A stretch of 64,000 nucleotides of DNA from the NCBI RefSeq assembly GCF_003473485.1, contig NC_053048.1, positions 30,314,755-30,378,754 on the forward strand, read 5' to 3'. Shown piece after piece: positions 1 to 64,000 of the stretch. The stretch is from Medicago truncatula (Eukaryota; Streptophyta; Magnoliopsida; Fabales; Fabaceae). The notes under the pieces are model-generated. The model was given only the letters and a program-made list of their open reading frames with translations. It did no database searches and had not been told where the DNA came from. The stretch's first letter is position 1; the number at the start of each line of letters is the position of its first letter. A program made the translations under genes and the position numbers.

Positions 1-638
1 TAACACAAATTATGCACATGAAATAAAGAATAATGCAATATGTATTTTTAATTTGTGCGTAAAAAAACTCAAAGCATGTTTGTGCATAAAAAAGCAGACA
101 TTGACTAAGTTTATAAATTCAGCAATTGGCCTAACATGTGACAGTTTGGAAAAATCGTTGTACGAAGTACGTTGAGAAGAAGTCGAACTCTGACTTAAGT
201 TCTAACTGAAGTTTGACTCTGAGCTTGAGAAGTGTTAAAGTCACGACAACAATTCAAGAAACATGGTCAAAAATCAATCAAATCGGATTGTGAAATAATA
301 AGTTACTCTAACACTGTATTGTGAAATCATAATGCAAACTTACTAAGTCTTAAACTTCTCACAACCGGATGATGTAGGTTGATGACCAACCTCGAACCTG
401 ACCAATTGTTACATATATTTGGGTTGCCATTGACTACAAAATGGAAGCAAGGAACTCAAGGTAAATAGATGGTAAATGATAAAGCTACGGAGTATTTTTC
501 CCATAGTGTTACATCAACTATATTCCCACTACATAAGGAAAGATATTTTTCGGGTCATTATCAAACTTATACAAAATTCTATCATCTGATGTTGACAAAA
601 TAGAAAATAATACATTTTTTAGGCATCTATACCTTTTA

Positions 639-639
<1 letters not shown>
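1..639. other. intergenic, no gene seen
   Basis: AT-rich sequence. I see no exon, RNA gene or convincing repeat structure before the TG/TA microsatellite that follows. Confidence 0.5.

Positions 640-684
<45 letters not shown>
640..684. repeat. (TG)n/(TA)n microsatellite
   Basis: A short TG run passes directly into about 16 TA units. The reading frame across it on the minus strand is only translated repeat and is not a gene. Confidence 0.9.
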
Positions 685-685
<1 letters not shown>

Positions 686-775
686 CATAAGCATAATTTT
701 TTTAGGCATCTATACCTTTTTTGAAGAAAAGACATCTACAATTTTACTTTTAATTAAAATCAAAATTTTATAAAA

Positions 776-3700
776 ATTATACGCATTAGCGTAACAAAAA
801 AACATACACACATAAAGTATTACTCTAAACGCTAATATGTGTGTTTGTATATTTGCGAGGTTGAAGAAAGAAAATAAAAATATTCTGTATCATTAAATGA
901 TAGTGTAAATAAAAATATTTGTGAGGTTGTTATAATTAAACGATATTTAAATTAAATATATAAGTGATAAAAAGATAATAAAATTTCTTTGAAAAAAAGG
1001 TAATAAAATTAAATGGAACATCCTTTAAAAAATTAAATGGAACGGCTAAAAAAAATTAAATGGAAGAAAAAAACATATTGAAATATAATATTTGAAAATA
1101 AAAGAAAATGTTCCCAACGTGAATTGAAGAGAGATGATTGTGAAATAAATTGTCGAGAAATAGTTTTTTGAAGTAGCATTCAACAACTTTTGGTCAAAAC
1201 TCATTCCATTCAATTTTATGCATTAAAAAAAGTACCTTTTTTAGTAAGTACTTAATTGATATTGTACTTGACCTAACTTCTTCTTAAAAATGTAGAGAAG
1301 TTGAAAAAAAAAAAGGGTCAAACGGTATCTTAATCTCCCACAACGGCAGTGTAGAAGCAATTGAATTTGTGAAAAAAAATTAGGAAATAGTTAAAAATAA
1401 AAAAATTGGAAAATAGTCAGAAGTTTTTAAAAATATGAAAATTGGAAAATAGTTAATAAAAATCGGTGAGGTAGCACTCAACCAAGCAATACTAAAAAAA
1501 TTTATATGCTTTAGCGTAACAAAAAACAGACAGACGAACATAAAATATTACTTTAAACGTTAATGTGTGTGTGTATAAATTCGTGAGGTTGAAGAAAGAA
1601 AATAAAAATATTTGGTATCATTAAATGACAGCGTGAATAAAAATATTTGTGAGGTTGTGATGATTAAACAATATTGAAATTAAATATATAAGTGATAAAA
1701 AGATAATAAAAATCTTTTGAAAAAAAGATAATAAAATTAAATGGAACTGTTCAAAAAAATAAAATAAAATAAAATAAAGTTAAATGAAAAGAAAATATAT
1801 TGAAATATAATATTAAAAAATAAAAGAAAAGGTTCCCAGCGTGAGTTGAAAAGAGGTACTTGTGAAATATATTGTCGAGAAGTAGTTTTTTAAAGTAGCA
1901 TTCAACAACTTTTGGCCAAAGCTCATTCCATTCACTACAAGAAACATTACCTTTTGCCAGGGATTTTGACAGGGTTTTAAAACCCCTGGTAAATATACCA
2001 CGGAAAATGCCAAGGACAACCCCTGGGAAAAAGACGTAGGACCCTATGAAGAAAACCAGGGCCAAACTCGTCGTTTTATGTAGACAATCCCTGGTTTTTT
2101 TTTGGCGCCACTTTTAAATTCAAAGTGGGAGACAAGAATGCAGACTGTCAGCCCATTGCAGGCCATAACCCAGGGCTTCTGCGACGGACAGCCCGTCGGA
2201 CTGACATGAATCTCTGCAAAATGCAGATGAGTTGACCGGTGCCTGCAAAAAGCTGATAAAGCTGACGTGTGAGGGGTTTAGGCCGTGGTTTTTTGCATGA
2301 AATCCCTGGCTTTTTCTCTGAGAAATATGACCGTTCTGAGCTACCTATGCCTAACCTATGATTGCAAAATGAGAGGGGGGATTCCGTCGTAGTACCCCTG
2401 GCTTTTCTCTCTCCCTATATAAGCATGCATCGGTGCTCTCATATGCAGTTAACACTTAGAAAAAAAAATCAACTCATTATATTATATAAACTACTCTTCT
2501 CCAGCAGCACTAAACCTCTTAAATTTGTTAATACTCTTTTAACTTATATTTTCATGTTTCTATTTTTTGTTACTACTCCACTAATATTTTTAATTTCATT
2601 TGTATCAGTGTCAAAGTTATACCACCTCTTGTGTAGATCCTTGCTAAGCAGCTTGTTCTCTAGATCTGTTATTTGTTAAGTCTCAACAAGTTATTAGTTT
2701 CTCTACTTCAAAATATTGTTGTTGTTATACATGCTGATTGTTGTATATATTTTTTTTGAATTTGTTATTGTTTTTAAATATATGATATTGTTTATTTTTT
2801 TATGTATATGATGTTATAATTATTTGCATGGTAGATCTGTTTTTTTTGTTTCCTGCAAATCTATTACGGATTTTAGGTAATAAATTATTTTTATGGTAGT
2901 GAAAAATACTGCAATTAGAGAAATTTTTTTTATTAATTCTGTTATTTTAATTTATGATTTCGAATTTTAAATGCATGTATTTACATATAATATGTATATG
3001 TTATTGTTTTTTGGAAATATGTTGTTAAATGAAATTATTTGTAGAAAATATATATGTTTTGATGGTTAGTAATAAATATGTATGATGATTTTGTTTGGAA
3101 GATATACATGTTCAATATCTTATTTTTAGGTAGATTTGTTTATTATACGTATATTAATTTATAGTTATAGTAGAATGTAAAAGAAAAAAAAAGGTCAAAC
3201 ACTAAGCTTTATAGTAGTGTATGTGTGATATTGCTTTATTTATATGCATTTAATTGTGTTTTAAAAATAATTTTATATTTTTTAAAATATATTTTATTAA
3301 TTAAAATGATTTTTGAACCATTTAATTGTATTTGAAAAACAACTTTTAAAAAATATCGAATTTTTAATTTATTTAAATTCATTTTATTAATTAAAACTAT
3401 TGTAAAATTATTAATTAATTAATAAAAAATTCGGTTTTAAAAAGAATACATTTTTATTTTAAAAAATAATATACATTTTGCCAGGGGTTAAACCCCTCGC
3501 AAGTCCCTGGTTTTTTCCCTGACCTGATCTGACCTTCCATCAGTCAGTCAGAAGTGTGAAGCGCGACAGTGTGTCGGAAGAGAGCAGACTGCACAGCAAC
3601 AAAAAGTGAGGGATTTTGCCAAGGGTTATGACAGGAATAAAGCCACGCCATATACCAGGGGTTGAGCCCCTCGTTTTTCTCCCAGGGGTGTAACCCTTGG

Positions 3701-4500
3701 CAAAATGTTTGCGACGAGCGCTTTTGCCATTGCTTCCGCCCCTGGGAAATTCCCTCACAAACGTCCCTTTTCCCAGGGATTCTGACCTTTTGACAAGGGT
3801 TTTGCCCCTGGCAAAAGGTAATGTTTCTTGTAGTGATTCAATTCTATGCATTAAAAAATGTTCCCTTTCTAGTAAGTACTTAATTGATATTGTGTTTAAC
3901 CTAACTTCTTTTTAAAAATGTAGAGAAGTAAAAAAAAAAACCGGGTCAAACGGTATCTTAATCTCCCACAATGGCAGTGTAGAAGCAACTGAATTTGGGA
4001 GAAAAAAATTGGAAAATTGTGAAAAGTATTTAAAAATATAAAAATTGGAAAATAGTTAAAAAAAATCGGCGAGGTAGCACTCAACCAAGCAACACTAAAA
4101 AAAATTATATGCATCAGCGTAACAAAAACACAGGCAGACGGACATAAAATATTACTCTAAACGTTAATGTGTGTGTGTGTAAATATTTGCGAGGTTAAAG
4201 AAAGGAAATAATAGTATTTGATATCATTAAATGACAGTGTGAATAAAAATATTTGTGAGGTTGCGATGATTAAACAATATTGAAATTAAAATAATTGATA
4301 GTGTGTTTGACCTAACTTCTCCTTAAAAATGTAGAGAAGTTGGAAAAAAGTAGGATCAAGCGATACCTTACTCTCCCACAACGGCAATTTAGAAGCAACT
4401 GAATTTGGGTTAAAAAATTGAAAAATAGTTAAAAAAAAATAAAAATTATAAAGTTATTAATAATATAAAAATTATAAAATAATTAAAAAAAATGGTGAAG
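776..4500. repeat. three tandem copies of a ~720-bp unit
   Basis: Copy A (about 776-1497), copy B (about 1498-4098, interrupted by a 1903-bp transposon) and copy C (about 4099-4500, shortened inside) start with the same block containing TTAGCGTAACAAAAA. They share, in the same order, a TTTGTGAGGTTG motif, AGTGATAAAAAGATAATAAA, a TAGCATTCAACAACTTTTGG block and AGTAAGTACTTAATTGATATTG. Copy C lacks the internal part between the GAAATTAAA and TAATTGATA blocks. The divergence between copies (several percent by eye) suggests an old duplication. There is no coding potential. Confidence 0.8.
1933..3835. mobile_element. non-autonomous CACTA (En/Spm) transposon
   Basis: The element starts CACTACAAGAAACATTACC and ends with its inverse. 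The terminal inverted repeat is 30 bp with no mismatch, running into TTTTGCCAGGG. It is flanked by a 3-bp duplication ATT (1930-1932 and 3836-3838), the size expected for CACTA elements. Both subterminal regions are packed with ACCCCTGG / CCAGGGGT motifs in both orientations (about 14 by eye, for example near 1984, 2020, 2090, 2395, 3483, 3657, 3739 and 3804). These resemble transposase-binding subterminal repeats. The 1.9-kb length and AT-rich centre show no transposase frame; the short frame at 2362-2679 is not convincing. The tandem copy at about 1190-1230 preserves the uninterrupted target site. Confidence 0.9.
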
Positions 4501-4957
4501 GGTAAAATGGAAAATGCACCCTAAAATGATGAGGTGGCATTAACCACACCCCATCAATAGGAAATTACTAAAATACCCCTCCAAGGGACAAAATGGTAAA
4601 ATCCTAGGGATAGTAAGTAGATTGTATTGACGGGTTACTTGTCCACTTTGACATTAGTCGTTTATTTTCATTTGTTCATCATGATGTACCACCGGCAGTT
4701 TTTTCGACACTTTCTTCTAAAAACTCATCAACTGTTTTTCACCTAACAACAACCTCAACATTTTTTTTTTTTGAAGGAACAACAACCTCAAACATAGACC
4801 CTTGTGCATTCATCAATCTATTAATCCATCAACATTCTTGTGACTCCTTAGGTGACATGTGATAATTATGGTTCATTGAATCATGCAGCGACGATGACAC
4901 TTTGTGCCAAATGTTGATTGGGTCACTTACCACTCTAAAGAAAAAATAAGACATTTA

Positions 4958-5309
4958 GAATTTGTTTGAGAGTTTAAAGGGGAGGAGAAGGAAAGGTTTT
5001 GTGAGAACATAAATATATGAAAAAATTGTGAAATCTTTTACTTTTTTTAAAAGAATATTTTTTTAGCGAGGGATCAATTAATGTTCACGATTAATATATG
5101 TTAATTTTAAGAATATTATGAAAACATATATTAAATTTGAAGAATTCATATAAACTCTTCCAAATCCCCCAAAATCCTCCCTTAATATAATTTTTTAATT
5201 TTCCCAAATGAGGAGATTTTTATATTTTGAAGAAAAATAAGTCTCCCAAAGTCCCTTCCTTTTCTCCAAACCCTCCCTTCCATTCTCCTCCAAACTCGCA
5301 AACAAAACC
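4958..5309. mobile_element. Tourist/Harbinger-like MITE
   Basis: About 352 bp with imperfect inverted ends, GAATTTGTTTGAGAGTTTAA on the left and the inverse of GGTTTTGTTTGCGAGTTTGG on the right, plus a purine-rich GGAGGAGAAGGAAAGG left arm mirrored on the right. It is flanked by TTA at 4955-4957 and 5310-5312, the duplication typical of PIF/Harbinger elements. No coding capacity. Confidence 0.6.
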
Positions 5310-5489
5310 TTAGTGACTGATGGAGAGGGCGGAAAGCATGGGCTCTAACCCCCCCTTCTATCCCACCCTATTATATATATGTTTATATACATATGTTTTC
5401 TTTAATTAAATCTCTTATAAGAGCATCCACATCCATGTCATTCATATGGGTGGTATAAATGGACCCACTTAATATATTATATTATTTCA

Positions 5490-6780
5490 CATTTTCTAAT
5501 TACAAGTGTGTTAATCCGTGCAATGCACGTGTGATAGACTATTATTTTTCAATCTCAAATTATTTTATTTTATTTATTTATTGATGAAAAGTATCTACGC
5601 AGCGTGAATATTTAAATATGTCAGTATAGATTTGTTAAAAATAATATGTTAATATTTTTTTTGCCGCAATGATGACAAATATGTGTCACAGGTTTTTATG
5701 TTTATCAGTGGTAAATATATGTCCCGTGTTTTTATGTATAAATGAAAAATATATTTATGAGTTTCAGATCGTCGTCGATGAAGCGCCGCAGCGGCTATCC
5801 TTTCAGAGTCTTGGTGTGTGTTGATTCTATTGTGGTCACTGGTTTTGTTTAACATCGTCGTTGTATTGTAGAGCTATGGTGTTGACGCGATTATGAGTTA
5901 GTCTCGGTCTTCTTTTTGCTATTTTTTCATTTTTTTATTGGTGTTTGTTTTCGTTTTGTTTTGTGGAAATGAAGATGAGTGGTGAATTTGTTTCGGCTCT
6001 GTGATTTTGTCTAAAAATCTTGAATCTGGTTTTCTGGATTTGAAGATATGGGTTTTTTTAGTTCTGGCATTGTTTTGTTGGATGCATATCTCGATTCAAC
6101 ATGACTGGTTTTATCATAATGTTCTTTGAAACGGCTAGGTGTGTAGATGCTCTGTGTTGACGGTAGTATCGTTAATCATTCCTAAAATATTTTATCCGTC
6201 GTGGTTGCTTCTTGCATCATTGGTGGACAGTGGTAGATTAATGTCGTTTGTTCATCCCTTGATCTGGACTGCGCCTGAAGTTTCAAGACCACTGCGATTT
6301 TGTGGATTCGGTTCGTAATTGGTTGCTTTGAATCGAAACGGTGTTTATGGTCTTCTGATACTTGAAGATAGTTGTTGGAACTTGGGTCAATTCTGTGTTG
6401 GCAGATGATCGTTGGATTATTGCACCCCTACGTGGGTTCGCTGGATTGCACGTGATAATGGTTGTTTAGGACTGTTATCTCTTATTACCCTTTTTGTATT
6501 AAATTATTGGGTTTTGCTTTTGTGGTTTACTAGGTCAGGTAGTTGGCCCGCAACCCAAGTCATGTATTTCCTTCTCTTGATAAAAACTTGTCCCATATTT
6601 TTTTTATTTATCAATGACAAACATATAGTTTTATTGAAAAATAATAGTCTCTGGTTTATTTCAAAGATATTTATTATTATTGCAGAATGTTTTCCCTCAA
6701 TTTTTTTTCTTATGTTTATCCGTGATAATATATATCTCATATTTTTTAGTTTTTTATTTTGACAAAAAAAACATTCATAT
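5490..6780. repeat. degenerate repeat region, possible Helitron-like 5' motif
   Basis: At 5513-5530 there is CCGTGCAATGCACG, a short palindrome like those near the ends of some plant Helitrons. The interval contains several degenerate ~45-bp units built on TTTATCAGTGGTAAATATATG with a following GTCCC/TCAC-TTTTTATG (around 5650-5760, 6580-6620 and 6705-6750). Open frames here are short and show no recognisable domain. No 3' Helitron end could be fixed, so the class is uncertain. Confidence 0.3.
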
Positions 6781-7549
6781 GCAAGAAGCAATGTAGTCAT
6801 TTGAGATTGTAATTTTTCAATCAATGCAAAATATATCTTATAAATAAATAAAAGAAAAATCTATTTTTACAGATTTAATAAATTATAATTCTAGTTTTTT
6901 AATTTTGAAATTATGTTATTTTATATAATTATTTATTTAGATTATTTTTTAAAATTTTGTTGTTAAAGATTTTTATTTGATTGTTGGTTATACTTTAGTA
7001 TGTCATAAATGGTGTCATTAAAAAAACGTTTGTCCTAAATGGTGTAATTGGATTATGACTTTTATGATTCAATCTTACATTGCCACATGTAACTTTTCTT
7101 TTAAATTTTATTTTGAGATGCCATGTGTATTGTTCATTTTAAACATTCTCAAATGTTTGTATAGAGGATTTAAACCACTCAACTATACTTTCAAAATATT
7201 CATACCATCTATCCAAAACTCTAAAATGGATCCCACAAATTTCACAATATACTCAAACTTTATATTTTACCAGCGAAAATACGGGCACTCATGTGTCATC
7301 TTTCCGCTATTTTTATTGCTCTAACGTTTGAAAATTGTGAACGGTGTCTTTTTTCTGAAATTTTAATTTTGAATAAAACTAAAAATATAAATGTTTGTTG
7401 CTTACAAGTTATAACAAACCAAACAAAACATGATTATCTATTTCAATGACACCAACAATATAACAAAAAAATATATTTTAAATTCTTATTTTATTTAATG
7501 ATACCAACAACAATCTTTATTATATATAAAAAGTTGTTTAACACTATAA
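6781..7549. other. intergenic, no gene seen
   Basis: AT-rich DNA. The open frame at 7055-7324 has no recognisable domain and no splice or promoter context. Confidence 0.4.
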
Positions 7550-7776
7550 GGGTTAATAGTGTTTTTCACCCCTGTAATATATGTCATTTCTGGTTTGATT
7601 TGCACCCTCGTAATTTTTTTTTCTTCCGGAAAACACCCCTCTAATAGGCCCATTTTCAAAATATTTTTCAAGAAATTTTGGTTTTTTGAATGACCTATTA
7701 AGGTTTGATTTTGGTTTTTATAGAGGCGAAAACCGAAAATGACATATATTACAGGGGTGAAAAACACTATTAACCC
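7550..7776. mobile_element. MULE-type MITE with 9-bp target duplication
   Basis: This 227-bp element begins GGGTTAATAGTGTTTTTCAC and ends with the near-perfect inverse. The long inverted arms continue through CCCTGTAATATATGTCATTT. The flanks 7541-7549 (ACACTATAA) and 7777-7785 (AAACTATAA) match at 8 of 9 positions, which indicates a Mutator-like transposase. It is related at its ends to the elements at 17181-17467 and 38824-39541. Confidence 0.8.
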
Positions 7777-7807
7777 AAACTATAATTGAGATAATGAAAA
7801 AGCAAGT

Positions 7808-7808
7808 G

Positions 7809-7879
<71 letters not shown>
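7808..7879. repeat. (TA)n microsatellite
   Basis: About 35 TA units with one TG interruption. Confidence 0.95.
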
Positions 7880-9615
7880 TCATCTTGTTTGTTACTCTTT
7901 TTAAATGATAATGAAAAAGCAATGATTTGGTTGCTAGTTGGATCCTTAATTTTGTTTGTTGTAAGATCTATCATAATATTTTCTATGCTCAAACTGCAAC
8001 ATAAATCTGATTCTATTTAAAGGATTAATTTTCTGAATCAAATGTTCTTTTAATATACAAATTGAAACAATCAATCTCTGCCCCTGAAACATGAACCCAT
8101 GTTTGTTTCTCTTTACTTCACTTAACTCAATTCTCTATTGGATGAACTCAATTACATTACTCAAGTCAACTCATGTACATGTGATAACGCTAAAAGCATT
8201 CTTGATCAACATAAACAAGATCATGCCATGGATTTCTGATGACTACTTGTCAACACTATATTTGTGTCTGTTTGATAACTTTTAAAGAGAAAAAGTCTGT
8301 TGTACATGGTCAATTCAGCTCAGAACAAGTTTTTGAGGTTTTTGTGAAAAGATGGAAATATTTCTAAGAGTAAAATAGTAATTCTGCTTAACTTTACATA
8401 TGAAACTTGAGATAGGAAGTTGTGAGTTATGATTTAGGAATTAACGTTCAGAACTAACTTCTGTGGTTATTCAATTGGTTTAAGAGATTAAATTGTTATA
8501 ACTTAGGAAAGAGTTTTGTGTCAAGAGATAGATGAAAATTAATTAGTCAATTTGTCTTAGATAACGAATAATTATTGAGAGTAAAGGGAGGTAAACGATT
8601 CATATAAAGCAATAGCGGATTCACCGGCTTAATCATTCATCTCCAAATAATTTTCCAAACAAATTTTATCTTTTCGTTACTTACTTTTTATGCACCCAAA
8701 AACCTACTTCCTAGGGCAACAAAATAACCTTTACACATCCTAACTAATAAGATCATTGTTGAAATTTTGAGATTAACACAGTCCTCGTAGAAACGAACTT
8801 ATTTTTATTACTTCGATAGTTTTAGTATACTTGCTAAAAGATTTATCAATTTCCTTCATGATAGTTTTTCATATATTCACAATTGAATCCCTCTGATGGA
8901 TTTATATTCTTCATATTAACATATCTATAATCTAGTTCGTCAAGAAGAAAAACAATAAGATTCATGGAAAGCGCCAAGGTCCTTTCTGTGAACATTAAAA
9001 ATGGTCAAATCCTTGCAACTTATTATCAATCCATGGCTTCCAAAATAAGCCATAAAAGAAATCAGGACCACCATCCTCTACTTTAGCTAACCTTGATAAT
9101 CAAGTGTCAAGTGCACAATGGATTCTTTTATTTAATGTCGATTTTGCATCAAATAATCTTGACAAGGATCACTATTGTGAATAATCCATCAAGTTGTTGT
9201 TATGGTTTTAAGCTTTGTAATCAATTTGACCTTCAACATTCATGTGAAGGTTTTATGTGTCCGTTTCAATTTTATTGTTAGAAATTTTTTAAAAATTAAT
9301 TCAAATAAAGATTTTGTTAAGTTTGTCCACGTCCAAAACAGTCATGTCTACCCTTTTCTCCAAGAACATATTATTATTCATCTCATTATTTTGAATTAAT
9401 TCATTTTAATCTTTGGGTCCATTCTCTATACCATCCAAACATGGATTAGGATATTTTCTAACTACGAATTGAATGACGCATCTACTACATTACCAGCTCA
9501 ATCTAATATATTTTTTTGAAGATCTTGGTATATAATCAAAATGATGCGATTATGATTATTTCCACTTCCAATTCTCATGATGATGCCTCACCCAATTCCC
9601 ATCATGTTATTTACA
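7880..9615. other. intergenic, no gene seen
   Basis: About 1.7 kb of AT-rich sequence without a recognisable exon, RNA gene or structured repeat. The open frames (for example 8091-8285 and 9093-9399) have no domain or codon signal. Confidence 0.45.
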
Positions 9616-10012
9616 GAGGTGGGCATGGTTCAGTTCGAAACGAAAACTGAATCGAACTAAACTGAACTGTTTGCTAAATTTAAAATAATTGAACTGAACT
9701 GAAATGTTTGTATTTTGAACTGAACTGAACTGTTTCAAACCGAACTGAACTGCTATGAACTGAACTGTTATTATTGATACCTTTGAAAAATATATGAACA
9801 AAAAATCAAAATCAAATTTTAGTTATTGAACTGAACTGAACTGTTTCGAACTGAATTGAACTGTTTCGAATCGAACTGAACTGTTTTGAAAAGAACTGAA
9901 CTGTTTCAGTTCAGTTTCAGAACTGTTAGTAATGATTCAGTTTTTTTTTTTTTTTTGGTTCAGTTCATTTCAGCAATTCAGTTCGGTTTTTGATCTTTTT
10001 GCCAACCCGGCC
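9616..10012. repeat. GAACTGAACTG-rich inverted-repeat element
   Basis: The ends are AGGTGGGCATGGTTCAGTTC on the left and, inverted, a right end in GCCAACCCGGCCCT. The body is a run of GAACTGAACTGTTTC units that switch to the complementary CAGTTCAGTTTC form in the right third, so the whole element can fold back on itself. The block TTTGCTAAATTTAAAATAAT is shared with a second copy at 35640-35889. It is dispersed and non-coding, and its class is unknown to me. Confidence 0.7.
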
Positions 10013-10019
10013 CTTAGTT

Positions 10020-10640
10020 ATTTAGATGTTTCATCGAAACAAGATCCAAATATCTATCTCTCAATACTCGCACCAAAACCCCTTTAAAAACAAACAAACC
10101 CACCAAAATCCCTATAACAACACCTCACATTCTCTTCCACAATTGAGCCTAAATAAACACAAGAAAATCACTTATTCAAACATTCATTCAACTGCTTCCA
10201 CCACCAATCGACCCCGATCTGCCATACACCAAACAAAGCCAAAAACTAGAGTCTAGAACTTGACTTCCGATCTCGAAGCAAAAGCGATCGACCAACCAAA
10301 CTTCATAAACAAATAACTAAGGCACCCCTCAAAAACTCTCAACCTACTGGAGAATACACCATAATCAGCCCAAAAAAAATGAAACTAGACACTAATTCCT
10401 AATCTCGAAGCAATAGTGATCAGCCCATGAGAATTCCGAAGACAAATCGCCCAGGCAGTCGACATGTGGGGAGGTAGTGCAAACAAAACAGCTCGTAAAA
10501 GGGCCCAGCTCGAAGACAACCCAAAATAAAAAACAACTCAAACTTAACCACAAGCCAATCAAAAACAACACAACAATGAAAACAGCTAGCGACGACAGAA
10601 ATGGACCCAGATTGAAGTTCACCACAGATATATAGCAGAA
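10020..10640. repeat. low-complexity region with a ~135-bp duplicated block
   Basis: AC-rich on the plus strand. A block containing TCTCGAAGCAAAAGCGATC at about 10270 recurs in degenerate form at about 10402 (TCTCGAAGCAATAGTGATC). Frames on both strands (10026-10256 plus, 10392-10625 minus) are compositional and show no domain. It may be retroelement untranslated sequence. Confidence 0.35.
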
Positions 10641-11338
10641 AAAAAAATGAATATTTATCTTAAATTCGATCTGGGTAGATAGTCATATTCCCTTAAAGAT
10701 GACTAATTAAGGGAATCTTACTCGTCACCTTTAATTTGAACTCATCTTCCAACCACACTTTTTCCGTTTACAAAATTTTGCTTAAGAGATTTGAATCTAT
10801 TCCTCTCCAACCGATAAAAAGTTTGTATACCTAAATGTCAATTTGTAATAGATGCAAACTTAAAATTATTATTATTTGATGAAAGACGTATTATTATTAA
10901 GTTTCAGCTGTTGTTTATTATTTTTTATAATAGAAAAGATTATGTTGGTTAGGTTCTGAAGGCTCTTAAAGTTCGAAAACAGTTTACAAAACTAGTTGTG
11001 TCATAATCAATTACAAGATCCTCACATCTTTAGCGGAGTTCGAAATCAAGTCTATTTAGAATTTGAGATGATTCTTTATCAACCGTAATAACGGTAATTA
11101 AAATATGATGTAAGAGCATCCACTAAAAAGTTTTAGTAGGCACATAAAATAAACCACTGATAAAGAACATGTTTTATTCATGAGGGTGTACACAAGTCAG
11201 CTGCTAGGTCTTATCCACACTATAAACAAACAAGAAAGTTACAATACAACACAACTAAGTTGTGATGACCATAATAGTAGCTAACAGCAACAATGCGTAT
11301 CCCATTTATGTTTGCTTTCATCAACAACCTCAACTCTT
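10641..11338. other. intergenic; probably holds the 3' UTR of the lipid-transfer gene
   Basis: No separate gene is seen. The part nearest 11338 lies directly downstream of the stop codon of the minus-strand lipid-transfer protein gene and is likely its 3' untranslated region. Confidence 0.4.
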
Positions 11339-11997
11339 TCAAGGAAGAGTGTAAGCTGCAAAATCAGAATTTTACAAGAGTAGTTAGTATATTGATCCAT
11401 CAAGAAAGTTGACAAATAGAAGAGAAGAAAAAAACATAAAAATTCCTAGTATCATACCGTTTCACATTTTTAACAATAAAGTTTCGTCGTTTTTTAAGTT
11501 ATTCATTTTTTTTCCTATAATACTGTTAATTATCTATAATCTCATTTCACACGTCAATAATTAATGTTACATTGAACTTTGAAAAAGAGAAATAAATATA
11601 AACGAAATCATTTATACGACGACAATTCAGAAGAAACTAATGGAATTGTTAGTTACTTACGTCCGCACTTATAACCAACGGGGCGATTAGCAAAGTTGCA
11701 GCGTTTAGGGATAGTAACAGCAATTTGAGGATTAACACCAGACATTTTAGCAACGTTTGAGAGCAAAACAGCACAAAGACAACTTGGATTCTGACCAAGT
11801 TTCTTAGTCTGAGCACAACAAGTTTGTGAGACACTAGCATTTTCATCTTGTGCTGCACTTGCACAAGGAGCTAGCTTAAATGCTTCCATATCTGGTGTAG
11901 TACCTCTTCCACATTCACCAGCACTTTCAACACTATGAATACCTGCAACAAGGACTACAAAACCAACAAGGCACAGCATCTTCATAAGACCCTCCAT
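11339..11997 (-). CDS. secreted 8-cysteine lipid-transfer protein (LTP/2S-albumin superfamily)
   Basis: Two exons. Exon 1 (11997-11661) ends ...TATAAGTGCGGAC before GTAAGT. Exon 2 (11355-11339) follows a ..TTTTGCAG acceptor, is only 17 nt long, and supplies the last residues PYTLP and the stop. The protein has 117 residues. Residues 1 to about 26 form a hydrophobic signal peptide ending near VESA. The mature part has the C-x-C-x-CC-x-CLC-x-C-x-C pattern (GEC, APC, TCC, SCLC, KRC, YKC) that builds four disulfides around a lipid-binding cavity. Such proteins act in the apoplast carrying lipids or cuticle precursors. The KRCNFANRPVGYKCG...TLP ending resembles the anther/tapetum-type members of the superfamily more than classical type 1 LTPs; this is from memory. 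A TATAAAA box lies at 12070-12076 on the minus strand. If the intron is not removed, the frame ends in RK-stop, so the last exon decides the C-terminus. Confidence 0.9.
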
Positions 11998-12069
11998 TTT
12001 TTCTTCTTCTTAATATATATCTTAGATAATTAATTAGTTCTATGCAACAATGCAATGCATTTGATGGGG

Positions 12070-12076
12070 TTTTATA
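12070..12076 (-). promoter_or_regulatory. TATA box of the lipid-transfer protein gene
   Basis: TATAAAA on the minus strand within CCTATAAAACCCC, about 75 bp before the ATG, a normal core-promoter position for a plant gene with a short leader. Confidence 0.6.
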
Positions 12077-12099
12077 GGACTAAAAATGTGCTTGGTCGA

Positions 12100-13060
12100 G
12101 TCATCCACCTTAGATTAATGGACCTTGCACTAGTACAAATTGGTAAGTTTCTTCGCATATCTTATTGTACCACTTAGTAAATAAAAGCTTGTGTCGACAC
12201 AAATGTGATAATTATGTTGTCCAATATTAATTTAAGTGACAATTGTTTTTGTTTTTTCATACTTCTAGAGTAGCCATTACCTGTTTGTATGTAAATTTAG
12301 GGAGCTATGTAATGGTGACACATCATTCTCAATCAATTAATCCAATGCCCATTTTGAAAGCCTATGAGTACCTTTTAAACCAACTACCACAGAACACTAG
12401 CTCGTACACACTTAGCTCAATGATGCCCCTAGCTCATAACACGGCAAGTGTCACATCATTTATCCATTTCTCTTTCTTTCTCTGCGTTTCCGGTCTCTCA
12501 CGCGCCCTGTCGGCGAGTGCATCTCACGCCTGTTTCAGCTATTCGCGTTGTGCCACGTGTCTGTTTGGGTCAGGCTTTCAACTAGTTGAACATCTTCATC
12601 ATCTCTTTCCTCCAACTCAGTTTTTTTCAATTTCAACACCCCCCACTCCAATGATTCAACATGTTGAAAGACACTTTCAATAAACCATTGCACTTGGTCT
12701 TATAGTTTATAGTTAAAAGTTTGCTCAATAAATGGTTATGTTAAATGGAAGGTTGTGGAATAAGATAATTTTTAGAAAGTTTACCCGTGAAACTTAATGA
12801 AATAAGTTAAAAAGAGCTTAGAGTAGAGATTATACTAAAGTCTTTCATAGGACAAAGTATGATTAGCATTATTGCTTTAAATTGTTATTTTGGCTGAAAC
12901 GCATTTATGATAAATATTTGTTTTATTTATTATTTTTATAAGCTTGAGGAAAATTAAAGCCCAGATTTGAATTAAAAATGTCAATGAATATCATATTTAT
13001 AAAAATCACAATATCTTAATATTCTGAAAAGTTTATTTAGAAACTAACCGAAACTGAACA
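12100..13060. other. intergenic, no gene seen
   Basis: Contains a GC-richer patch (12480-12600) in an otherwise AT-rich stretch. The 146-codon frame on the plus strand at 12243-12683 has no domain. The patch may be a MITE interior, but I could not define its ends. Confidence 0.35.
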
Positions 13061-13065
13061 TCATT

Positions 13066-13137
13066 GGGCATTTGGTCTAGTGGTATGATTCTCGCTTAGG
13101 GTGCGAGAGGTCCCGAGTTCAATTCTCGGAATGCCCC
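13066..13137 (+). tRNA. tRNA-Pro (anticodon AGG)
   Basis: A complete 72-nt cloverleaf with no intron. The acceptor stem is GGGCATT / AATGCCC plus discriminator C. The A box is TGGTCTAGTGGT. The anticodon stem CTCGC/GCGAG encloses the loop TTAGGGT with AGG at 13098-13100. The B box is GAGTTCAATTCTC. A short T run follows closely as a likely polymerase III stop. It decodes CCU-type proline codons, with A34 presumably modified to inosine. Confidence 0.95.
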
Positions 13138-13605
13138 AAAATCTATTTTCATTTTGTTTTCAATTGGCTTTTTATTACCACGTGAATTTCAATTTATACT
13201 TTCTGAAAATCCTTCAGAAATTATTTTTGACAGGGTTTTAATAGTATCTTGTTTAAATTAAGGTTATTATAGTTCTATGATGAATTATTAACATCTATTT
13301 CTTTAAAAATATTCTACAGCTATATATAAGTTCTGTTTATTAAATTTTGTTAACATATTTTTCTTGTTTTTGTAACTTGAAGTTCAAAATTTTCTCATAT
13401 CCGTACTACGTATCCGGCTCTATAGGAGACAACTCATTACTATCATTCATGAGTATTAAATAAAATAAAATACTATCCATTCTAAATAAAAGTGAATCCT
13501 TCTGCATATTCCATTCTTTGCATTAATATACATAATAAGAACAAAAAAAAAAAAAACATTTGATAAAACCCTAGGCTACTAAAGATCAATGCCCTTTCAA
13601 ACTTG
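13138..13605. other. spacer between tRNA-Pro and RopGEF
   Basis: The part near 13500-13605 is probably the 3' untranslated region of the minus-strand RopGEF. Nothing else is recognised. Confidence 0.4.
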
Positions 13606-16600
13606 TCATGCATGCACTTCATCAACTGTTTTTGATTCTGAAACTGATTTCTCATTCGAACTACTCCCTTTTGCATCAATGCTAAGAAAATCAGTCAACG
13701 ATTTCTTCACCCCTACACCTCTCTGAGGAGTTTTGTTGCCATTATTCAGGAGTGGAGATTTTCCTCCCTTTGAAGGGCTGATCGCATGTGCAGGAGAGCG
13801 TGTCGGTGTTCCGAAAGCTGATTTGTATGGAGTGGTTGGAACAGGTACTGAGTACGGAACCGAAATACTCTTGCGAGTAATTACACCAACTTTTGAATGA
13901 GATGAGAATTGATCAGAATTTTTTGTCAAGTCATCTACGTAGAGCACGTCATCGATTCGCGACACCATGTTAAATGCTAAACTTTCGAGTACTCGGGAGT
14001 AGCTCTCTAGAATGGCTTTTCCAACATCCTAGACAACAGAATATTTCAAGGACTATTAAGATCAAACTTTTTTATTTTCAAGAAACAAAAAATAAAAGGA
14101 TTTAATTCATATATACACTGTCAGTATAACAAAATTTTAAACTGTCAATCAATCATAATCGACAAATTCTTAAAAATGATTGACTTTTGTCTTAACTACT
14201 TCAAATGTCACGCATATAATTGGTTGTTATTTATTAACATTGTATGCGACGTATCAAAATAAAAAGATGTTTAAGTATTGAACATAGTGAATACAAACCT
14301 TGTTATATTGGATTTTGCTCATATCCAAAGCTGTTTGAGGGAGACCGGGAAAACGCTGCTTTAAGGTAAGAAGAAGGGTTTCTGCTCTCTCTGCAAATAG
14401 TTCCCTCTTGTCTGCATCAACCATTAGATCCTTGACCATTTCCCATGATGTTCTTGAACTTGATCTGCCACTGACACTAGCAGGCTTTGAATTTGTCTTT
14501 TTACGCCAAATATACATGGAAGCTTCTGCTCGGTTTGCGATCTCTATAGCTTGATGTTCAGAAGATAAATCGAGGCAAGCTAGCAAACACTCCGGAGAAA
14601 AATGATCTGACGTGATATATCGATGAATAACATCACCCAAGCTAATTCTAGCATTCTGAAAGAAAGTTAGATCAGCAATTTTACCATTATTGTATTTGTT
14701 CTTGCGAATCACGGTATTTTACAATTTTGAATAGATAGGGATCATTTGTGTATATACCTTTGGAAGAGATTCCAGATAAGACTCGGGAATGTCCATTTCG
14801 GCTAAAGTAATACTGTTGATCGCCATTGCGGCTTTTAAGATTTGGCTCGTGCAATCACGCTTGTGCTGCAATTGCTTTCTTGACTTTTCGTGGAGACCAC
14901 AAGGAGGGACTCGGGGAACCGGAAGCCACCATTTCTCTTCTTGTCGCTGAAGTGCTTGCCTAAAAGACGAAGGACTAGTACCGGCATCTGGAGCTATAAC
15001 ACCTTGATCTACATACCAGAACTCGGTATCGACAAAACTATCTTGAATTTCCTATGAAAATAAAATACCATAGTTTAGAATAACGTCTTACTCGAAAATG
15101 GACTAATGAACTAAAAGTAAACTCATTGATGTAAATCTTACAAGAAGCATGTTATCTAACTTGCGCAGAGCTGGAAGATTGACGTACAGATCTGAGCGTG
15201 GTCGACAAGTCATGACCTGATTCACATTTTCAAAAACATTGTTAACTATCAACAAAATAAGTAATCATCAATCATCATAATATCAAAATACTTTTCATCG
15301 GGTTTAGGTTTATAGGGCTAAATAAGCATCTTCAATAGCAAAATATACATTAAAAAAACCAACGTAACTCTATATCGCAGCTATAAATACACTTACTTCA
15401 AGCTTGCTTCCATCAGGAAAAGTCTGCCAATTAGGCGTTAATTCAACAATATGATCACTAACAGAAAGAAACCACTCCATCTCTCTTCGCCACATTGCTT
15501 TTTTCTCTGAACGCAGAGGCTCTAATCTCCAAAGTTGTCCAAATAGAGTAGCTGCACATCCAGTAAAGGAAAGAATAAGAATAATCAAAGACAAGAATTG
15601 CAGCCAATCAAACTAACCGCAGCAAACTTAAAGCATCAATTAAGGAAAAATTGAAATTAGAGGCGTAGAATTGATTTTGACAGGTTTCAATGTTTACGAG
15701 TATAATCGATTCTAACTTGAGCTCAAATTTTGAACCTTTTCCTCTACAATTGATCTTTACCCTCAAATTTATTGTTCAACCTACTTTTTACATAAACTTA
15801 TTCAAACATAAATCGCTTTACATTTAACTCAGTTTCAACCAAAATCAAATTTGTCACAACAGAACCAAACATATACTTAGCAAAAGCACAAAAACCAAAT
15901 AAAAACGCATTTTTCATACCACATAGATTAGTTATGGCATTTGAGATAGCCAACGCTGTAGGGACCCCATTTCCACAACCTGACATATCTTCTCCAAGTA
16001 ACAACTTTGCAAACCTCTCCTTCATCATCTCAATCTCTACAAAACAAAATCAAATCACAAAAACAACAAAATCACACTAATGTCAAAATTAAAAACAACT
16101 TACATTAAAAATTAAAAAAAAAAAAAAAAAAAAGAAGTGATTTTTTGCATAAACACAGATTGAAATTAATACCTGATAATGCTGAAACTTGTTTCACAAA
16201 TTCCTTTTCAACCAAATGCTTCTTCTTACCATCTTCACTATCATGAACACTGATACAATCTGATTCAGAAATTTCCTTAACATTCCATCCCAATGAAGGT
16301 GATGAAGATGAATCCACTTCAGTACTACTACTCATACTATGTTCTTCATTACCAACATTCTCAGATGACAAAAACTCAGAACTTGAACTACTCTCACAAC
16401 CCTTTTCTTCAATCAAATCACAAAAAGTTTCTCTTTTACCAACACCATTTTCTTCATTCTTGTCAGCTAAACTCAAACCCTCCATTGTAGTAGAACCATA
16501 CACTATACCATGATACTGAATCTTTTTCAAGCAAAACCCATGTGAGAAATGAAGTCTAAAACACAAAGTTTTAAGAGATTTGGTGACCCAAATGACCAAA

Positions 16601-16722
16601 ATGGAAAAAGGGTTTGAGTTTGTGGACCTTGTAAGGCTTAACAATGGGGTATAGTGCTTGAGATGTTTCAGATGTTGTTGTTTTTGTTGTTTTAGTTTAT
16701 GTTTGGTGGAAGTAGTATCCAT
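13606..16722 (-). CDS. Rop guanine nucleotide exchange factor, PRONE domain (RopGEF)
   Basis: Seven exons, each joined by GT-AG sites in consistent phase: 16722-16173, 16036-15920, 15551-15397, 15216-15142, 15051-14758, 14655-14299 and 14028-13606. They encode 656 residues. The PRONE catalytic domain runs from about residue 170 to 545. It includes [74 protein letters not shown] and [26 protein letters not shown] proteins switch plant ROP small GTPases from GDP to GTP at the plasma membrane, downstream of receptor kinases, in tip growth, polarity and meristem or nodule signalling. The tail of about 110 residues is Ser/Pro-rich and ends near [11 protein letters not shown]; in this family the tail is variable and can be autoinhibitory. 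The long Ser/Glu-rich N-terminus, with a basic Gln/Lys/His start and an [15 protein letters not shown] segment, suggests the RopGEF7-like subgroup. An in-frame Met at about 16484 is an alternative start. Confidence 0.93.
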
Positions 16723-17180
16723 AGGTTGTAAAACATTGTTTGGTAGTGAAAGTGTGGGCTACACTAAGTTAGTTTGGTTACTTATATTTCAAGGGTTAAG
16801 TTTAAGCTACTCATCATTATTACTCTTTTTGTTCTTCTCCAACCACATCATGTTGTGATGTCATTCATTTTGATTTTTGGATTTTCTCATATGCTTGGAA
16901 TCACAATATAAGTATATGTTTGGCACCTATGATAAGCACACGAACATTGACACGTCGACAACGTTAAAAATTTGATAAAATCATCTAATTTAGTGTTATG
17001 ATATGTGTCAATGTCGTGTCGCATATGTCTAACATCATGACACGCCTAATCAGATGAGTGTCAGGGCTTCATAGTTTGACACTAAGATGAAAAAATATGA
17101 TTTGACAAAAATTAAATTGAAAGTAAAATGATTTAGGTTTAGATACATTTAAATAAAAGTAACTTAAAGAATAAATTTAA
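16723..17180. other. upstream region of RopGEF, no other gene seen
   Basis: Contains the 5' leader and promoter of the minus-strand RopGEF. No clear TATA box could be assigned. Confidence 0.4.
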
Positions 17181-17467
17181 GGGTTAATAGGTCTTTACCC
17201 CCTGTAATATAGGTCATTACTGGTTTTCCCCCTGTAAAAATTTTATTTTGATTCACCCATGTAAAATATTTTTGTTTTAATTTACCCCCCTAATAGACCA
17301 AACAAAAATCAATTTTATTTTTTTTAAGAAATTTTCGTTTTTGTTTGTTCTATTAAGAGGGTAAATCAAAACAAAAATATTTTACAGGGATGAATCAAAA
17401 TAAAAATTTAACAAGGGAAAAAATTGAAAATGACTTATATTATAGAGGAGTAAACACTTATTAACCC
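17181..17467. mobile_element. MULE-type MITE with perfect 9-bp target duplication
   Basis: The 287-bp inverted-repeat element starts GGGTTAATAGGTCTTTACCC and ends in the near-inverse ...CTTATTAACCC. The flanks 17172-17180 and 17468-17476 are both TAAATTTAA, an exact 9-bp duplication. The long arms carry pyrimidine/purine blocks around CCCCCTGTAAAA. No coding capacity. Confidence 0.85.
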
Positions 17468-18109
17468 TAAATTTAAATTTAAAAATGTTATAGTAGATTG
17501 AAATTCTATCAAACTATTTGTCAATTCAAACATGCATGAAGTTTTTGTTTGATTTTACAGCGATGAAAATTATTTTGATAAAACAGGTTTGGTTAGAATT
17601 AAGTTAAGTGTAAAGTCATTTATAGCATAATAATTTTATGTGAAAATGAATTTTGAAAAAATATTTAAAGCTAAATATCAAATATGGAAGTCGGTTCCAT
17701 ATTTTAACTGCATGTAAAATTATGAAGGTAGTATCAATTACACTAGAGAACATTCAAACATGTAACTAATTAATTCTAAACATCAGGAATAAATTTCTTC
17801 CTCCAAAATTAAAATCAAACATGAACAGTTTACTTTTAACAAAAAATGTATTTTATAACCAATTTAATGACACAATAAAAAAAAAATCTTAATCTAACAG
17901 ACAACAGTTCATTTCATACATTTTGTTTGGAATATTAAAAAGGAGAAAAAAATTTGTTCATAAACTAAAATTTTAATAAGAAGATTTAAACAATAATTAT
18001 TTTTAATGAAAAATTAGATTAGAGATTTGCATCTCAATGTAAGGACAGAGAGTACTATCACTTCAGCGAGAGTTTACAATAAAATTGATCTATATCAACG
18101 ATACAAAAG

Positions 18110-18290
18110 ATTGTAGACACATGTTAACAATTGATTTAACGAACTGAGACTTGAAGTTAACTTGGAGACAAACAAACGGGGTTGCTCATAGCTTAACTAA
18201 GGAAGCCCCGTCTAATTCTAGTTTCCATATTTACTCTAACATTCCATCTTCCATTTATGATATTCTAGTTAATGAAATGCAATAATCTCT
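18110..18290 (+). mobile_element. LINE 3' fragment (end of RNase H domain)
   Basis: One frame reads RQTNGVAHSLTKEAPSNSSF then HIYSNIPSSIYDILVNEMQ and a stop at about 18280-18285. It aligns with the C-terminus of the LINE RNase H region at 53150-53272 (RRQANGVAH... then DDVPSYIRDLIVNEKQ). It is a 5'-truncated insertion; an A run follows after a short TCTTTTCTTTTC tract. Confidence 0.7.
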
Positions 18291-18299
18291 TTTCTTTTC

Positions 18300-19100
18300 A
18301 GGAAAAAAAAAATCAACAATACAAAAAAAATTATATTTGAACCTAACTCACTTTTTATATATCTACCATTAGAAATACTTGATATAACTTTGACGTGCAT
18401 ATAGCTGACAAGTACTTATGTTATTATATTGCAGCTGCTGTATATGTGCATAGTTTGGTGCTAATGTGTCTCATCCAATTTTGTTACTGATTTAATTTAG
18501 GCATGTGGTGATTCAGGTTTTGGATTAATCAATTTGTTTTTGACAGTCTTCGTTTCAGATAACAAAGGGAATCAAATTAAACAAGTTTAAGAAATTCAAT
18601 GACTAAATTGTAAGATAATATAACATAAGCTTTATATTATAAGGATTAAAGTCGATTTCAAATTCAAAAACTGAATAGGCTATAAGGTTAGATTACTTTA
18701 AATTTTGGACAGAAGGTTAGATTACTCTTCAACGTTTCTACGCTTTTTCATAATAAAGTATGGATCCAAAATCAAAAGGTTTAATTAAACGTCGCTATTC
18801 TTTAAGAATAATAAGTAAATGTTAGAGATCAAATACCAATTTACAGATAAAATAACATTTGGATAAGATTTTTTTTTTTTTTAAGGAAACATTTGGATAA
18901 GATGATAAATGTTCTTTTTTAGTTTCAGTTGGATTATAAGATTCGAATGCAGCAATGTTAGATCTCTAGAACAATAACTTTACCATTCAGTATGGTTTTA
19001 TCCGGCTCAAGGGACTCTACTCCATAGTTGCGCGCATATTTTGCATCCCGTTTAAAAATAGTAAAAACCAATTTCAATTGAATTGAATTTTTTTTTTCCT
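18300..19100. other. intergenic, no gene seen
   Basis: AT-rich sequence without a recognisable feature. Confidence 0.4.
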
Positions 19101-19490
19101 CCCTTCAATCTAAATAAGTGATTTTCACACATATCTAAATTTTTTCTTTGTGATTCATCATCTAAGTGTGGTGGTTTGTTGTTCGTCGTCTTCTGCGGCG
19201 TTGTTTGATTTCTCGTCTTCTTGCGGTGTTCATTTGATTCATATTGAAAGATCGATTATTCAATCAAAGATTTAAACGTCAACGTTCCAGATCCCGAGGT
19301 CATGGATATTCCTGTCACTTTAATTTTATCATATATTTTTGTATGCATTATGTTGTTATATGCTATCAACTTAGATGCTGTGAGTTTGTTCGCAGATTCA
19401 TCATTTACGTTTTTAGCTGTGTTGAATGATGTAATCTCTCTAATTGAATGAATGAATATATTTTTATTTTTGTCAAAAAAATGTTTCGGT
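19100..19490 (+). repeat. retroposon-like 3' tail
   Basis: A region ending GAATGAATGAATAT...TTTTTGTCAAAAAAA. The last ~100 bp (GAGTTTGTTCGCAGATTCA ... CTCTCTAATTGAATGAATG) recurs at 41277-41402 with the same order of motifs and the same GTCAAAAAA end. The tail form suggests a LINE 3' end, but no coding domain was found beside it. Confidence 0.45.
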
Positions 19491-21999
19491 ACTCGTTAAA
19501 AAATGTTTTTCGGAGATTTACAAATATGCTTTGGAAATTTGAATTTTACCAAGTCAAGGTATGAATGAGACCAAAATGCTGAGTAAAAGAATTCTTTAGG
19601 AACATTTTGTAGCGTTAGGACATTTTGCTCCCACAAATTTGTGAATAGGTAATGACGTGAAATAATTTGGTTCAATTGTTAATTTTTTTTAAAAAAAACT
19701 CAAATAAAATATATTACTATCAAACCGTACTCTTTCCGGCACAAGGTGTATCCAGAAAGAGGTTTAAAAAGTTTCAAAAATATGTTACAAAACCGCGAGA
19801 ATCAAAACAAAGAAAGAAACAATATCAACATATGCCCGCACACAACAAAGAGTTAGGCCATCACCTATAATAATCAAAAACAGTAATTTTAGATTTTGCC
19901 TTTAACCATCAAAAAGAAAGAAGCTTTATATTATCTAGAAGCTTTGAAGCGGGGGAGACTTTGTTTTGAAATATTCTACTATTCATTTTCTTCCAAATAG
20001 TCCACGTACAAGCACATCAAATCAATGTGAAGAGAGATCGTTTTGATTTCGATATACTAGCTAAACTCTCAAACTGAATTAAATGATCTGATAAATTATT
20101 TGGAGAAACTGAAAGAAAGTCAATCCACACAAAAATACCGTTCCATAAGGAACACCAAATCAATCCTTAAATTATGTCGTTAAGCGGTGTGATGTGAAAT
20201 CCGCTAACTGCATATGTGGCAAACCAAAATTTGAATCTCATTCTAAAGAATTATCCACATTTGGTATTTAGTATCCTTTGAATAGAATTACTTCCAATAA
20301 AAAAAGCTTAAAAAGTTGCTATATGACCAATACAAACCATAATAATAGTGTTAAATGACATAATTTCAAACTTAACTTGCAAGACTTTTTTTGGCATATT
20401 CAAAACCTAACATAAGTTTCCTCTTTTACTCATGATACAAGTTGTTACCATGGAATTTGCAAAGAGAAAAATAATATATATAACGGCTATAACAACCATA
20501 TGTTAATGTGGGCCAAATTTTGAAAACCAATGAGAGGGAACAAAGAAAACTTAGGCATCAAGATTTTTGAGTTCGCATTAAAAGCAAAGTTAGCCTTATT
20601 CCTTTCTTGCTTTTTCCTTTTGTTGATTTTTCTTCTTTAGTTAACTAGTTTTGAAAAATAAAAGTCATATATATGTTTAGCAAATGTCTTCTTTTAATTT
20701 GAACCCGTTTTAATTCATTGTTTTGTACTAAGCTCAAATTCAAGTTTTGAATGCAGCATAAAGAGTTCAAATTTAAAAGATTGCTTTTGGTTTATCTTAA
20801 ATGTGATGACCACTGCAGTGGCACAATGACGTGAAACGTATGAAAAATTAAAGAGAAATGTGATGCCTTTGTATTTTGAAATTTGAATTTGATAGTAAAA
20901 GTGACGTATATGAAGCTCTAAAAGTATGGACTAATTCTTTATATTGTACTATCTAGTATCAGTTTGGTACACTTGTGAATTTCCTAGAAAACTAAATATG
21001 ACAAGTGTATACTATACTTTTTTAATAGGGGTGATAATTTGATCGATTAATCCACAATTTATCCATTACACAAAATATTTTAATAGATTGGATCTAATCA
21101 TCCCTAAAAAAAAATAAAAAATAGATTGAACCTAATCTATTCATCTTATAATATGAATATGGATCCAATTCATCCAACATTTTTCCAAAATACAATTGAT
21201 TACTTATTTTTTTTAAATGAAATTGAATGGATTATATTATTATTTTTAAGCCAAAAAAGAGTGCAAAAATATCATGCGTAATAAATGACATCTTAAACCC
21301 TCTTTCACCTATCAACACTCTACATATATTATTAAAAAGAAAAAAAGAACGGGGACTGCACCAAAACTCATGGGAGTACAAAGTACAAAGACAATTGCCT
21401 CATTAAAACTAAATGAAAAATTCATTGGAATAAAACCAGATGAAGCAAAGATCATATGATGTTTATAGTTTGTTGACCAACATAATGTACAAAGTGTGTC
21501 TGGTACCTCAAAGCTTACACCATCTGATCCTCACTGTCAGCTTACAAAGTGTGTTTGGTACCTCAAAGAACACATTATAGTGGTTTTAGTTAATAAAAAA
21601 GTAAGTGTTAGATAGTACTCAAAAGAGAATATTGCTAGCATTCCTCTAAAAATATTAAGGAAATTATCTGTACATAACATCATGTAAAGTTATGTCCATA
21701 ATTTTTTTTTCTTTTGAAATTAGGTTTTTCTCAATAACGCCTCAAATAATTACATTCACAACTCTCGAGTAAATAAACGACTCTTTTATTCAACTTTCTC
21801 TATATTGTATTCACAACCCCTTTATTCTCTCAAACATTGTTTTTGTTCACCATTCCTTATTGCATTCTTTTTTCAAAAAAATCATTATCATGTTATATAA
21901 TTCTAAAATATTATATAATTTCGTTACAATTTGATTTTTATACACCTTAAATGTACAAACTTTACATACAACAGATGATGATGTGTTGTCATATCATTT
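19491..21999. other. intergenic, no gene seen
   Basis: About 2.5 kb without a supportable gene. There is a small direct duplication, ACAAAGTGTGTCTGGTACCT at about 21490 and ACAAAGTGTGTTTGGTACCT at about 21545. The frame at 19667-19870 is uninformative. Confidence 0.4.
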
Positions 22000-22140
22000 T
22001 TTTTTTTTTGGTAGATAGACGAAATGGCAAAGCCATTATAAACTCACACACAAGTGGAGGTACCAGGGTTCGAACCCCGGTCATGGCATCCGGCCTAACA
22101 ATATCGGCATTTTTGCCAGTTGAACTAGGACTTCTAGATT
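22000..22140 (-). mobile_element. tRNA-derived SINE
   Basis: On the minus strand there is a polymerase III A-box-like CTAGTTCAACTGGC, then a B box GGGTTCGAACCCTGG, then a terminal A run (T run at 21997-22009). It is flanked by the 10-bp direct repeat CATATCATTT (21990-21999 and 22141-22150). Confidence 0.85.
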
Positions 22141-22581
22141 CATATCATTTAATAAGTATGAAAAATGACATATTAATCTTAAATTCATTAAATGATTTTG
22201 TAACACACCATTGTGCAAATTTTTATATACTAACATCATATATAAACTAAATTGTTATATATCATACACACACACATATATATGAACTAGGTTGATTTCG
22301 TTATAAAGAGACGTGCTAAGGTGCTATTTAATTTAATGGGAATAAAGATTTTTTGTACTAACAAATAGTATAAACAAGGTCAAAATCTTAAAAAAAAAAA
22401 TTTGCGCATAAATAGGGTATCCTCCACTTACAACTTGCAAGACTAATTTTCTGTTATTGCATGCTCAAGACTGAATTCGATGTCAAGGTCTTTGGTAAAT
22501 CCTATATAACACGAAAATTTAAACATAAACTAAAATGACATACAAATAGTTTAGATATTTCTTCTTAAATCCCCATTTAAT

Positions 22582-24615
22582 CTATTTTGAAGCAGCAAGA
22601 CTTTCTAAACGAGCTTTGTAGAAAGCCAAATAAGTTTCTTTGGGAGGGAGTTTTTCCTTGACAATTGGGTGGTTATTGAAGTTTTGGCTCCAATTGAATA
22701 GTTTGGGAAATTTCTCACTAGTGAACAACTTCAATCCCATTACTTCTTGTAAAGCTATGAAGGCTGCAGTAATGTCAACAATGCCAATCTCATCTCCACC
22801 AAAGAATTTGTCCTTGAGCTCATTCTCTAGAAATTGAAGAGCCACTTCCATTTCCTCAATAGCATTCTCACGTTCTTTCTCATCAAGAGTGAAAGAAACT
22901 TTTCGCATAACATTCAAACACTGCCTCACAAATTAAACCAATTATTAAAATTATACATGTTAAAAGAAAAAAATAAATATGTTATGCATATTGATTTTTT
23001 TTTTTAAGGAATGTTATACAATGAGTTAGTTGCAGTATAAGTAGATAAATTAATTTATATTTTGAAAGTTTTTATAAAAAAAATAGAAGACTAATCAAAG
23101 ATATGTGTACATTCATTAATTTTCTACACTCCTTCAAGATCTTATTTTCTTTCTATCTTTATCTTCATATCACATTATCAACTTATCATATCCATCACAC
23201 AGTTTCATCATATCTCTTTATCTCTCATGATGTTTGCACCCCAAAAGATGTACACAAAATAATTTCCTATATTAATAAAACTAAGTTTGAGCTCAATTTA
23301 AGGAACCCTTTTTCAAGGAAAGAGTGATAATTTTTTTTTAAATATAAGAGAGAATTAAAAATTAATGAAAAACTAAAGGTGACAACGAGGGGGTATCTTC
23401 GTCCCTAAATATAAGATCTTTTTGGAAAAATTTTGTCCATTTTTATAAGACTTTTTTTTTTTCGACACACCTATGATCTCAAATATACGAACTTGGACTA
23501 GGAAAACACTTGTGGAATCACAAATTATTTAAGCTCACACAAAAATGATTAAAAAATTGTAAAAGAAAAAAATATATATGAATTGGTTAAAAATTCACAT
23601 TTAATTTATGTTTGGTTAAAAAATTCTTTTGTTTTTGAAGAGATATTTTTATAATTTTTTAACTTTTCATGCAAAAACTCATGGCATGACTTAAAAGCAA
23701 AGATTAAAATCGTAGATAAAAAAATTTGTGGGAATTAAAAGTCGAAAGAAACTTTTAGGTGACTAAAACAAAAAAAATTAAAATATTTATATAAATAAAA
23801 AACATATTTAATCCATAATGAAATAATATATTTTATGTCGGATGTTTAAATGGTTTTATTCGAGGTCGTGATCATTCATATATTTCTCCTTAGACTAGAG
23901 TTGCACAGAAAAATAGAAGAGCAGAGTAAATAATTTTTTTTTATAAAGTAGTTTAATAGTTAGAAATTCATCTATTAAATTAAATAAGTGAGAAATTCAA
24001 TATTCATATCCATACTCTAGCATATATTTTTAGAAACTAAATTATGTTAAGCGAAATAAGGAATGCTAGCAACGCACATTTTTCTACACATCTTCTTTGA
24101 TTGGTTAAAATTCAGAGTCCCACCAAATCATATAGGTTCACTATAAATTTGGTGGGTCCCGTGTAAATTCTAACCAATCAAATAGAGTGTTCCGAAAATG
24201 TGTGTTGCTAGCGTTTTTCTAAGCCGAATATAACTAAGAAAATATTAGCTTGTCATCCACACATGCCCACATATACGGATCAAAGAAAAATTACCTTATC
24301 ATCTATGAACTTGGTCCAGAAACGAGCCAAGGCTCTTTCGTAAGGATCAGAAGGCAAGATAGGATTTTGTTTCCAAGTCTCATCAATATACTCAAGAATC
24401 ACAAGGGATTCTGATATGGGCTTATCATTATGAACTAACACAGGAACCTTCTTATAAACAGGGTTGTATTTTTTGAGTGTCTCACTCAAGTTCCCCCACT
24501 TTTCTTCCTCATACTTGTATTCGACTCCCTTCAATTTTAGAGCAATCTCCACCCTTGTTACAAATGGACTTTCTACCAATCCAAAAAGCTTCACCTCTTC
24601 TTTGTTTGATGACAT
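22582..24615 (-). CDS. tau-class glutathione S-transferase, copy 1
   Basis: Exon 1 is 24615-24295 (107 codons, ...FIDDK, donor AAG|GTAATT). Exon 2 is 22920-22582 (acceptor GGCAG|TGT). The protein has 219 residues. The thioredoxin-like N domain has catalytic Ser16 in VESPFVTRV, cis-Pro58 in [10 protein letters not shown] and glutathione-binding Glu69-Ser70. The all-helical C domain follows from about residue 90. It conjugates glutathione to electrophiles or acts as a glutathione peroxidase or ligand carrier in the cytosol. Oddities: the start is MSSNKEE rather than MASNKEE, and 5 residues corresponding to part of FWFPIV in the sister copies are missing (FIALQEV), an in-frame 15-nt loss in a helix lining the substrate site. 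A TATA box (TATATAAAAG) lies at about 24652-24662. It is the distal copy and the only one without an ocs/as-1-like box. A MITE lies in its 1374-bp intron. Confidence 0.92.
24059..24220. mobile_element. MITE inside intron of GST copy 1
   Basis: A long imperfect palindrome. The left arm AGGAATGCTAGCAACGCACA pairs with right-arm TGTGTGTTGCTAGCGTTTTT. Inside, TTGATTGGTTAAAATTC pairs with GTAAATTCTAACCAATCAAA and GTCCCACC with GGTGGGTC. The flanks TAAGCGAAATA and TAAGCCGAATA look like a diverged 9-11-bp duplication. It ends 75 bp from the exon 1 donor. Confidence 0.7.
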
Positions 24616-24750
24616 CGTTGCACTTCGATCATAGATTGGTTCCTAAGATCTACTTTTATATAGAACCAGGAATATCTTTTTGACAATTATAGACAGAATT
24701 TTTATTCAACACAAATGATAAGTCAAACTACACCGTATATTAATTTAATT

Positions 24751-24758
24751 ACACGTGT
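24751..24758. promoter_or_regulatory. G-box/ABRE-like ACACGTGT upstream of GST copy 1
   Basis: A palindromic ACACGTGT 136 bp before the ATG. The equivalent position of copy 2 (31025-31032) also carries ACACGTGT. Copy 3 has a decayed ACATGTAT near 35590. Such boxes bind bZIP or bHLH factors; function here is inferred. Confidence 0.45.
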
Positions 24759-24971
24759 GGAAGGAAATGTAAATTGTTTTTGATACACAACGATTTATTC
24801 GAAGGAAATGTAAAGTGGACGCGTGTGTTGTATTAACTTCATTTGACGTAGATGGTTGAACCAAAAGAAAATAAAGTTGATTGGACTAGTGCGGACAGAC
24901 CATACCATGCGACTTGTTATATTTTACCTAACGATTAACAAGATCTCACCTAACATTGGTTTGTTTGTATA

Positions 24972-25130
24972 CCAGCTTAGTTCGTCCTCACTCAATACTG
25001 GTTTTACTGTTCAAGTGACGCCAGCTCAATCCGTCCTCACTCACTACTGATTTGACTGTTCAAGTCATGCAAGCTCGAATCGTCCTCTATCAATGTTGGT
25101 TTAACTATTCAAGTGACATAAACCATGCCA
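24972..25130. repeat. three tandem imperfect ~55-bp units
   Basis: Three successive units share the order CAGCT...CGTCCTC..TCA.TACTG.TTTACTGTTCAAGTGAC, starting near 24972, 25021 and 25070. No coding role is seen. Confidence 0.6.
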
Positions 25131-25356
25131 AGCCCGTCCCAAAATGGACTATGCAGATAAACTTGTTGTGTTCACATTCAAATTACGCATGCCCTGATTC
25201 CACGTGTCTTGTACGGACGACCAACGTCTCTGAAAGAGCATCTCAATTTCACGTGCCCGTATGGACGAGTTTCAACCTACTTCACATGTGACCGTACTCG
25301 AGCCAGACAACCAATGAGAAGCTCTGGATCACAACTTAATGGGCTTGAAGTTCCAG

Positions 25357-25755
25357 TTAGGACATTTCAGAGTGATCTTGAAATTTCACTAGGGACATTT
25401 CACTGAGCAACTCACATGTTGTAATTATCTTGTGTTTACATACGTGAACAGTAACCAAATATATATATATGAGAAAATTACAAATGGAAAGCAAATGAAT
25501 AACAAGTTGTGCCGCTAAGTCTTTTTGAATGATAGCATCAATCCTTGTAAACACAAGATTTATAGACCTAGGAGACATTACATTACTATGTATGATCCTT
25601 TGAACTGTATTTAGAAGGTCAACAACCTGTGGTGCTAAGAAAACAAAAGTGTCAAACATAATTGATATAGAAGCATGTTGATTGTCAAAACATATTTTCT
25701 CATATTCGGCCGCTTGACGCGGCTTTGAGGGATGCTTGTCCCACCATAAAAACAC
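25357..25755 (-). pseudogene. unrecognised protein-like fragment
   Basis: A 132-codon frame begins MFLWWDKHPSKPRQAAEYEK and continues through a segment with APQVVDLLNTVQRIIHSNVM and INLVFTRIDAIIQKDLAAQL. Up to about residue 90 the composition is protein-like (charged, amphipathic). After LLSI it turns into AT-rich intron- or spacer-like residues. I do not recognise the family. It could be the remnant of a retroposed or captured gene exon. There are no partner exons nearby that I can join to it. Confidence 0.3.
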
Positions 25756-25799
25756 ATGTAATTGAACTATCCTTTAACCTTTTTTTTTAAGAGGGAATT

Positions 25800-26945
25800 A
25801 TGTTTTATGTATACAATTGCTCTTTATTTTAATTTAGATTTAGGGTGTATTTGATATACTAAAAAAATGAAAGGCAAGACATGACAAGTTCAACCGTATA
25901 ATATTTAATTTGTAAAACTGTTACAGAGGCAAGATAGATTGTAGGCAAGGGACATAACAAAAACTGAATTTCTTGTCCCTCACTACACTACAACACAACT
26001 CTTTTCTCAAGTAGAAATTGTCTAAAACACGAAAATTTTCTCGCCTATAAAAAAACAAAAAATTATTCAGTACCATAAAAGTTTGTTATGTGTCTTTATG
26101 TCTTGTGTTGGATTGTTATGTATAATACTTATTGTTTAGCAAATCAGACACACTCTTAAACATTGATATTTTTTTTAAGGTTTTTCTTTAATTGTCATTA
26201 TAATTGAAATGATTTGGGGACTGCTTCAAGACACATGGAGCTCAATCAAACTAATAAATTTAGATATATGGAGCAAGTATCAATATCAACCAACATCCAA
26301 ACAGTCACACGCAACAACAACATATCTAGATTTGATCTAGCAATTAAATGTAAATCAAAATTAAAATTGAACCAAAGAACATCATGATAAAAGGAGTCGG
26401 GAATAAAGAACAACAAATCAAAAATTTGTCCACCTAAATCGACCGAACAATGTCCTACGTCAAGAGGAGAGAGATCTCTCCACTTAACCAATAAAGAGTT
26501 TCTTTATAAAGAGATACAAAATAGTTACTAAAAGTTAGCTTCAACAAGTCTTCGAGAGTCTTAATTTCTACCATTTTCTTGAATCTCTTCCGTAACCAAG
26601 AGACTCAATGATTTCCCTACCCAATGTGTTTACAAATTGTTTTTCAACTCTAGAATCTAACCACAAAATGAACCAACCATTAGCCTTTGATTTTCTAAGG
26701 ATCTCCTCTTTTGGTCTCTTACGATTCACCCAAATTGCTCACAAAGACTCATCCGCTCATGTGTTTCTCAACTTTTCTAAACCAAAAATCTCTCCCCAAA
26801 AGGCACCAACCCTTTCCCATGATCCTCATCTTTTGGTTCTGTAAGATATACTGCGACATCATTATACAAAAATAATAATTTGTCCATGTAAATATAACTC
26901 AGTTGATATGTACATTGCAATATGTAGGAGCCAAAGTTTAAACCT
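25800..26945. other. intergenic, possible LTR remnant, no gene seen
   Basis: The minus strand of 26230-26840 has a leader-like look (TTTATAAAGAAACTCTTTATTGG followed by CTTGACGTAGG) reminiscent of plant LTR ends, but no primer site or LTR borders could be fixed. A degenerate SINE-like stretch lies at 26870-26960 (TATAACTCAGTTGATATG ... AGCCAAAGTTTAAACC). Confidence 0.3.
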
Positions 26946-27078
26946 CAATTTCTTAAAAATCGTGGTTGAGCCTAACTCAATCCCACAAAATTGGCTTGTG
27001 AGGTGAGGATTGCCACCATTTATAAACAAATGTTCATGACATCTTTTGTTTGATGTGTGACTCTTTAACACACCCCCT

Positions 27079-28489
27079 TGATAAGTGCTCAAAAGTAACA
27101 TATTTCATGTGTTAACTTAGGCAAATTAGTGACTTGTTTTGCAAGTTATCTAAGGAAAAGCTACCATTTGAGTGCAATTTTACCATTTATTCTTTACATG
27201 CCTGATTCTACCCAATTTATGCAGGAAATGACAAGCAAGGACCAAAAGAAGGAAGCTCCTGAACCAAGGTTCGTTCGCTTAAGCGAACTCCTGTTCGCTT
27301 AAGCGAACCAATTACAGAGAGCAACCGTTATGTTCGCTTACAAGCACGCTTCCAGTTCGCTCATGAAGAAAGGTCAGTTCGCTTAAGCGACCTATGGTTC
27401 GCTTAAGCGACCAAGTTCCAGTGAGCTCCAGGAAAGTTCGCTCACATGTTCGCTTGTGCTTCGCTTAAGCGAAGTTCATCCAACTTCAGAAGATAGGGAC
27501 CACGTGGCAGCACCTCAATGGTCAACTGGAGATTTCCTGGATGTTCGCTTAAGCGAACTATGCTTCGCTTAAGCGAACTGGCACGCAGTCAGCCCATATA
27601 AATAGTTTTCTCTTCTCTTTCCAAGATATTCTATTACATTTTTATTCATATTTTTCTGGTTTTAGAGAGAGACTAGGGATTTTCTAGAGAGAGAAACTCA
27701 AAGCAAGGTAGTTAGGAGTAGATTCAAGCCAAGATTTGTTGAGACATCATGGATCTTGTCATGGAATCTTCACCCTTTCTTCATCCTTTGCAAAGCTATT
27801 ATAGACATATGTAGCTCCATCTACTCTTGTAGTTTTGAGGTATTCAAACAAGCTATTATGTAATCTTTTGATCTTTTAATATATGGTTCTAGCTTATTTA
27901 TTCAAAATTGTTGTTATTCTTGTTTTTATTGTTTTATTGAGATTCAAAATGATATGGACATATACTTTTGAATCTAGAAATAGAATAACAATCTATCTTA
28001 AGTTATCACTCTAGACATGGATGTTAATATTTGATAATCACTTTTAATCTAGGACTTAATGCTTTTGGGTAATTTAGTCGATTGGGAAATCGTCGATTAA
28101 ACTACCCAAACGACTTTGTGATCGTTTAAATGTTTGGGAAATCGATGTTTAAACGATCCCTTAGAAATAACGATATCATTTGGACACGAATGATATTGTC
28201 GAGTGATTGTGATAATATAGTTTAAAAAGCTAGAATCCGTTAATCGATCGAGAGATTGCAGCTGTTACGCTTGGTTGATGTCTCTGACCGCAAGCGGAAT
28301 AGCCCTATCTCTTCTCGTTTTACTTTTATGTCAATTAGGAAAATAGTTTACACAAACAAACAATTTATACCCAAACACTTAACGTGACAAATATTGTGAA
28401 AATGCTTATGAAATACGCAACTCCCTGTGGACACGATCCTATTATACTTACGTGTAAATAGTTTTATGAGAGGTAAAAATCCTTCATAA
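27079..28489 (+). mobile_element. solo LTR of a Ty3-like retrotransposon
   Basis: The insertion begins TGATAAGTGCTCAAAAGTAA and ends near ...ACTCCCTGTGGACACGATCC ... AATCCTTCATAA. CCCCT flanks it on both sides (27074-27078 and 28490-28494), a 5-bp duplication inside the TRIM sequence whose intact form ACACCCCCTCACG is seen at 54040. It has seven GTTCGCTTAAGCGAAC-type palindromes upstream of a TATA box (CATATAAATAG at about 27595-27605). It has no internal coding region, so it is read as an LTR left by recombination. The 3' border lacks a clean CA and may be mutated by a few bases. Confidence 0.65.
27273..27578. repeat. cluster of seven TTCGCTTAAGCGAA palindromes
   Basis: Full palindromes start at 27273, 27293, 27377, 27397, 27459, 27543 and 27563. 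Six of them form three pairs with exactly 20-bp spacing. Half sites (GTTCGCT) lie at 27332, 27355, 27436 and 27448. All lie upstream of the TATA box of the solo LTR and look like protein-binding sites of its U3 promoter. Confidence 0.85.
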
Positions 28490-29203
28490 CCCCTCACGAC
28501 CAACACTATTGAGTTTGGTTCATGGACATAATAACGGAAACATGATAGCATGTGGCCTAATTGATCTTAACGGAGGCTCTGATACCATGATAGCCGAAAC
28601 TTGAGGCTCTGATACCATCTTAAAAATCATGGTTGAGCCTAACACATCCCCATAAAATCGGCTTGTGAGGTGAGGATTGCCCCACTTATAAACCCGTTGT
28701 CAGACCATCTTTTGTCCGATGTGGAACTTTTTAACAGAATTCACCACATATTGGATCTTAACGGAGGCAGTAATACCATCTTAAAAATCATGGTTGAGCC
28801 TAACACAACCCCACAAAATCAATTTGTGAGGTGATGATTGCCCCCACTTATAAACACATTGTTAGACCATCTTTTATCCGATGTTGGACTTTTTAGCATG
28901 ATTCATCATTTATTACCTTTAAGGTGAATTTTTAGTCATTGAGCTACTAGGAAAAAAAAAAATTAAAATCATTTTTGTTACAAAAGCGACATATTTATTT
29001 TCTTTATTATTAACAAGAATAGTACATAAGAGGATAAAACAAAGAGAAATAGTAGATCTTGTAAAAAAAATATATAAAAAAAGGAGAAATAGTAGATTGC
29101 ATATATCTATTTTTACATGAAAATTCAACAAAAACCAAACTGAGAAACAAGTAGATTAAACATTTATCCTAAATCACCCGAATAAATATCACCTTAAACT
29201 AAT

Positions 29204-30830
29204 TTATTTTGAAGCAGCAAGACTTTCAGAACGAGATCTTTCAAAGGCCAAAAGGGTTTCTAGTCTAGGAGGCAAAATTTCCTTGACAATAGGGTGGTTA
29301 TTGAAGTCTTGGCTCCAATTGTATAACTTTGGAAATTTCTCACTAGTGAACAACTTGAGTCCTATTACTTCTTGAACAATGGGGAGCCAAAAAGATATGA
29401 AGACTCCAGTAATGTCAACAAGGCCAATCTCTTCTCCTCCAAAGAACTTGTCCTTGAGCTCACCCTCAAGAAATTGAAGAGCCACTTCTGTTTCCTCAAT
29501 ACCCTTCTCAATCTCTTTCTCATCAAGAGTGGAAGAAACTTTTATTATAGCATCCAACCACTAGTGTCACAAATTAAGGTAACATAATTATTAAAATCAT
29601 AAATATTAAAACTATTTTATATATGTATTTGTATGCATGTATATCCTCTAAAAGAAATAGGGTTAAATAAGTAAATGGTTCCTAAATACATAAAAATTTG
29701 ATTTTAGTCCCCTTAAAACATTATTTAGGTTTTTGGTTCCTAAAAAAAATTTCATCCGTGAAATTAGTCTCAATGTAGAGCAGAGACCAATTTAATGGAT
29801 AAAAAGTTTTAGAGGGACCAAAAATCTAAGAAATATTTTAGAGGGACTAAAATCAAATGTTGATATATTTAGGGAAACTATTTACATATTTAACAAAAAA
29901 AAAAAAAAACATCGATAAGTTGACCACCTCATGTAGCATACACCCTTCGGTCACTATTATAAGCAAAATTTTGCATTTTAGATTCATTCATTAAATGATG
30001 TATGTAGTCTATAATAAAGACCAGATACATCATTAATTGAATGAATCTAAAATGCAAAATTTTACTTATAATAGTGACCGGAGGGTGTACACATCTTATA
30101 CCTCCACACACACTTGTACCTCCACACACAAATATAACAAGTAGCGACGTGGTTCCCACACACTTACCAACTTTGTCTCTCATTCTCTCTTCTCCCTGGT
30201 GCCACATAAGAGTGTACAAGGATGGTAAAAAAAGGTGTCAACTTATAATTAAAAAAAAAATAGAAAGGCTAACAAGGGCACTTGTTAAGAAGTTTAAAGA
30301 GAAAATTTTATCTTGGGAATGATGTATTCAATACATTAAAAATTTAAAAAGTAATTTTTTCTACCTAAAATTTATAAATTACTTCTATTTTTGAATCTTT
30401 AACTATTACCCTGAGACTTTTAACAAGACTCATAAAAAATATGTGTATATGTGTGTGAAGTTGGATTAGAGTTACATAAACAAAATGAGAGAGAGAGAGA
30501 GATAATTACTTTATCATCTATGAACTTGGACCAGAAACGTGCCAAGGCTCTTTTAGAAGGATCAGAAGGCAAGATAGGATTTTGTTTCCAAGTCTCATCA
30601 ATATATTCAATAATCACAAGAGATTCTGCTATAGGCTTATCATTATGAACTAATACAGGAACCTTCTTATAAACAGGGTTGTAATTGATGAGTGTATCAC
30701 TCAAGTTCTGAAACTTTTCTACCTCATATTTGTATTCAACTCCTTTCAGTTTTAGAGCAATCTCCACCCTGCACACAAATGGACTTGCCTTCATTCCAAA
30801 AAGCTTCACCTCTTCCTTGTTTGATGCCAT
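29204..30830 (-). CDS. tau-class glutathione S-transferase, copy 2
   Basis: Exon 1 is 30830-30510 ([12 protein letters not shown]...FIDDK, donor AAA|GTAATT rather than the AAG|GT of the other copies). Exon 2 is 29560-29204 (acceptor CTAG|TGG), beginning [16 protein letters not shown]. The protein has 225 residues. Ser16 sits in KASPFVCRV, and Glu69-Ser70 in KPIAESLVI. The start was set at MASNKEE to match all paralogues, although an in-frame ATG lies 7 codons upstream (30851). Exon 2 starts with Trp where the other copies have Cys. The C-terminus is ESLAASK as in copy 1. A TATA box (TATATAAAAAAG) lies at about 30872-30883 and an as-1-like box at 31508. The 949-bp intron holds an inverted-repeat element and a Stowaway MITE. 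Confidence 0.92.
29660..29893. mobile_element. inverted-repeat MITE in intron of GST copy 2
   Basis: The left end GGGTTAAATAAGTAAATGGT pairs with right-end ACTATTTACATATTTAAC. The inner arms (GATTTTAGTCCCC / GGGACTAAAATCAAAT) also pair. The target duplication is unclear because an A run abuts the right end. Confidence 0.6.
29941..30087. mobile_element. Stowaway MITE in intron of GST copy 2
   Basis: A 147-bp near-perfect hairpin. The left arm CACCCTTCGGTCACTATTAT pairs with its inverse on the right; the inner arms carry TTTAGATTCATTCA..AAATGATGTAT. It is flanked by TA (29939-29940 and 30088-30089), as for Tc1/mariner-type elements. A truncated relative sits at about 51009-51110. Confidence 0.88.
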
Positions 30831-31024
30831 CGTAGTGCTCCAGTTACTCATTGATTGATTCTAAGATCTACTTTTTTATATAGAGCCTGGGGTATTAATT
30901 TTCAATTAATATTCTAAGATATGGAATTTTTATATAACAAAAAGTGGAAGTCAACTAGGAAAACTATATTCCAGTAAAAAAAATATTGAACCGTATTCTA
31001 TTAAGCAAACTGATCATTCGATAC

Positions 31025-31032
31025 ACACGTGT
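31025..31032. promoter_or_regulatory. G-box-like ACACGTGT upstream of GST copy 2
   Basis: A palindromic ACACGTGT about 195 bp before the ATG, at a position like that in copy 1. Confidence 0.4.
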
Positions 31033-31507
31033 CGGGAGTTGAGACATCATAAATGGACGGAGCTTTAATAGATTTTTGGGTTCGAATTAAATATTGGATA
31101 TACGATAGCTTTAAAACTTTTATAGAGAGTTTATTGTCCATTTAAATTTTATAAGACTTGATATTTACAAACAAAAATTGGTCTTTTTTAGAAATCATAC
31201 TATTGAGCTACTATTTATATCTACTTGTTTCGTAAAAAAAATCTTGCGTGATGTTAGCATTATTCATCGATGAATTGAAACATTACTTACAATTTACGTA
31301 ATGTGGGTTACTATTAATTTGTTAGTACTTGATTTGAGTTTTTTTTTTTTTTTGAAAAATAGTTTATAATTAAGGACAGATATAAATTTAAGGTTGTTAT
31401 ATTTAAAAATAATTCTTGTAATAAAAGATACTTATATTTAGAATCAGTGGTAATATTTTCCTATTAAATTTTTTTTGACTACGTGAAGTCGTGAATGCCC
31501 AAAATAG

Positions 31508-31527
31508 TGATGTAAGGGATTACGTAA
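31508..31527. promoter_or_regulatory. ocs/as-1-like element upstream of GST copy 2
   Basis: TGATGTAAGGGATTACGTAA, 678 bp before the ATG. It has two half sites around a GGGAT centre, close to the known as-1/ocs consensus bound by TGA-type bZIP factors. The first half site is TGATG instead of TGACG. Confidence 0.7.
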
Positions 31528-31559
31528 CCACAAGTGCTCAGAAAGTTTTGGGCAAAGAC

Positions 31560-31760
31560 CAAGAGCATATTTAATCGGGCGTCTCTCTTATCTAATAGAG
31601 ACTTCATTTTATTTTGAACTCTATTAGAGAAAGAAAAAAAAAAAAAAGACACATATCAGTTATCATCATTCATAAGTTATCATCATATTATAATAAATTA
31701 TGTATGTGTGATCCATTTAAGGTCTCTTTTTTAGTTTCCTACCACTGTAGATGTTCTAAG
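31560..31760. repeat. degenerate inverted-repeat MITE
   Basis: The left side has AGAGCATATTTAATCGGGCGTCTC and the right side CACTGTAGATGTTCT, a diverged version of the common GAGCATCTACAGTGG end of plant MITEs. The borders are not exact. Confidence 0.35.
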
Positions 31761-31891
31761 GGTCTCATTTGATAAACACTTTGATTAAGCTTTAATACAA
31801 TAAAAGTATATCTATGTTTATTGCTTTTTATATAAGTGTTTTTTTATTTTTTTTCTATATATTAATACAATAAAAGTTTATCATATACATC

Positions 31892-31987
31892 TCCGTGGGT
31901 ATAACTCAGTTGGCAGAGACATGCATTGTTATATGCAGGGGTCGGGATTCGAACCTCGGACACCCCACTTATTCTCTTTAAAAAAGG
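31892..31987 (+). mobile_element. tRNA-derived SINE (short)
   Basis: The A box TATAACTCAGTTGGCAGAG is at about 31900-31918 and the B box GTCGGGATTCGAACCTC at 31941-31957, followed by a T-rich stretch and a short A run. No clear target duplication. Confidence 0.7.
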
Positions 31988-32012
31988 TTAATTCTATACA
32001 CTAAAGGTGAAT

Positions 32013-32680
32013 TGTGTTTTCTTTTTCAAAACATTTCTAAATGTTTGGTAAAACAGTTCAGAGGGTAGTCTAGTCATCACGAACTTTCAAGAAATTTTCA
32101 TTATAATCACTAAGATTACAAAATGCTTAAACACACAAGCAATATACTTCCTTTGCTCAATCACACAAGAAAGAGATTTTCAATGCTCAAGGACACAAGC
32201 AAAAAACTTATATAAACTAACTTAATCAAATAAAATATTGTTTGGGTTCACACTTGATATACAATAAAAGGTGTAATACAATAAAATTTAGATAAACTGC
32301 GAGACATAAGAATTTCTAAATTATTAAAGTTCATAAGAAATTCTCTAGTGTTTTCTTTTTCAAAACTTTCTTCTAAATGTTTGGTAAAATAGTTCTGAGT
32401 TTGAAGCAAAAACACAAGACAATTTATATATACTAGTTGCTCTCACAAACCGAGAGTAGTATAATCCTCATGCATTTTTAAGAGATTTTCACTATAATTA
32501 CTAAGATTACAAAATGCTCAAGCACAAAAGCAATATCCTTCCTTTGCTCAATCACACAAGAAATAGACTTTCAATGCTCAAACACACAAGTAAAAAACTT
32601 ATATAATCTAACTTAATCAAATAAAAGATTGTTTGGTTTTACATTTGATATACAATCAGAATGTAATACAATAAAGTAAC
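32013..32680. repeat. tandem duplication of a ~300-bp unit
   Basis: Unit 1 (about 32013-32292) and unit 2 (about 32350-32680) share TGTTTTCTTTTTCAAAAC, TAAATGTTTGGTAAAA, CACTAAGATTACAAAATGCT, CCTTTGCTCAATCACACAAG and the AACTTAATCAAATAAAA...GATATACAAT block in the same order. Non-coding; unit 2 has a small insertion. Confidence 0.8.
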
Positions 32681-33425
32681 TCTGTCTTGCATATATTATG
32701 TATTATCTCTTACCAAATGAATTAAGTTCATGCGGACGTCGAACATGTAACTTTATGTATAATAATTGTTAAATAGTATAAGAGAGGTGTGGGTTGATTG
32801 GGGTGAAGACTTAAAAAGGAGTTAAATCCGTTAGATTGGTAACGAGTTGAATCTACAACCCATTCTCTCCAACCTTGTATTTCTTCACCAAACCAAAATA
32901 TTGCATTTTTTGTATAAATTTTTTTTTGTTCTATCTGAAGTTGCACGAAGAAGCTCTTACCACTAAGCTAGTTGCATGGTTTTAGTTTCTTGTGAAATTA
33001 TAATTATTATTTTTTATAACTTCAAATGTTATGGAACTCGGTTACAATTTTATACACTTTGAATGAAAAGTATTTAGGTATATGATTTGTTGTCACGTCA
33101 TTTTATGAATATGATAAATTATATATAAGTTTTAATTTCATTAAATGATATTTTCATACATCACTGTACATTTTATTATACTAATAACATATACAAATTA
33201 AAATGATTTTGTTATAAAGTCGTATGTCATTTTCTCTGAAATAAGGATTTATAACTACAATAGGATTAACAAGAACAACAAAATCCTAGAATTTCTTAAC
33301 CAAGAAGAAATCCTAGGTTGCATATATCTAGTATGACATCAAAATTTAAACAGAAACTAAAATGACAAACAAGTAGTTTAGACATTTTCCTTAAATTTCA
33401 CAAGTACATATCACCTTAAATTGAC

Positions 33426-35409
33426 CTATTTTGAACCAAAATGTTCTTCATAACGACCTTTGTAGAAAGCCAAAAGGGTCTCTCTAGGAGGCAATTTTTC
33501 CTTAACAATTGGGTGATTGTTGAATTCTTGGCTCCAATTGTAAAGCTTTGGAAATTCCTCAATAGTGAACAATTTCAGTCCAAATGCTTCTTGTATAGGA
33601 GAGAACCAAAAAGATATGACCACAGCAGCAATGTCAACAAAACCAATATCCTCCCCACCAAAGAATTTGTCCTTGAGCTCATTCTCAAGAAAATGAAGAG
33701 CCTCTTTTGTTTCCTCAATACTCTTCTCACGTTCTTTCTCATCAAGAGGGAAACAAACTTTCCGTGCACCATTGGAGCACTAGTCTCACAAATTAAGGTC
33801 ATTATTAGAAGTAAGAAAAAACAAATGTTAGGCACACTGAGTTAGTAGTATAAGTTAATTTTTTTTCTTTGTCAAATATCACACATGGTCTTTTAAGTTA
33901 GATGTTTATAACAAGTTAATCTTTTAATTTTCTTTTGTTATTAATTAGTTCTTTAAGTCGAAAAATATCAGCACTATGATTTTATTTTCATCAAACTCAG
34001 TTAAAATGTGTTTTTGTGCACGTTTAATATTTAGTTGGTATGTATAAATAAATAAAATATTCCTTTAAGCAATCAAAATTATTATGCTAAAAAACAAACA
34101 ATTGAGTTCAAGTGAGTAATGAATTCCACCAAATGATAAATTTTTCGTAAGAATCTGAGATTGATTTCTAATAAAACTATTCTTTATTAGACTGTATTTT
34201 ACTTATCTTTTGGGTGACCTGAGGATTATGAGGATCCTTTTCCCTTGATAATTGAATGGTTAACACCCAAAATAAAATTATTTTGTTAATCAAAGTTAAT
34301 CAAATGAACCTAAGATCTCAATCTTTCTTTGTTGAACGACATGGGCATAAGAGCATTCACAATGGAGACACTCATTTTTTGGTACTTAAATGAGTTCCAC
34401 GTGTACATATCACCCGTTTTTAATTTTTTAATAATAGTACCTAATAAGTACTCAAATACTCAATCCCTCCAACCCAGCATCTCACAAAAATTTCTTAAAT
34501 GAAATTCAATAATCAACTATTACCTTCGACCCTAAATATATGAGCCTTTTGCCAAAATTGCGGGGATTAACAAAGTTGGTTGTAGTATTAAATTTGTATA
34601 TAATTACTATTGTTTTTACAATTTTATCCTTAAGAGAGAGAGTAAATTTATGTTTTCAATATAATATTTATTGTTGATTGAAGAAAAAATGCAAAATAAA
34701 TATGGGTGTGTTGGTAAAGAAATAATTAATGTACTTGGAAACACCAAAAGGATCTTATAAAAAGGGACAAATTATTTTTCAAAAGGATCTTATAATTAGG
34801 ACGGAGGTAGTATCAATTACTTTATATCATTACATTTCAATTTTTTAATATTGAAAGAGTGTGAATCCTGCTTAAGATTGAGGTCTTAAGTAAGACCCCG
34901 AAAAAAAATTCTCCGATGGAATACCTAATAGGTACCAAATTTTAAATGTTGAAAACCTCCTTTAGAGATGGTCTAAGGACACACATAAGATCTCTAATTT
35001 ACTTGGTCAACTATTTAGTGCTAACTAAAGTTGGATATATGAACTTGGACTTGAGTTACACAGAAAAATAGAAGAGGGGAGTAATTACCTTATCATCAAT
35101 GAAATTGGACCAGAAACGAGCCAAGGCTCTTTTGGAAGGATCAGAAGGCAATATGGGATTTTGTTTCCAAGTCTCATCAATATATTCAAGAATCACAAGG
35201 GACTCTGATATGGGCTTATCATTATGAATAAAAACAGGAACTTTCTTATAAACAGGGTTGTATTTTTTGAGTGTCTCACTCAAGTTCCCAACCTTTTCTT
35301 GCTCATATTTGTATTCAACTCCCTTAAGTTTTAGAGCAATCTCCACCCTTGTTACAAATGGACTTTCAACCAATCCAAAAACCTTCACCTCTTCCTTATT
35401 TGATGCCAT
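33426..35409 (-). CDS. tau-class glutathione S-transferase, copy 3
   Basis: Exon 1 is 35409-35089 ([12 protein letters not shown]...FIDDK). Exon 2 is 33779-33426 (acceptor CTAG|TGC), beginning [16 protein letters not shown]. The protein has 224 residues with Ser16 (VESPFVTRV) and Glu69-Ser70. It belongs with copies 4 and 5 to a subgroup marked by KVFG at residues 9-12, an AFGLKLF segment in the C domain and the C-terminus HFGSK. It has PVFIHND where most copies have PVLVHND, next to the glutathione site. Pro replaces Thr in FPLDEKE. The TATA box is at about 35475-35486 and an as-1-like box at 36188. The 1309-bp intron holds a Stowaway-like element. Confidence 0.92.
34350..34980. mobile_element. 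degenerate MITE with nested Stowaway-like element in intron of GST copy 3
   Basis: The outer ends, GAGCATTCACAATGGAGACA on the left and AAAGGAGG...GAGATGGTCTAAGG on the right, form weak inverted repeats with TTGGTAC(T/C)TA blocks. Inside, about 34520-34810, a Stowaway-type pair (CCTTCGACCCTAAATATATG and its inverse ending TAATTAGGACGGAGGTAG|TA) is recognisable. Confidence 0.5.
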
Positions 35410-35639
35410 CGTAGGGCTTGATCAATTCTGTACTCAAACAACTGGTTTGGTCATTGATTGATTCCTAGGATTTACTTTTATATATAGAGCAAGGATTATT
35501 TTTCAACAAAAACGGTAGTCAACTATAGAAAACTAGTAAAAAGTAAACTAGAAAACTATAATAAATTCAGAAATAATTAATTATTCGATACACATGTATA
35601 GACACTGTACCCCTTAAAAAATGTATAGACACTATGTAC

Positions 35640-35889
35640 GAGGGTGAAGCTGAACCGAACCAAACTGAATTGTTTGCTAAATTTAAAATAATTGAACTGA
35701 ACTGTTTACATTTCGAATTGAACTGAACTGTTTCAAACCGAACTGAATTGTTCCGAACTGAATCGAACTGTTTATAATCGAACTGAATTGTTTTGAACCG
35801 AACTGAATTATTTCAGAACTGTCAGTAATAGTTCAGTTTTTGTTTAGTTTAGTTCAGTTCGGTTTTTTTATTTTTTTTGCCTACCCCTA
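35640..35889. repeat. second GAACTGAACTG-rich element
   Basis: The same architecture as 9616-10012: GAACCGAACC start, TTTGCTAAATTTAAAATAAT block, GAACTGAACTGTTTC runs, complementary CAGTTCGGTTTTT end and GCCTACCCCTAA border. It lies just upstream of the GST copy 3 promoter, between the TATA region and the as-1-like box. Confidence 0.7.
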
Positions 35890-36187
35890 ATTGTGTATCG
35901 ACCCTTTATGTCAAATTTTTTTTACATAAAAATGCTAATAAGTGTTCTTGATGCATTGTTTAAGCAACAAAAAATAATATTTTTTGTATAAAAATTTATA
36001 TAATTATTACTTTTAAATGTGTTTGACTTATAATTTTAAGATAAAATTTCTTATAATAGATTCCTTGAACAATACTCTTAAAACACTTGTTAACATAATC
36101 TTTTTTATAAACAAATATTAGTTTTGTGGAAATCAAATACTTGAAAAAAGGATTAAAAAAATTATATCTACGTAAATGTCCAAAAAG

Positions 36188-36207
36188 TGATGTAAGGGAT
36201 TACATTC
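36188..36207. promoter_or_regulatory. ocs/as-1-like element upstream of GST copy 3
   Basis: TGATGTAAGGGATTACATTC, 779 bp before the ATG. The flanking sequence CTATAAGCAATGAGTTTCGAG is shared with the other copies. The second half site is partly decayed. Confidence 0.6.
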
Positions 36208-37147
36208 CTATAAGCAATGAGTTTCGAGAAACTTTAGGCAAACACAAGCTAAAGAGTTTTTCAAATCTGCTTACACAGAACTAATTTTGATGAAAGCACT
36301 AATCCTTTTACATACAAAAATTAAATAATCTCAATGAATAAAAGACTTATATTAGTAAAACCAAACAAATAAATAAATGTTTATCATATAACCCTAATAA
36401 ATAGGTGTTTAGTTACTCATGATAACAAAAGACATGATACAAAAGAAATAAAACATACTTTAAATACATAGGTTGAGGAGAGAGACTACTCTTGATGTTC
36501 TTAATGGTTGCCTTTCTCTTGAATAACCAAGTTTTGATTGAGAATTCGTGAATAAGAGCTCTTGTTTTTATATGCATATATTATGAATTGGGTTAAAAAA
36601 CTGGTTTTTTTTCTTTCTTCCCAAACACGCAGAGAAAAAATAGCATATAACTATTTTGTCAGGGACCAAGGTGTGCGCCGCGCGTTGGGGCACATGTCTA
36701 GCATGTGGTAGCTGATAACGAGCTTTTTTCTCTTAGTTCCATGCGCCTGGGGTGTGTGGCCTCGATGGCCACTATTCCGTTTTTGTGTTTTTCTTCGTCT
36801 TTTCGAGTGTTTTTCTTTCTCCGATTTGGTTTTAAGGTTTGAGACATAATTTCTCCAACTTGTAATGTATTCATAGTTTCTAGAATTTCATTCCATGTCT
36901 TCCAAAACCTTCACGAGGTATCTTGTTTGCCGAATTACATGATTTTTCACTAAAAGACTCAAAACACTTATGAAATTGTTTGATTTATGGAGGAAACAAA
37001 ATTACATGACTTGATTTGATAACATTTCAAAATGTCCCTTAAACCATGAGCAACTTCTCTAAAAATCCTCTTTTTTGACTCAAGTAACTATTAAAATAAC
37101 TAAAAAACATGCTGAAAATAACGTAAGATAACATGTCATCATCTCTC
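36208..37147. other. intergenic, no gene seen
   Basis: AT-rich spacer between GST copies 3 and 4. It has a GC-richer patch at 36660-36760 without a domain. Confidence 0.4.
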
Positions 37148-37830
37148 ATGCAAATGGATATCAATAATGCATTTCTCAATGACATTCTCAATTGAGAAGT
37201 CTATATGTATCAACCAGTCGGTGTAATATATCAACAAGTCATTGAACCACACATCGTTGATCTTGTTGGTAACCATTCTTTCTCACAAACTTATAAGATT
37301 ATTTTACTAGCTTATTGACAGAGCTTGACAACGGGGGGACTTCTAACTTTTGTTGATAATTTTATGAATTATTTATTTTTTAAATTTATAGTAGAATATA
37401 AAATATAAAAAATAAAATAAAACAATGATAAGTTTTAGTGATAGCCGCAGCCGTAGGTAGATATCCTTAATGTTTTAAAATGGTAACCTTAGAATTATAC
37501 TCTACGGTTTTGTCCGTAGGTAAAGGTGGAAAACATGCGGTGACAGCCATTTGACAATGACAAACAGGCACATTTTCGTTGTTAGTTGTTGAGAATAATG
37601 CACAGACAATATCCTCGAGACATTTGGCTAAGGAAATTAACACTATAATGATGAATTTCAAATCTCATTATACAGGTCAACTTTTTTTTATAGTGATACA
37701 AAGAAAGTATGGTTGAACCCGGATATGTGCCCGACTTGCTTGGGGGTAAAACCGCCCCTAACCAATAATATGCAAGCATTGAAGCGTGTTATGTGCTATT
37801 TGAAACATATTATCTCACATGGATCACATA
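37148..37830 (+). mobile_element. Ty1/copia reverse transcriptase fragments
   Basis: At 37148-37245 one frame reads MQMDINNAFLNDILN, a stop, then EVYMYQPVGV, matching the copia polymerase motif QMDV.NAFL.G.L.EEVYM.QP.G. At about 37765-37830 NNMQALKRVMCYLKHIISHGS matches the later copia motif HW.ALKR.LRYLKGT. The intervening ~500 bp is unrelated, so the element is heavily deleted. Confidence 0.7.
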
Positions 37831-38187
37831 GTATCTTTCATTTTTAGTCTCTCAATACAATATCATTTTTAGTCTCTCAATACATATCATATTTGGAAGA
37901 CCATTGCTTGAAAAGCAAAAGATAACATATATTTTCCTTCCCCGTTAAAAAATTATTTTTACAGACAAAAAAATAGTAGTCTATCACTCGTGGATTTCAT
38001 GGAATAAGAATTTGTAACTAAAATAGTAAACCTGAACAACAAAACCCTAGAATTTTTTAACCATGGAGATATCTAGGTTGCATTATATCTAGTATGACAT
38101 CAAAATTCAAACAGAAACTAAAATGACAAACAAGTAGTTTTGACATTTTTCCTTAAATATCACAAGTACATATCACCTTAAATTGAT

Positions 38188-40877
38188 CTATTTTGAACCA
38201 AAATGTTCTTCATAACGACCTTTGTAGAATGTCAAAAGGATCTCTCTAGGAGGCAATTTTTCATTAACAATTGGATGGTTGTTGAATTCTTGGCTCCAAT
38301 TATAAAGCTTGGGAAATTCCTCACTAGTGAACAATTTCAGTCCAAATGCTTCTTCTATAGGAGAGATCCAAAAAGATATGATCACAGCAGCAATGTCAAC
38401 AAAACCAATATCCTCTCCACCAAAGAATTTGTCTTTGAGCTCATTCTCAAGAAATCGAAGAGCCTCTTTTGTTTCCTCAATACTCTTCTCACGTTCTTTC
38501 TCATCAAAAGTGAAACAAGCTTTCCGTACATCATTCATACACTGGTCCCACAAATTAAGGCAATTATTAAATTATCCATGTTAACAGTGGAAGAAAAAAA
38601 TGCTAACTTCTGCTTTGTGATATAAGTTTAGAAGTTAAATGTAAAAGTTTTTTTTATTAGAAATTGTGCGTTCAATATTTTAAAAGTTTTAAAATTATAT
38701 TTTTCATATAAAATTTAATTTTAAATTCTATTTTAAGTTTATTAACTTGTGCCCCAAAAACACAAGTTAGCATGACCAAAAAATTTATACGCACATAGTA
38801 GTATAAGTTAATTAATTTATTTTGGGTTAATAGGCTTTTACCCCCTGCAATATAGGTCACTTTTGATTTTTCCCCTGTAAAATTTTTTTGTCAGATTTCG
38901 TCCTTGTAAAAATTTTTTGTTTTGAAAAACCCCCATAGGCCAGCTGACTGTGCATTTTCGCTGATGTGGCACGCTGACTGTATAATTTTTATTATTTTAT
39001 TGTGTACAGGTGGCATTTGTGATTTTTTTTTAAAAAAATAATTAAAAATAACACTTTTTATAAATATTTCTTATAAAAAATAATAAGATTTTTAGAATTT
39101 CTAAATAATTTTTCTTATTATAAAAATAACACTTTTTATAAAAATTTCGAAATTTTTACAAAAAAAATTCAAATTTTTCATTTTATGAGATTTTTTTTAT
39201 TTTTCTAGTATTTTATCAGATTTTTTTTCATTATTTTTATAAATTTTTCTAGATTTTTTTTTCGTTTTTTTTATTTTAAATTTTTTTTCCTGAATTTTTG
39301 TATTTTTTTTAAAAAAAAAATCACACATGCCACGTGTATACAATAAAAAATATACAGTCAGCGCGCCACATCATCAGAAAATGGTGACTCAGCGTGCCAC
39401 ATCAGCGAAAATGCACAGTTAGCTAACCTAGGGGGGGTTTTCCAAAACAAAAAAAATTTACAAGGACGGAATTTGACAAAAAAATTTCACAGGGGAAAAC
39501 CAAAAGTGACCTATATTATCGGGGGTAAAGGTCTATTAACCCATTTGTTTTTGTATAGGAAGTCTTCTATGGTAACTATCAATCTTGTTCATTTGCTCAA
39601 AAATAAAAATAAAAACTATCTTTGTTCATAAATAGAAAAGAAGTTTAGTAGAAGGATAATTATTAAATTTTCAAGTATATAAGTCACAGTGTATTCAAAG
39701 TTAACTTTCACTACTTAAATCATGTTTTCTTTTGGCGTAAACTCTCGCTAAGATTTTTAATGATGCTACATGTCTAAAATTGAATTTGAACCCAAGACCT
39801 TAATTATAATAGGAGAGACCTGAATTATCCCATCTTGGGGTGTACATGTGTTGGATCAACCAAAAATATCTGGTCAAACACACACAAAAACTCAAAAAAG
39901 TGGGTTGAGTTGGATAATTGGGTGAATATGATTTCCAAAATTGACACAAGACATTCTTTATATCGAAAATCAAAACATGCTAAAGTTAAAAATTAGGATA
40001 TTGTACTTTTTGGTTATTTTGATGTTAATACAATTTTATCTCATGTAATTTTAGTTTGTTCTAAGTATTTTATCATCAAATCTTATTTGATTTGTGATTT
40101 ATTATTTTATGATGTTAAAATATAGCGAAAATAAGCTACACAATCTTTTTCAGAAAATAAAAAAGTTGAGTAATTTTTATGAAAAAATATGAGCTCATCA
40201 TTTAGTTAGTTAAAATTAACAATAATTTTTTTGGGTAACCCGCTACCCAACGCAACTCAAACTGAAAATTAGTGGGTTTAGTAAACCGGTCCAATAATGT
40301 AACAGCTGATTATTTTACCACACCTAAACCGGAGTACCATATACGATTTTGATCTTTGATTTGATCAAACTCAACCTAAACCGACCCAACCCCTATCTAA
40401 GCGCTCTTAAATACTAATTAAATTATGTTATTTGTTACTCCTAACAAACATAATTAATGCTCCCCTAAAAAAAAACATATTTAATGCTAACTAAAGTTGG
40501 ATATATGAACTTGAACCAGAGGTACACAAAGAAAAATAGAAGAGGGGAGTAATTACCTTGTCATCAATGAAATTGGACCAGAAACGAGCCATGGCTCTTT
40601 GATAAGGATCAGAAGGCAAGATAGGGTTTTGTTTCCAAGTCTCATCAATATACTCAAGAATCACAAGTGATTCAGAGATGGGCTTGTCATTATAAACTAA
40701 AACAGGAACTTTCTTATAAACAGGGTTGTAATTTTTGAGTGTATCACTCAAGTTCCCAAACTTTTCGTTCTCACATTTGTATTCAACTCCCTTCAACTTT
40801 AGAGCTATTTCCACCCTGGTTGAAAATGGACTTCCCACCATTCCAAAAACCTTCACCTCTTCCTTATTTGATGCCAT
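38188..40877 (-). CDS. tau-class glutathione S-transferase, copy 4
   Basis: Exon 1 is 40877-40557 ([20 protein letters not shown]...FIDDK). Exon 2 is 38541-38188 (acceptor CCAG|TGT), beginning CMNDVRKACFTFDEKE. The protein has 224 residues with Ser16 (VGSPFSTRV) and Glu69-Ser70. Tyr62 in VLVYNDKP replaces the His62 of most copies, and Cys35 (YKCE) replaces Tyr. Exon 2 is closest to copies 3 and 5 (HFGSK end), whereas residues 14-22 of exon 1 match copy 6, so the gene looks mosaic. The TATA box (TGTATAAAAG) is at about 40945-40956. An as-1-like box lies at 42966, more than 2 kb upstream because of later insertions. The 2015-bp intron contains a 718-bp MITE. Confidence 0.92.
38824..39541. mobile_element. 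MULE-type MITE in intron of GST copy 4
   Basis: The 718-bp element starts GGGTTAATAGGCTTTTACCC and ends with the near-inverse. The flanks ATTTATTTT (38815-38823) and ATTTGTTTT (39542-39550) match at 8 of 9 positions. The long inverted arms include GCCACATCAGCGAAAATGCA and its partner TGCATTTTCGCTGATGTGGC. The centre is an AT-rich palindromic stretch. Confidence 0.85.
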
Positions 40878-41276
40878 CGTAGAGCTTGATCAATTATGTA
40901 CTCAAACAACTGTTTTTGGATTGTTGATCGACTCCTAGGATTTACTTTTATACATAGAGCAAGGATTATTCTGTTTGACTATTAGGAGCAAGGATCATTT
41001 TTCAACAAAAAACGGTATTCAACTAGCTAGGAAAACTAGTAAAAAAATACTAGAAAACTATAATCAAATTAAGTCATCGAATTTGTAGTTTTATAATCCA
41101 ACGCCACGTAAACGGTTTATGAAGTGAAAAATGTCTTACTAATAAACACTTAATATCACTTTTAAAGCTCATTTGTTATAGTTTTTTTAAAAAAAAATAT
41201 ATTTTATTTTATAAAAATAATCACTTTTAAGAGTGTTGCATCGTAGACGTAAGTACTTTGTCATTTTATTCTATTA

Positions 41277-41402
41277 ACATGGATGCTGAGTTTGTTCACA
41301 GATTCAACCTTTTTGATTTTAGCGAATTTAGATTTGTATTGTATCGATATACTCTCTCAATTTGAATGAATGAATATCGTTTATTTTTGTCAAAAAAAGA
41401 GT
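41277..41402 (+). repeat. retroposon-like 3' tail, second copy
   Basis: Matches 19360-19490: GAGTTTGTTCACAGATTCA ... AATTTGAATGAATGAATAT ... TTTTTGTCAAAAAAA. A truncated insertion in the spacer upstream of GST copy 4. Confidence 0.5.
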
Positions 41403-41994
41403 GTTGCATCATTTGTTACAGTTTTAAAAAAAAAAATCAGAATATAAAAAAATAATCTAAAAACAGCTTCAAATGAGAAGTTGTTAAGATCAACTTCTCA
41501 AAAAAAAAAAAAAAAAGATTTTTTTAGAGGAAAGAGAAAATATGGTTTAAAAAATCTAATTAATTTTGTAACGAAAAATCCCTTTTATATAGTTGTATCC
41601 AACTAAACTAAATTATTTGTTTAAAAAAGGTGATTTTTATTGCGGTAAACAAACACTGAATAGATTATAATTATTCATAAAATCTCTAAAATATAATCTA
41701 TAAATTATTTTATGTCAAAATAACTTTTATTTTAATCTGTAAGAAACGAACCCTTAATTTGTGGCTCTTAACACATACTTTCACATCCAGGCGTGGCGAA
41801 CCATAAAAAGATGTTCGGGTGGGCTGCCACAATAAACTATAATACTTACTGGTGGGATGGGTCATGGCCCACCCATGCAAAGGGGCTCCACCATTGCATT
41901 TAGGATTGAACATCTGGATCACGATTTGAGTGATACGACATTGGAAACATGATAGCAGATGATCCGACGAATCTTGAAATAAACTTTGATATCA

Positions 41995-42655
41995 TTTTGA
42001 ATGGATATTCATGGATAAAATAAACAGGTTTTTTAACTACCCGCTAATTAATGGATACGGATGCGGATTTAATGGTATCCACACCCGCGGATATCCATAC
42101 TTGCTATTAAACCGAGTAAATTACATAAATAACCTCAATATCATTCAACTTCCTAAGAAAACACGATACGTATTGTGAGTGTTATAAGTTATTACGCTCC
42201 TTTAAAAGGAATTGAAAGTGGTTGGGATTGTTGAAGCAAAAGATTTGTTTATGTTGAATATGATGAACTTTACTTATGTTTTTGTTAAATCAAAGAATTT
42301 TATTTTTATTAAATGTAAGGGACTTTTTTTATGTTTTTGTTGAGTCAATGATCTTTGTTGTTATTGTAATGTATGAACATGATGTTTTGCTAAAAAGAAA
42401 AGTAAATGCATGTGAAGAACCTTTGTTTATGAATTTTAGCTAAAAAAAAAATTAAACAATTTTTTATTTTATTTTTATAAATGTTATTTATGGATATCTG
42501 TATAAACTCGCGGATACCTAAAAATCCGTGGATTACTCGCTAAATGGATATCCCCACGGATATGGATAGGGTACGGATTTCATATTTATCTAACGGAGTG
42601 GACACGGATATCGCACTATCCGCATCCATGGATATCCATTTACATCCGTATGCAA
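41995..42655. repeat. GGATATCC-rich dispersed element
   Basis: Both ends are built from GGATATCCAT / ATGGATACGGATGCGG-type words in opposite orientation (left 41999-42100, right 42500-42650). The AT-rich centre has no coding capacity. It separates the copy 4 promoter from its as-1-like box. Confidence 0.6.
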
Positions 42656-42965
42656 TGTTGGTGCATATTCTTAGGGAATAAAACATGTGTGAAAATTTTA
42701 TGGATAAAGAATGATCACATGCAAGATGCTCTGCTCACTAAAACTACCCTCCGTCTGACATGAAATCTCTCATTCTAAGATATAAGCTTGGGACTTAATT
42801 TCGACTTTTTTTTTTTTCTTTTTCTTTTTGCCTCGTTGCATTGAAACACTACTAAAAAAAAGAATTACCACCTTTTATAAACATTTATTGATTTCATATT
42901 AAAAATTGTAACCCAAAAGAAAATTTCCTATTAAAAAATGTATGACAACGTGAATGTCCAACAAG

Positions 42966-42985
42966 TGATGTAAGGGATTACGTAG
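42966..42985. promoter_or_regulatory. ocs/as-1-like element upstream of GST copy 4
   Basis: TGATGTAAGGGATTACGTAG, 2089 bp before the ATG. The conserved flank CTATAAGCAAT follows. Confidence 0.65.
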
Positions 42986-43104
42986 CTATAAGCAATTAAA
43001 TTATCGAGAATTTTTTGACCAAACATTAACGTAAGAGTTTTAATCCTTACACGCAACTAATTTTGGGGAATTAGGAAAAACAATAACTTATATAATGTGA
43101 TTTT

Positions 43105-46100
43105 TTTTAACAAACGAAAATGGATTATATTAACAACAACATAAAGATCTTAGTAGCACAAAGTGTGCTAGGAAAAACCTCAAAAGTTTACGGTCAAAGA
43201 ATAGTAACCTAAGGAAACAAAAATAAGTTAGTCGATGCCCGTACAAACAAAAGGACTTAACCACCACATATGAAAGTTTGAACTAAAATTGACATTATAA
43301 GCTTTCCGCCATAAAAAAATAATGTAACTTGACTGTTTCTAGCAGCTGATGAATTGTATTTTCCTTATTCTTGACAACTTTAATATTTTGATCATTCCAC
43401 AAGACCCAAACACAACATAACCAGATAATCTGCATGAAAGAATGTCGTGTTCTCGAGCCACTAGAGGAGTCAACAAACTGAACAACATGATCCAGAAGAG
43501 AGTTCGAATCGGCCGATGAGATGCCCATCCAAGACCTAACCAAGCTCTAAAGGGGGGTGAAACAAGGACAGGAGAGAAACAAATGGTGAGCCGTCTCTAA
43601 GCCTCCGCACCCAATCACGCATAATTGAGAGTCATGAGAAATAATGTCACGCGTCACCAAATTATCTTTAGTTTGTAGTCTGTTCTGAATAATGTCACGC
43701 GTCACCAAATTATCTTTAGTGAGCGATTTATAAACACCCTTAACCGAACCACCGCAATGATCGTACCTCCAGTATCACGGATATATAAAATTAGACTGTA
43801 AAGAAATATCATGCATGAAGTAAACTCCTACACTCCCCTAGCAATTCCTCCTCCCATACTCGTAACCGACGGCGCCACTGTCAAGACGACCCTCCTTCCT
43901 CCCACCCTAAACCACACATATCCGCTACCGTACTCAACTTATTCTCAGACAAGTCGAATATGCGGCTAAACTTCATAGAAAAGGAACTCCTCCTAACCAC
44001 GGGTCCATCCAGAAAAAAGTATTTACACCATTACCAACCCTTCTCAAAATACTCTCTTCAAACCACCCTCCCCCCTCAACACCTACACCATCACGAATTT
44101 TCGCTACCTCCTGCGAGCACAAAGAACCACTCTGACCGATAACCACCAACTTCCCTGCCTCCTCACCGTAACGAGCTACCAACAACCTATACCACAAACC
44201 TCATATGTCTACTAACAACCTCCAGCACCATTTATCTAACAAAGAAATGTTAAACTCTCTCATCTGCCTAACTCATAACCCGCCAAGCTCTTTTCGTAAA
44301 CAAACATTTTTCCAACCAATCCAATAAATTTTTTAATTATCCTCACTCTCTCCCAAAAAAATAATAATTAAATAAAGATTGATTAGAAGAGATTGTACCT
44401 CACGGATCTTTGAAAAAGGAAAAAGTATAGACAGATTGGAAAGTCATGACATACTTAAAAAATGTCAATCGACCACCAAAAGAAAGAGAGCGACTCTTCC
44501 ACCAAGACAGTCTATTTTTAATGCGCGTTAGAATTGGACCCCAAAACAACAATCGTCGAGGATCACCACCAATATGGAGGACCAAATACAATAAAACCAC
44601 CTATCCCACCTTACAATCCAAAACAGAAGCCGCCTCAGTCAGCCAAGAATCAACAATATTAACCTCAACCAGCATACTCTTATTAAAATTCACCTTCAAC
44701 CCAGAAACTGCTTGGAAGAGAACAAGGATCTCCCGCAAAGCACAAACATTTGCCCAACTTTTAACACCTAAAAGTAACGTATCAACGGCGAACTGAAGAT
44801 GGGAATAATAATCGAGTTAACAAAACCAATGTTGTACCCAGTGAAAATGTTGGACTGAATCATGACTCTCATCATCACATTCAAACCCTCTGCTTCCAAC
44901 AAAAGGAGGAAAGGAGAAAGATGATCACCTTGTCATAGACCCCTCTTCATCGCAAACTCATTTATGGGGATCTCATTGACTAAAACGGATATGGTAGCCA
45001 TGCACACACATTATTTGATCTATTTCTGCCACAAAGTTTGAAAAGACATTTTTCTCATGACTGCATCTAAATACCCCCAATTCACCGAGTCGTAAGCCTT
45101 TTCAAAATCTACTTTATATAAATAATAGCTCCTTCTTAAATTTACAAGTTTCATCCACCACCTCATTCGCAATAAAAATCCCATCAAGAATATTTCTATC
45201 TTTAACAAATGTCGTCTAAGACTCAGAAATAACACTGCCTACAAGCAACCGAAGTATGTTTGCTATAACCTTCCCGAAAATTTTATAGAGACTTCCCTCA
45301 AAAGAGATAGATTGATAATTATTTAAATTTTGTGGACTTTCAACTTTAGGAATAAGAGCTATGAAAGTATTATTTATAACTTTTGTCAATTTACCATTCC
45401 GGTGAAACTCTGAAATAAAACTCATAATGTCATTTTCATATCAATCCAAAATTCGTTTAAAAAATCAAAATTAATTCCATCAGAACCAGTACTCTTATAA
45501 CTGTCACAATCCCACACAACTGCTGTAACTTCTTCAGCAGAAAAAAGGCATATACAAACTACCGCCTTCCGCAAAAGACAAAGTCCGGAACTGAAAAATC
45601 ATCTACCCTCGGCCGATCCCTGTTACATGCGCTAAACTAAGAGGAAAAGTGCGAAAAAAAACTTGGCGAATGGGATGCACACCCTCCACGAGACAAAGAA
45701 TGGATGTATGATGTAATACCATGCAATTCAACAACCTCATCTTATGTCAACACCTTATCTTCCCCTTTACAATCTAAAATAGATAAACTAGCCTTGAGAG
45801 ACTCTATCTTTCCTGGTAAATTCTTGTTATGAGAAACATGTCACTCATTTAGAGCCAGTTTAATCAACTTCTTTCAGAACAAATCCTCCCCACCTATCGA
45901 CTTGCAAGGATTTTCATTTACTAGTCACAAATTGTTGATACCCAGGAATATCTTGCCAACATTTCAACATCATTAGGGGCGCGAGGACCCCAATTTTCCT
46001 TATCCACTGACAACAAAGGACAATGATATGAAAATCCCCTCAATTGAGCCATTTGCAAACAATTAGGCCAAACCAAACACTAATCCTTAAAAAGAAGAAA

Positions 46101-47200
46101 TCTATCAATCCGACTCACTGAGAGACCATCGCCCTTATACCAGGTAAATTTTCAGCCACACAACGGTAAATCGACTCACACCGAACATCAATAAAATCCC
46201 CAAAAACATACACCTTCTTCCCACCAAACAAATGTAACGGACCCGATAACGACTCCCAAATCAACTGCTTTGCATTATTCTCGCATGGAGCATAAATATT
46301 AGACAAGTGGAACTCCTCATTTGTTTTGATAAACCTGTCATGAATCATCAACATATGATTAAAAATGATGGAAGAACATACCTCCAACTCCACAGTATCC
46401 CACAAAACTGACAATCCCGTCGAGCCCCCCAACCGAGGGACGAAAGGAAAAATCATGAGGCGAGTTACCCCACAATGAAACACATAAAAAATCGTCACAC
46501 ACAACAAGCTTAGTTTCTTGGATACACATAATAAAGCGATTCTTGTCCCTGATCAATTTCCTGCCTCTTCTTTAACCCACCCAACCCCCGTACATTCCAT
46601 GAAAAAAAATTATTCTTCCCCATTACCCCCTTCACGCCCCCACCAACCACACTAACAACTACCTCCCAGCGTCCCACTTCCTCTCCTATATTTTTCTACT
46701 TCCTCATTCCTATTTCCGCTCTAGACAACACACTAAACATATTTGCATTATCACCATTAAACTTGACACATCTTGCTTTCCTAATACCCTAAACATCCTC
46801 TGCAACCACTTTCTCATTCTTATGCATAACCACCCAATGTTCCCAATACTTATTAACAAATGCTAAAGAAGTACATGTATTTGAAGAAACTTGATTGACC
46901 ATTTCAATTGACTTGCTGACTCTACTTCTACCACTACGTCTTCTAACATCACTCGAACCATACAACAACTCAGTAACATCCCTAACCTTAGAAAATCTCA
47001 CAAACCAGTACACTTCACCATAAAACATTATGCTTCCTAGCAAGAAACACATACTCTAGAATCCGACATACTTCAAATTCCTTGCTTAAATGAATATGGA
47101 GAATTTGTTCCGGAAAGTTCATAAAATAGAAAATAACAAACCTTTTAAAACCACATTTGATATGCACTAATGTGGGTTTTACCTGCAATTTTTGCATTTA
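43105..47200 (-). mobile_element. degraded non-LTR retrotransposon (LINE) with RRM, endonuclease and RT
   Basis: Read on the minus strand from right to left. An RNA-recognition-like domain spans 47197 to about 46950 (FYFMNFPEQILHIHLSKEFE, then GEVYWFVRFSKVRDV in another frame). The AP-type endonuclease lies at about 46560-46115 (FIMCIQETK, FHLSNIYAPCE, VFGDFIDVR). Reverse transcriptase lies at about 45425-44400 (INNTFIALIPKVESPQNLNN, YKVDFEKAYDSVNWGYLDAV, LSWWKSRSLSFGGRLTFFK). The zinc-binding RT-associated region lies at 44197-43295 (WFEESILRRVGNGVNTFFWM, RSWMGISSAD). Many frameshifts and stops show it is dead. This domain order is that of plant LINEs with an N-terminal RRM. It occupies the spacer between GST copies 4 and 5. 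Confidence 0.85.
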
Positions 47201-47885
47201 TAGTGTGAATTTCACTAATATAGACTTTCTAAAACCTAAATTTCTCATAAAGATAAGTGGACACACAATTTCATACACAAATACAACACCATGGATAAAA
47301 TAGTAATTTTGGTGTAAATTAGACTGGTAAGTTGATTATTCGACCTTGTTCTTTCCTTTTCTATACCTTTCTCCTTCTTTTCTCCCTGCAACTACAAGGT
47401 CCTGCATTTACAACACCACACTATTCCAACCATCACCACCACCGTTCTCATTAGTCACAACCACCAACGTCCTCACCGCACCCTCCATCCTAACCACCAC
47501 CATTGTACTCGTCAATCTCCACCACAGTCAGTAAAAAAAAAAAACAAAAGCATGATGTGTATTTAATATTTCTCTTTTGAAAATGAACTAGTATATAGAA
47601 CACATGTGTCCGCACATGTAACTTTATCTGTAATAATTGTTACAAAATATATTTATTAAAAATACATTTGGGAGAGTCCTCACTTATCCAATATGTGACT
47701 ATTTAACTTAACAACAACAGAGGTGTGGGTTGACTGGGGTGAAGACTTAGAAAGGAACCAAATTATTGGTAAGGAGTTGAAATGCTAGAGTATTAACAAG
47801 AACAACAAAATGCTAGAATTTCTTAACCAAGGAGAAATCTTAGGTTGCATATATCTAGCATGACATCAAAATTCAAACATAAACT
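47201..47885. other. spacer downstream of GST copy 5, no gene seen
   Basis: Pyrimidine- and CCA-rich part at 47340-47530 without a domain. From about 47790 the sequence matches the 3' flanks of GST copies 3 and 4 (AACAACAAAATGCTAGAATT). Confidence 0.4.
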
Positions 47886-47976
47886 TTAATTTTTTTTGTG
47901 GTGTTCGGGATTCGAACCCAGAATCTTGCATATATTATTGCATTGTCCTTACCAACTGAGTTAAGCTTACGACGAC
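47886..47976 (-). mobile_element. tRNA-derived SINE in the 3' flank of GST copy 5
   Basis: On the minus strand, AGCTTAACTCAGTTGGTAAGG (A box) and TGGGTTCGAATCCCGA (B box) are followed by an A run. The flanks 47871-47885 (ATTCAAACATAAACT) and 47977-47991 (ATTCAAACAGAAACT) are a 15-bp duplication with one mismatch. The uninterrupted site is present in the paralogous flank of copy 4 at about 38104-38118. Confidence 0.88.
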
Positions 47977-48058
47977 ATTCAAACAGAAACTAAAATGACA
48001 AACAAGTTATTTAGACATTTTCCTTAAATTTGACAAGTACATGTCACCTTAAATTGAT

Positions 48059-50361
48059 CTATTTTGAACCAAAATGACTTTCATAACGAGCTTTGTAGAA
48101 GGCCAAAAGGGTCTCTCTAGGAGGCAGTTTTTCCTTGACAATTGGGTGATTGTTGAATTCTTGGCTCCAATTGTAAAGCTTTGGAAATTCTTCACTTGTG
48201 AACAATTTCAGTCCAAATGCTTCTTGTATAATAGGAATCCAAAAAGCTATGAGTACGGCTGCAATGTCAACAAAGCCAATCTCCTCCCCACCAAAGAATT
48301 TGTCTTTGAGCTCATTCTCAAGAAATTGAAGAGCCTCTTTTGTTTCCTCAATACTCTTCTCACGTTCTTTCTCATCAAGAGTGAAACAAGCTTTCCGTAC
48401 ACCACTCAAACACTGCAAAAAGAAATGTTACGCACATAGTAGTATAAGTTCATTAATTTGCTTTTTTTATATAAGAAGTTTTCTATGGTAACTTTCTTTT
48501 TCTATGGTAACTATTAATTTGCAAGTATAGGGTAAGGCATATGCCACTCTTAAAGAGTTGTGGATAACTTATCTAACAATCATGAAAACTAATCATATGA
48601 GTAGATTTTGCAAATGGTTTCACAAACTAATTTTTACTATAGTTGTAAATTAGTTTATGTGGCTCATTTTCATTGGTTATTGAAAAAATTAATCACAGTT
48701 CTTCAAGAAATAGTTTAGAAAAAACATATTTGTTATTCTTACGTTAATTATATTAAAAATCAATTTGAGATTTATTAAAGAACTCTTCTTCGAGAAGAGA
48801 GTGGTAAGATCTAATTTTAATGAGAAGGGGACACCCTATCCACCCAACTCACATCTCTCCATTATCTTATTTCTCGATAAATGATATTTATACAATCACT
48901 TTTTAACAACTTTTGGAACAACCGTCTCTTTTATATTCGCATGTGTTTTTATCCTCTCTCTCTTCTTCTCTCTCTCTATTGTTTTTATCCAATAAAAAAA
49001 GAGAAAAAGTGGTTTTCAAAAAAGTTGTCTAAAATTGATTGTATAAAAATCTTTCTTCTTGTTTCTCCTCTCTCATTGTTTTATGCCTAGAGAGAACATG
49101 TGGTGTGAGACTCCTCCAAGATGTAAAATTGGTGTTAAGTGTTTAAATATTACTCATTTTAATTTAAGAGAGAATAAAAGATACTTCCTCTATCTCATTT
49201 TAAATGACATACTTTAAAAATGTGTATTATTCACATAATATATTTTGACAATATTTTTATATTAGGCTAAAATATGGTTTTAGTCCCTGCAAATATGGCT
49301 CGTTTTGGTTTTAGTCTCTGTAAAAAAAAAAAATTGTTTTTGGTCCCTGCAATTTTTTTTTGTTTTTTAAAATAGTCCCTGGAGGGACTATTTTAAAAAA
49401 CAAAAAAATTTTGCAGGGACCTTTTTAAATAAAAATATATTTTGCAGGGACCAAAAACTACAAAATCGGTTTAGTCATCATGTGCCACGTATACAAATCA
49501 TCACAAAAATGGGGTCAGAGACTATTTTAAAAAACAAAAAATTTTGCAGGGACCAAAAACAATTTTTTTTTTACAGGAACTAATACCAAAACGAGACATA
49601 TTTACAGAGACTAAAACCATATTTTAGCCTTTATATTAATATACAAAGACAAAAATTGGTGTATAAAATATTGAATTTGTCTCAACGAATATTTTCAAAA
49701 TCCAATTATCATAATTTTTTTAATATATTATTAAAGATATTTAAGATTAAAATTATGCATTTTAGAAGAATATGGCCCAATCCCTGTGAGCTTAACTCAA
49801 TTGGTAGGGATATTGCATGTTATATGTAGGGGTCGGGGTTCAAACCCCAAACACCCTATTTCTCCACGTTTAATTGTGTGAGCTCTAGGCAATAGACAGC
49901 TTGACAAAAAAAAAAAAGACATGGCCCAAAACACACCTAAGATCTCAAATTTAGTTACACAAATATTTAATGCTAACTTAAGTTGGATATTTGAACTTGA
50001 CTAGAGTTACACAAAGAAAATAGAAGAGGGGAGTAATTACCTTGTCATCTATGAGGTTGGACCAAAATCGAACCAAGGCTCTTTGGTATGGATCAGAAGG
50101 CAATATTGGATTTTGTTTCCAAGTCTCATCAATATATTCAAGAATCACAAGTGACTCTGCTATAGGCTTATCATTATGAATAAAAACAGGAACCTTCTTA
50201 TAAACAGGGTTGTATTTTTTGAGTGTATCACTCAAGTTCCCAAACTTCTCTTTCTCGTATATATATTCAACTCCCTTCAATTTTAGAGCAATCTCCACCC
50301 TTGTTACAAATGGACTTTCAACCAATCCAAAAACCTTCACCTCTTCCTTATTTGATGCCAT
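48059..50361 (-). CDS. tau-class glutathione S-transferase, copy 5
   Basis: Exon 1 is 50361-50041 ([12 protein letters not shown]...LIDDK). Exon 2 is 48412-48059 (acceptor TTTTTGCAG|TGT), beginning CLSGVRKACFTLDEKE. The protein has 224 residues with Ser16 (VESPFVTRV) and Glu69-Ser70, and PVFIHND as in copy 3. It belongs to the KVFG/HFGSK subgroup with copies 3 and 4. Val replaces Ala in RALVRFW. The TATA box is at about 50428-50441, and the best-preserved as-1-like box lies only 467 bp upstream. The 1628-bp intron has gained a 365-bp MITE and a SINE. Confidence 0.92.
49265..49629. mobile_element. MULE-type MITE in intron of GST copy 5
   Basis: The 365-bp element starts GGCTAAAATATGGTTTTAGT and ends with its inverse. 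The flanks are TTTATATTA at 49256-49264 and TTTATATTA at 49630-49638, an exact 9-bp duplication. The arms contain GTCCCTGCAAATATGGCTCG-type blocks. Confidence 0.92.
49781..49920 (+). mobile_element. tRNA-derived SINE in intron of GST copy 5
   Basis: The A box GCTTAACTCAATTGGTAGGG, B box GTCGGGGTTCAAACCCC and terminal A run are present. It is flanked by exact ATGGCCCAA repeats (49772-49780 and 49921-49929). Confidence 0.9.
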
Positions 50362-50827
50362 CGTAGAGCTTGATCAATTATTTACTCAAACTACAGTTTT
50401 TGGATCGTTGATTGATTCCTAAGATTTACTTTTATATATAGAGCAATGATTAATCTGTTTGAATATTAGGTGCAAGGATTATTTTTAAACAAAAAAAATG
50501 GTAGTCAACTATAGAAAACTAATAAGATAATACTAGAAAACTATAATGACTTTGAGTCTTAGAATTTTTTATTGGACTATCACAACTCCAAAAAATTAGT
50601 TTGCAACGTGAGAACTATCTCTACTTAATTATAAACATTTATTTAAATCATATCACTTTATTAATGAAAATTGTCTTCAAATTTCTTTACATCTATATTT
50701 TTCAAATGAAAGAAATAGAGATAATCCTCCTCCAAAGAAACGACCCCTCATCTAAAATTTTCTTAAATGAAAGTCATGGCCTAGACAGTTCACTTTTCCT
50801 ATATGAGAACGGGAATGTCCAAAAAAG

Positions 50828-50847
50828 TGACGTAAGGGATTACGTAA
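50828..50847. promoter_or_regulatory. ocs/as-1-like element upstream of GST copy 5
   Basis: TGACGTAAGGGATTACGTAA, 467 bp before the ATG. The most complete copy: a TGACG half site and an inverted ACGTAA half site around GGGAT, followed by CTATAAGCAATGA. Confidence 0.8.
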
Positions 50848-51008
50848 CTATAAGCAATGAATATCAAGAAATTTTTGGCCAAACACAAGTGCAAGAGTTT
50901 TTTCCTTACACGCGGTGAATTATGAAGATAAAAAAACTATATACTATGATTATGTTTAGAAAGTCTTTTTTATTTTAAAGGAGATTATGTTTAGAAAGTC
51001 ATACGTTA

Positions 51009-51110
51009 AAATATACACCATCCAGTCACTATTATAAGCAAAAATCAACATTTTAGATTCATTCATTAAATGATGTATATAATCTATAATAAAGATTTAC
51101 TTAAAGGACC
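51009..51110. mobile_element. truncated Stowaway MITE
   Basis: CACCATCCAGTCACTATTAT then TTTAGATTCATTCATTAAAT and GATGTATATAATCTATAAT match the left half of the element at 29941-30087. The right arm is missing. Confidence 0.65.
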
Positions 51111-51141
51111 CCTTATATAATTTAACCTATTTTGTATTTAT

Positions 51142-51213
51142 CAACTAGTTTAACGGCTTCCTTAAAAAAAACTAGTTTAACCGCTTCTTTAGAAGAAAAA
51201 ACTAGTTTAACCA
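51142..51213. repeat. short tandem repeat (AACTAGTTTAAC...GCTTC)
   Basis: Two and a half units of about 28 bp, each AACTAGTTTAAC-G-CTTC followed by an A-rich stretch, starting near 51142, 51170 and 51199. Confidence 0.6.
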
Positions 51214-51239
51214 TGTTATAAAATTAACAAAGTATTATC

Positions 51240-51680
51240 AAAAGTTGTATCGTATAGAATAGTAGAGAGAAAGAGAAAAAGGGAGAAGAAGAAAGTATAT
51301 TGTTTTACTTCACAAGTGTGTACTTTACATTACAACTTGAGTCCTATTTATAGGATACAAATAGTAAGTGAATGATCAAATTTAATTAAACATCACTAAG
51401 AATCCACTCACTAATGGGAGTTATAAGAATATGGAAGATCAAGGATATGGACATCCACTAATATTCATAACATTTCTCATTGGATGTCCATCGAGGATAT
51501 GCCTCATTAAAACATTACTAGAGAAAAACCCGATGGGATGAGATATTGTCTTCATATGGAGTGTTAGAAAGAGTCTCCTTATAAAACTAGAAAATCACAA
51601 GTTTTTTGTATGTGTGAAATCATAATCCTTAACAACGAGCATTCTCCACTTGCTAACATTTTTAAATGATCGGATGATAG
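51240..51680 (-). mobile_element. Ty1/copia-like LTR fragment
   Basis: The plus strand carries CTATTTATAGGATAC (an inverted TATA region), a GGATGTCCAT..GGATATG block and GCCTCATTAAAACATTACTA followed by GAAAAACCCGATGGGA. This signature occurs in reversed copia LTRs of plants. No internal region is attached. Confidence 0.45.
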
Positions 51681-51865
51681 TGTTGTTTCTTTAAGATACA
51701 AATTGTATTTTTGACTTTGCTGCAATATTTGTATTTACTAACATTGACAAAAATAAAATACCATGATATATATAATATGCAAAACGCATTAGTGTCCTTA
51801 CTATGATAACACTAGTCTTGTGTCTCGTTTATTCAAGGCATGATATTTCCCTTAGTGTGATTTTT

Positions 51866-53280
51866 TGAGTTCTAGGCTTGGAGCTAATCCCAGCTATGTA
51901 TGGCGAAGTATATTCAGTGCTAAAATTGTGGTTAAATAGGGTGCTAGATGGAGGATTGGTTCCGGTGCTAGTGTTCCTTTGTTTGGTGCTTCATGGCTTA
52001 AAGATGGATGTTCCCTCTCAACACAAAGCCTTCTTTATGAGCCACTTGCTCATGTCAAAGTTCAATACATCATCGAACCATTGAAAAAGGTTTGGAATGC
52101 TGCCTTAATTTCTAATCTGTTTGATCATAATACTTCCTAGCTTATTTTAAATACTCATCTCCTTCCTCTTGTTCATGAAGATAAAATTATTTGGAAGGCT
52201 GAGAAAATGGTAGTTATTCTGTTCATAGTGCATATCAAATTTGTGTTACAAAAATTGCAGATAACTCTCATTTGCATGTTTCGGGTAAGTGGAGTTCGAT
52301 TTGGAAGCTTAAGGTCCCTCCCAAGATTCAAAACTTTGTTTGGCGTGTGTGTCGGGGTTGTTTCGCTACACGTGCACGCCTAAGTAGTTGTGGTATTCAT
52401 TGTCCTAATGATTGTGTGGAACTAATTATGAAGATATCATTCATGTCTTATTAGAATGTTCAGGTGCGATGCAAGTGTGACGGGAGGTTAACTTATCGGA
52501 TATTATTGATAGAACTTTACGTCAAAATTATAACATGAATTCTTTGATCTTTTCTCTTCTTGACCAACTGCCGTTTGCGCAAAAAGAATTGTTTGTGATG
52601 ATCATGTGGAGCTTGTGGAAGCGTAGGAATTTAAAATTATGGCAACAACAAAATGAAACGCGTATGCATGTTGTTGAACGAGCCCGCCACCTCTTAGATG
52701 ATTGGAGAACCGCCCAAGAAGTCAGATCGCACAAAGCGACTGGCATCCCTGCACAACCGAACATTGTTATTCATGGTCCTGTCATCGAGTGGACGAAGCC
52801 GACATATGGTAGGTACTAATATAATATTGATGCCTCCTTTTCTAACTCTCTAAATATGGTAGGTATTGGCATATGTATTTGTGATGTTCATGGTGAGTTT
52901 GTCATGGCTAAGATAGACTGTTTCTCTCCTCTTTGTGATGTTGATGTCGGCGAGGTTGTTGGACTTCACATGGCGTTACAATGGGTGGCTGATCTTCATT
53001 ATGACCATGTTAATTTTGTTTTGGATTCCAAGTCTGTTGTTGTACACTTTAATTCAAACCTAGGTGATAGTAGTGAACTAGGTTGTATCATTCAGGTTTG
53101 TAGGCAGTTGTTTGATTGTAATTTTCAGAACTCTCATATCGAGTTCAATAGGAGGCAAGCCAATGGGGTCGCTCATGAATTAGATAGGGTAGATCCATCT
53201 CATGCTAGCTCCCACATTTATGATGATGTACCGTCATATATCCGAGACTTGATAGTTAATGAAAAGCAATGATTTCTTCC
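51866..53280 (+). mobile_element. 5'-truncated LINE with zf-RVT and RNase H domains
   Basis: Frames on the plus strand read PSYVWRSIFSAKIVV and GASVPLFGASWLKDG (RT C-terminal region). Next come VSGKWSSIWKLKVPPKIQNF and VWRVCRGCFATRARLSSCGI (zinc-binding RT-associated domain). From 52856 there is an RNase H-like domain (GIGICICDVHGEFV, EVVGLHMALQWVADL, VLDSKSVV, HIEFNRRQANGVAHELDR) ending at 53272. An A run follows. Several stops and frameshifts make it non-functional. It sits between GST copies 5 and 6, in the opposite orientation to the LINE at 43-47 kb and without that element's RRM and endonuclease. Confidence 0.85.
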
Positions 53281-53508
53281 AAAAAAAAAAGGTATATTCG
53301 GTCAGAAAAAGAGCAAAATATAAGACATCATACCCTCTCATTATACTTCCATGAGGGATAATCCCCATGGAAATTTTATTACAAACTGAAATCCAAGGCT
53401 CAATATATCTAATTTGACATGAAAAATCAAACATAAACAACTAAATGACAAACAAGTAGTTTAAACATATCTCTTTAAATCTCCCCAAAACATATGACTA
53501 AAATTAAT

Positions 53509-56047
53509 CTATTTTGAAGCAACAAGACTTTCATAACGAGCTTTGAAGAAGGCCAAAAGTCCTTCTCTACGAGGCAAGTTTTCCTTGACAATTGGGTGGT
53601 TGTTGAAGTCTTGACTCCAATTGTAAAGCTTAGGAAATTTCTCACTTGTGAACAACTTCAATCCTGTTACTTCTTGTACAATAGGGAACCAAAAAGCTAT
53701 GAAGACCGCAGTAATGTCAATAAGTCCAATATCATCTCCACCAAAGAACTTGTCCTTGAGCTCATTCTCAAGAAATTGAAAAGCGTCTTCTGTTTCCTCA
53801 AAACTCTTCTCACGTTCCTTCTCATCAAGAGTGAAAGCAGTTTTCCATGCAGGAATCATACACTGGTCTCACAAATTAAGGTCATTATAAAAATTAGGCA
53901 TGTAAAATAAAAGTAAGAAAAAAGAATAAATGTTATGTTCTGTTGAAATTTGGGGCCGCCTAACTCATCCTTACAAAACCGGCTTGTAAGGTGATGATTG
54001 TCTTCTCTTTATATATGAGACTTGAGTTTTTTCCAATACACCCCCTCACGCCCATCACTCTTTGGGCTTGGTGCGTGAATAGGTAGGTAACCCTTGAATT
54101 CGACAAACTCTAATACCATGTCAAAATTTGGGGTAAGAGTCTCATCTATCCTATGTGGGACTTGGGTTTTTCCCAATACACCTCCCTCACGCCCAGCACT
54201 CTTTGAGCTTGGTGCATGAATAGGTAGGTGACCCTTGAATTTGACAAGCTATTATACCATGTTGAAATTTGGGGCCTAACTCATCCTTACAAAACCAACT
54301 TGTAAGGTAAGAATTGCCTCCTCTTTATAAACTGTCATCAAAAGTCTTATTTATCCGATGTGAAACTTGGGTTTTTCCCAATATGTTTCTTGAGTTGGTA
54401 GAATAAGAAAATAAACACCAATTGAACACCAATTTCTTACGTTGTGAGAGTATTGCACCTTCCATTAGCCAGAACATTTGTAGATATGTTAAATTGTTAT
54501 GTTATTCGTTCAAATTATGTTCCTTAAGTTGGTAGAACTCAAATTATGTTCAACTTAAGAGCGTACTCGTTCTTCAACAAGATAGTAGTAAGAATTTTTT
54601 AAGGGTGTGTAAAAGATGAATGTAAAGTGAGAGAAAAAATAATAAATCCTTAGATATTGGTTCAAATGTGCTGTTTGTAATATTGGTCTCGTGAAAATTA
54701 TAAACTATAAAATAACTTACTTTTAATTTGTTTTTAATCAAATTACATCATAAGTCATTTAAGTTATTTAATAGTAATCAATTAGTTTAGAGTTTTTTTT
54801 CGTACCACTTATATCATTTAAGTTATTTTCCTTCAAACAAAATCATTTAAGTTATTTAATTGTAACAAATTAGTTCTTTAAATATTTTTCGTAACGCTTA
54901 ATTCTTTTATGTTATTTAATTGTAATTTTTAAGCTCCAAATAACTTAAATAACCTAATTGATAAAAAAATAAAAAAACTTGAAGATTTAACTTGTTAAAA
55001 TTAACTAATATAAATGACCTCCTTCAAATAAAAACAAAGATAAAAGATCTAAGTGGTACGATAAAAATTGAAAGAACCAATTTATTATAATTAAATAACT
55101 TAAAAATTCTCTAGTGTAATTTAATCTTTTTTAGTTTTAGTATAGTTTTGTTCCAATCGAGTTGATCAGATTTTAGATGTCTCCTTAAGAGGAGCCTTGG
55201 ACTTCCACAAATTTACAATGTTGCTGAAGTCTATCCCCTGCACTAGACCCATATTGGTTAAGATAGCTTATTCATACACCTCATACTCTTGGTTCGATTA
55301 AGCAAATCTTATAAACTAATTAAATAAATTGTAAGTTATATAAAAACTATAATTATAACAATATTTTAAATTTTAAGAAATATACTTAAATTAAGATAAA
55401 ATTTTATCTACATAAATGTTTAGTATCATAGTGAGTATGATAGAATCACAATAACCCACAAGAATTTTTTAAAAGTTAAACTTTGTAGTTTCTATAAAAT
55501 CACAGTGGATTATCGTAATTCTGACATATCTTTCGTGATACTAAAGACGCACAAAGATTTTTAAACTATCAAAATTTTATTTTTTTAAGAATAAGCAATC
55601 AAAATTATTGTGTTAATTAATTAAAGTAAAATAAATGGACTTGACATAAAAAATTAACTTACTCAAAGATTTCATCCTAATTAAAGTTGGATATAAATCA
55701 CTAAAAAAAGAGATGATTGAAATTACCTTATCATCTATAAACTTGGACCAGAAACGTGCCAAGGCTCTTTTATAAGGATCAGAAGGCAAGATTGGATTTT
55801 GTTTCCAAGTCTCATCAATATATTCAATAATCACAAGAGATTCTGCTATAGGTTTATCATTATGAACTAATACAGGAACTTTCTTATAAACAGGGTTGTA
55901 TTTAATGACTGTATCACTCAAATTCCCAACCTTTTCTTCCTCATATCTGTATTCAACACCCTTCAACTTGAGAGCAATCTCCACCCTTGTTGAAAATGGA
56001 CTTCCCACAAGTCCAAAAAGCTTCACCTCTTCCTGATTTAATGCCAT
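53509..56047 (-). CDS. tau-class glutathione S-transferase, copy 6
   Basis: Exon 1 is 56047-55727 ([20 protein letters not shown]...FIDDK). Exon 2 is 53862-53509 (acceptor CCAG|TGT), beginning [16 protein letters not shown]. The protein has 224 residues with Ser16 in VGSPFSTRV and Glu69-Ser70 in KPIAESLVI. The C-terminus is ESLVASK, placing it with copies 1, 2 and 7. Asn-Gln replaces the Asn-Lys of the MASNKEE start. A TATATA core lies at about 56120-56130. The as-1-like box is 1541 bp upstream, displaced by a SINE and a degenerate MITE. The 1864-bp intron has a TRIM-like insertion at its 3' side. Confidence 0.92.
53943..54390 (-). mobile_element. TRIM-like element in intron of GST copy 6
   Basis: Two LTR-like segments (about 53943-54030 and 54262-54390) share TGTTGAAATTTGGGGCC and CCTAACTCATCCTTACAAAA, then a CTTGTAAGGT block. 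A degenerate middle segment (54120-54180) repeats the TGGGACTTGGGTTTTTCCCAATACACC end. Internal strings CCCTCACGCCCA and GGTGCGTGAATAGGTAGG occur twice. TACCATG junctions (54115 and 54256) sit where a primer site would lie. It is related to the family at 26946-28910. Confidence 0.65.
54400..55610. other. intron DNA of GST copy 6, no further gene
   Basis: AT-rich. It contains weak repeats of the TTTAAGTTATTTAATTGTAA type between 54720 and 55100, partly mirrored (an imperfect inverted repeat), related to 33880-34060 in the intron of copy 3. Confidence 0.4.
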
Positions 56048-56949
56048 CTTAGTGCTTCAACTATTTGCTCTAACAACTGTTTTTGCTTGTTTGATTGATA
56101 CATTTGTACATAAGATCTACATATATATAGACCAAAGAATTATTTTTTTGTTTGACGATTAGATACGTAAGTTTTTTTTTTTACAAAGTCGAAAATATAT
56201 GTTTTTTTTTCTGTGAAAAAAAGACCAAGTTGAACGCAAATTCCTAGGATTATATTTTACCATTTTACAAATACGAAGTTTTAAATGTCTTTGAGCGATG
56301 ACTAGTCTCTATAAGAAACTTTGTGGGGGACATATAAGATGGATTATATCCTTCTATTCAAACTAAGAATCTATAGAATTCTTTTTATATATAAAACAAA
56401 TAATAAACACCATTTAACATTTATTATGATATTGATATTATCGGTTAAGCTCGATCTCTACTTGCAAGAGCAAGTATGGAAGAAAATGTAACCAAGTTGT
56501 TTGCACTCCGGTGGTAAGGAGCTCCTTCTAAGGACGTATCCGAGGAATATCAGATTTGATTCTCAAGGGAAACAACGTTTGGCCAGTGCGCATGCAGCGC
56601 CTTGTTATGAAATTTATTAGTCTATTTTTAAGATATTTTTAATTTAAGTTTTTAGGTTTTAATAATTAAAATTGAAAACAATAATAATACAAAACCACAA
56701 CAACAACAAAAAAAAATGAAAAAATGGTCTTCATGAGTTTGGCATTTCAATTGACAAACTCGTTGCCACGTCACCAACGAGTGCGCCATTTCATTTGGCA
56801 TACTCATGCTTCAAAATTTTAACTAGGGCATATTGGTATTTAAATTTTTAAGTAGGACAGATTGGTAATAAAAACTCGCAACTAGGGCATACATGAAAAA
56901 AAAACCAGATAAATTACTGATTTTTAAAGACTATCGAAATAAACTAAAT

Positions 56950-57390
56950 TTATTACTTTCTTCATCTCAAAGTATATATCCTTTTAAAAAAAAATATTTT
57001 AAATTATACGCCGCTTTACAATACTAATAAAATATTAATGGTATTTTTCTATTATATTTTTAACTATTTATTACTTTTTTTCTTTAATTCTTTCATTTAT
57101 ATTTCTCATATCATTTATTAAGGACAATATCGTAAAATAACTCATAGTATTTTTTTTTTTTTATCAAGTAACCTAGTGGCTAGAGAAATTCACCTTAAAG
57201 ATGAATAAGTAGGGTGTCCGGGTTCGAACCTCGGCCCATGCACATATTGTGCATTATCCCTTACCAAATGAGCTAAGCTCATGGGGACAACTCATAGTAT
57301 CTTTTTACCATACAAAATTAATTACATTTTTTAATACGTGTGAAATGTTCAAAACATCGTATAATTGAGAATGGACTCAGTAGTATTTGA
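56950..57390. mobile_element. degenerate Stowaway-like MITE split by a SINE
   Basis: The left end TTACTTTCTTCATCTCAAAG and right end TTGAGAATGGACTCAGTAGTA are inverse of each other in the usual Stowaway pattern. The SINE at 57151-57288 lies inside, so it inserted later. Confidence 0.5.
57151..57288 (-). mobile_element. tRNA-derived SINE upstream of GST copy 6
   Basis: On the minus strand, GAGCTTAGCTCATTTGGTAAG (A box), GAGGTTCGAACCCGGACACC (B box) and a terminal A run (plus-strand T run at 57151). It is flanked by exact AACTCATAGTAT repeats (57139-57150 and 57289-57300). Confidence 0.92.
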
Positions 57391-57587
57391 TAAAGATGAT
57401 ACATCCATTTGGAATTAATAAATTGATTCAATGCAAGTTACAAATATTACTTCAAATTAAACTTATATTAAGAGATATTTTTATTTTTAAACACTTATAT
57501 TATGATGTGTTGCACAAGGCAAGGATCCTAGTAATAAATCTTTGACTACGTTGTACCAAAAAAAGAATTTTTGACTACATTAAAATT

Positions 57588-57607
57588 TGATGTAAGTGAT
57601 GACGTAA
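57588..57607. promoter_or_regulatory. ocs/as-1-like element upstream of GST copy 6
   Basis: TGATGTAAGTGATGACGTAA, 1541 bp before the ATG. It differs from the sister boxes in the centre and in having TGACG as the second half site in direct orientation, which makes it the most as-1-like by arrangement. A CGTAAGTAATGAG flank follows. Confidence 0.6.
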
Positions 57608-58645
57608 ACGTAAGTAATGAGTATATGGATAATTTTGGCAAAATCGACACGTAAGACACATACGCGCTTTAACCACCATGAAAGAACCGATGTATTGGCA
57701 CCCACCTCCCTTCCATGTTCCTTCTTCCTCCTACACACTTCATTAAGTTCGGTTTGACTCAATCAAATTTATATCGGCTTAAAATTCAACTAGAGTTGTC
57801 ATAAATTTTCATTCCAACTCAAACTTGATGACTTGACTCAATAACAAATGTTCAAAGAGTATTGTTTAAGGATACTTGTTTAAGTTATAATCCTTCAAGA
57901 AATATTGTTTTCTTTTTTGGGTAAAGAAGGAATATTATTTAAGGATATTTGTCAAAAAAATATTTGTTAAAGTTATAACCGTATAATTTCTAATATAAAA
58001 ATTATTATTTTTAAAAACTTAAACAATATCTTTAGAGTATTTATTAGCCTTTTTCATAGATTTAACTTGTTAGCTGAAAAACTTAACCAAAAGAAAGAAA
58101 AAACTACTCTAGTACCCCAACGTGTATATTATTTTATAATACCAATGCACTATATTGATATTTTTTTCCTTGTTATAATTTTACAATTAATCTCTTTAAT
58201 TTTTTAATGTATCTTTCTTATACCATTATTAACTAATGATATTTTTGTAAAGTAACTCATATTTTTGTACTTCATATAATATTAATTTCATTTATTAATT
58301 TATGTAATATTGCCAAAGTGGTATATAATTTGAAATAGAGAGAATAATCGTAGCCAAAGAGAGACAAAACCACTTATAATTGGTCTCAAAATCACATAAA
58401 ATTATAGATGATTTTGCTTCCTTTATAGATGAACGTATGCTTCGCCTCCTCTTGTAAATAATCTTGCTCCCTAGTACACTAAATTGTCGATGTGAGATCA
58501 TCTTGCTGGTTTGTAAGCTTGTATTTATTTTTATTTTTTAAAAAAATTGTGTGTTCAAAAGCATCTTAGGTCCGAGTCTATGATTCCTACCTACAACCAA
58601 CCATAATTTAGAACACACAATACCTATAACCAACCATAATTTCTT

Positions 58646-58931
58646 GGCTTAATAGCACTTTTAACCCTTTAAGAAAAAAACTACAAAATCGCTCCTTAAA
58701 TTTTGCATTTGTGGCAGTTTTGGCCCCCAAGATCAATTTTGATTCGGTCTACGCTGACGTGACGCCCTAATTGAAGTGTCATGTGTCATTTTTTTTTACC
58801 AAAACTTGATCTTAGGGACCAAAACTGCTACAGTTGCAAAACTTAGAGGACGATTTTTGTAGTTTTTTTTTTCTTAAGGGGCCAAAATCGCAACTTCGTG
58901 AAAGTTAGGGGACAAAAACTGCTATTAAGCC
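58646..58931. mobile_element. MULE-type MITE downstream of GST copy 7
   Basis: The 286-bp element starts GGCTTAATAGCACTTTTAAC and ends with the near-inverse GCTATTAAGCC. The flanks TAATTTCTT (58637-58645) and TAATTTATT (58932-58940) match at 8 of 9 positions. The arms include TTTTGGCCCCCAAGATCAAT and its partner. Confidence 0.8.
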
Positions 58932-59039
58932 TAATTTATTTGCCAACGCTTTAGCCAGGAATAAAAACACACAATTTCTACCTATAACCCATATGGTGTG
59001 TGTCTCACTTTAGGATTTTACTTCACGATACTTCTTTGC

Positions 59040-59520
59040 AACATAATTCTACATATATGTGGCTTTGGCAAATCGATCCGAGTGATGGTTATTCGATCAG
59101 AGGTGTGTATCAGATGCTTCCCAACTAGGAGTATGCGCGATCTTAGATGCTACTACATACTTCATTTGGCATAAGCAGGTTTCCTTGAAGGTTTCGATTT
59201 TGGCTTGGAGACTCTTACAAAACAGGTTACTGACAAAGGATAATTTGTTGGTGGTGGTATTCTTTCTCACGACAATCAATTATGTGTGACTTGGTGTGGT
59301 GGTTTGGAAACTGCTCAACATTTGTTTTCATTTTGTCCTTGTTGTGCTTCTCTTAGGGACCTTGTTAGGTTTTGACTTGGCATTTGTTCCGTTGTTCGGT
59401 ACTATTTACATAAACACACTATTCAGTTTTCTTATTTATCAGGCGGTTTGCGAGCAAGTCAATCTTTTTTTTGCAGCTAGTTTGACTTTGTTGTATATGT
59501 TGATTTAATTATAAAGTGAT
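59040..59520 (+). mobile_element. LINE fragment (zinc-binding RT-associated domain)
   Basis: The plus-strand frames read MWLWQIDPSDGYSIRGVYQM and GGGILSHDNQLCVTWCGGLE followed by TAQHLFSFCPCCASLRDLV, typical of the region after RT in plant LINEs. Frameshifts and stops are present. It looks like the same LINE family as 43105-47200. Confidence 0.7.
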
Positions 59521-59733
59521 GACATGTTATTTTCCAGGGAATAAGGACTTTATTATTTATTAATTAAAATAGTGTAAACAAGGACAAAACCCTAGACTTC
59601 TTAAACAATGAGAAATCATAGGTCGCATATATCTTAATTGAAATAAAAATTCAAATAAAATTAACTAAATGACAAACAATTAATCCAGACAATTCTCCTT
59701 CAATTCCCTAAATATCTATCACCTTAACATAAT

Positions 59734-61021
59734 CTATTTTGAAGCAAGAAGACTTTCATAACGAGCTTTAAAGTAAGTCAAAAGTCCTTCTCTAGGAGGC
59801 AATTTATCCTTAACAATTGGATGGTTGGTGAAGTCTTGACTCCATTTGTAAAGCTTGGGAAATTTCTCACTAGTGAACAAATTCAAGTTTGTTGCTTCTT
59901 GTACAATGGGGAACCAAAAAGCTATGAAAACTGCAGCAATATCAACAATTCCAATCTCTTCTCCACCAAAGAAAGTCTCCTTAAGCTCATTCTCAAGAAC
60001 TTGAAAAGCCTCTTCTGTTTCCTCAATAGCTTTCTCACGTTCTTTCTCATCAATAGTGAAAGCAGCTTTTCGTGCAGCACTTAAACACTGGTTTAAAAAA
60101 TTAAGGTGATTATAAAAATTATGTATGTTAAAAGTAAGAAAGAAACTATCACATTTGCTAGTTTCACAAAAATTATGAATAAAAATAATGATAATAATTT
60201 TATCATATTATTCTTCTTAAATATTGATGTATTCACTATTATCGTGAGTGAAATATAATGACTTGTGACGGATTGGTTGAGTATTTGTTATTGTTACATC
60301 ACTAAGAACATGAATGACTATGAGTATTCACATGTATATATAATAGTCATCCGATGTTCGTTTCATTGAATAAATATGATATTTGAAGCCATTTTCTATG
60401 TGGATATACGCTAGAGAGACATTTAGCGAAGTTTGTGGTATTTACATAAATTTACAAATATCCATATGTATCATGTTTTTCTTCTTTCCCTCTAGAAAAT
60501 AAAGACACGATAATAACATTCTCGTGATGTCAGTTATTCAGTTAGTAGAGACAATGCATATTATATGTAGGGGTCAGAATTCGAACTTCGAACACCTCAC
60601 TTATGCACTTTAAAATTGAATATTTAGTTACCAGACTAGTTGACAAAAAAAAAAAAGACACGAGATTTACACAACAAAAAGAATAGAAGATTAGAATTAC
60701 CTTATCATCTATGAACTTTGTCCAGAAACGAGCCAAGGCTCTTTTGTAAGGATCAGAAGGTAAGATAGGATTTTGCTTCCAAGTTTCATCAACATACTCA
60801 AGAATCACAAGGGATTCTGATATGGGCTTATCATTATGAACTAATACAGGAACCTTTTTATAAATAGGGTTGTATTTTTTGAGTGTATCACTTAAGTTCC
60901 CTCCCTTTTCTAACTCATATTTGTATTCAACACCCTTCAATTTTAGAGCAATTTCCACCCTACTCACAAATGGACTTGCCATCATTCCAAAAAGCTTCAC
61001 ATTTTCCTGATTTGATGCCAT
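59734..61021 (-). CDS. tau-class glutathione S-transferase, copy 7
   Basis: Exon 1 is 61021-60701 ([20 protein letters not shown]...FIDDK). Exon 2 is 60087-59734 (acceptor CACTG-side CAG|TGT), beginning [16 protein letters not shown] and open to the stop, though it has no ATG of its own. The protein has 224 residues with Ser16 in MASPFVSRV and Glu69-Ser70. It is the most diverged copy: QEN for KEE, GKET-region KETFFGGEE for [15 protein letters not shown] for DFNNHP, and the C-terminus ESLLASK. A TATATATAG core lies at about 61092-61103 and an as-1-like box 1165 bp upstream. It has the shortest intron (613 bp), which nevertheless contains a SINE. Confidence 0.92.
60511..60653 (+). mobile_element. 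tRNA-derived SINE in intron of GST copy 7
   Basis: The A-box-like CAGTTATTCAGTTAGTAGAG and B box GTCAGAATTCGAACTTCG are degenerate; a terminal A run is present. AAAGACACGA occurs at 60501-60510 and 60654-60663 as the target duplication. The SINE ends about 40 bp from the exon 1 donor. Confidence 0.8.
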
Positions 61022-61109
61022 CTTAGCGCTTCAATTCTTAATCAAACAACTGTTTTTGGCTTATTGATATATATTTCTTGCTAATATCTACTTCTATATA
61101 TAGAGCTAG

Positions 61110-62185
61110 GATTGTTTCTTTTACAGTTAGAGCTATAAAAAAATTTCAACAAAATTGGAAGTCAACGAGAAAAGTCTATTAAATTAATTGCAATTTGAAG
61201 GAAATGTAATTAGTGGCGCCTCCCTTTGACCAAATGTATGTAGGATCACCATTTTTTTTCCTTTGACTCATAAGATATTACTAGTACTAAGTTCCTTATG
61301 ATAAGTTGTTTTTTTGCAATTCTAACATAATGTTAGAAAAGAAAATGCAATGTGTTTAATTTAGTATTTCATTCACATACATTGTTAATATTAACCACCG
61401 TAATGTTAGAAATATTTGACTTCAATCATAATTATTTATAGAGTTTTGCTAACAAGTTCCTCCTTTGGGGCACTTGTTAAAGATACAAAAATAGAAATAA
61501 TAGTTGATAAATGTTAAGTAGAAAATGTTACTTTCTAAAATTTCAATACATTGAATGCATCATTTTTAAGACAAAACTTCTTCTTTAGTCTTCTTAACTA
61601 GTGTCCTTAGGGCTTATATGTACACTTTTGTATATGAATGTGTTTAACTCTAATTTTTTTTATCTTCTAATACACTTAATAGTTTAAACTAGACAAAATT
61701 ACACACGTGATCACTCAACTACATTTTAGATGATGATTTGGTGTTTTTTTTTTATTTCACATCAATTATGTCCGTTTGCATATAAATTTTCAAGTTTTAA
61801 ATCAAAAAAATTTGTGCAAACATAGACGAAGGACCGTAGATTTAAAGACTAATAGTTCACGCAGAAATGAATGTATATTCAAATCAATCTAAATGACTAA
61901 AATAAATGTAAAAATATCGTTACATGAAATTTAGTTAAGGGACTATGTAAATAAATTTTGCCTTTTAATTATGGTTGTATCTTTTAAAACGGAGTGCGTG
62001 TCTATATATACACACACATTTCTTTTTTCAAAATTACTTTATTTACACAAAAAAGATGTTTTTTAAAAGTGCTTTGTATATGGAGTACTCTTTAGAGAGA
62101 AGATATTGGATGAGTCAAATGATCTAGAAAATCAGTGATACTTCTCCTACGAAGAGAAAATTCTGACAACATGAGTGCCAAGAAA
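61110..62185. other. upstream region of GST copy 7, no other gene
   Basis: AT-rich promoter-side DNA up to the as-1-like box. No exon, RNA gene or clear TE border found. Confidence 0.4.
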
Positions 62186-62205
62186 TGACGTAAGGGATTA
62201 CATAG
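62186..62205. promoter_or_regulatory. ocs/as-1-like element upstream of GST copy 7
   Basis: TGACGTAAGGGATTACATAG, 1165 bp before the ATG. It is preceded by GTGCCAAGAAA and followed by CCGTAAGCAATGAG as in the other copies. Confidence 0.7.
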
Positions 62206-62809
62206 CCGTAAGCAATGAGATAGAGATTTTTCCCATAAAAAATATACATTTAGAGAATTTTTTCAGCATATAAAAATATGCACATAGATAATTTATAAAA
62301 AAAAAAAAAATAACAATAATTAGTCCATTCACACACTAATTATAGATTTAGCCTCGTTCGATAAACGCTTTAATTAAGTGGTTAAAGATTTTCCCTAAAA
62401 ACAAAAGTGGTTAAAGATTTATCCTACAACTATTTAATTAACTTTCATGGAAACAACTTATTTATTTTTATAACATGTTTATTTATCTTTAATTGTCATA
62501 TTTTATTAAATAAATGAGTTGTTCTATTTATATTTATAGGAGTATTTTACTATGTTACTGTTATGTTTAATTTCACATAAATGGGATAAGTCACGAGAAT
62601 AAGAAAAAATTGTAGAATTATGATAAAAATGTTGCATTTGTTGAAGTTGTGATGAAATTGGATTTGTAATAAGAGAGGCTTTCTTCATCGTAAAAATAGT
62701 GAAAAATGAAAATGTAACATTTCATATGCGATGTCAAAGGACAAAAATTTATCACCATTATTTAAAAGGAAAATGGTTTTTTTCTATACACATCTCGTTC
62801 CAAAACTAG

Positions 62810-62814
<5 letters not shown>

Positions 62815-62875
<61 letters not shown>
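62815..62875. repeat. (TA)n microsatellite
   Basis: About 30 uninterrupted TA units. Confidence 0.95.
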
Positions 62876-62877
<2 letters not shown>

Positions 62878-62889
62878 AACATTAAAATA

Positions 62890-64000
62890 CATTTATTTAT
62901 GGTATATGTTATCATGGTTTTTGGGTGCCAAGCCATTAATTGGACTTGAACCTTTTGACCGTTGATATCTCTCTTTTTTCTTGGGAAGGGTAAAAGGAGA
63001 AAAACCCTTAAAAAGTTCTAGATTCGGGGGTCGTTTTCGCTAAGGGAAGGTGTTAGGCACCCGGAGCGATTATGGTACTCCATAAGAACCGTTCTCCTAA
63101 GTTTATTTCTACGCTTCATTTTTATTGCCTACTTATTGAAAGAAAAGAAGTTTTATACTTGAGTGAAGAATGGGGGTGAGAAGAAGTAGAATTTTGATTT
63201 TATTTCGGCTTGGAGGGGTTAAAGTCCCTTGCCTACGTACCGTTTTACGGGATCAAAACCGGCGTAGTTCTTGCTAAAAAGACTTGTTGTTTTTTGTTTT
63301 GGTTGTTTGATTTTAAATTTTGAAAATGATTTTGGAGAAAGGGATTGAGAGGCTTCATGAGCATTAGAGTATGAAAAAGTGAGGGTTTGTTTAGTGATTT
63401 TGCAAAAAAGGTCTAAATGATTAGATTTAGTTGAGAATTTTATTAAGAAAATAAAAGGTGAAAAGTTGTTGGAGTTTTGACTCCATTTTTATGAAAAATA
63501 TTTGAAGCGAGTTTGTTTGCATATTTTTTGGAAAAAAGTTGGATTTTCTCTAAGTGTTTAAACCTAAGCATTCATCTAACCATGCAATCATAGCCACATA
63601 TCTACGCATACAATCCTAGGCATACATCTAGGGTGAGTGTGTGTGTGCCGGTGCGTCATAGCGTCCATAGTCCATATTACAAAAATTACCTAAATACATT
63701 CTATGGCCTCTTTGCCAAGCTACAAACCAATGATAACAAATTACATCACCGAATGAATTAAAACTTGCAAAAATAAATGCTAAGCTAAAGAAAGTGGAGG
63801 AGATAGTGAAATGCTATGAAATGTATGGCACATGAAATGAAATGGTTAGTAATCATAAAGCACAAAATAGTAGGAAATAAACAAAAAGAAATTGCATAAG
63901 GATGGCAAAAAGAAAGTAATAAAGTGGTAAAAAACCTAAAATTTTTTGATATGATACCTAAATGTGCTTGTGACTCATAATCCTCACATCATGGCAATTT
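62890..64000 (+). mobile_element. Ogre/Tat-type Ty3 retrotransposon piece (runs off the window)
   Basis: GGGGGTCGTTTTCGCTAAGG, GGTGTTAGGCACCCGGAGCG, TATGGTACTCCATAAGAACC and TTGCCTACGTACCGTTTTAC are strings I associate with the LTR/untranslated regions of large legume Ogre-like elements. No gag or pol domain is inside the window. The assignment rests on recall of these motifs. Confidence 0.5.

Follow-up and report, generated by a model that had tools for sequence, protein, structure and literature searches.

Ocs/as-1-like boxes upstream of tandem tau GST genes of Medicago truncatula, and evidence for their inheritance through gene duplication

The window, that is, the whole stretch of 64,000 nucleotides of Medicago truncatula DNA analyzed here, contains seven tau GST genes (Table 1), which match MtGSTU28 to MtGSTU34 in gene order, strands and spacing, according to the table of a GST family study of this species (PMC7894904), and which make up the left part of an array of 16 tau GST genes, MtGSTU28 to MtGSTU43, all of which agree with that table in the same three respects. 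Two-exon pairs were recovered by tblastn at all seven genes, and a Pfam scan of the exons of G6 and G7 placed GST_N on both and GST_C on G6. The protein of G3 has 6ghf as its nearest structure, and 2vo4, a 2,4-D-inducible GST, was also matched. With GST_N/GST_C domains, two coding exons and tau enzymes as the closest relatives, the window genes qualify as tau-class GSTs. As for their expression, Medtr7g065600 (MtGSTU34, G7) is reported as 2.3-fold up in one transgenic alfalfa line (PMC7238615), an observation that does not bear on induction by salicylate, auxins or xenobiotics.

Table 1. Tau GST genes, boxes, flanks and repeat, in window positions (mismatches of boxes are to the box pattern; matches of flanks are to the ocs core YAAGSRMTKA)
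Feature	Position	Strand	Remarks
Tau GST G1 (MtGSTU28)	22585..24615	-	tblastn exon pair; two coding exons; upstream box not found (PWM scan)
Tau GST G2 (MtGSTU29)	29207..30830	-	tblastn exon pair
Box of G2	31508..31527	-	0 mismatches; ATG 677 bp away
Tau GST G3 (MtGSTU30)	33429..35409	-	tblastn exon pair; protein has solved tau relatives
Box of G3, variant ending ATTC	36188..36207	-	2 mismatches; ATG 778 bp away
Flank TAAGCAATGA of G3 box	36211..36220	-	10/10
Tau GST G4 (MtGSTU31)	38191..40877	-	tblastn exon pair
Dispersed repeat, ~650 bp	42000..42651	.	between G4 box and G4 proximal promoter (longest gap)
Box of G4	42966..42985	-	0 mismatches; ATG 2088 bp away
Flank TAAGCAATTA of G4 box	42989..42998	-	10/10
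Tau GST G5 (MtGSTU32)	48062..50361	-	tblastn exon pair
Box of G5	50828..50847	-	0 mismatches; ATG 466 bp away
Flank TAAGCAATGA of G5 box	50851..50860	-	10/10
Tau GST G6 (MtGSTU33)	53512..56047	-	tblastn exon pair; Pfam GST_N + GST_C
Box of G6, variant	57588..57607	-	2 mismatches; ATG 1540 bp away
Flank TAAGTAATGA of G6 box	57611..57620	-	9/10
Tau GST G7 (MtGSTU34)	59737..61021	-	tblastn exon pair; Pfam GST_N on exon 1
Box of G7	62186..62205	-	0 mismatches; ATG 1164 bp away
Flank TAAGCAATGA of G7 box	62209..62218	-	10/10

A first-pass annotation of this DNA had reported six ocs/as-1-like boxes of 20 bp, with the one at 57588 as the variant. All six coordinates held, but 57588 is not the sole variant, as the box at 36188 also carries two mismatches. 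Each box lies on the promoter side of a single tau GST on the minus strand, 466 to 2088 bp from its ATG, and the seventh gene, G1 (ATG at 24615), is without a box by PWM scan, both as originally described: in the 4.5 kb upstream of G1 the best score was 4.7, whereas 60 single-base shuffles reached a maximum of 6.1 on average. For scoring, the 20-bp ocs/as-1 consensus, TGACGYAAGSRMTKACGYMM, was relaxed at the first half-site to TGAYG, and the six boxes fall within two mismatches of this relaxed form (none at 31508 and 50828, one at 42966 and 57588, two at 36188 and 62186), with a half-site spacing of 12 bp in every case. This agreement in both consensus and half-site spacing supports the original assignment of the window elements as ocs/as-1-like, with the caution that ACG is kept in both half-sites at one box only (50828).

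The flank TAAGCAATGA, which also matches the ocs core, had been regarded as shared by the boxes. It is exact at three of the six (36211, 50851 and 62209), but has one mismatch at two others (42989 and 57611) and is absent at 31508, where CAAGTGCTCA occupies its place. As a 10-mer with up to one mismatch it has 14 matches in the window versus 8.6 expected, so it is not rare. The right part of the array lacks this second ocs-core unit (10 bases, 18 bp on). A separate lead is a Dof site (AAAAAG) abutting two of the six window boxes (G3 and G5) and three of the seven right-hand boxes, an arrangement for which OBP1 and GST6 are a precedent (PMC11696086).

The frequency of the box was compared with backgrounds comprising a 144-kb region, resampled loci and genome-wide scans. 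In 100 shuffles the mean was 0.07 boxes and six were never reached. The exact pattern occurs at four places in the genome (429.9 Mb), all inside the window, and with up to two mismatches at 16, seven of them in this GST array. An equal frequency of the motif in random spacers, which the first-pass annotation had named as an outcome that would speak against its proposal, is thus ruled out for close matches, but not at three mismatches, where the genome-wide counts are at chance level (168 strand matches versus 235 for the reversed control pattern). The search for extra copies that had been suggested at the same time was fruitful: the relaxed ocs consensus, with up to three mismatches, marks 13 places within 144 kb, all of them upstream of array genes and no two of the same gene, leaving only G1, G8 and G13 boxless among its 16 genes. 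The whole genome has 73 ocs places and 56 GST_N hits. Eight of these places are found no more than 2.3 kb upstream of a GST_N hit, versus 0.02 expected, although six of them are related copies from the array itself.

In the right part of the array, six or seven genes also have a related box upstream, and a comparison of the window genes with five right-hand genes gives a dS of 0.74 to 1.40. These two observations support the inheritance of the boxes with the gene duplications, in line with the earlier suggestion that the duplications had carried them along.

The position of the boxes is another matter. In the Arabidopsis GRXC9 gene, two full as-1-like elements are located at -80 to -99 and at -114 to -133, and neither is dispensable (PMC4677692), whereas none of the six window boxes lies within such a proximal stretch of about 200 bp from the gene start. 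Four of the seven right-hand genes do have their box at about that distance (94 to 209 bp from the ATG). For the dispersed repeat in the longest gap, the 40 candidates scored out of 2393 gave copies on contigs C1 to C8, 81-93% identical to it. The idea of a distal transcription start next to the box was set aside, as all seven window genes have a TATA no more than 82 bp from the ATG. The proximal stretch that carries this TATA shows conservation throughout the seven genes, the boxless G1 among them.

The presence of as-1/ocs boxes in GST promoters is known, and those of the array are a further case of that element type. The as-1/ocs elements of the Arabidopsis GSTF8, GSTU7 and GSTU19 promoters are required for salicylate induction (PMC10799724). 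They share with the array the same type of element upstream of GSTs, two of them tau, but their function was tested experimentally, whereas the Medicago boxes are known from sequence, with one ancestral box traceable at distances of up to 2.1 kb. A printed 35S probe covers 19 bases of the CaMV 35S as-1 region, and in a comparison made by eye the box at 50828 agrees with 17 of them, the first 13 among these (PMC4258656). The second half-site differs, and the Medicago box is native, single and far from its gene. The two adjacent units of GRXC9 resemble a box followed by its ocs-core match, but GRXC9 has two full elements and in the Medicago array the second unit is a core only. A literature search, in the portions of the papers that it covered, returned none on these boxes in this array, and the term 'as-1' has no occurrences in the main text of the family study (PMC7894904).

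The most probable reading, to which a probability of roughly 0.7 is given, is that the boxes are response elements of the ocs/as-1 type for bZIP proteins (TGA factors), inherited from the ancestor of the tandem array, with the window boxes displaced and acting distally. The ancestor of the array would have carried such an element, presumably in the proximal position still seen at four right-hand genes, which may be the older one. The window boxes would have remained with their own genes, now 0.5-2.1 kb upstream, with unrelated DNA intervening, in one case the dispersed repeat. TGA-type bZIP dimers would occupy the two half-sites and, upon salicylate, auxin-like, oxylipin or xenobiotic stress, transcription from the TATA promoter of each gene would increase, with the window boxes working from afar in the manner of short enhancers. 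This explanation is supported by the number of boxes far above chance, the restriction of the exact pattern to the window, the 13 places in the array, the ocs places upstream of GST_N hits, the slow rate of the box over 12 genes, the TATA at all seven window genes and the salicylate-responsive Arabidopsis GST promoters (PMC10799724). Several points count against it, such as the weak or non-significant constraint on the six window boxes alone, the bias of the rate test, the distance of the window boxes when compared with the functional elements of GRXC9 (PMC4677692), the chance-level counts at three mismatches, the TGATG first half-sites of four window boxes, the right-hand boxes without ACG and the three boxless genes.

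A more elaborate version, which is possible but rather doubtful, regards the window part of the array as a natural distance series, in which an ancestral proximal as-1/ocs element stayed under constraint while insertions in each paralogue moved it 0.5 to 2.1 kb away; a second ocs-like core lies 18 bp on. The box would now act as a short enhancer from a distal position and might also serve the promoters of neighbouring genes, so that the boxless G1 could respond with the rest of the array.

The degree of constraint is also relevant to a first alternative, which seems improbable: that ocs elements, inherited with the duplications, turned into mostly passive relics once displaced in the window part of the array, with the conserved proximal 100-200 bp driving expression. 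The long and unequal distances would fit such relics, as would the conservation of the TATA-bearing stretch even in G1. When 12 genes are taken together, the rate of box evolution is about 0.42 of the synonymous one (2dlnL 20.9; four-fold sites 1.12), in a test biased to slow rates by the choice of boxes by similarity and the exclusion of boxless genes. For the six window boxes alone, strong constraint did not emerge, with a rate of 0.54 (2dlnL 4.4), 14 of 20 columns invariant versus 24 of 41 four-fold columns (P 0.21) and a permutation P of 0.13, which again suits relics. Against them, positions 1-16 of the six boxes, a stretch chosen post hoc, change at 0.26 of dS (2dlnL 11.8), and gapless conservation at the six window loci peaks at the box (0.91 and 0.81, versus 0.28-0.54 on the 5′ side). 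This peak does not belong to a broad block of conservation, as gapless identity among the six drops on the 5′ side to 0.54 over the nearest 10 bp and to 0.28-0.37 further out, and on the 3′ side to 0.70, then 0.47, then 0.29-0.43. Constraint on the box is shown across the 12 genes, with weak or non-significant support for the six window boxes alone.

A second alternative, less probable still, is that another bZIP group binds the boxes instead of TGA factors, given that many half-sites are TGATGTAA or TTACATCA and not TGACG. Only two of the 13 array boxes (50828 and 62186) start with TGACG, and ACG at either half-site occurs in five of the 13 and in none of the seven right-hand genes' boxes. 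Within the window the first half-site is TGATG in four boxes. The box at 50828 has ACG in both half-sites, the one at 36188 in neither and the other four in one each. However, the spacing and the internal consensus are those of ocs/as-1, a C-to-T change at CpG could yield TGATG with the same binder, and degenerate second half-sites have been noted in functional as-1-like elements (PMC4677692). Finally, a transposable element landing upstream of each gene is a very unlikely source of the boxes: repeats are present in the array and ocs palindromes occur in a transposon-like family of this genome, but the exact box is nowhere else in the genome (in a search with the box pattern alone) and the 13 boxes precede 13 different genes of one array, near the ATG at four.

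As-1/ocs boxes help explain the induction of single GST genes by salicylate, auxins and safeners. In the array, the element itself is ordinary, and what is unusual, at several genes, is its long distance from the probable target gene. Promoter scans of 1 kb, such as the PlantCARE scan applied to the Medicago truncatula GST family (PMC7894904), miss three of the six window boxes, being too short for those of U31, U33 and U34. In any case, with one box traceable in 13 of 16 paralogues, at 94 to 2088 bp, the array would allow a direct test of the working range of the element, and the boxless G1, G8 and G13 would let the effect of its loss be tested.

A scan of the window with TGAYGTAAGGGATTACRTAR, allowing up to 3 mismatches, recovered all six ocs/as-1-like boxes of the first-pass annotation and just these (shuffle mean 0.07). 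Four of them show no mismatch and those of G3 and G6 show two each, so the G6 box is not the sole variant that it had been taken for. The flank described as shared, TAAGCAATGA, is exact at three of the six boxes and one mismatch away at two, and is missing at the G2 box. The assignment to the ocs/as-1 type stood, as both consensus and half-site spacing agree with it; the boxes are a real feature and, from their sequence, a putative regulatory one of known kind.

Coordinates of boxes, repeats and fragments (window numbering)
Feature	Position	Strand	Remarks
Box of G2	31508		
Box of G3	36188		
Box of G4	42966		
Box of G5	50828		
Box of G6	57588		
Box of G7	62186		
Thirteenth box	87232		
GST first-exon fragment (G10)	75417-75629	plus	beyond window, in locus L026, between G9 and G11; tblastn
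Dispersed repeat in G4 gap	about 42000-42651		copies 81-93% identical on contigs C1 to C8, from 40 of 2393 candidates scored
77-nt repeat	31906-31982, 49797-49873, 60538-60614		two copies within GST introns
83-nt pair	29938-30020, 51013-51095		first copy in G2 intron
Open frame	52856-53272		between G5 and G6; PF13456, E 6.8e-13

The region searched by tblastn with exon peptides (144 kb: the window plus 20 kb on its left and 60 kb on its right) contains 16 GSTs of two exons each: the seven of the window all lie on the minus strand, and nine further ones, on both strands, reach coordinate 97749. It also holds the G10 fragment, for which no second exon was found in the same search. Their order, strands and spacing equal those tabulated in PMC7894904 for MtGSTU28-U43 of Medicago truncatula, which points to this species with good confidence; G1-G9 correspond to U28-U36 and G11-G17 to U37-U43. 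A relaxed ocs consensus (TGAYG, ACRY; picked once the boxes had been seen) matched with up to 3 mismatches at 13 places in the 144 kb, one apiece for 13 array genes and in every case on the upstream side. A PWM built from 12 boxes, which therefore score at least 24 by construction, gave 16.8 for the thirteenth and at most 12.3 at other places; G1, G8 and G13 lack a box, with best scores of 4.7, 6.8 and 5.4 (the first compared with shuffles).

In the 429.9-Mb assembly, where the window occupies C7:30314755-30378754, the exact box pattern occurs at 4 places, every one in the window, and with up to 2 mismatches at 16, 7 of them in the array, whereas 3 mismatches are at chance level (168 versus 235 for the reversed control). 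The ocs consensus gave, at up to 2 mismatches, 85 strand matches, which fall in 73 places; 8 of these places precede one of the 56 GST_N hits by at most 2.3 kb (0.02 expected); six of these are related copies in the array and two belong to a GST group on C1, and counted as two independent events they have a chance of ~2e-4. Outside the array, the zero-mismatch ocs places number three, all in one transposon-like repeat. Loci were drawn for 30 of the 56 hits, 20 of them off C7, the contig of the array, and at three of these 20 (L044, L046, L049) the upstream sequence contains, some 0.25-0.73 kb away, a match at up to 2 mismatches; resampled sequence gave 0.1 per 20 loci. The genome scan added a GST-linked place at C1:44167996, the remaining 20 hits off the array being judged by its ocs places alone. 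Set against these counts, the array matches indicate that the box is the rule in the array and occasional at GSTs elsewhere.

The window genes differ from one another by a dS of 0.21-0.55 and from five right-hand genes by 0.74-1.40. When the 3-kb upstream regions of the seven are compared pairwise by BLAST, the matches form two islands, one covering the proximal 100-200 bp and the other the box region, apart from G2-G3 (the next gene's coding stretch) and one 50-bp G2-G6 match; the box-region match is absent for G2-G7 and some other pairs, though both members are boxed. For 12 boxed genes placed on a dS tree, the rate of the box comes to 0.42 of the synonymous one (2dlnL 20.9) and that of four-fold sites to 1.12; the test is biased to slow rates by finding boxes through similarity and excluding G14 and the unboxed genes. 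Positions 1-16, a post hoc choice that adds to this bias, give 0.30 (2dlnL 28.0), and for the six window genes alone the rates are 0.54 for the box (2dlnL 4.4) and 0.26 for these positions (2dlnL 11.8). Constraint on the six window boxes is not significant by invariant columns (14/20 versus 24/41 four-fold columns, P 0.21, or 72/128 third positions, P 0.16) or by permutation (P 0.13).

The CaMV 35S as-1 region agrees by eye with the G5 box at 17 of the 19 bases printed in the probe passage of PMC4258656. The half-sites are frequently TGATG where TGACG is expected, so weaker or different bZIP binding is a live rival to the predicted TGA occupancy. The flank itself matches the ocs core YAAGSRMTKA at 10/10 positions at G3, G5, G7 and, as TAAGCAATTA, G4, at 9/10 at G6 and at 8/10 at G2, and 18 bp separate it from the core inside the box. 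In random 26-bp windows, a single-strand 10/10 match turns up with a frequency of 0.001; the flank match is missing in the right part of the array. The flank could represent the remnant of a second ocs unit that has decayed, so that box and flank would resemble the double element of GRXC9 (PMC4677692).

Several other elements were observed. TTGAC, W-box-like, occurs in 5/7 aligned proximal promoters (G1, G2, G3, G5, G7), some 120-180 bp before the ATG. The 77-nt repeat is presumably SINE-like, with what looks like an internal promoter of tRNA type; the 83-nt copies, 21 kb apart, are 89% identical, the second lying ~650 bp upstream of G5, past its box. The open frame is a retroelement remnant encoding an RNase H-like reverse-transcriptase domain. 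Elsewhere, palindromic ocs elements TGACGTAAGCGCTTACGTCA occur in a transposon-like repeat family on C5, C8 and C2 (L005, L006/L011, L007, L008, L010, L012), exact in three loci and with one mismatch in three; in some copies two or three palindromes, spaced by ~75 bp, stand ahead of an open frame, and a Mutator-type transposase is hinted at below the cut-off (PF03108, E 0.003). The ocs-like 20-mer TGAGGTAAGGGATGATGTAA was found by the genome scan at seven places, including L017, L018 and L020, and is a piece of another repeat, since L017 and L018 have 314 bp in common at 99% identity.

The box lies 94-209 bp from the ATG at G9, G15, G16 and G17, 487 bp at G14, 531 bp at G12 and 917 bp at G11. 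For the six boxes of the window the distance is 466-2088 bp, outside the proximal position typical of ocs/as-1 elements. The dispersed repeat in the G4 gap supports displacement of that box from its gene by insertion; the other boxed window genes may have followed the same course, and the proximal position would be the older state. This distance series is the one mildly new aspect of the array boxes, and the unequal distances, together with the unboxed genes, speak against uniformity in the joint response that had been proposed for the array.
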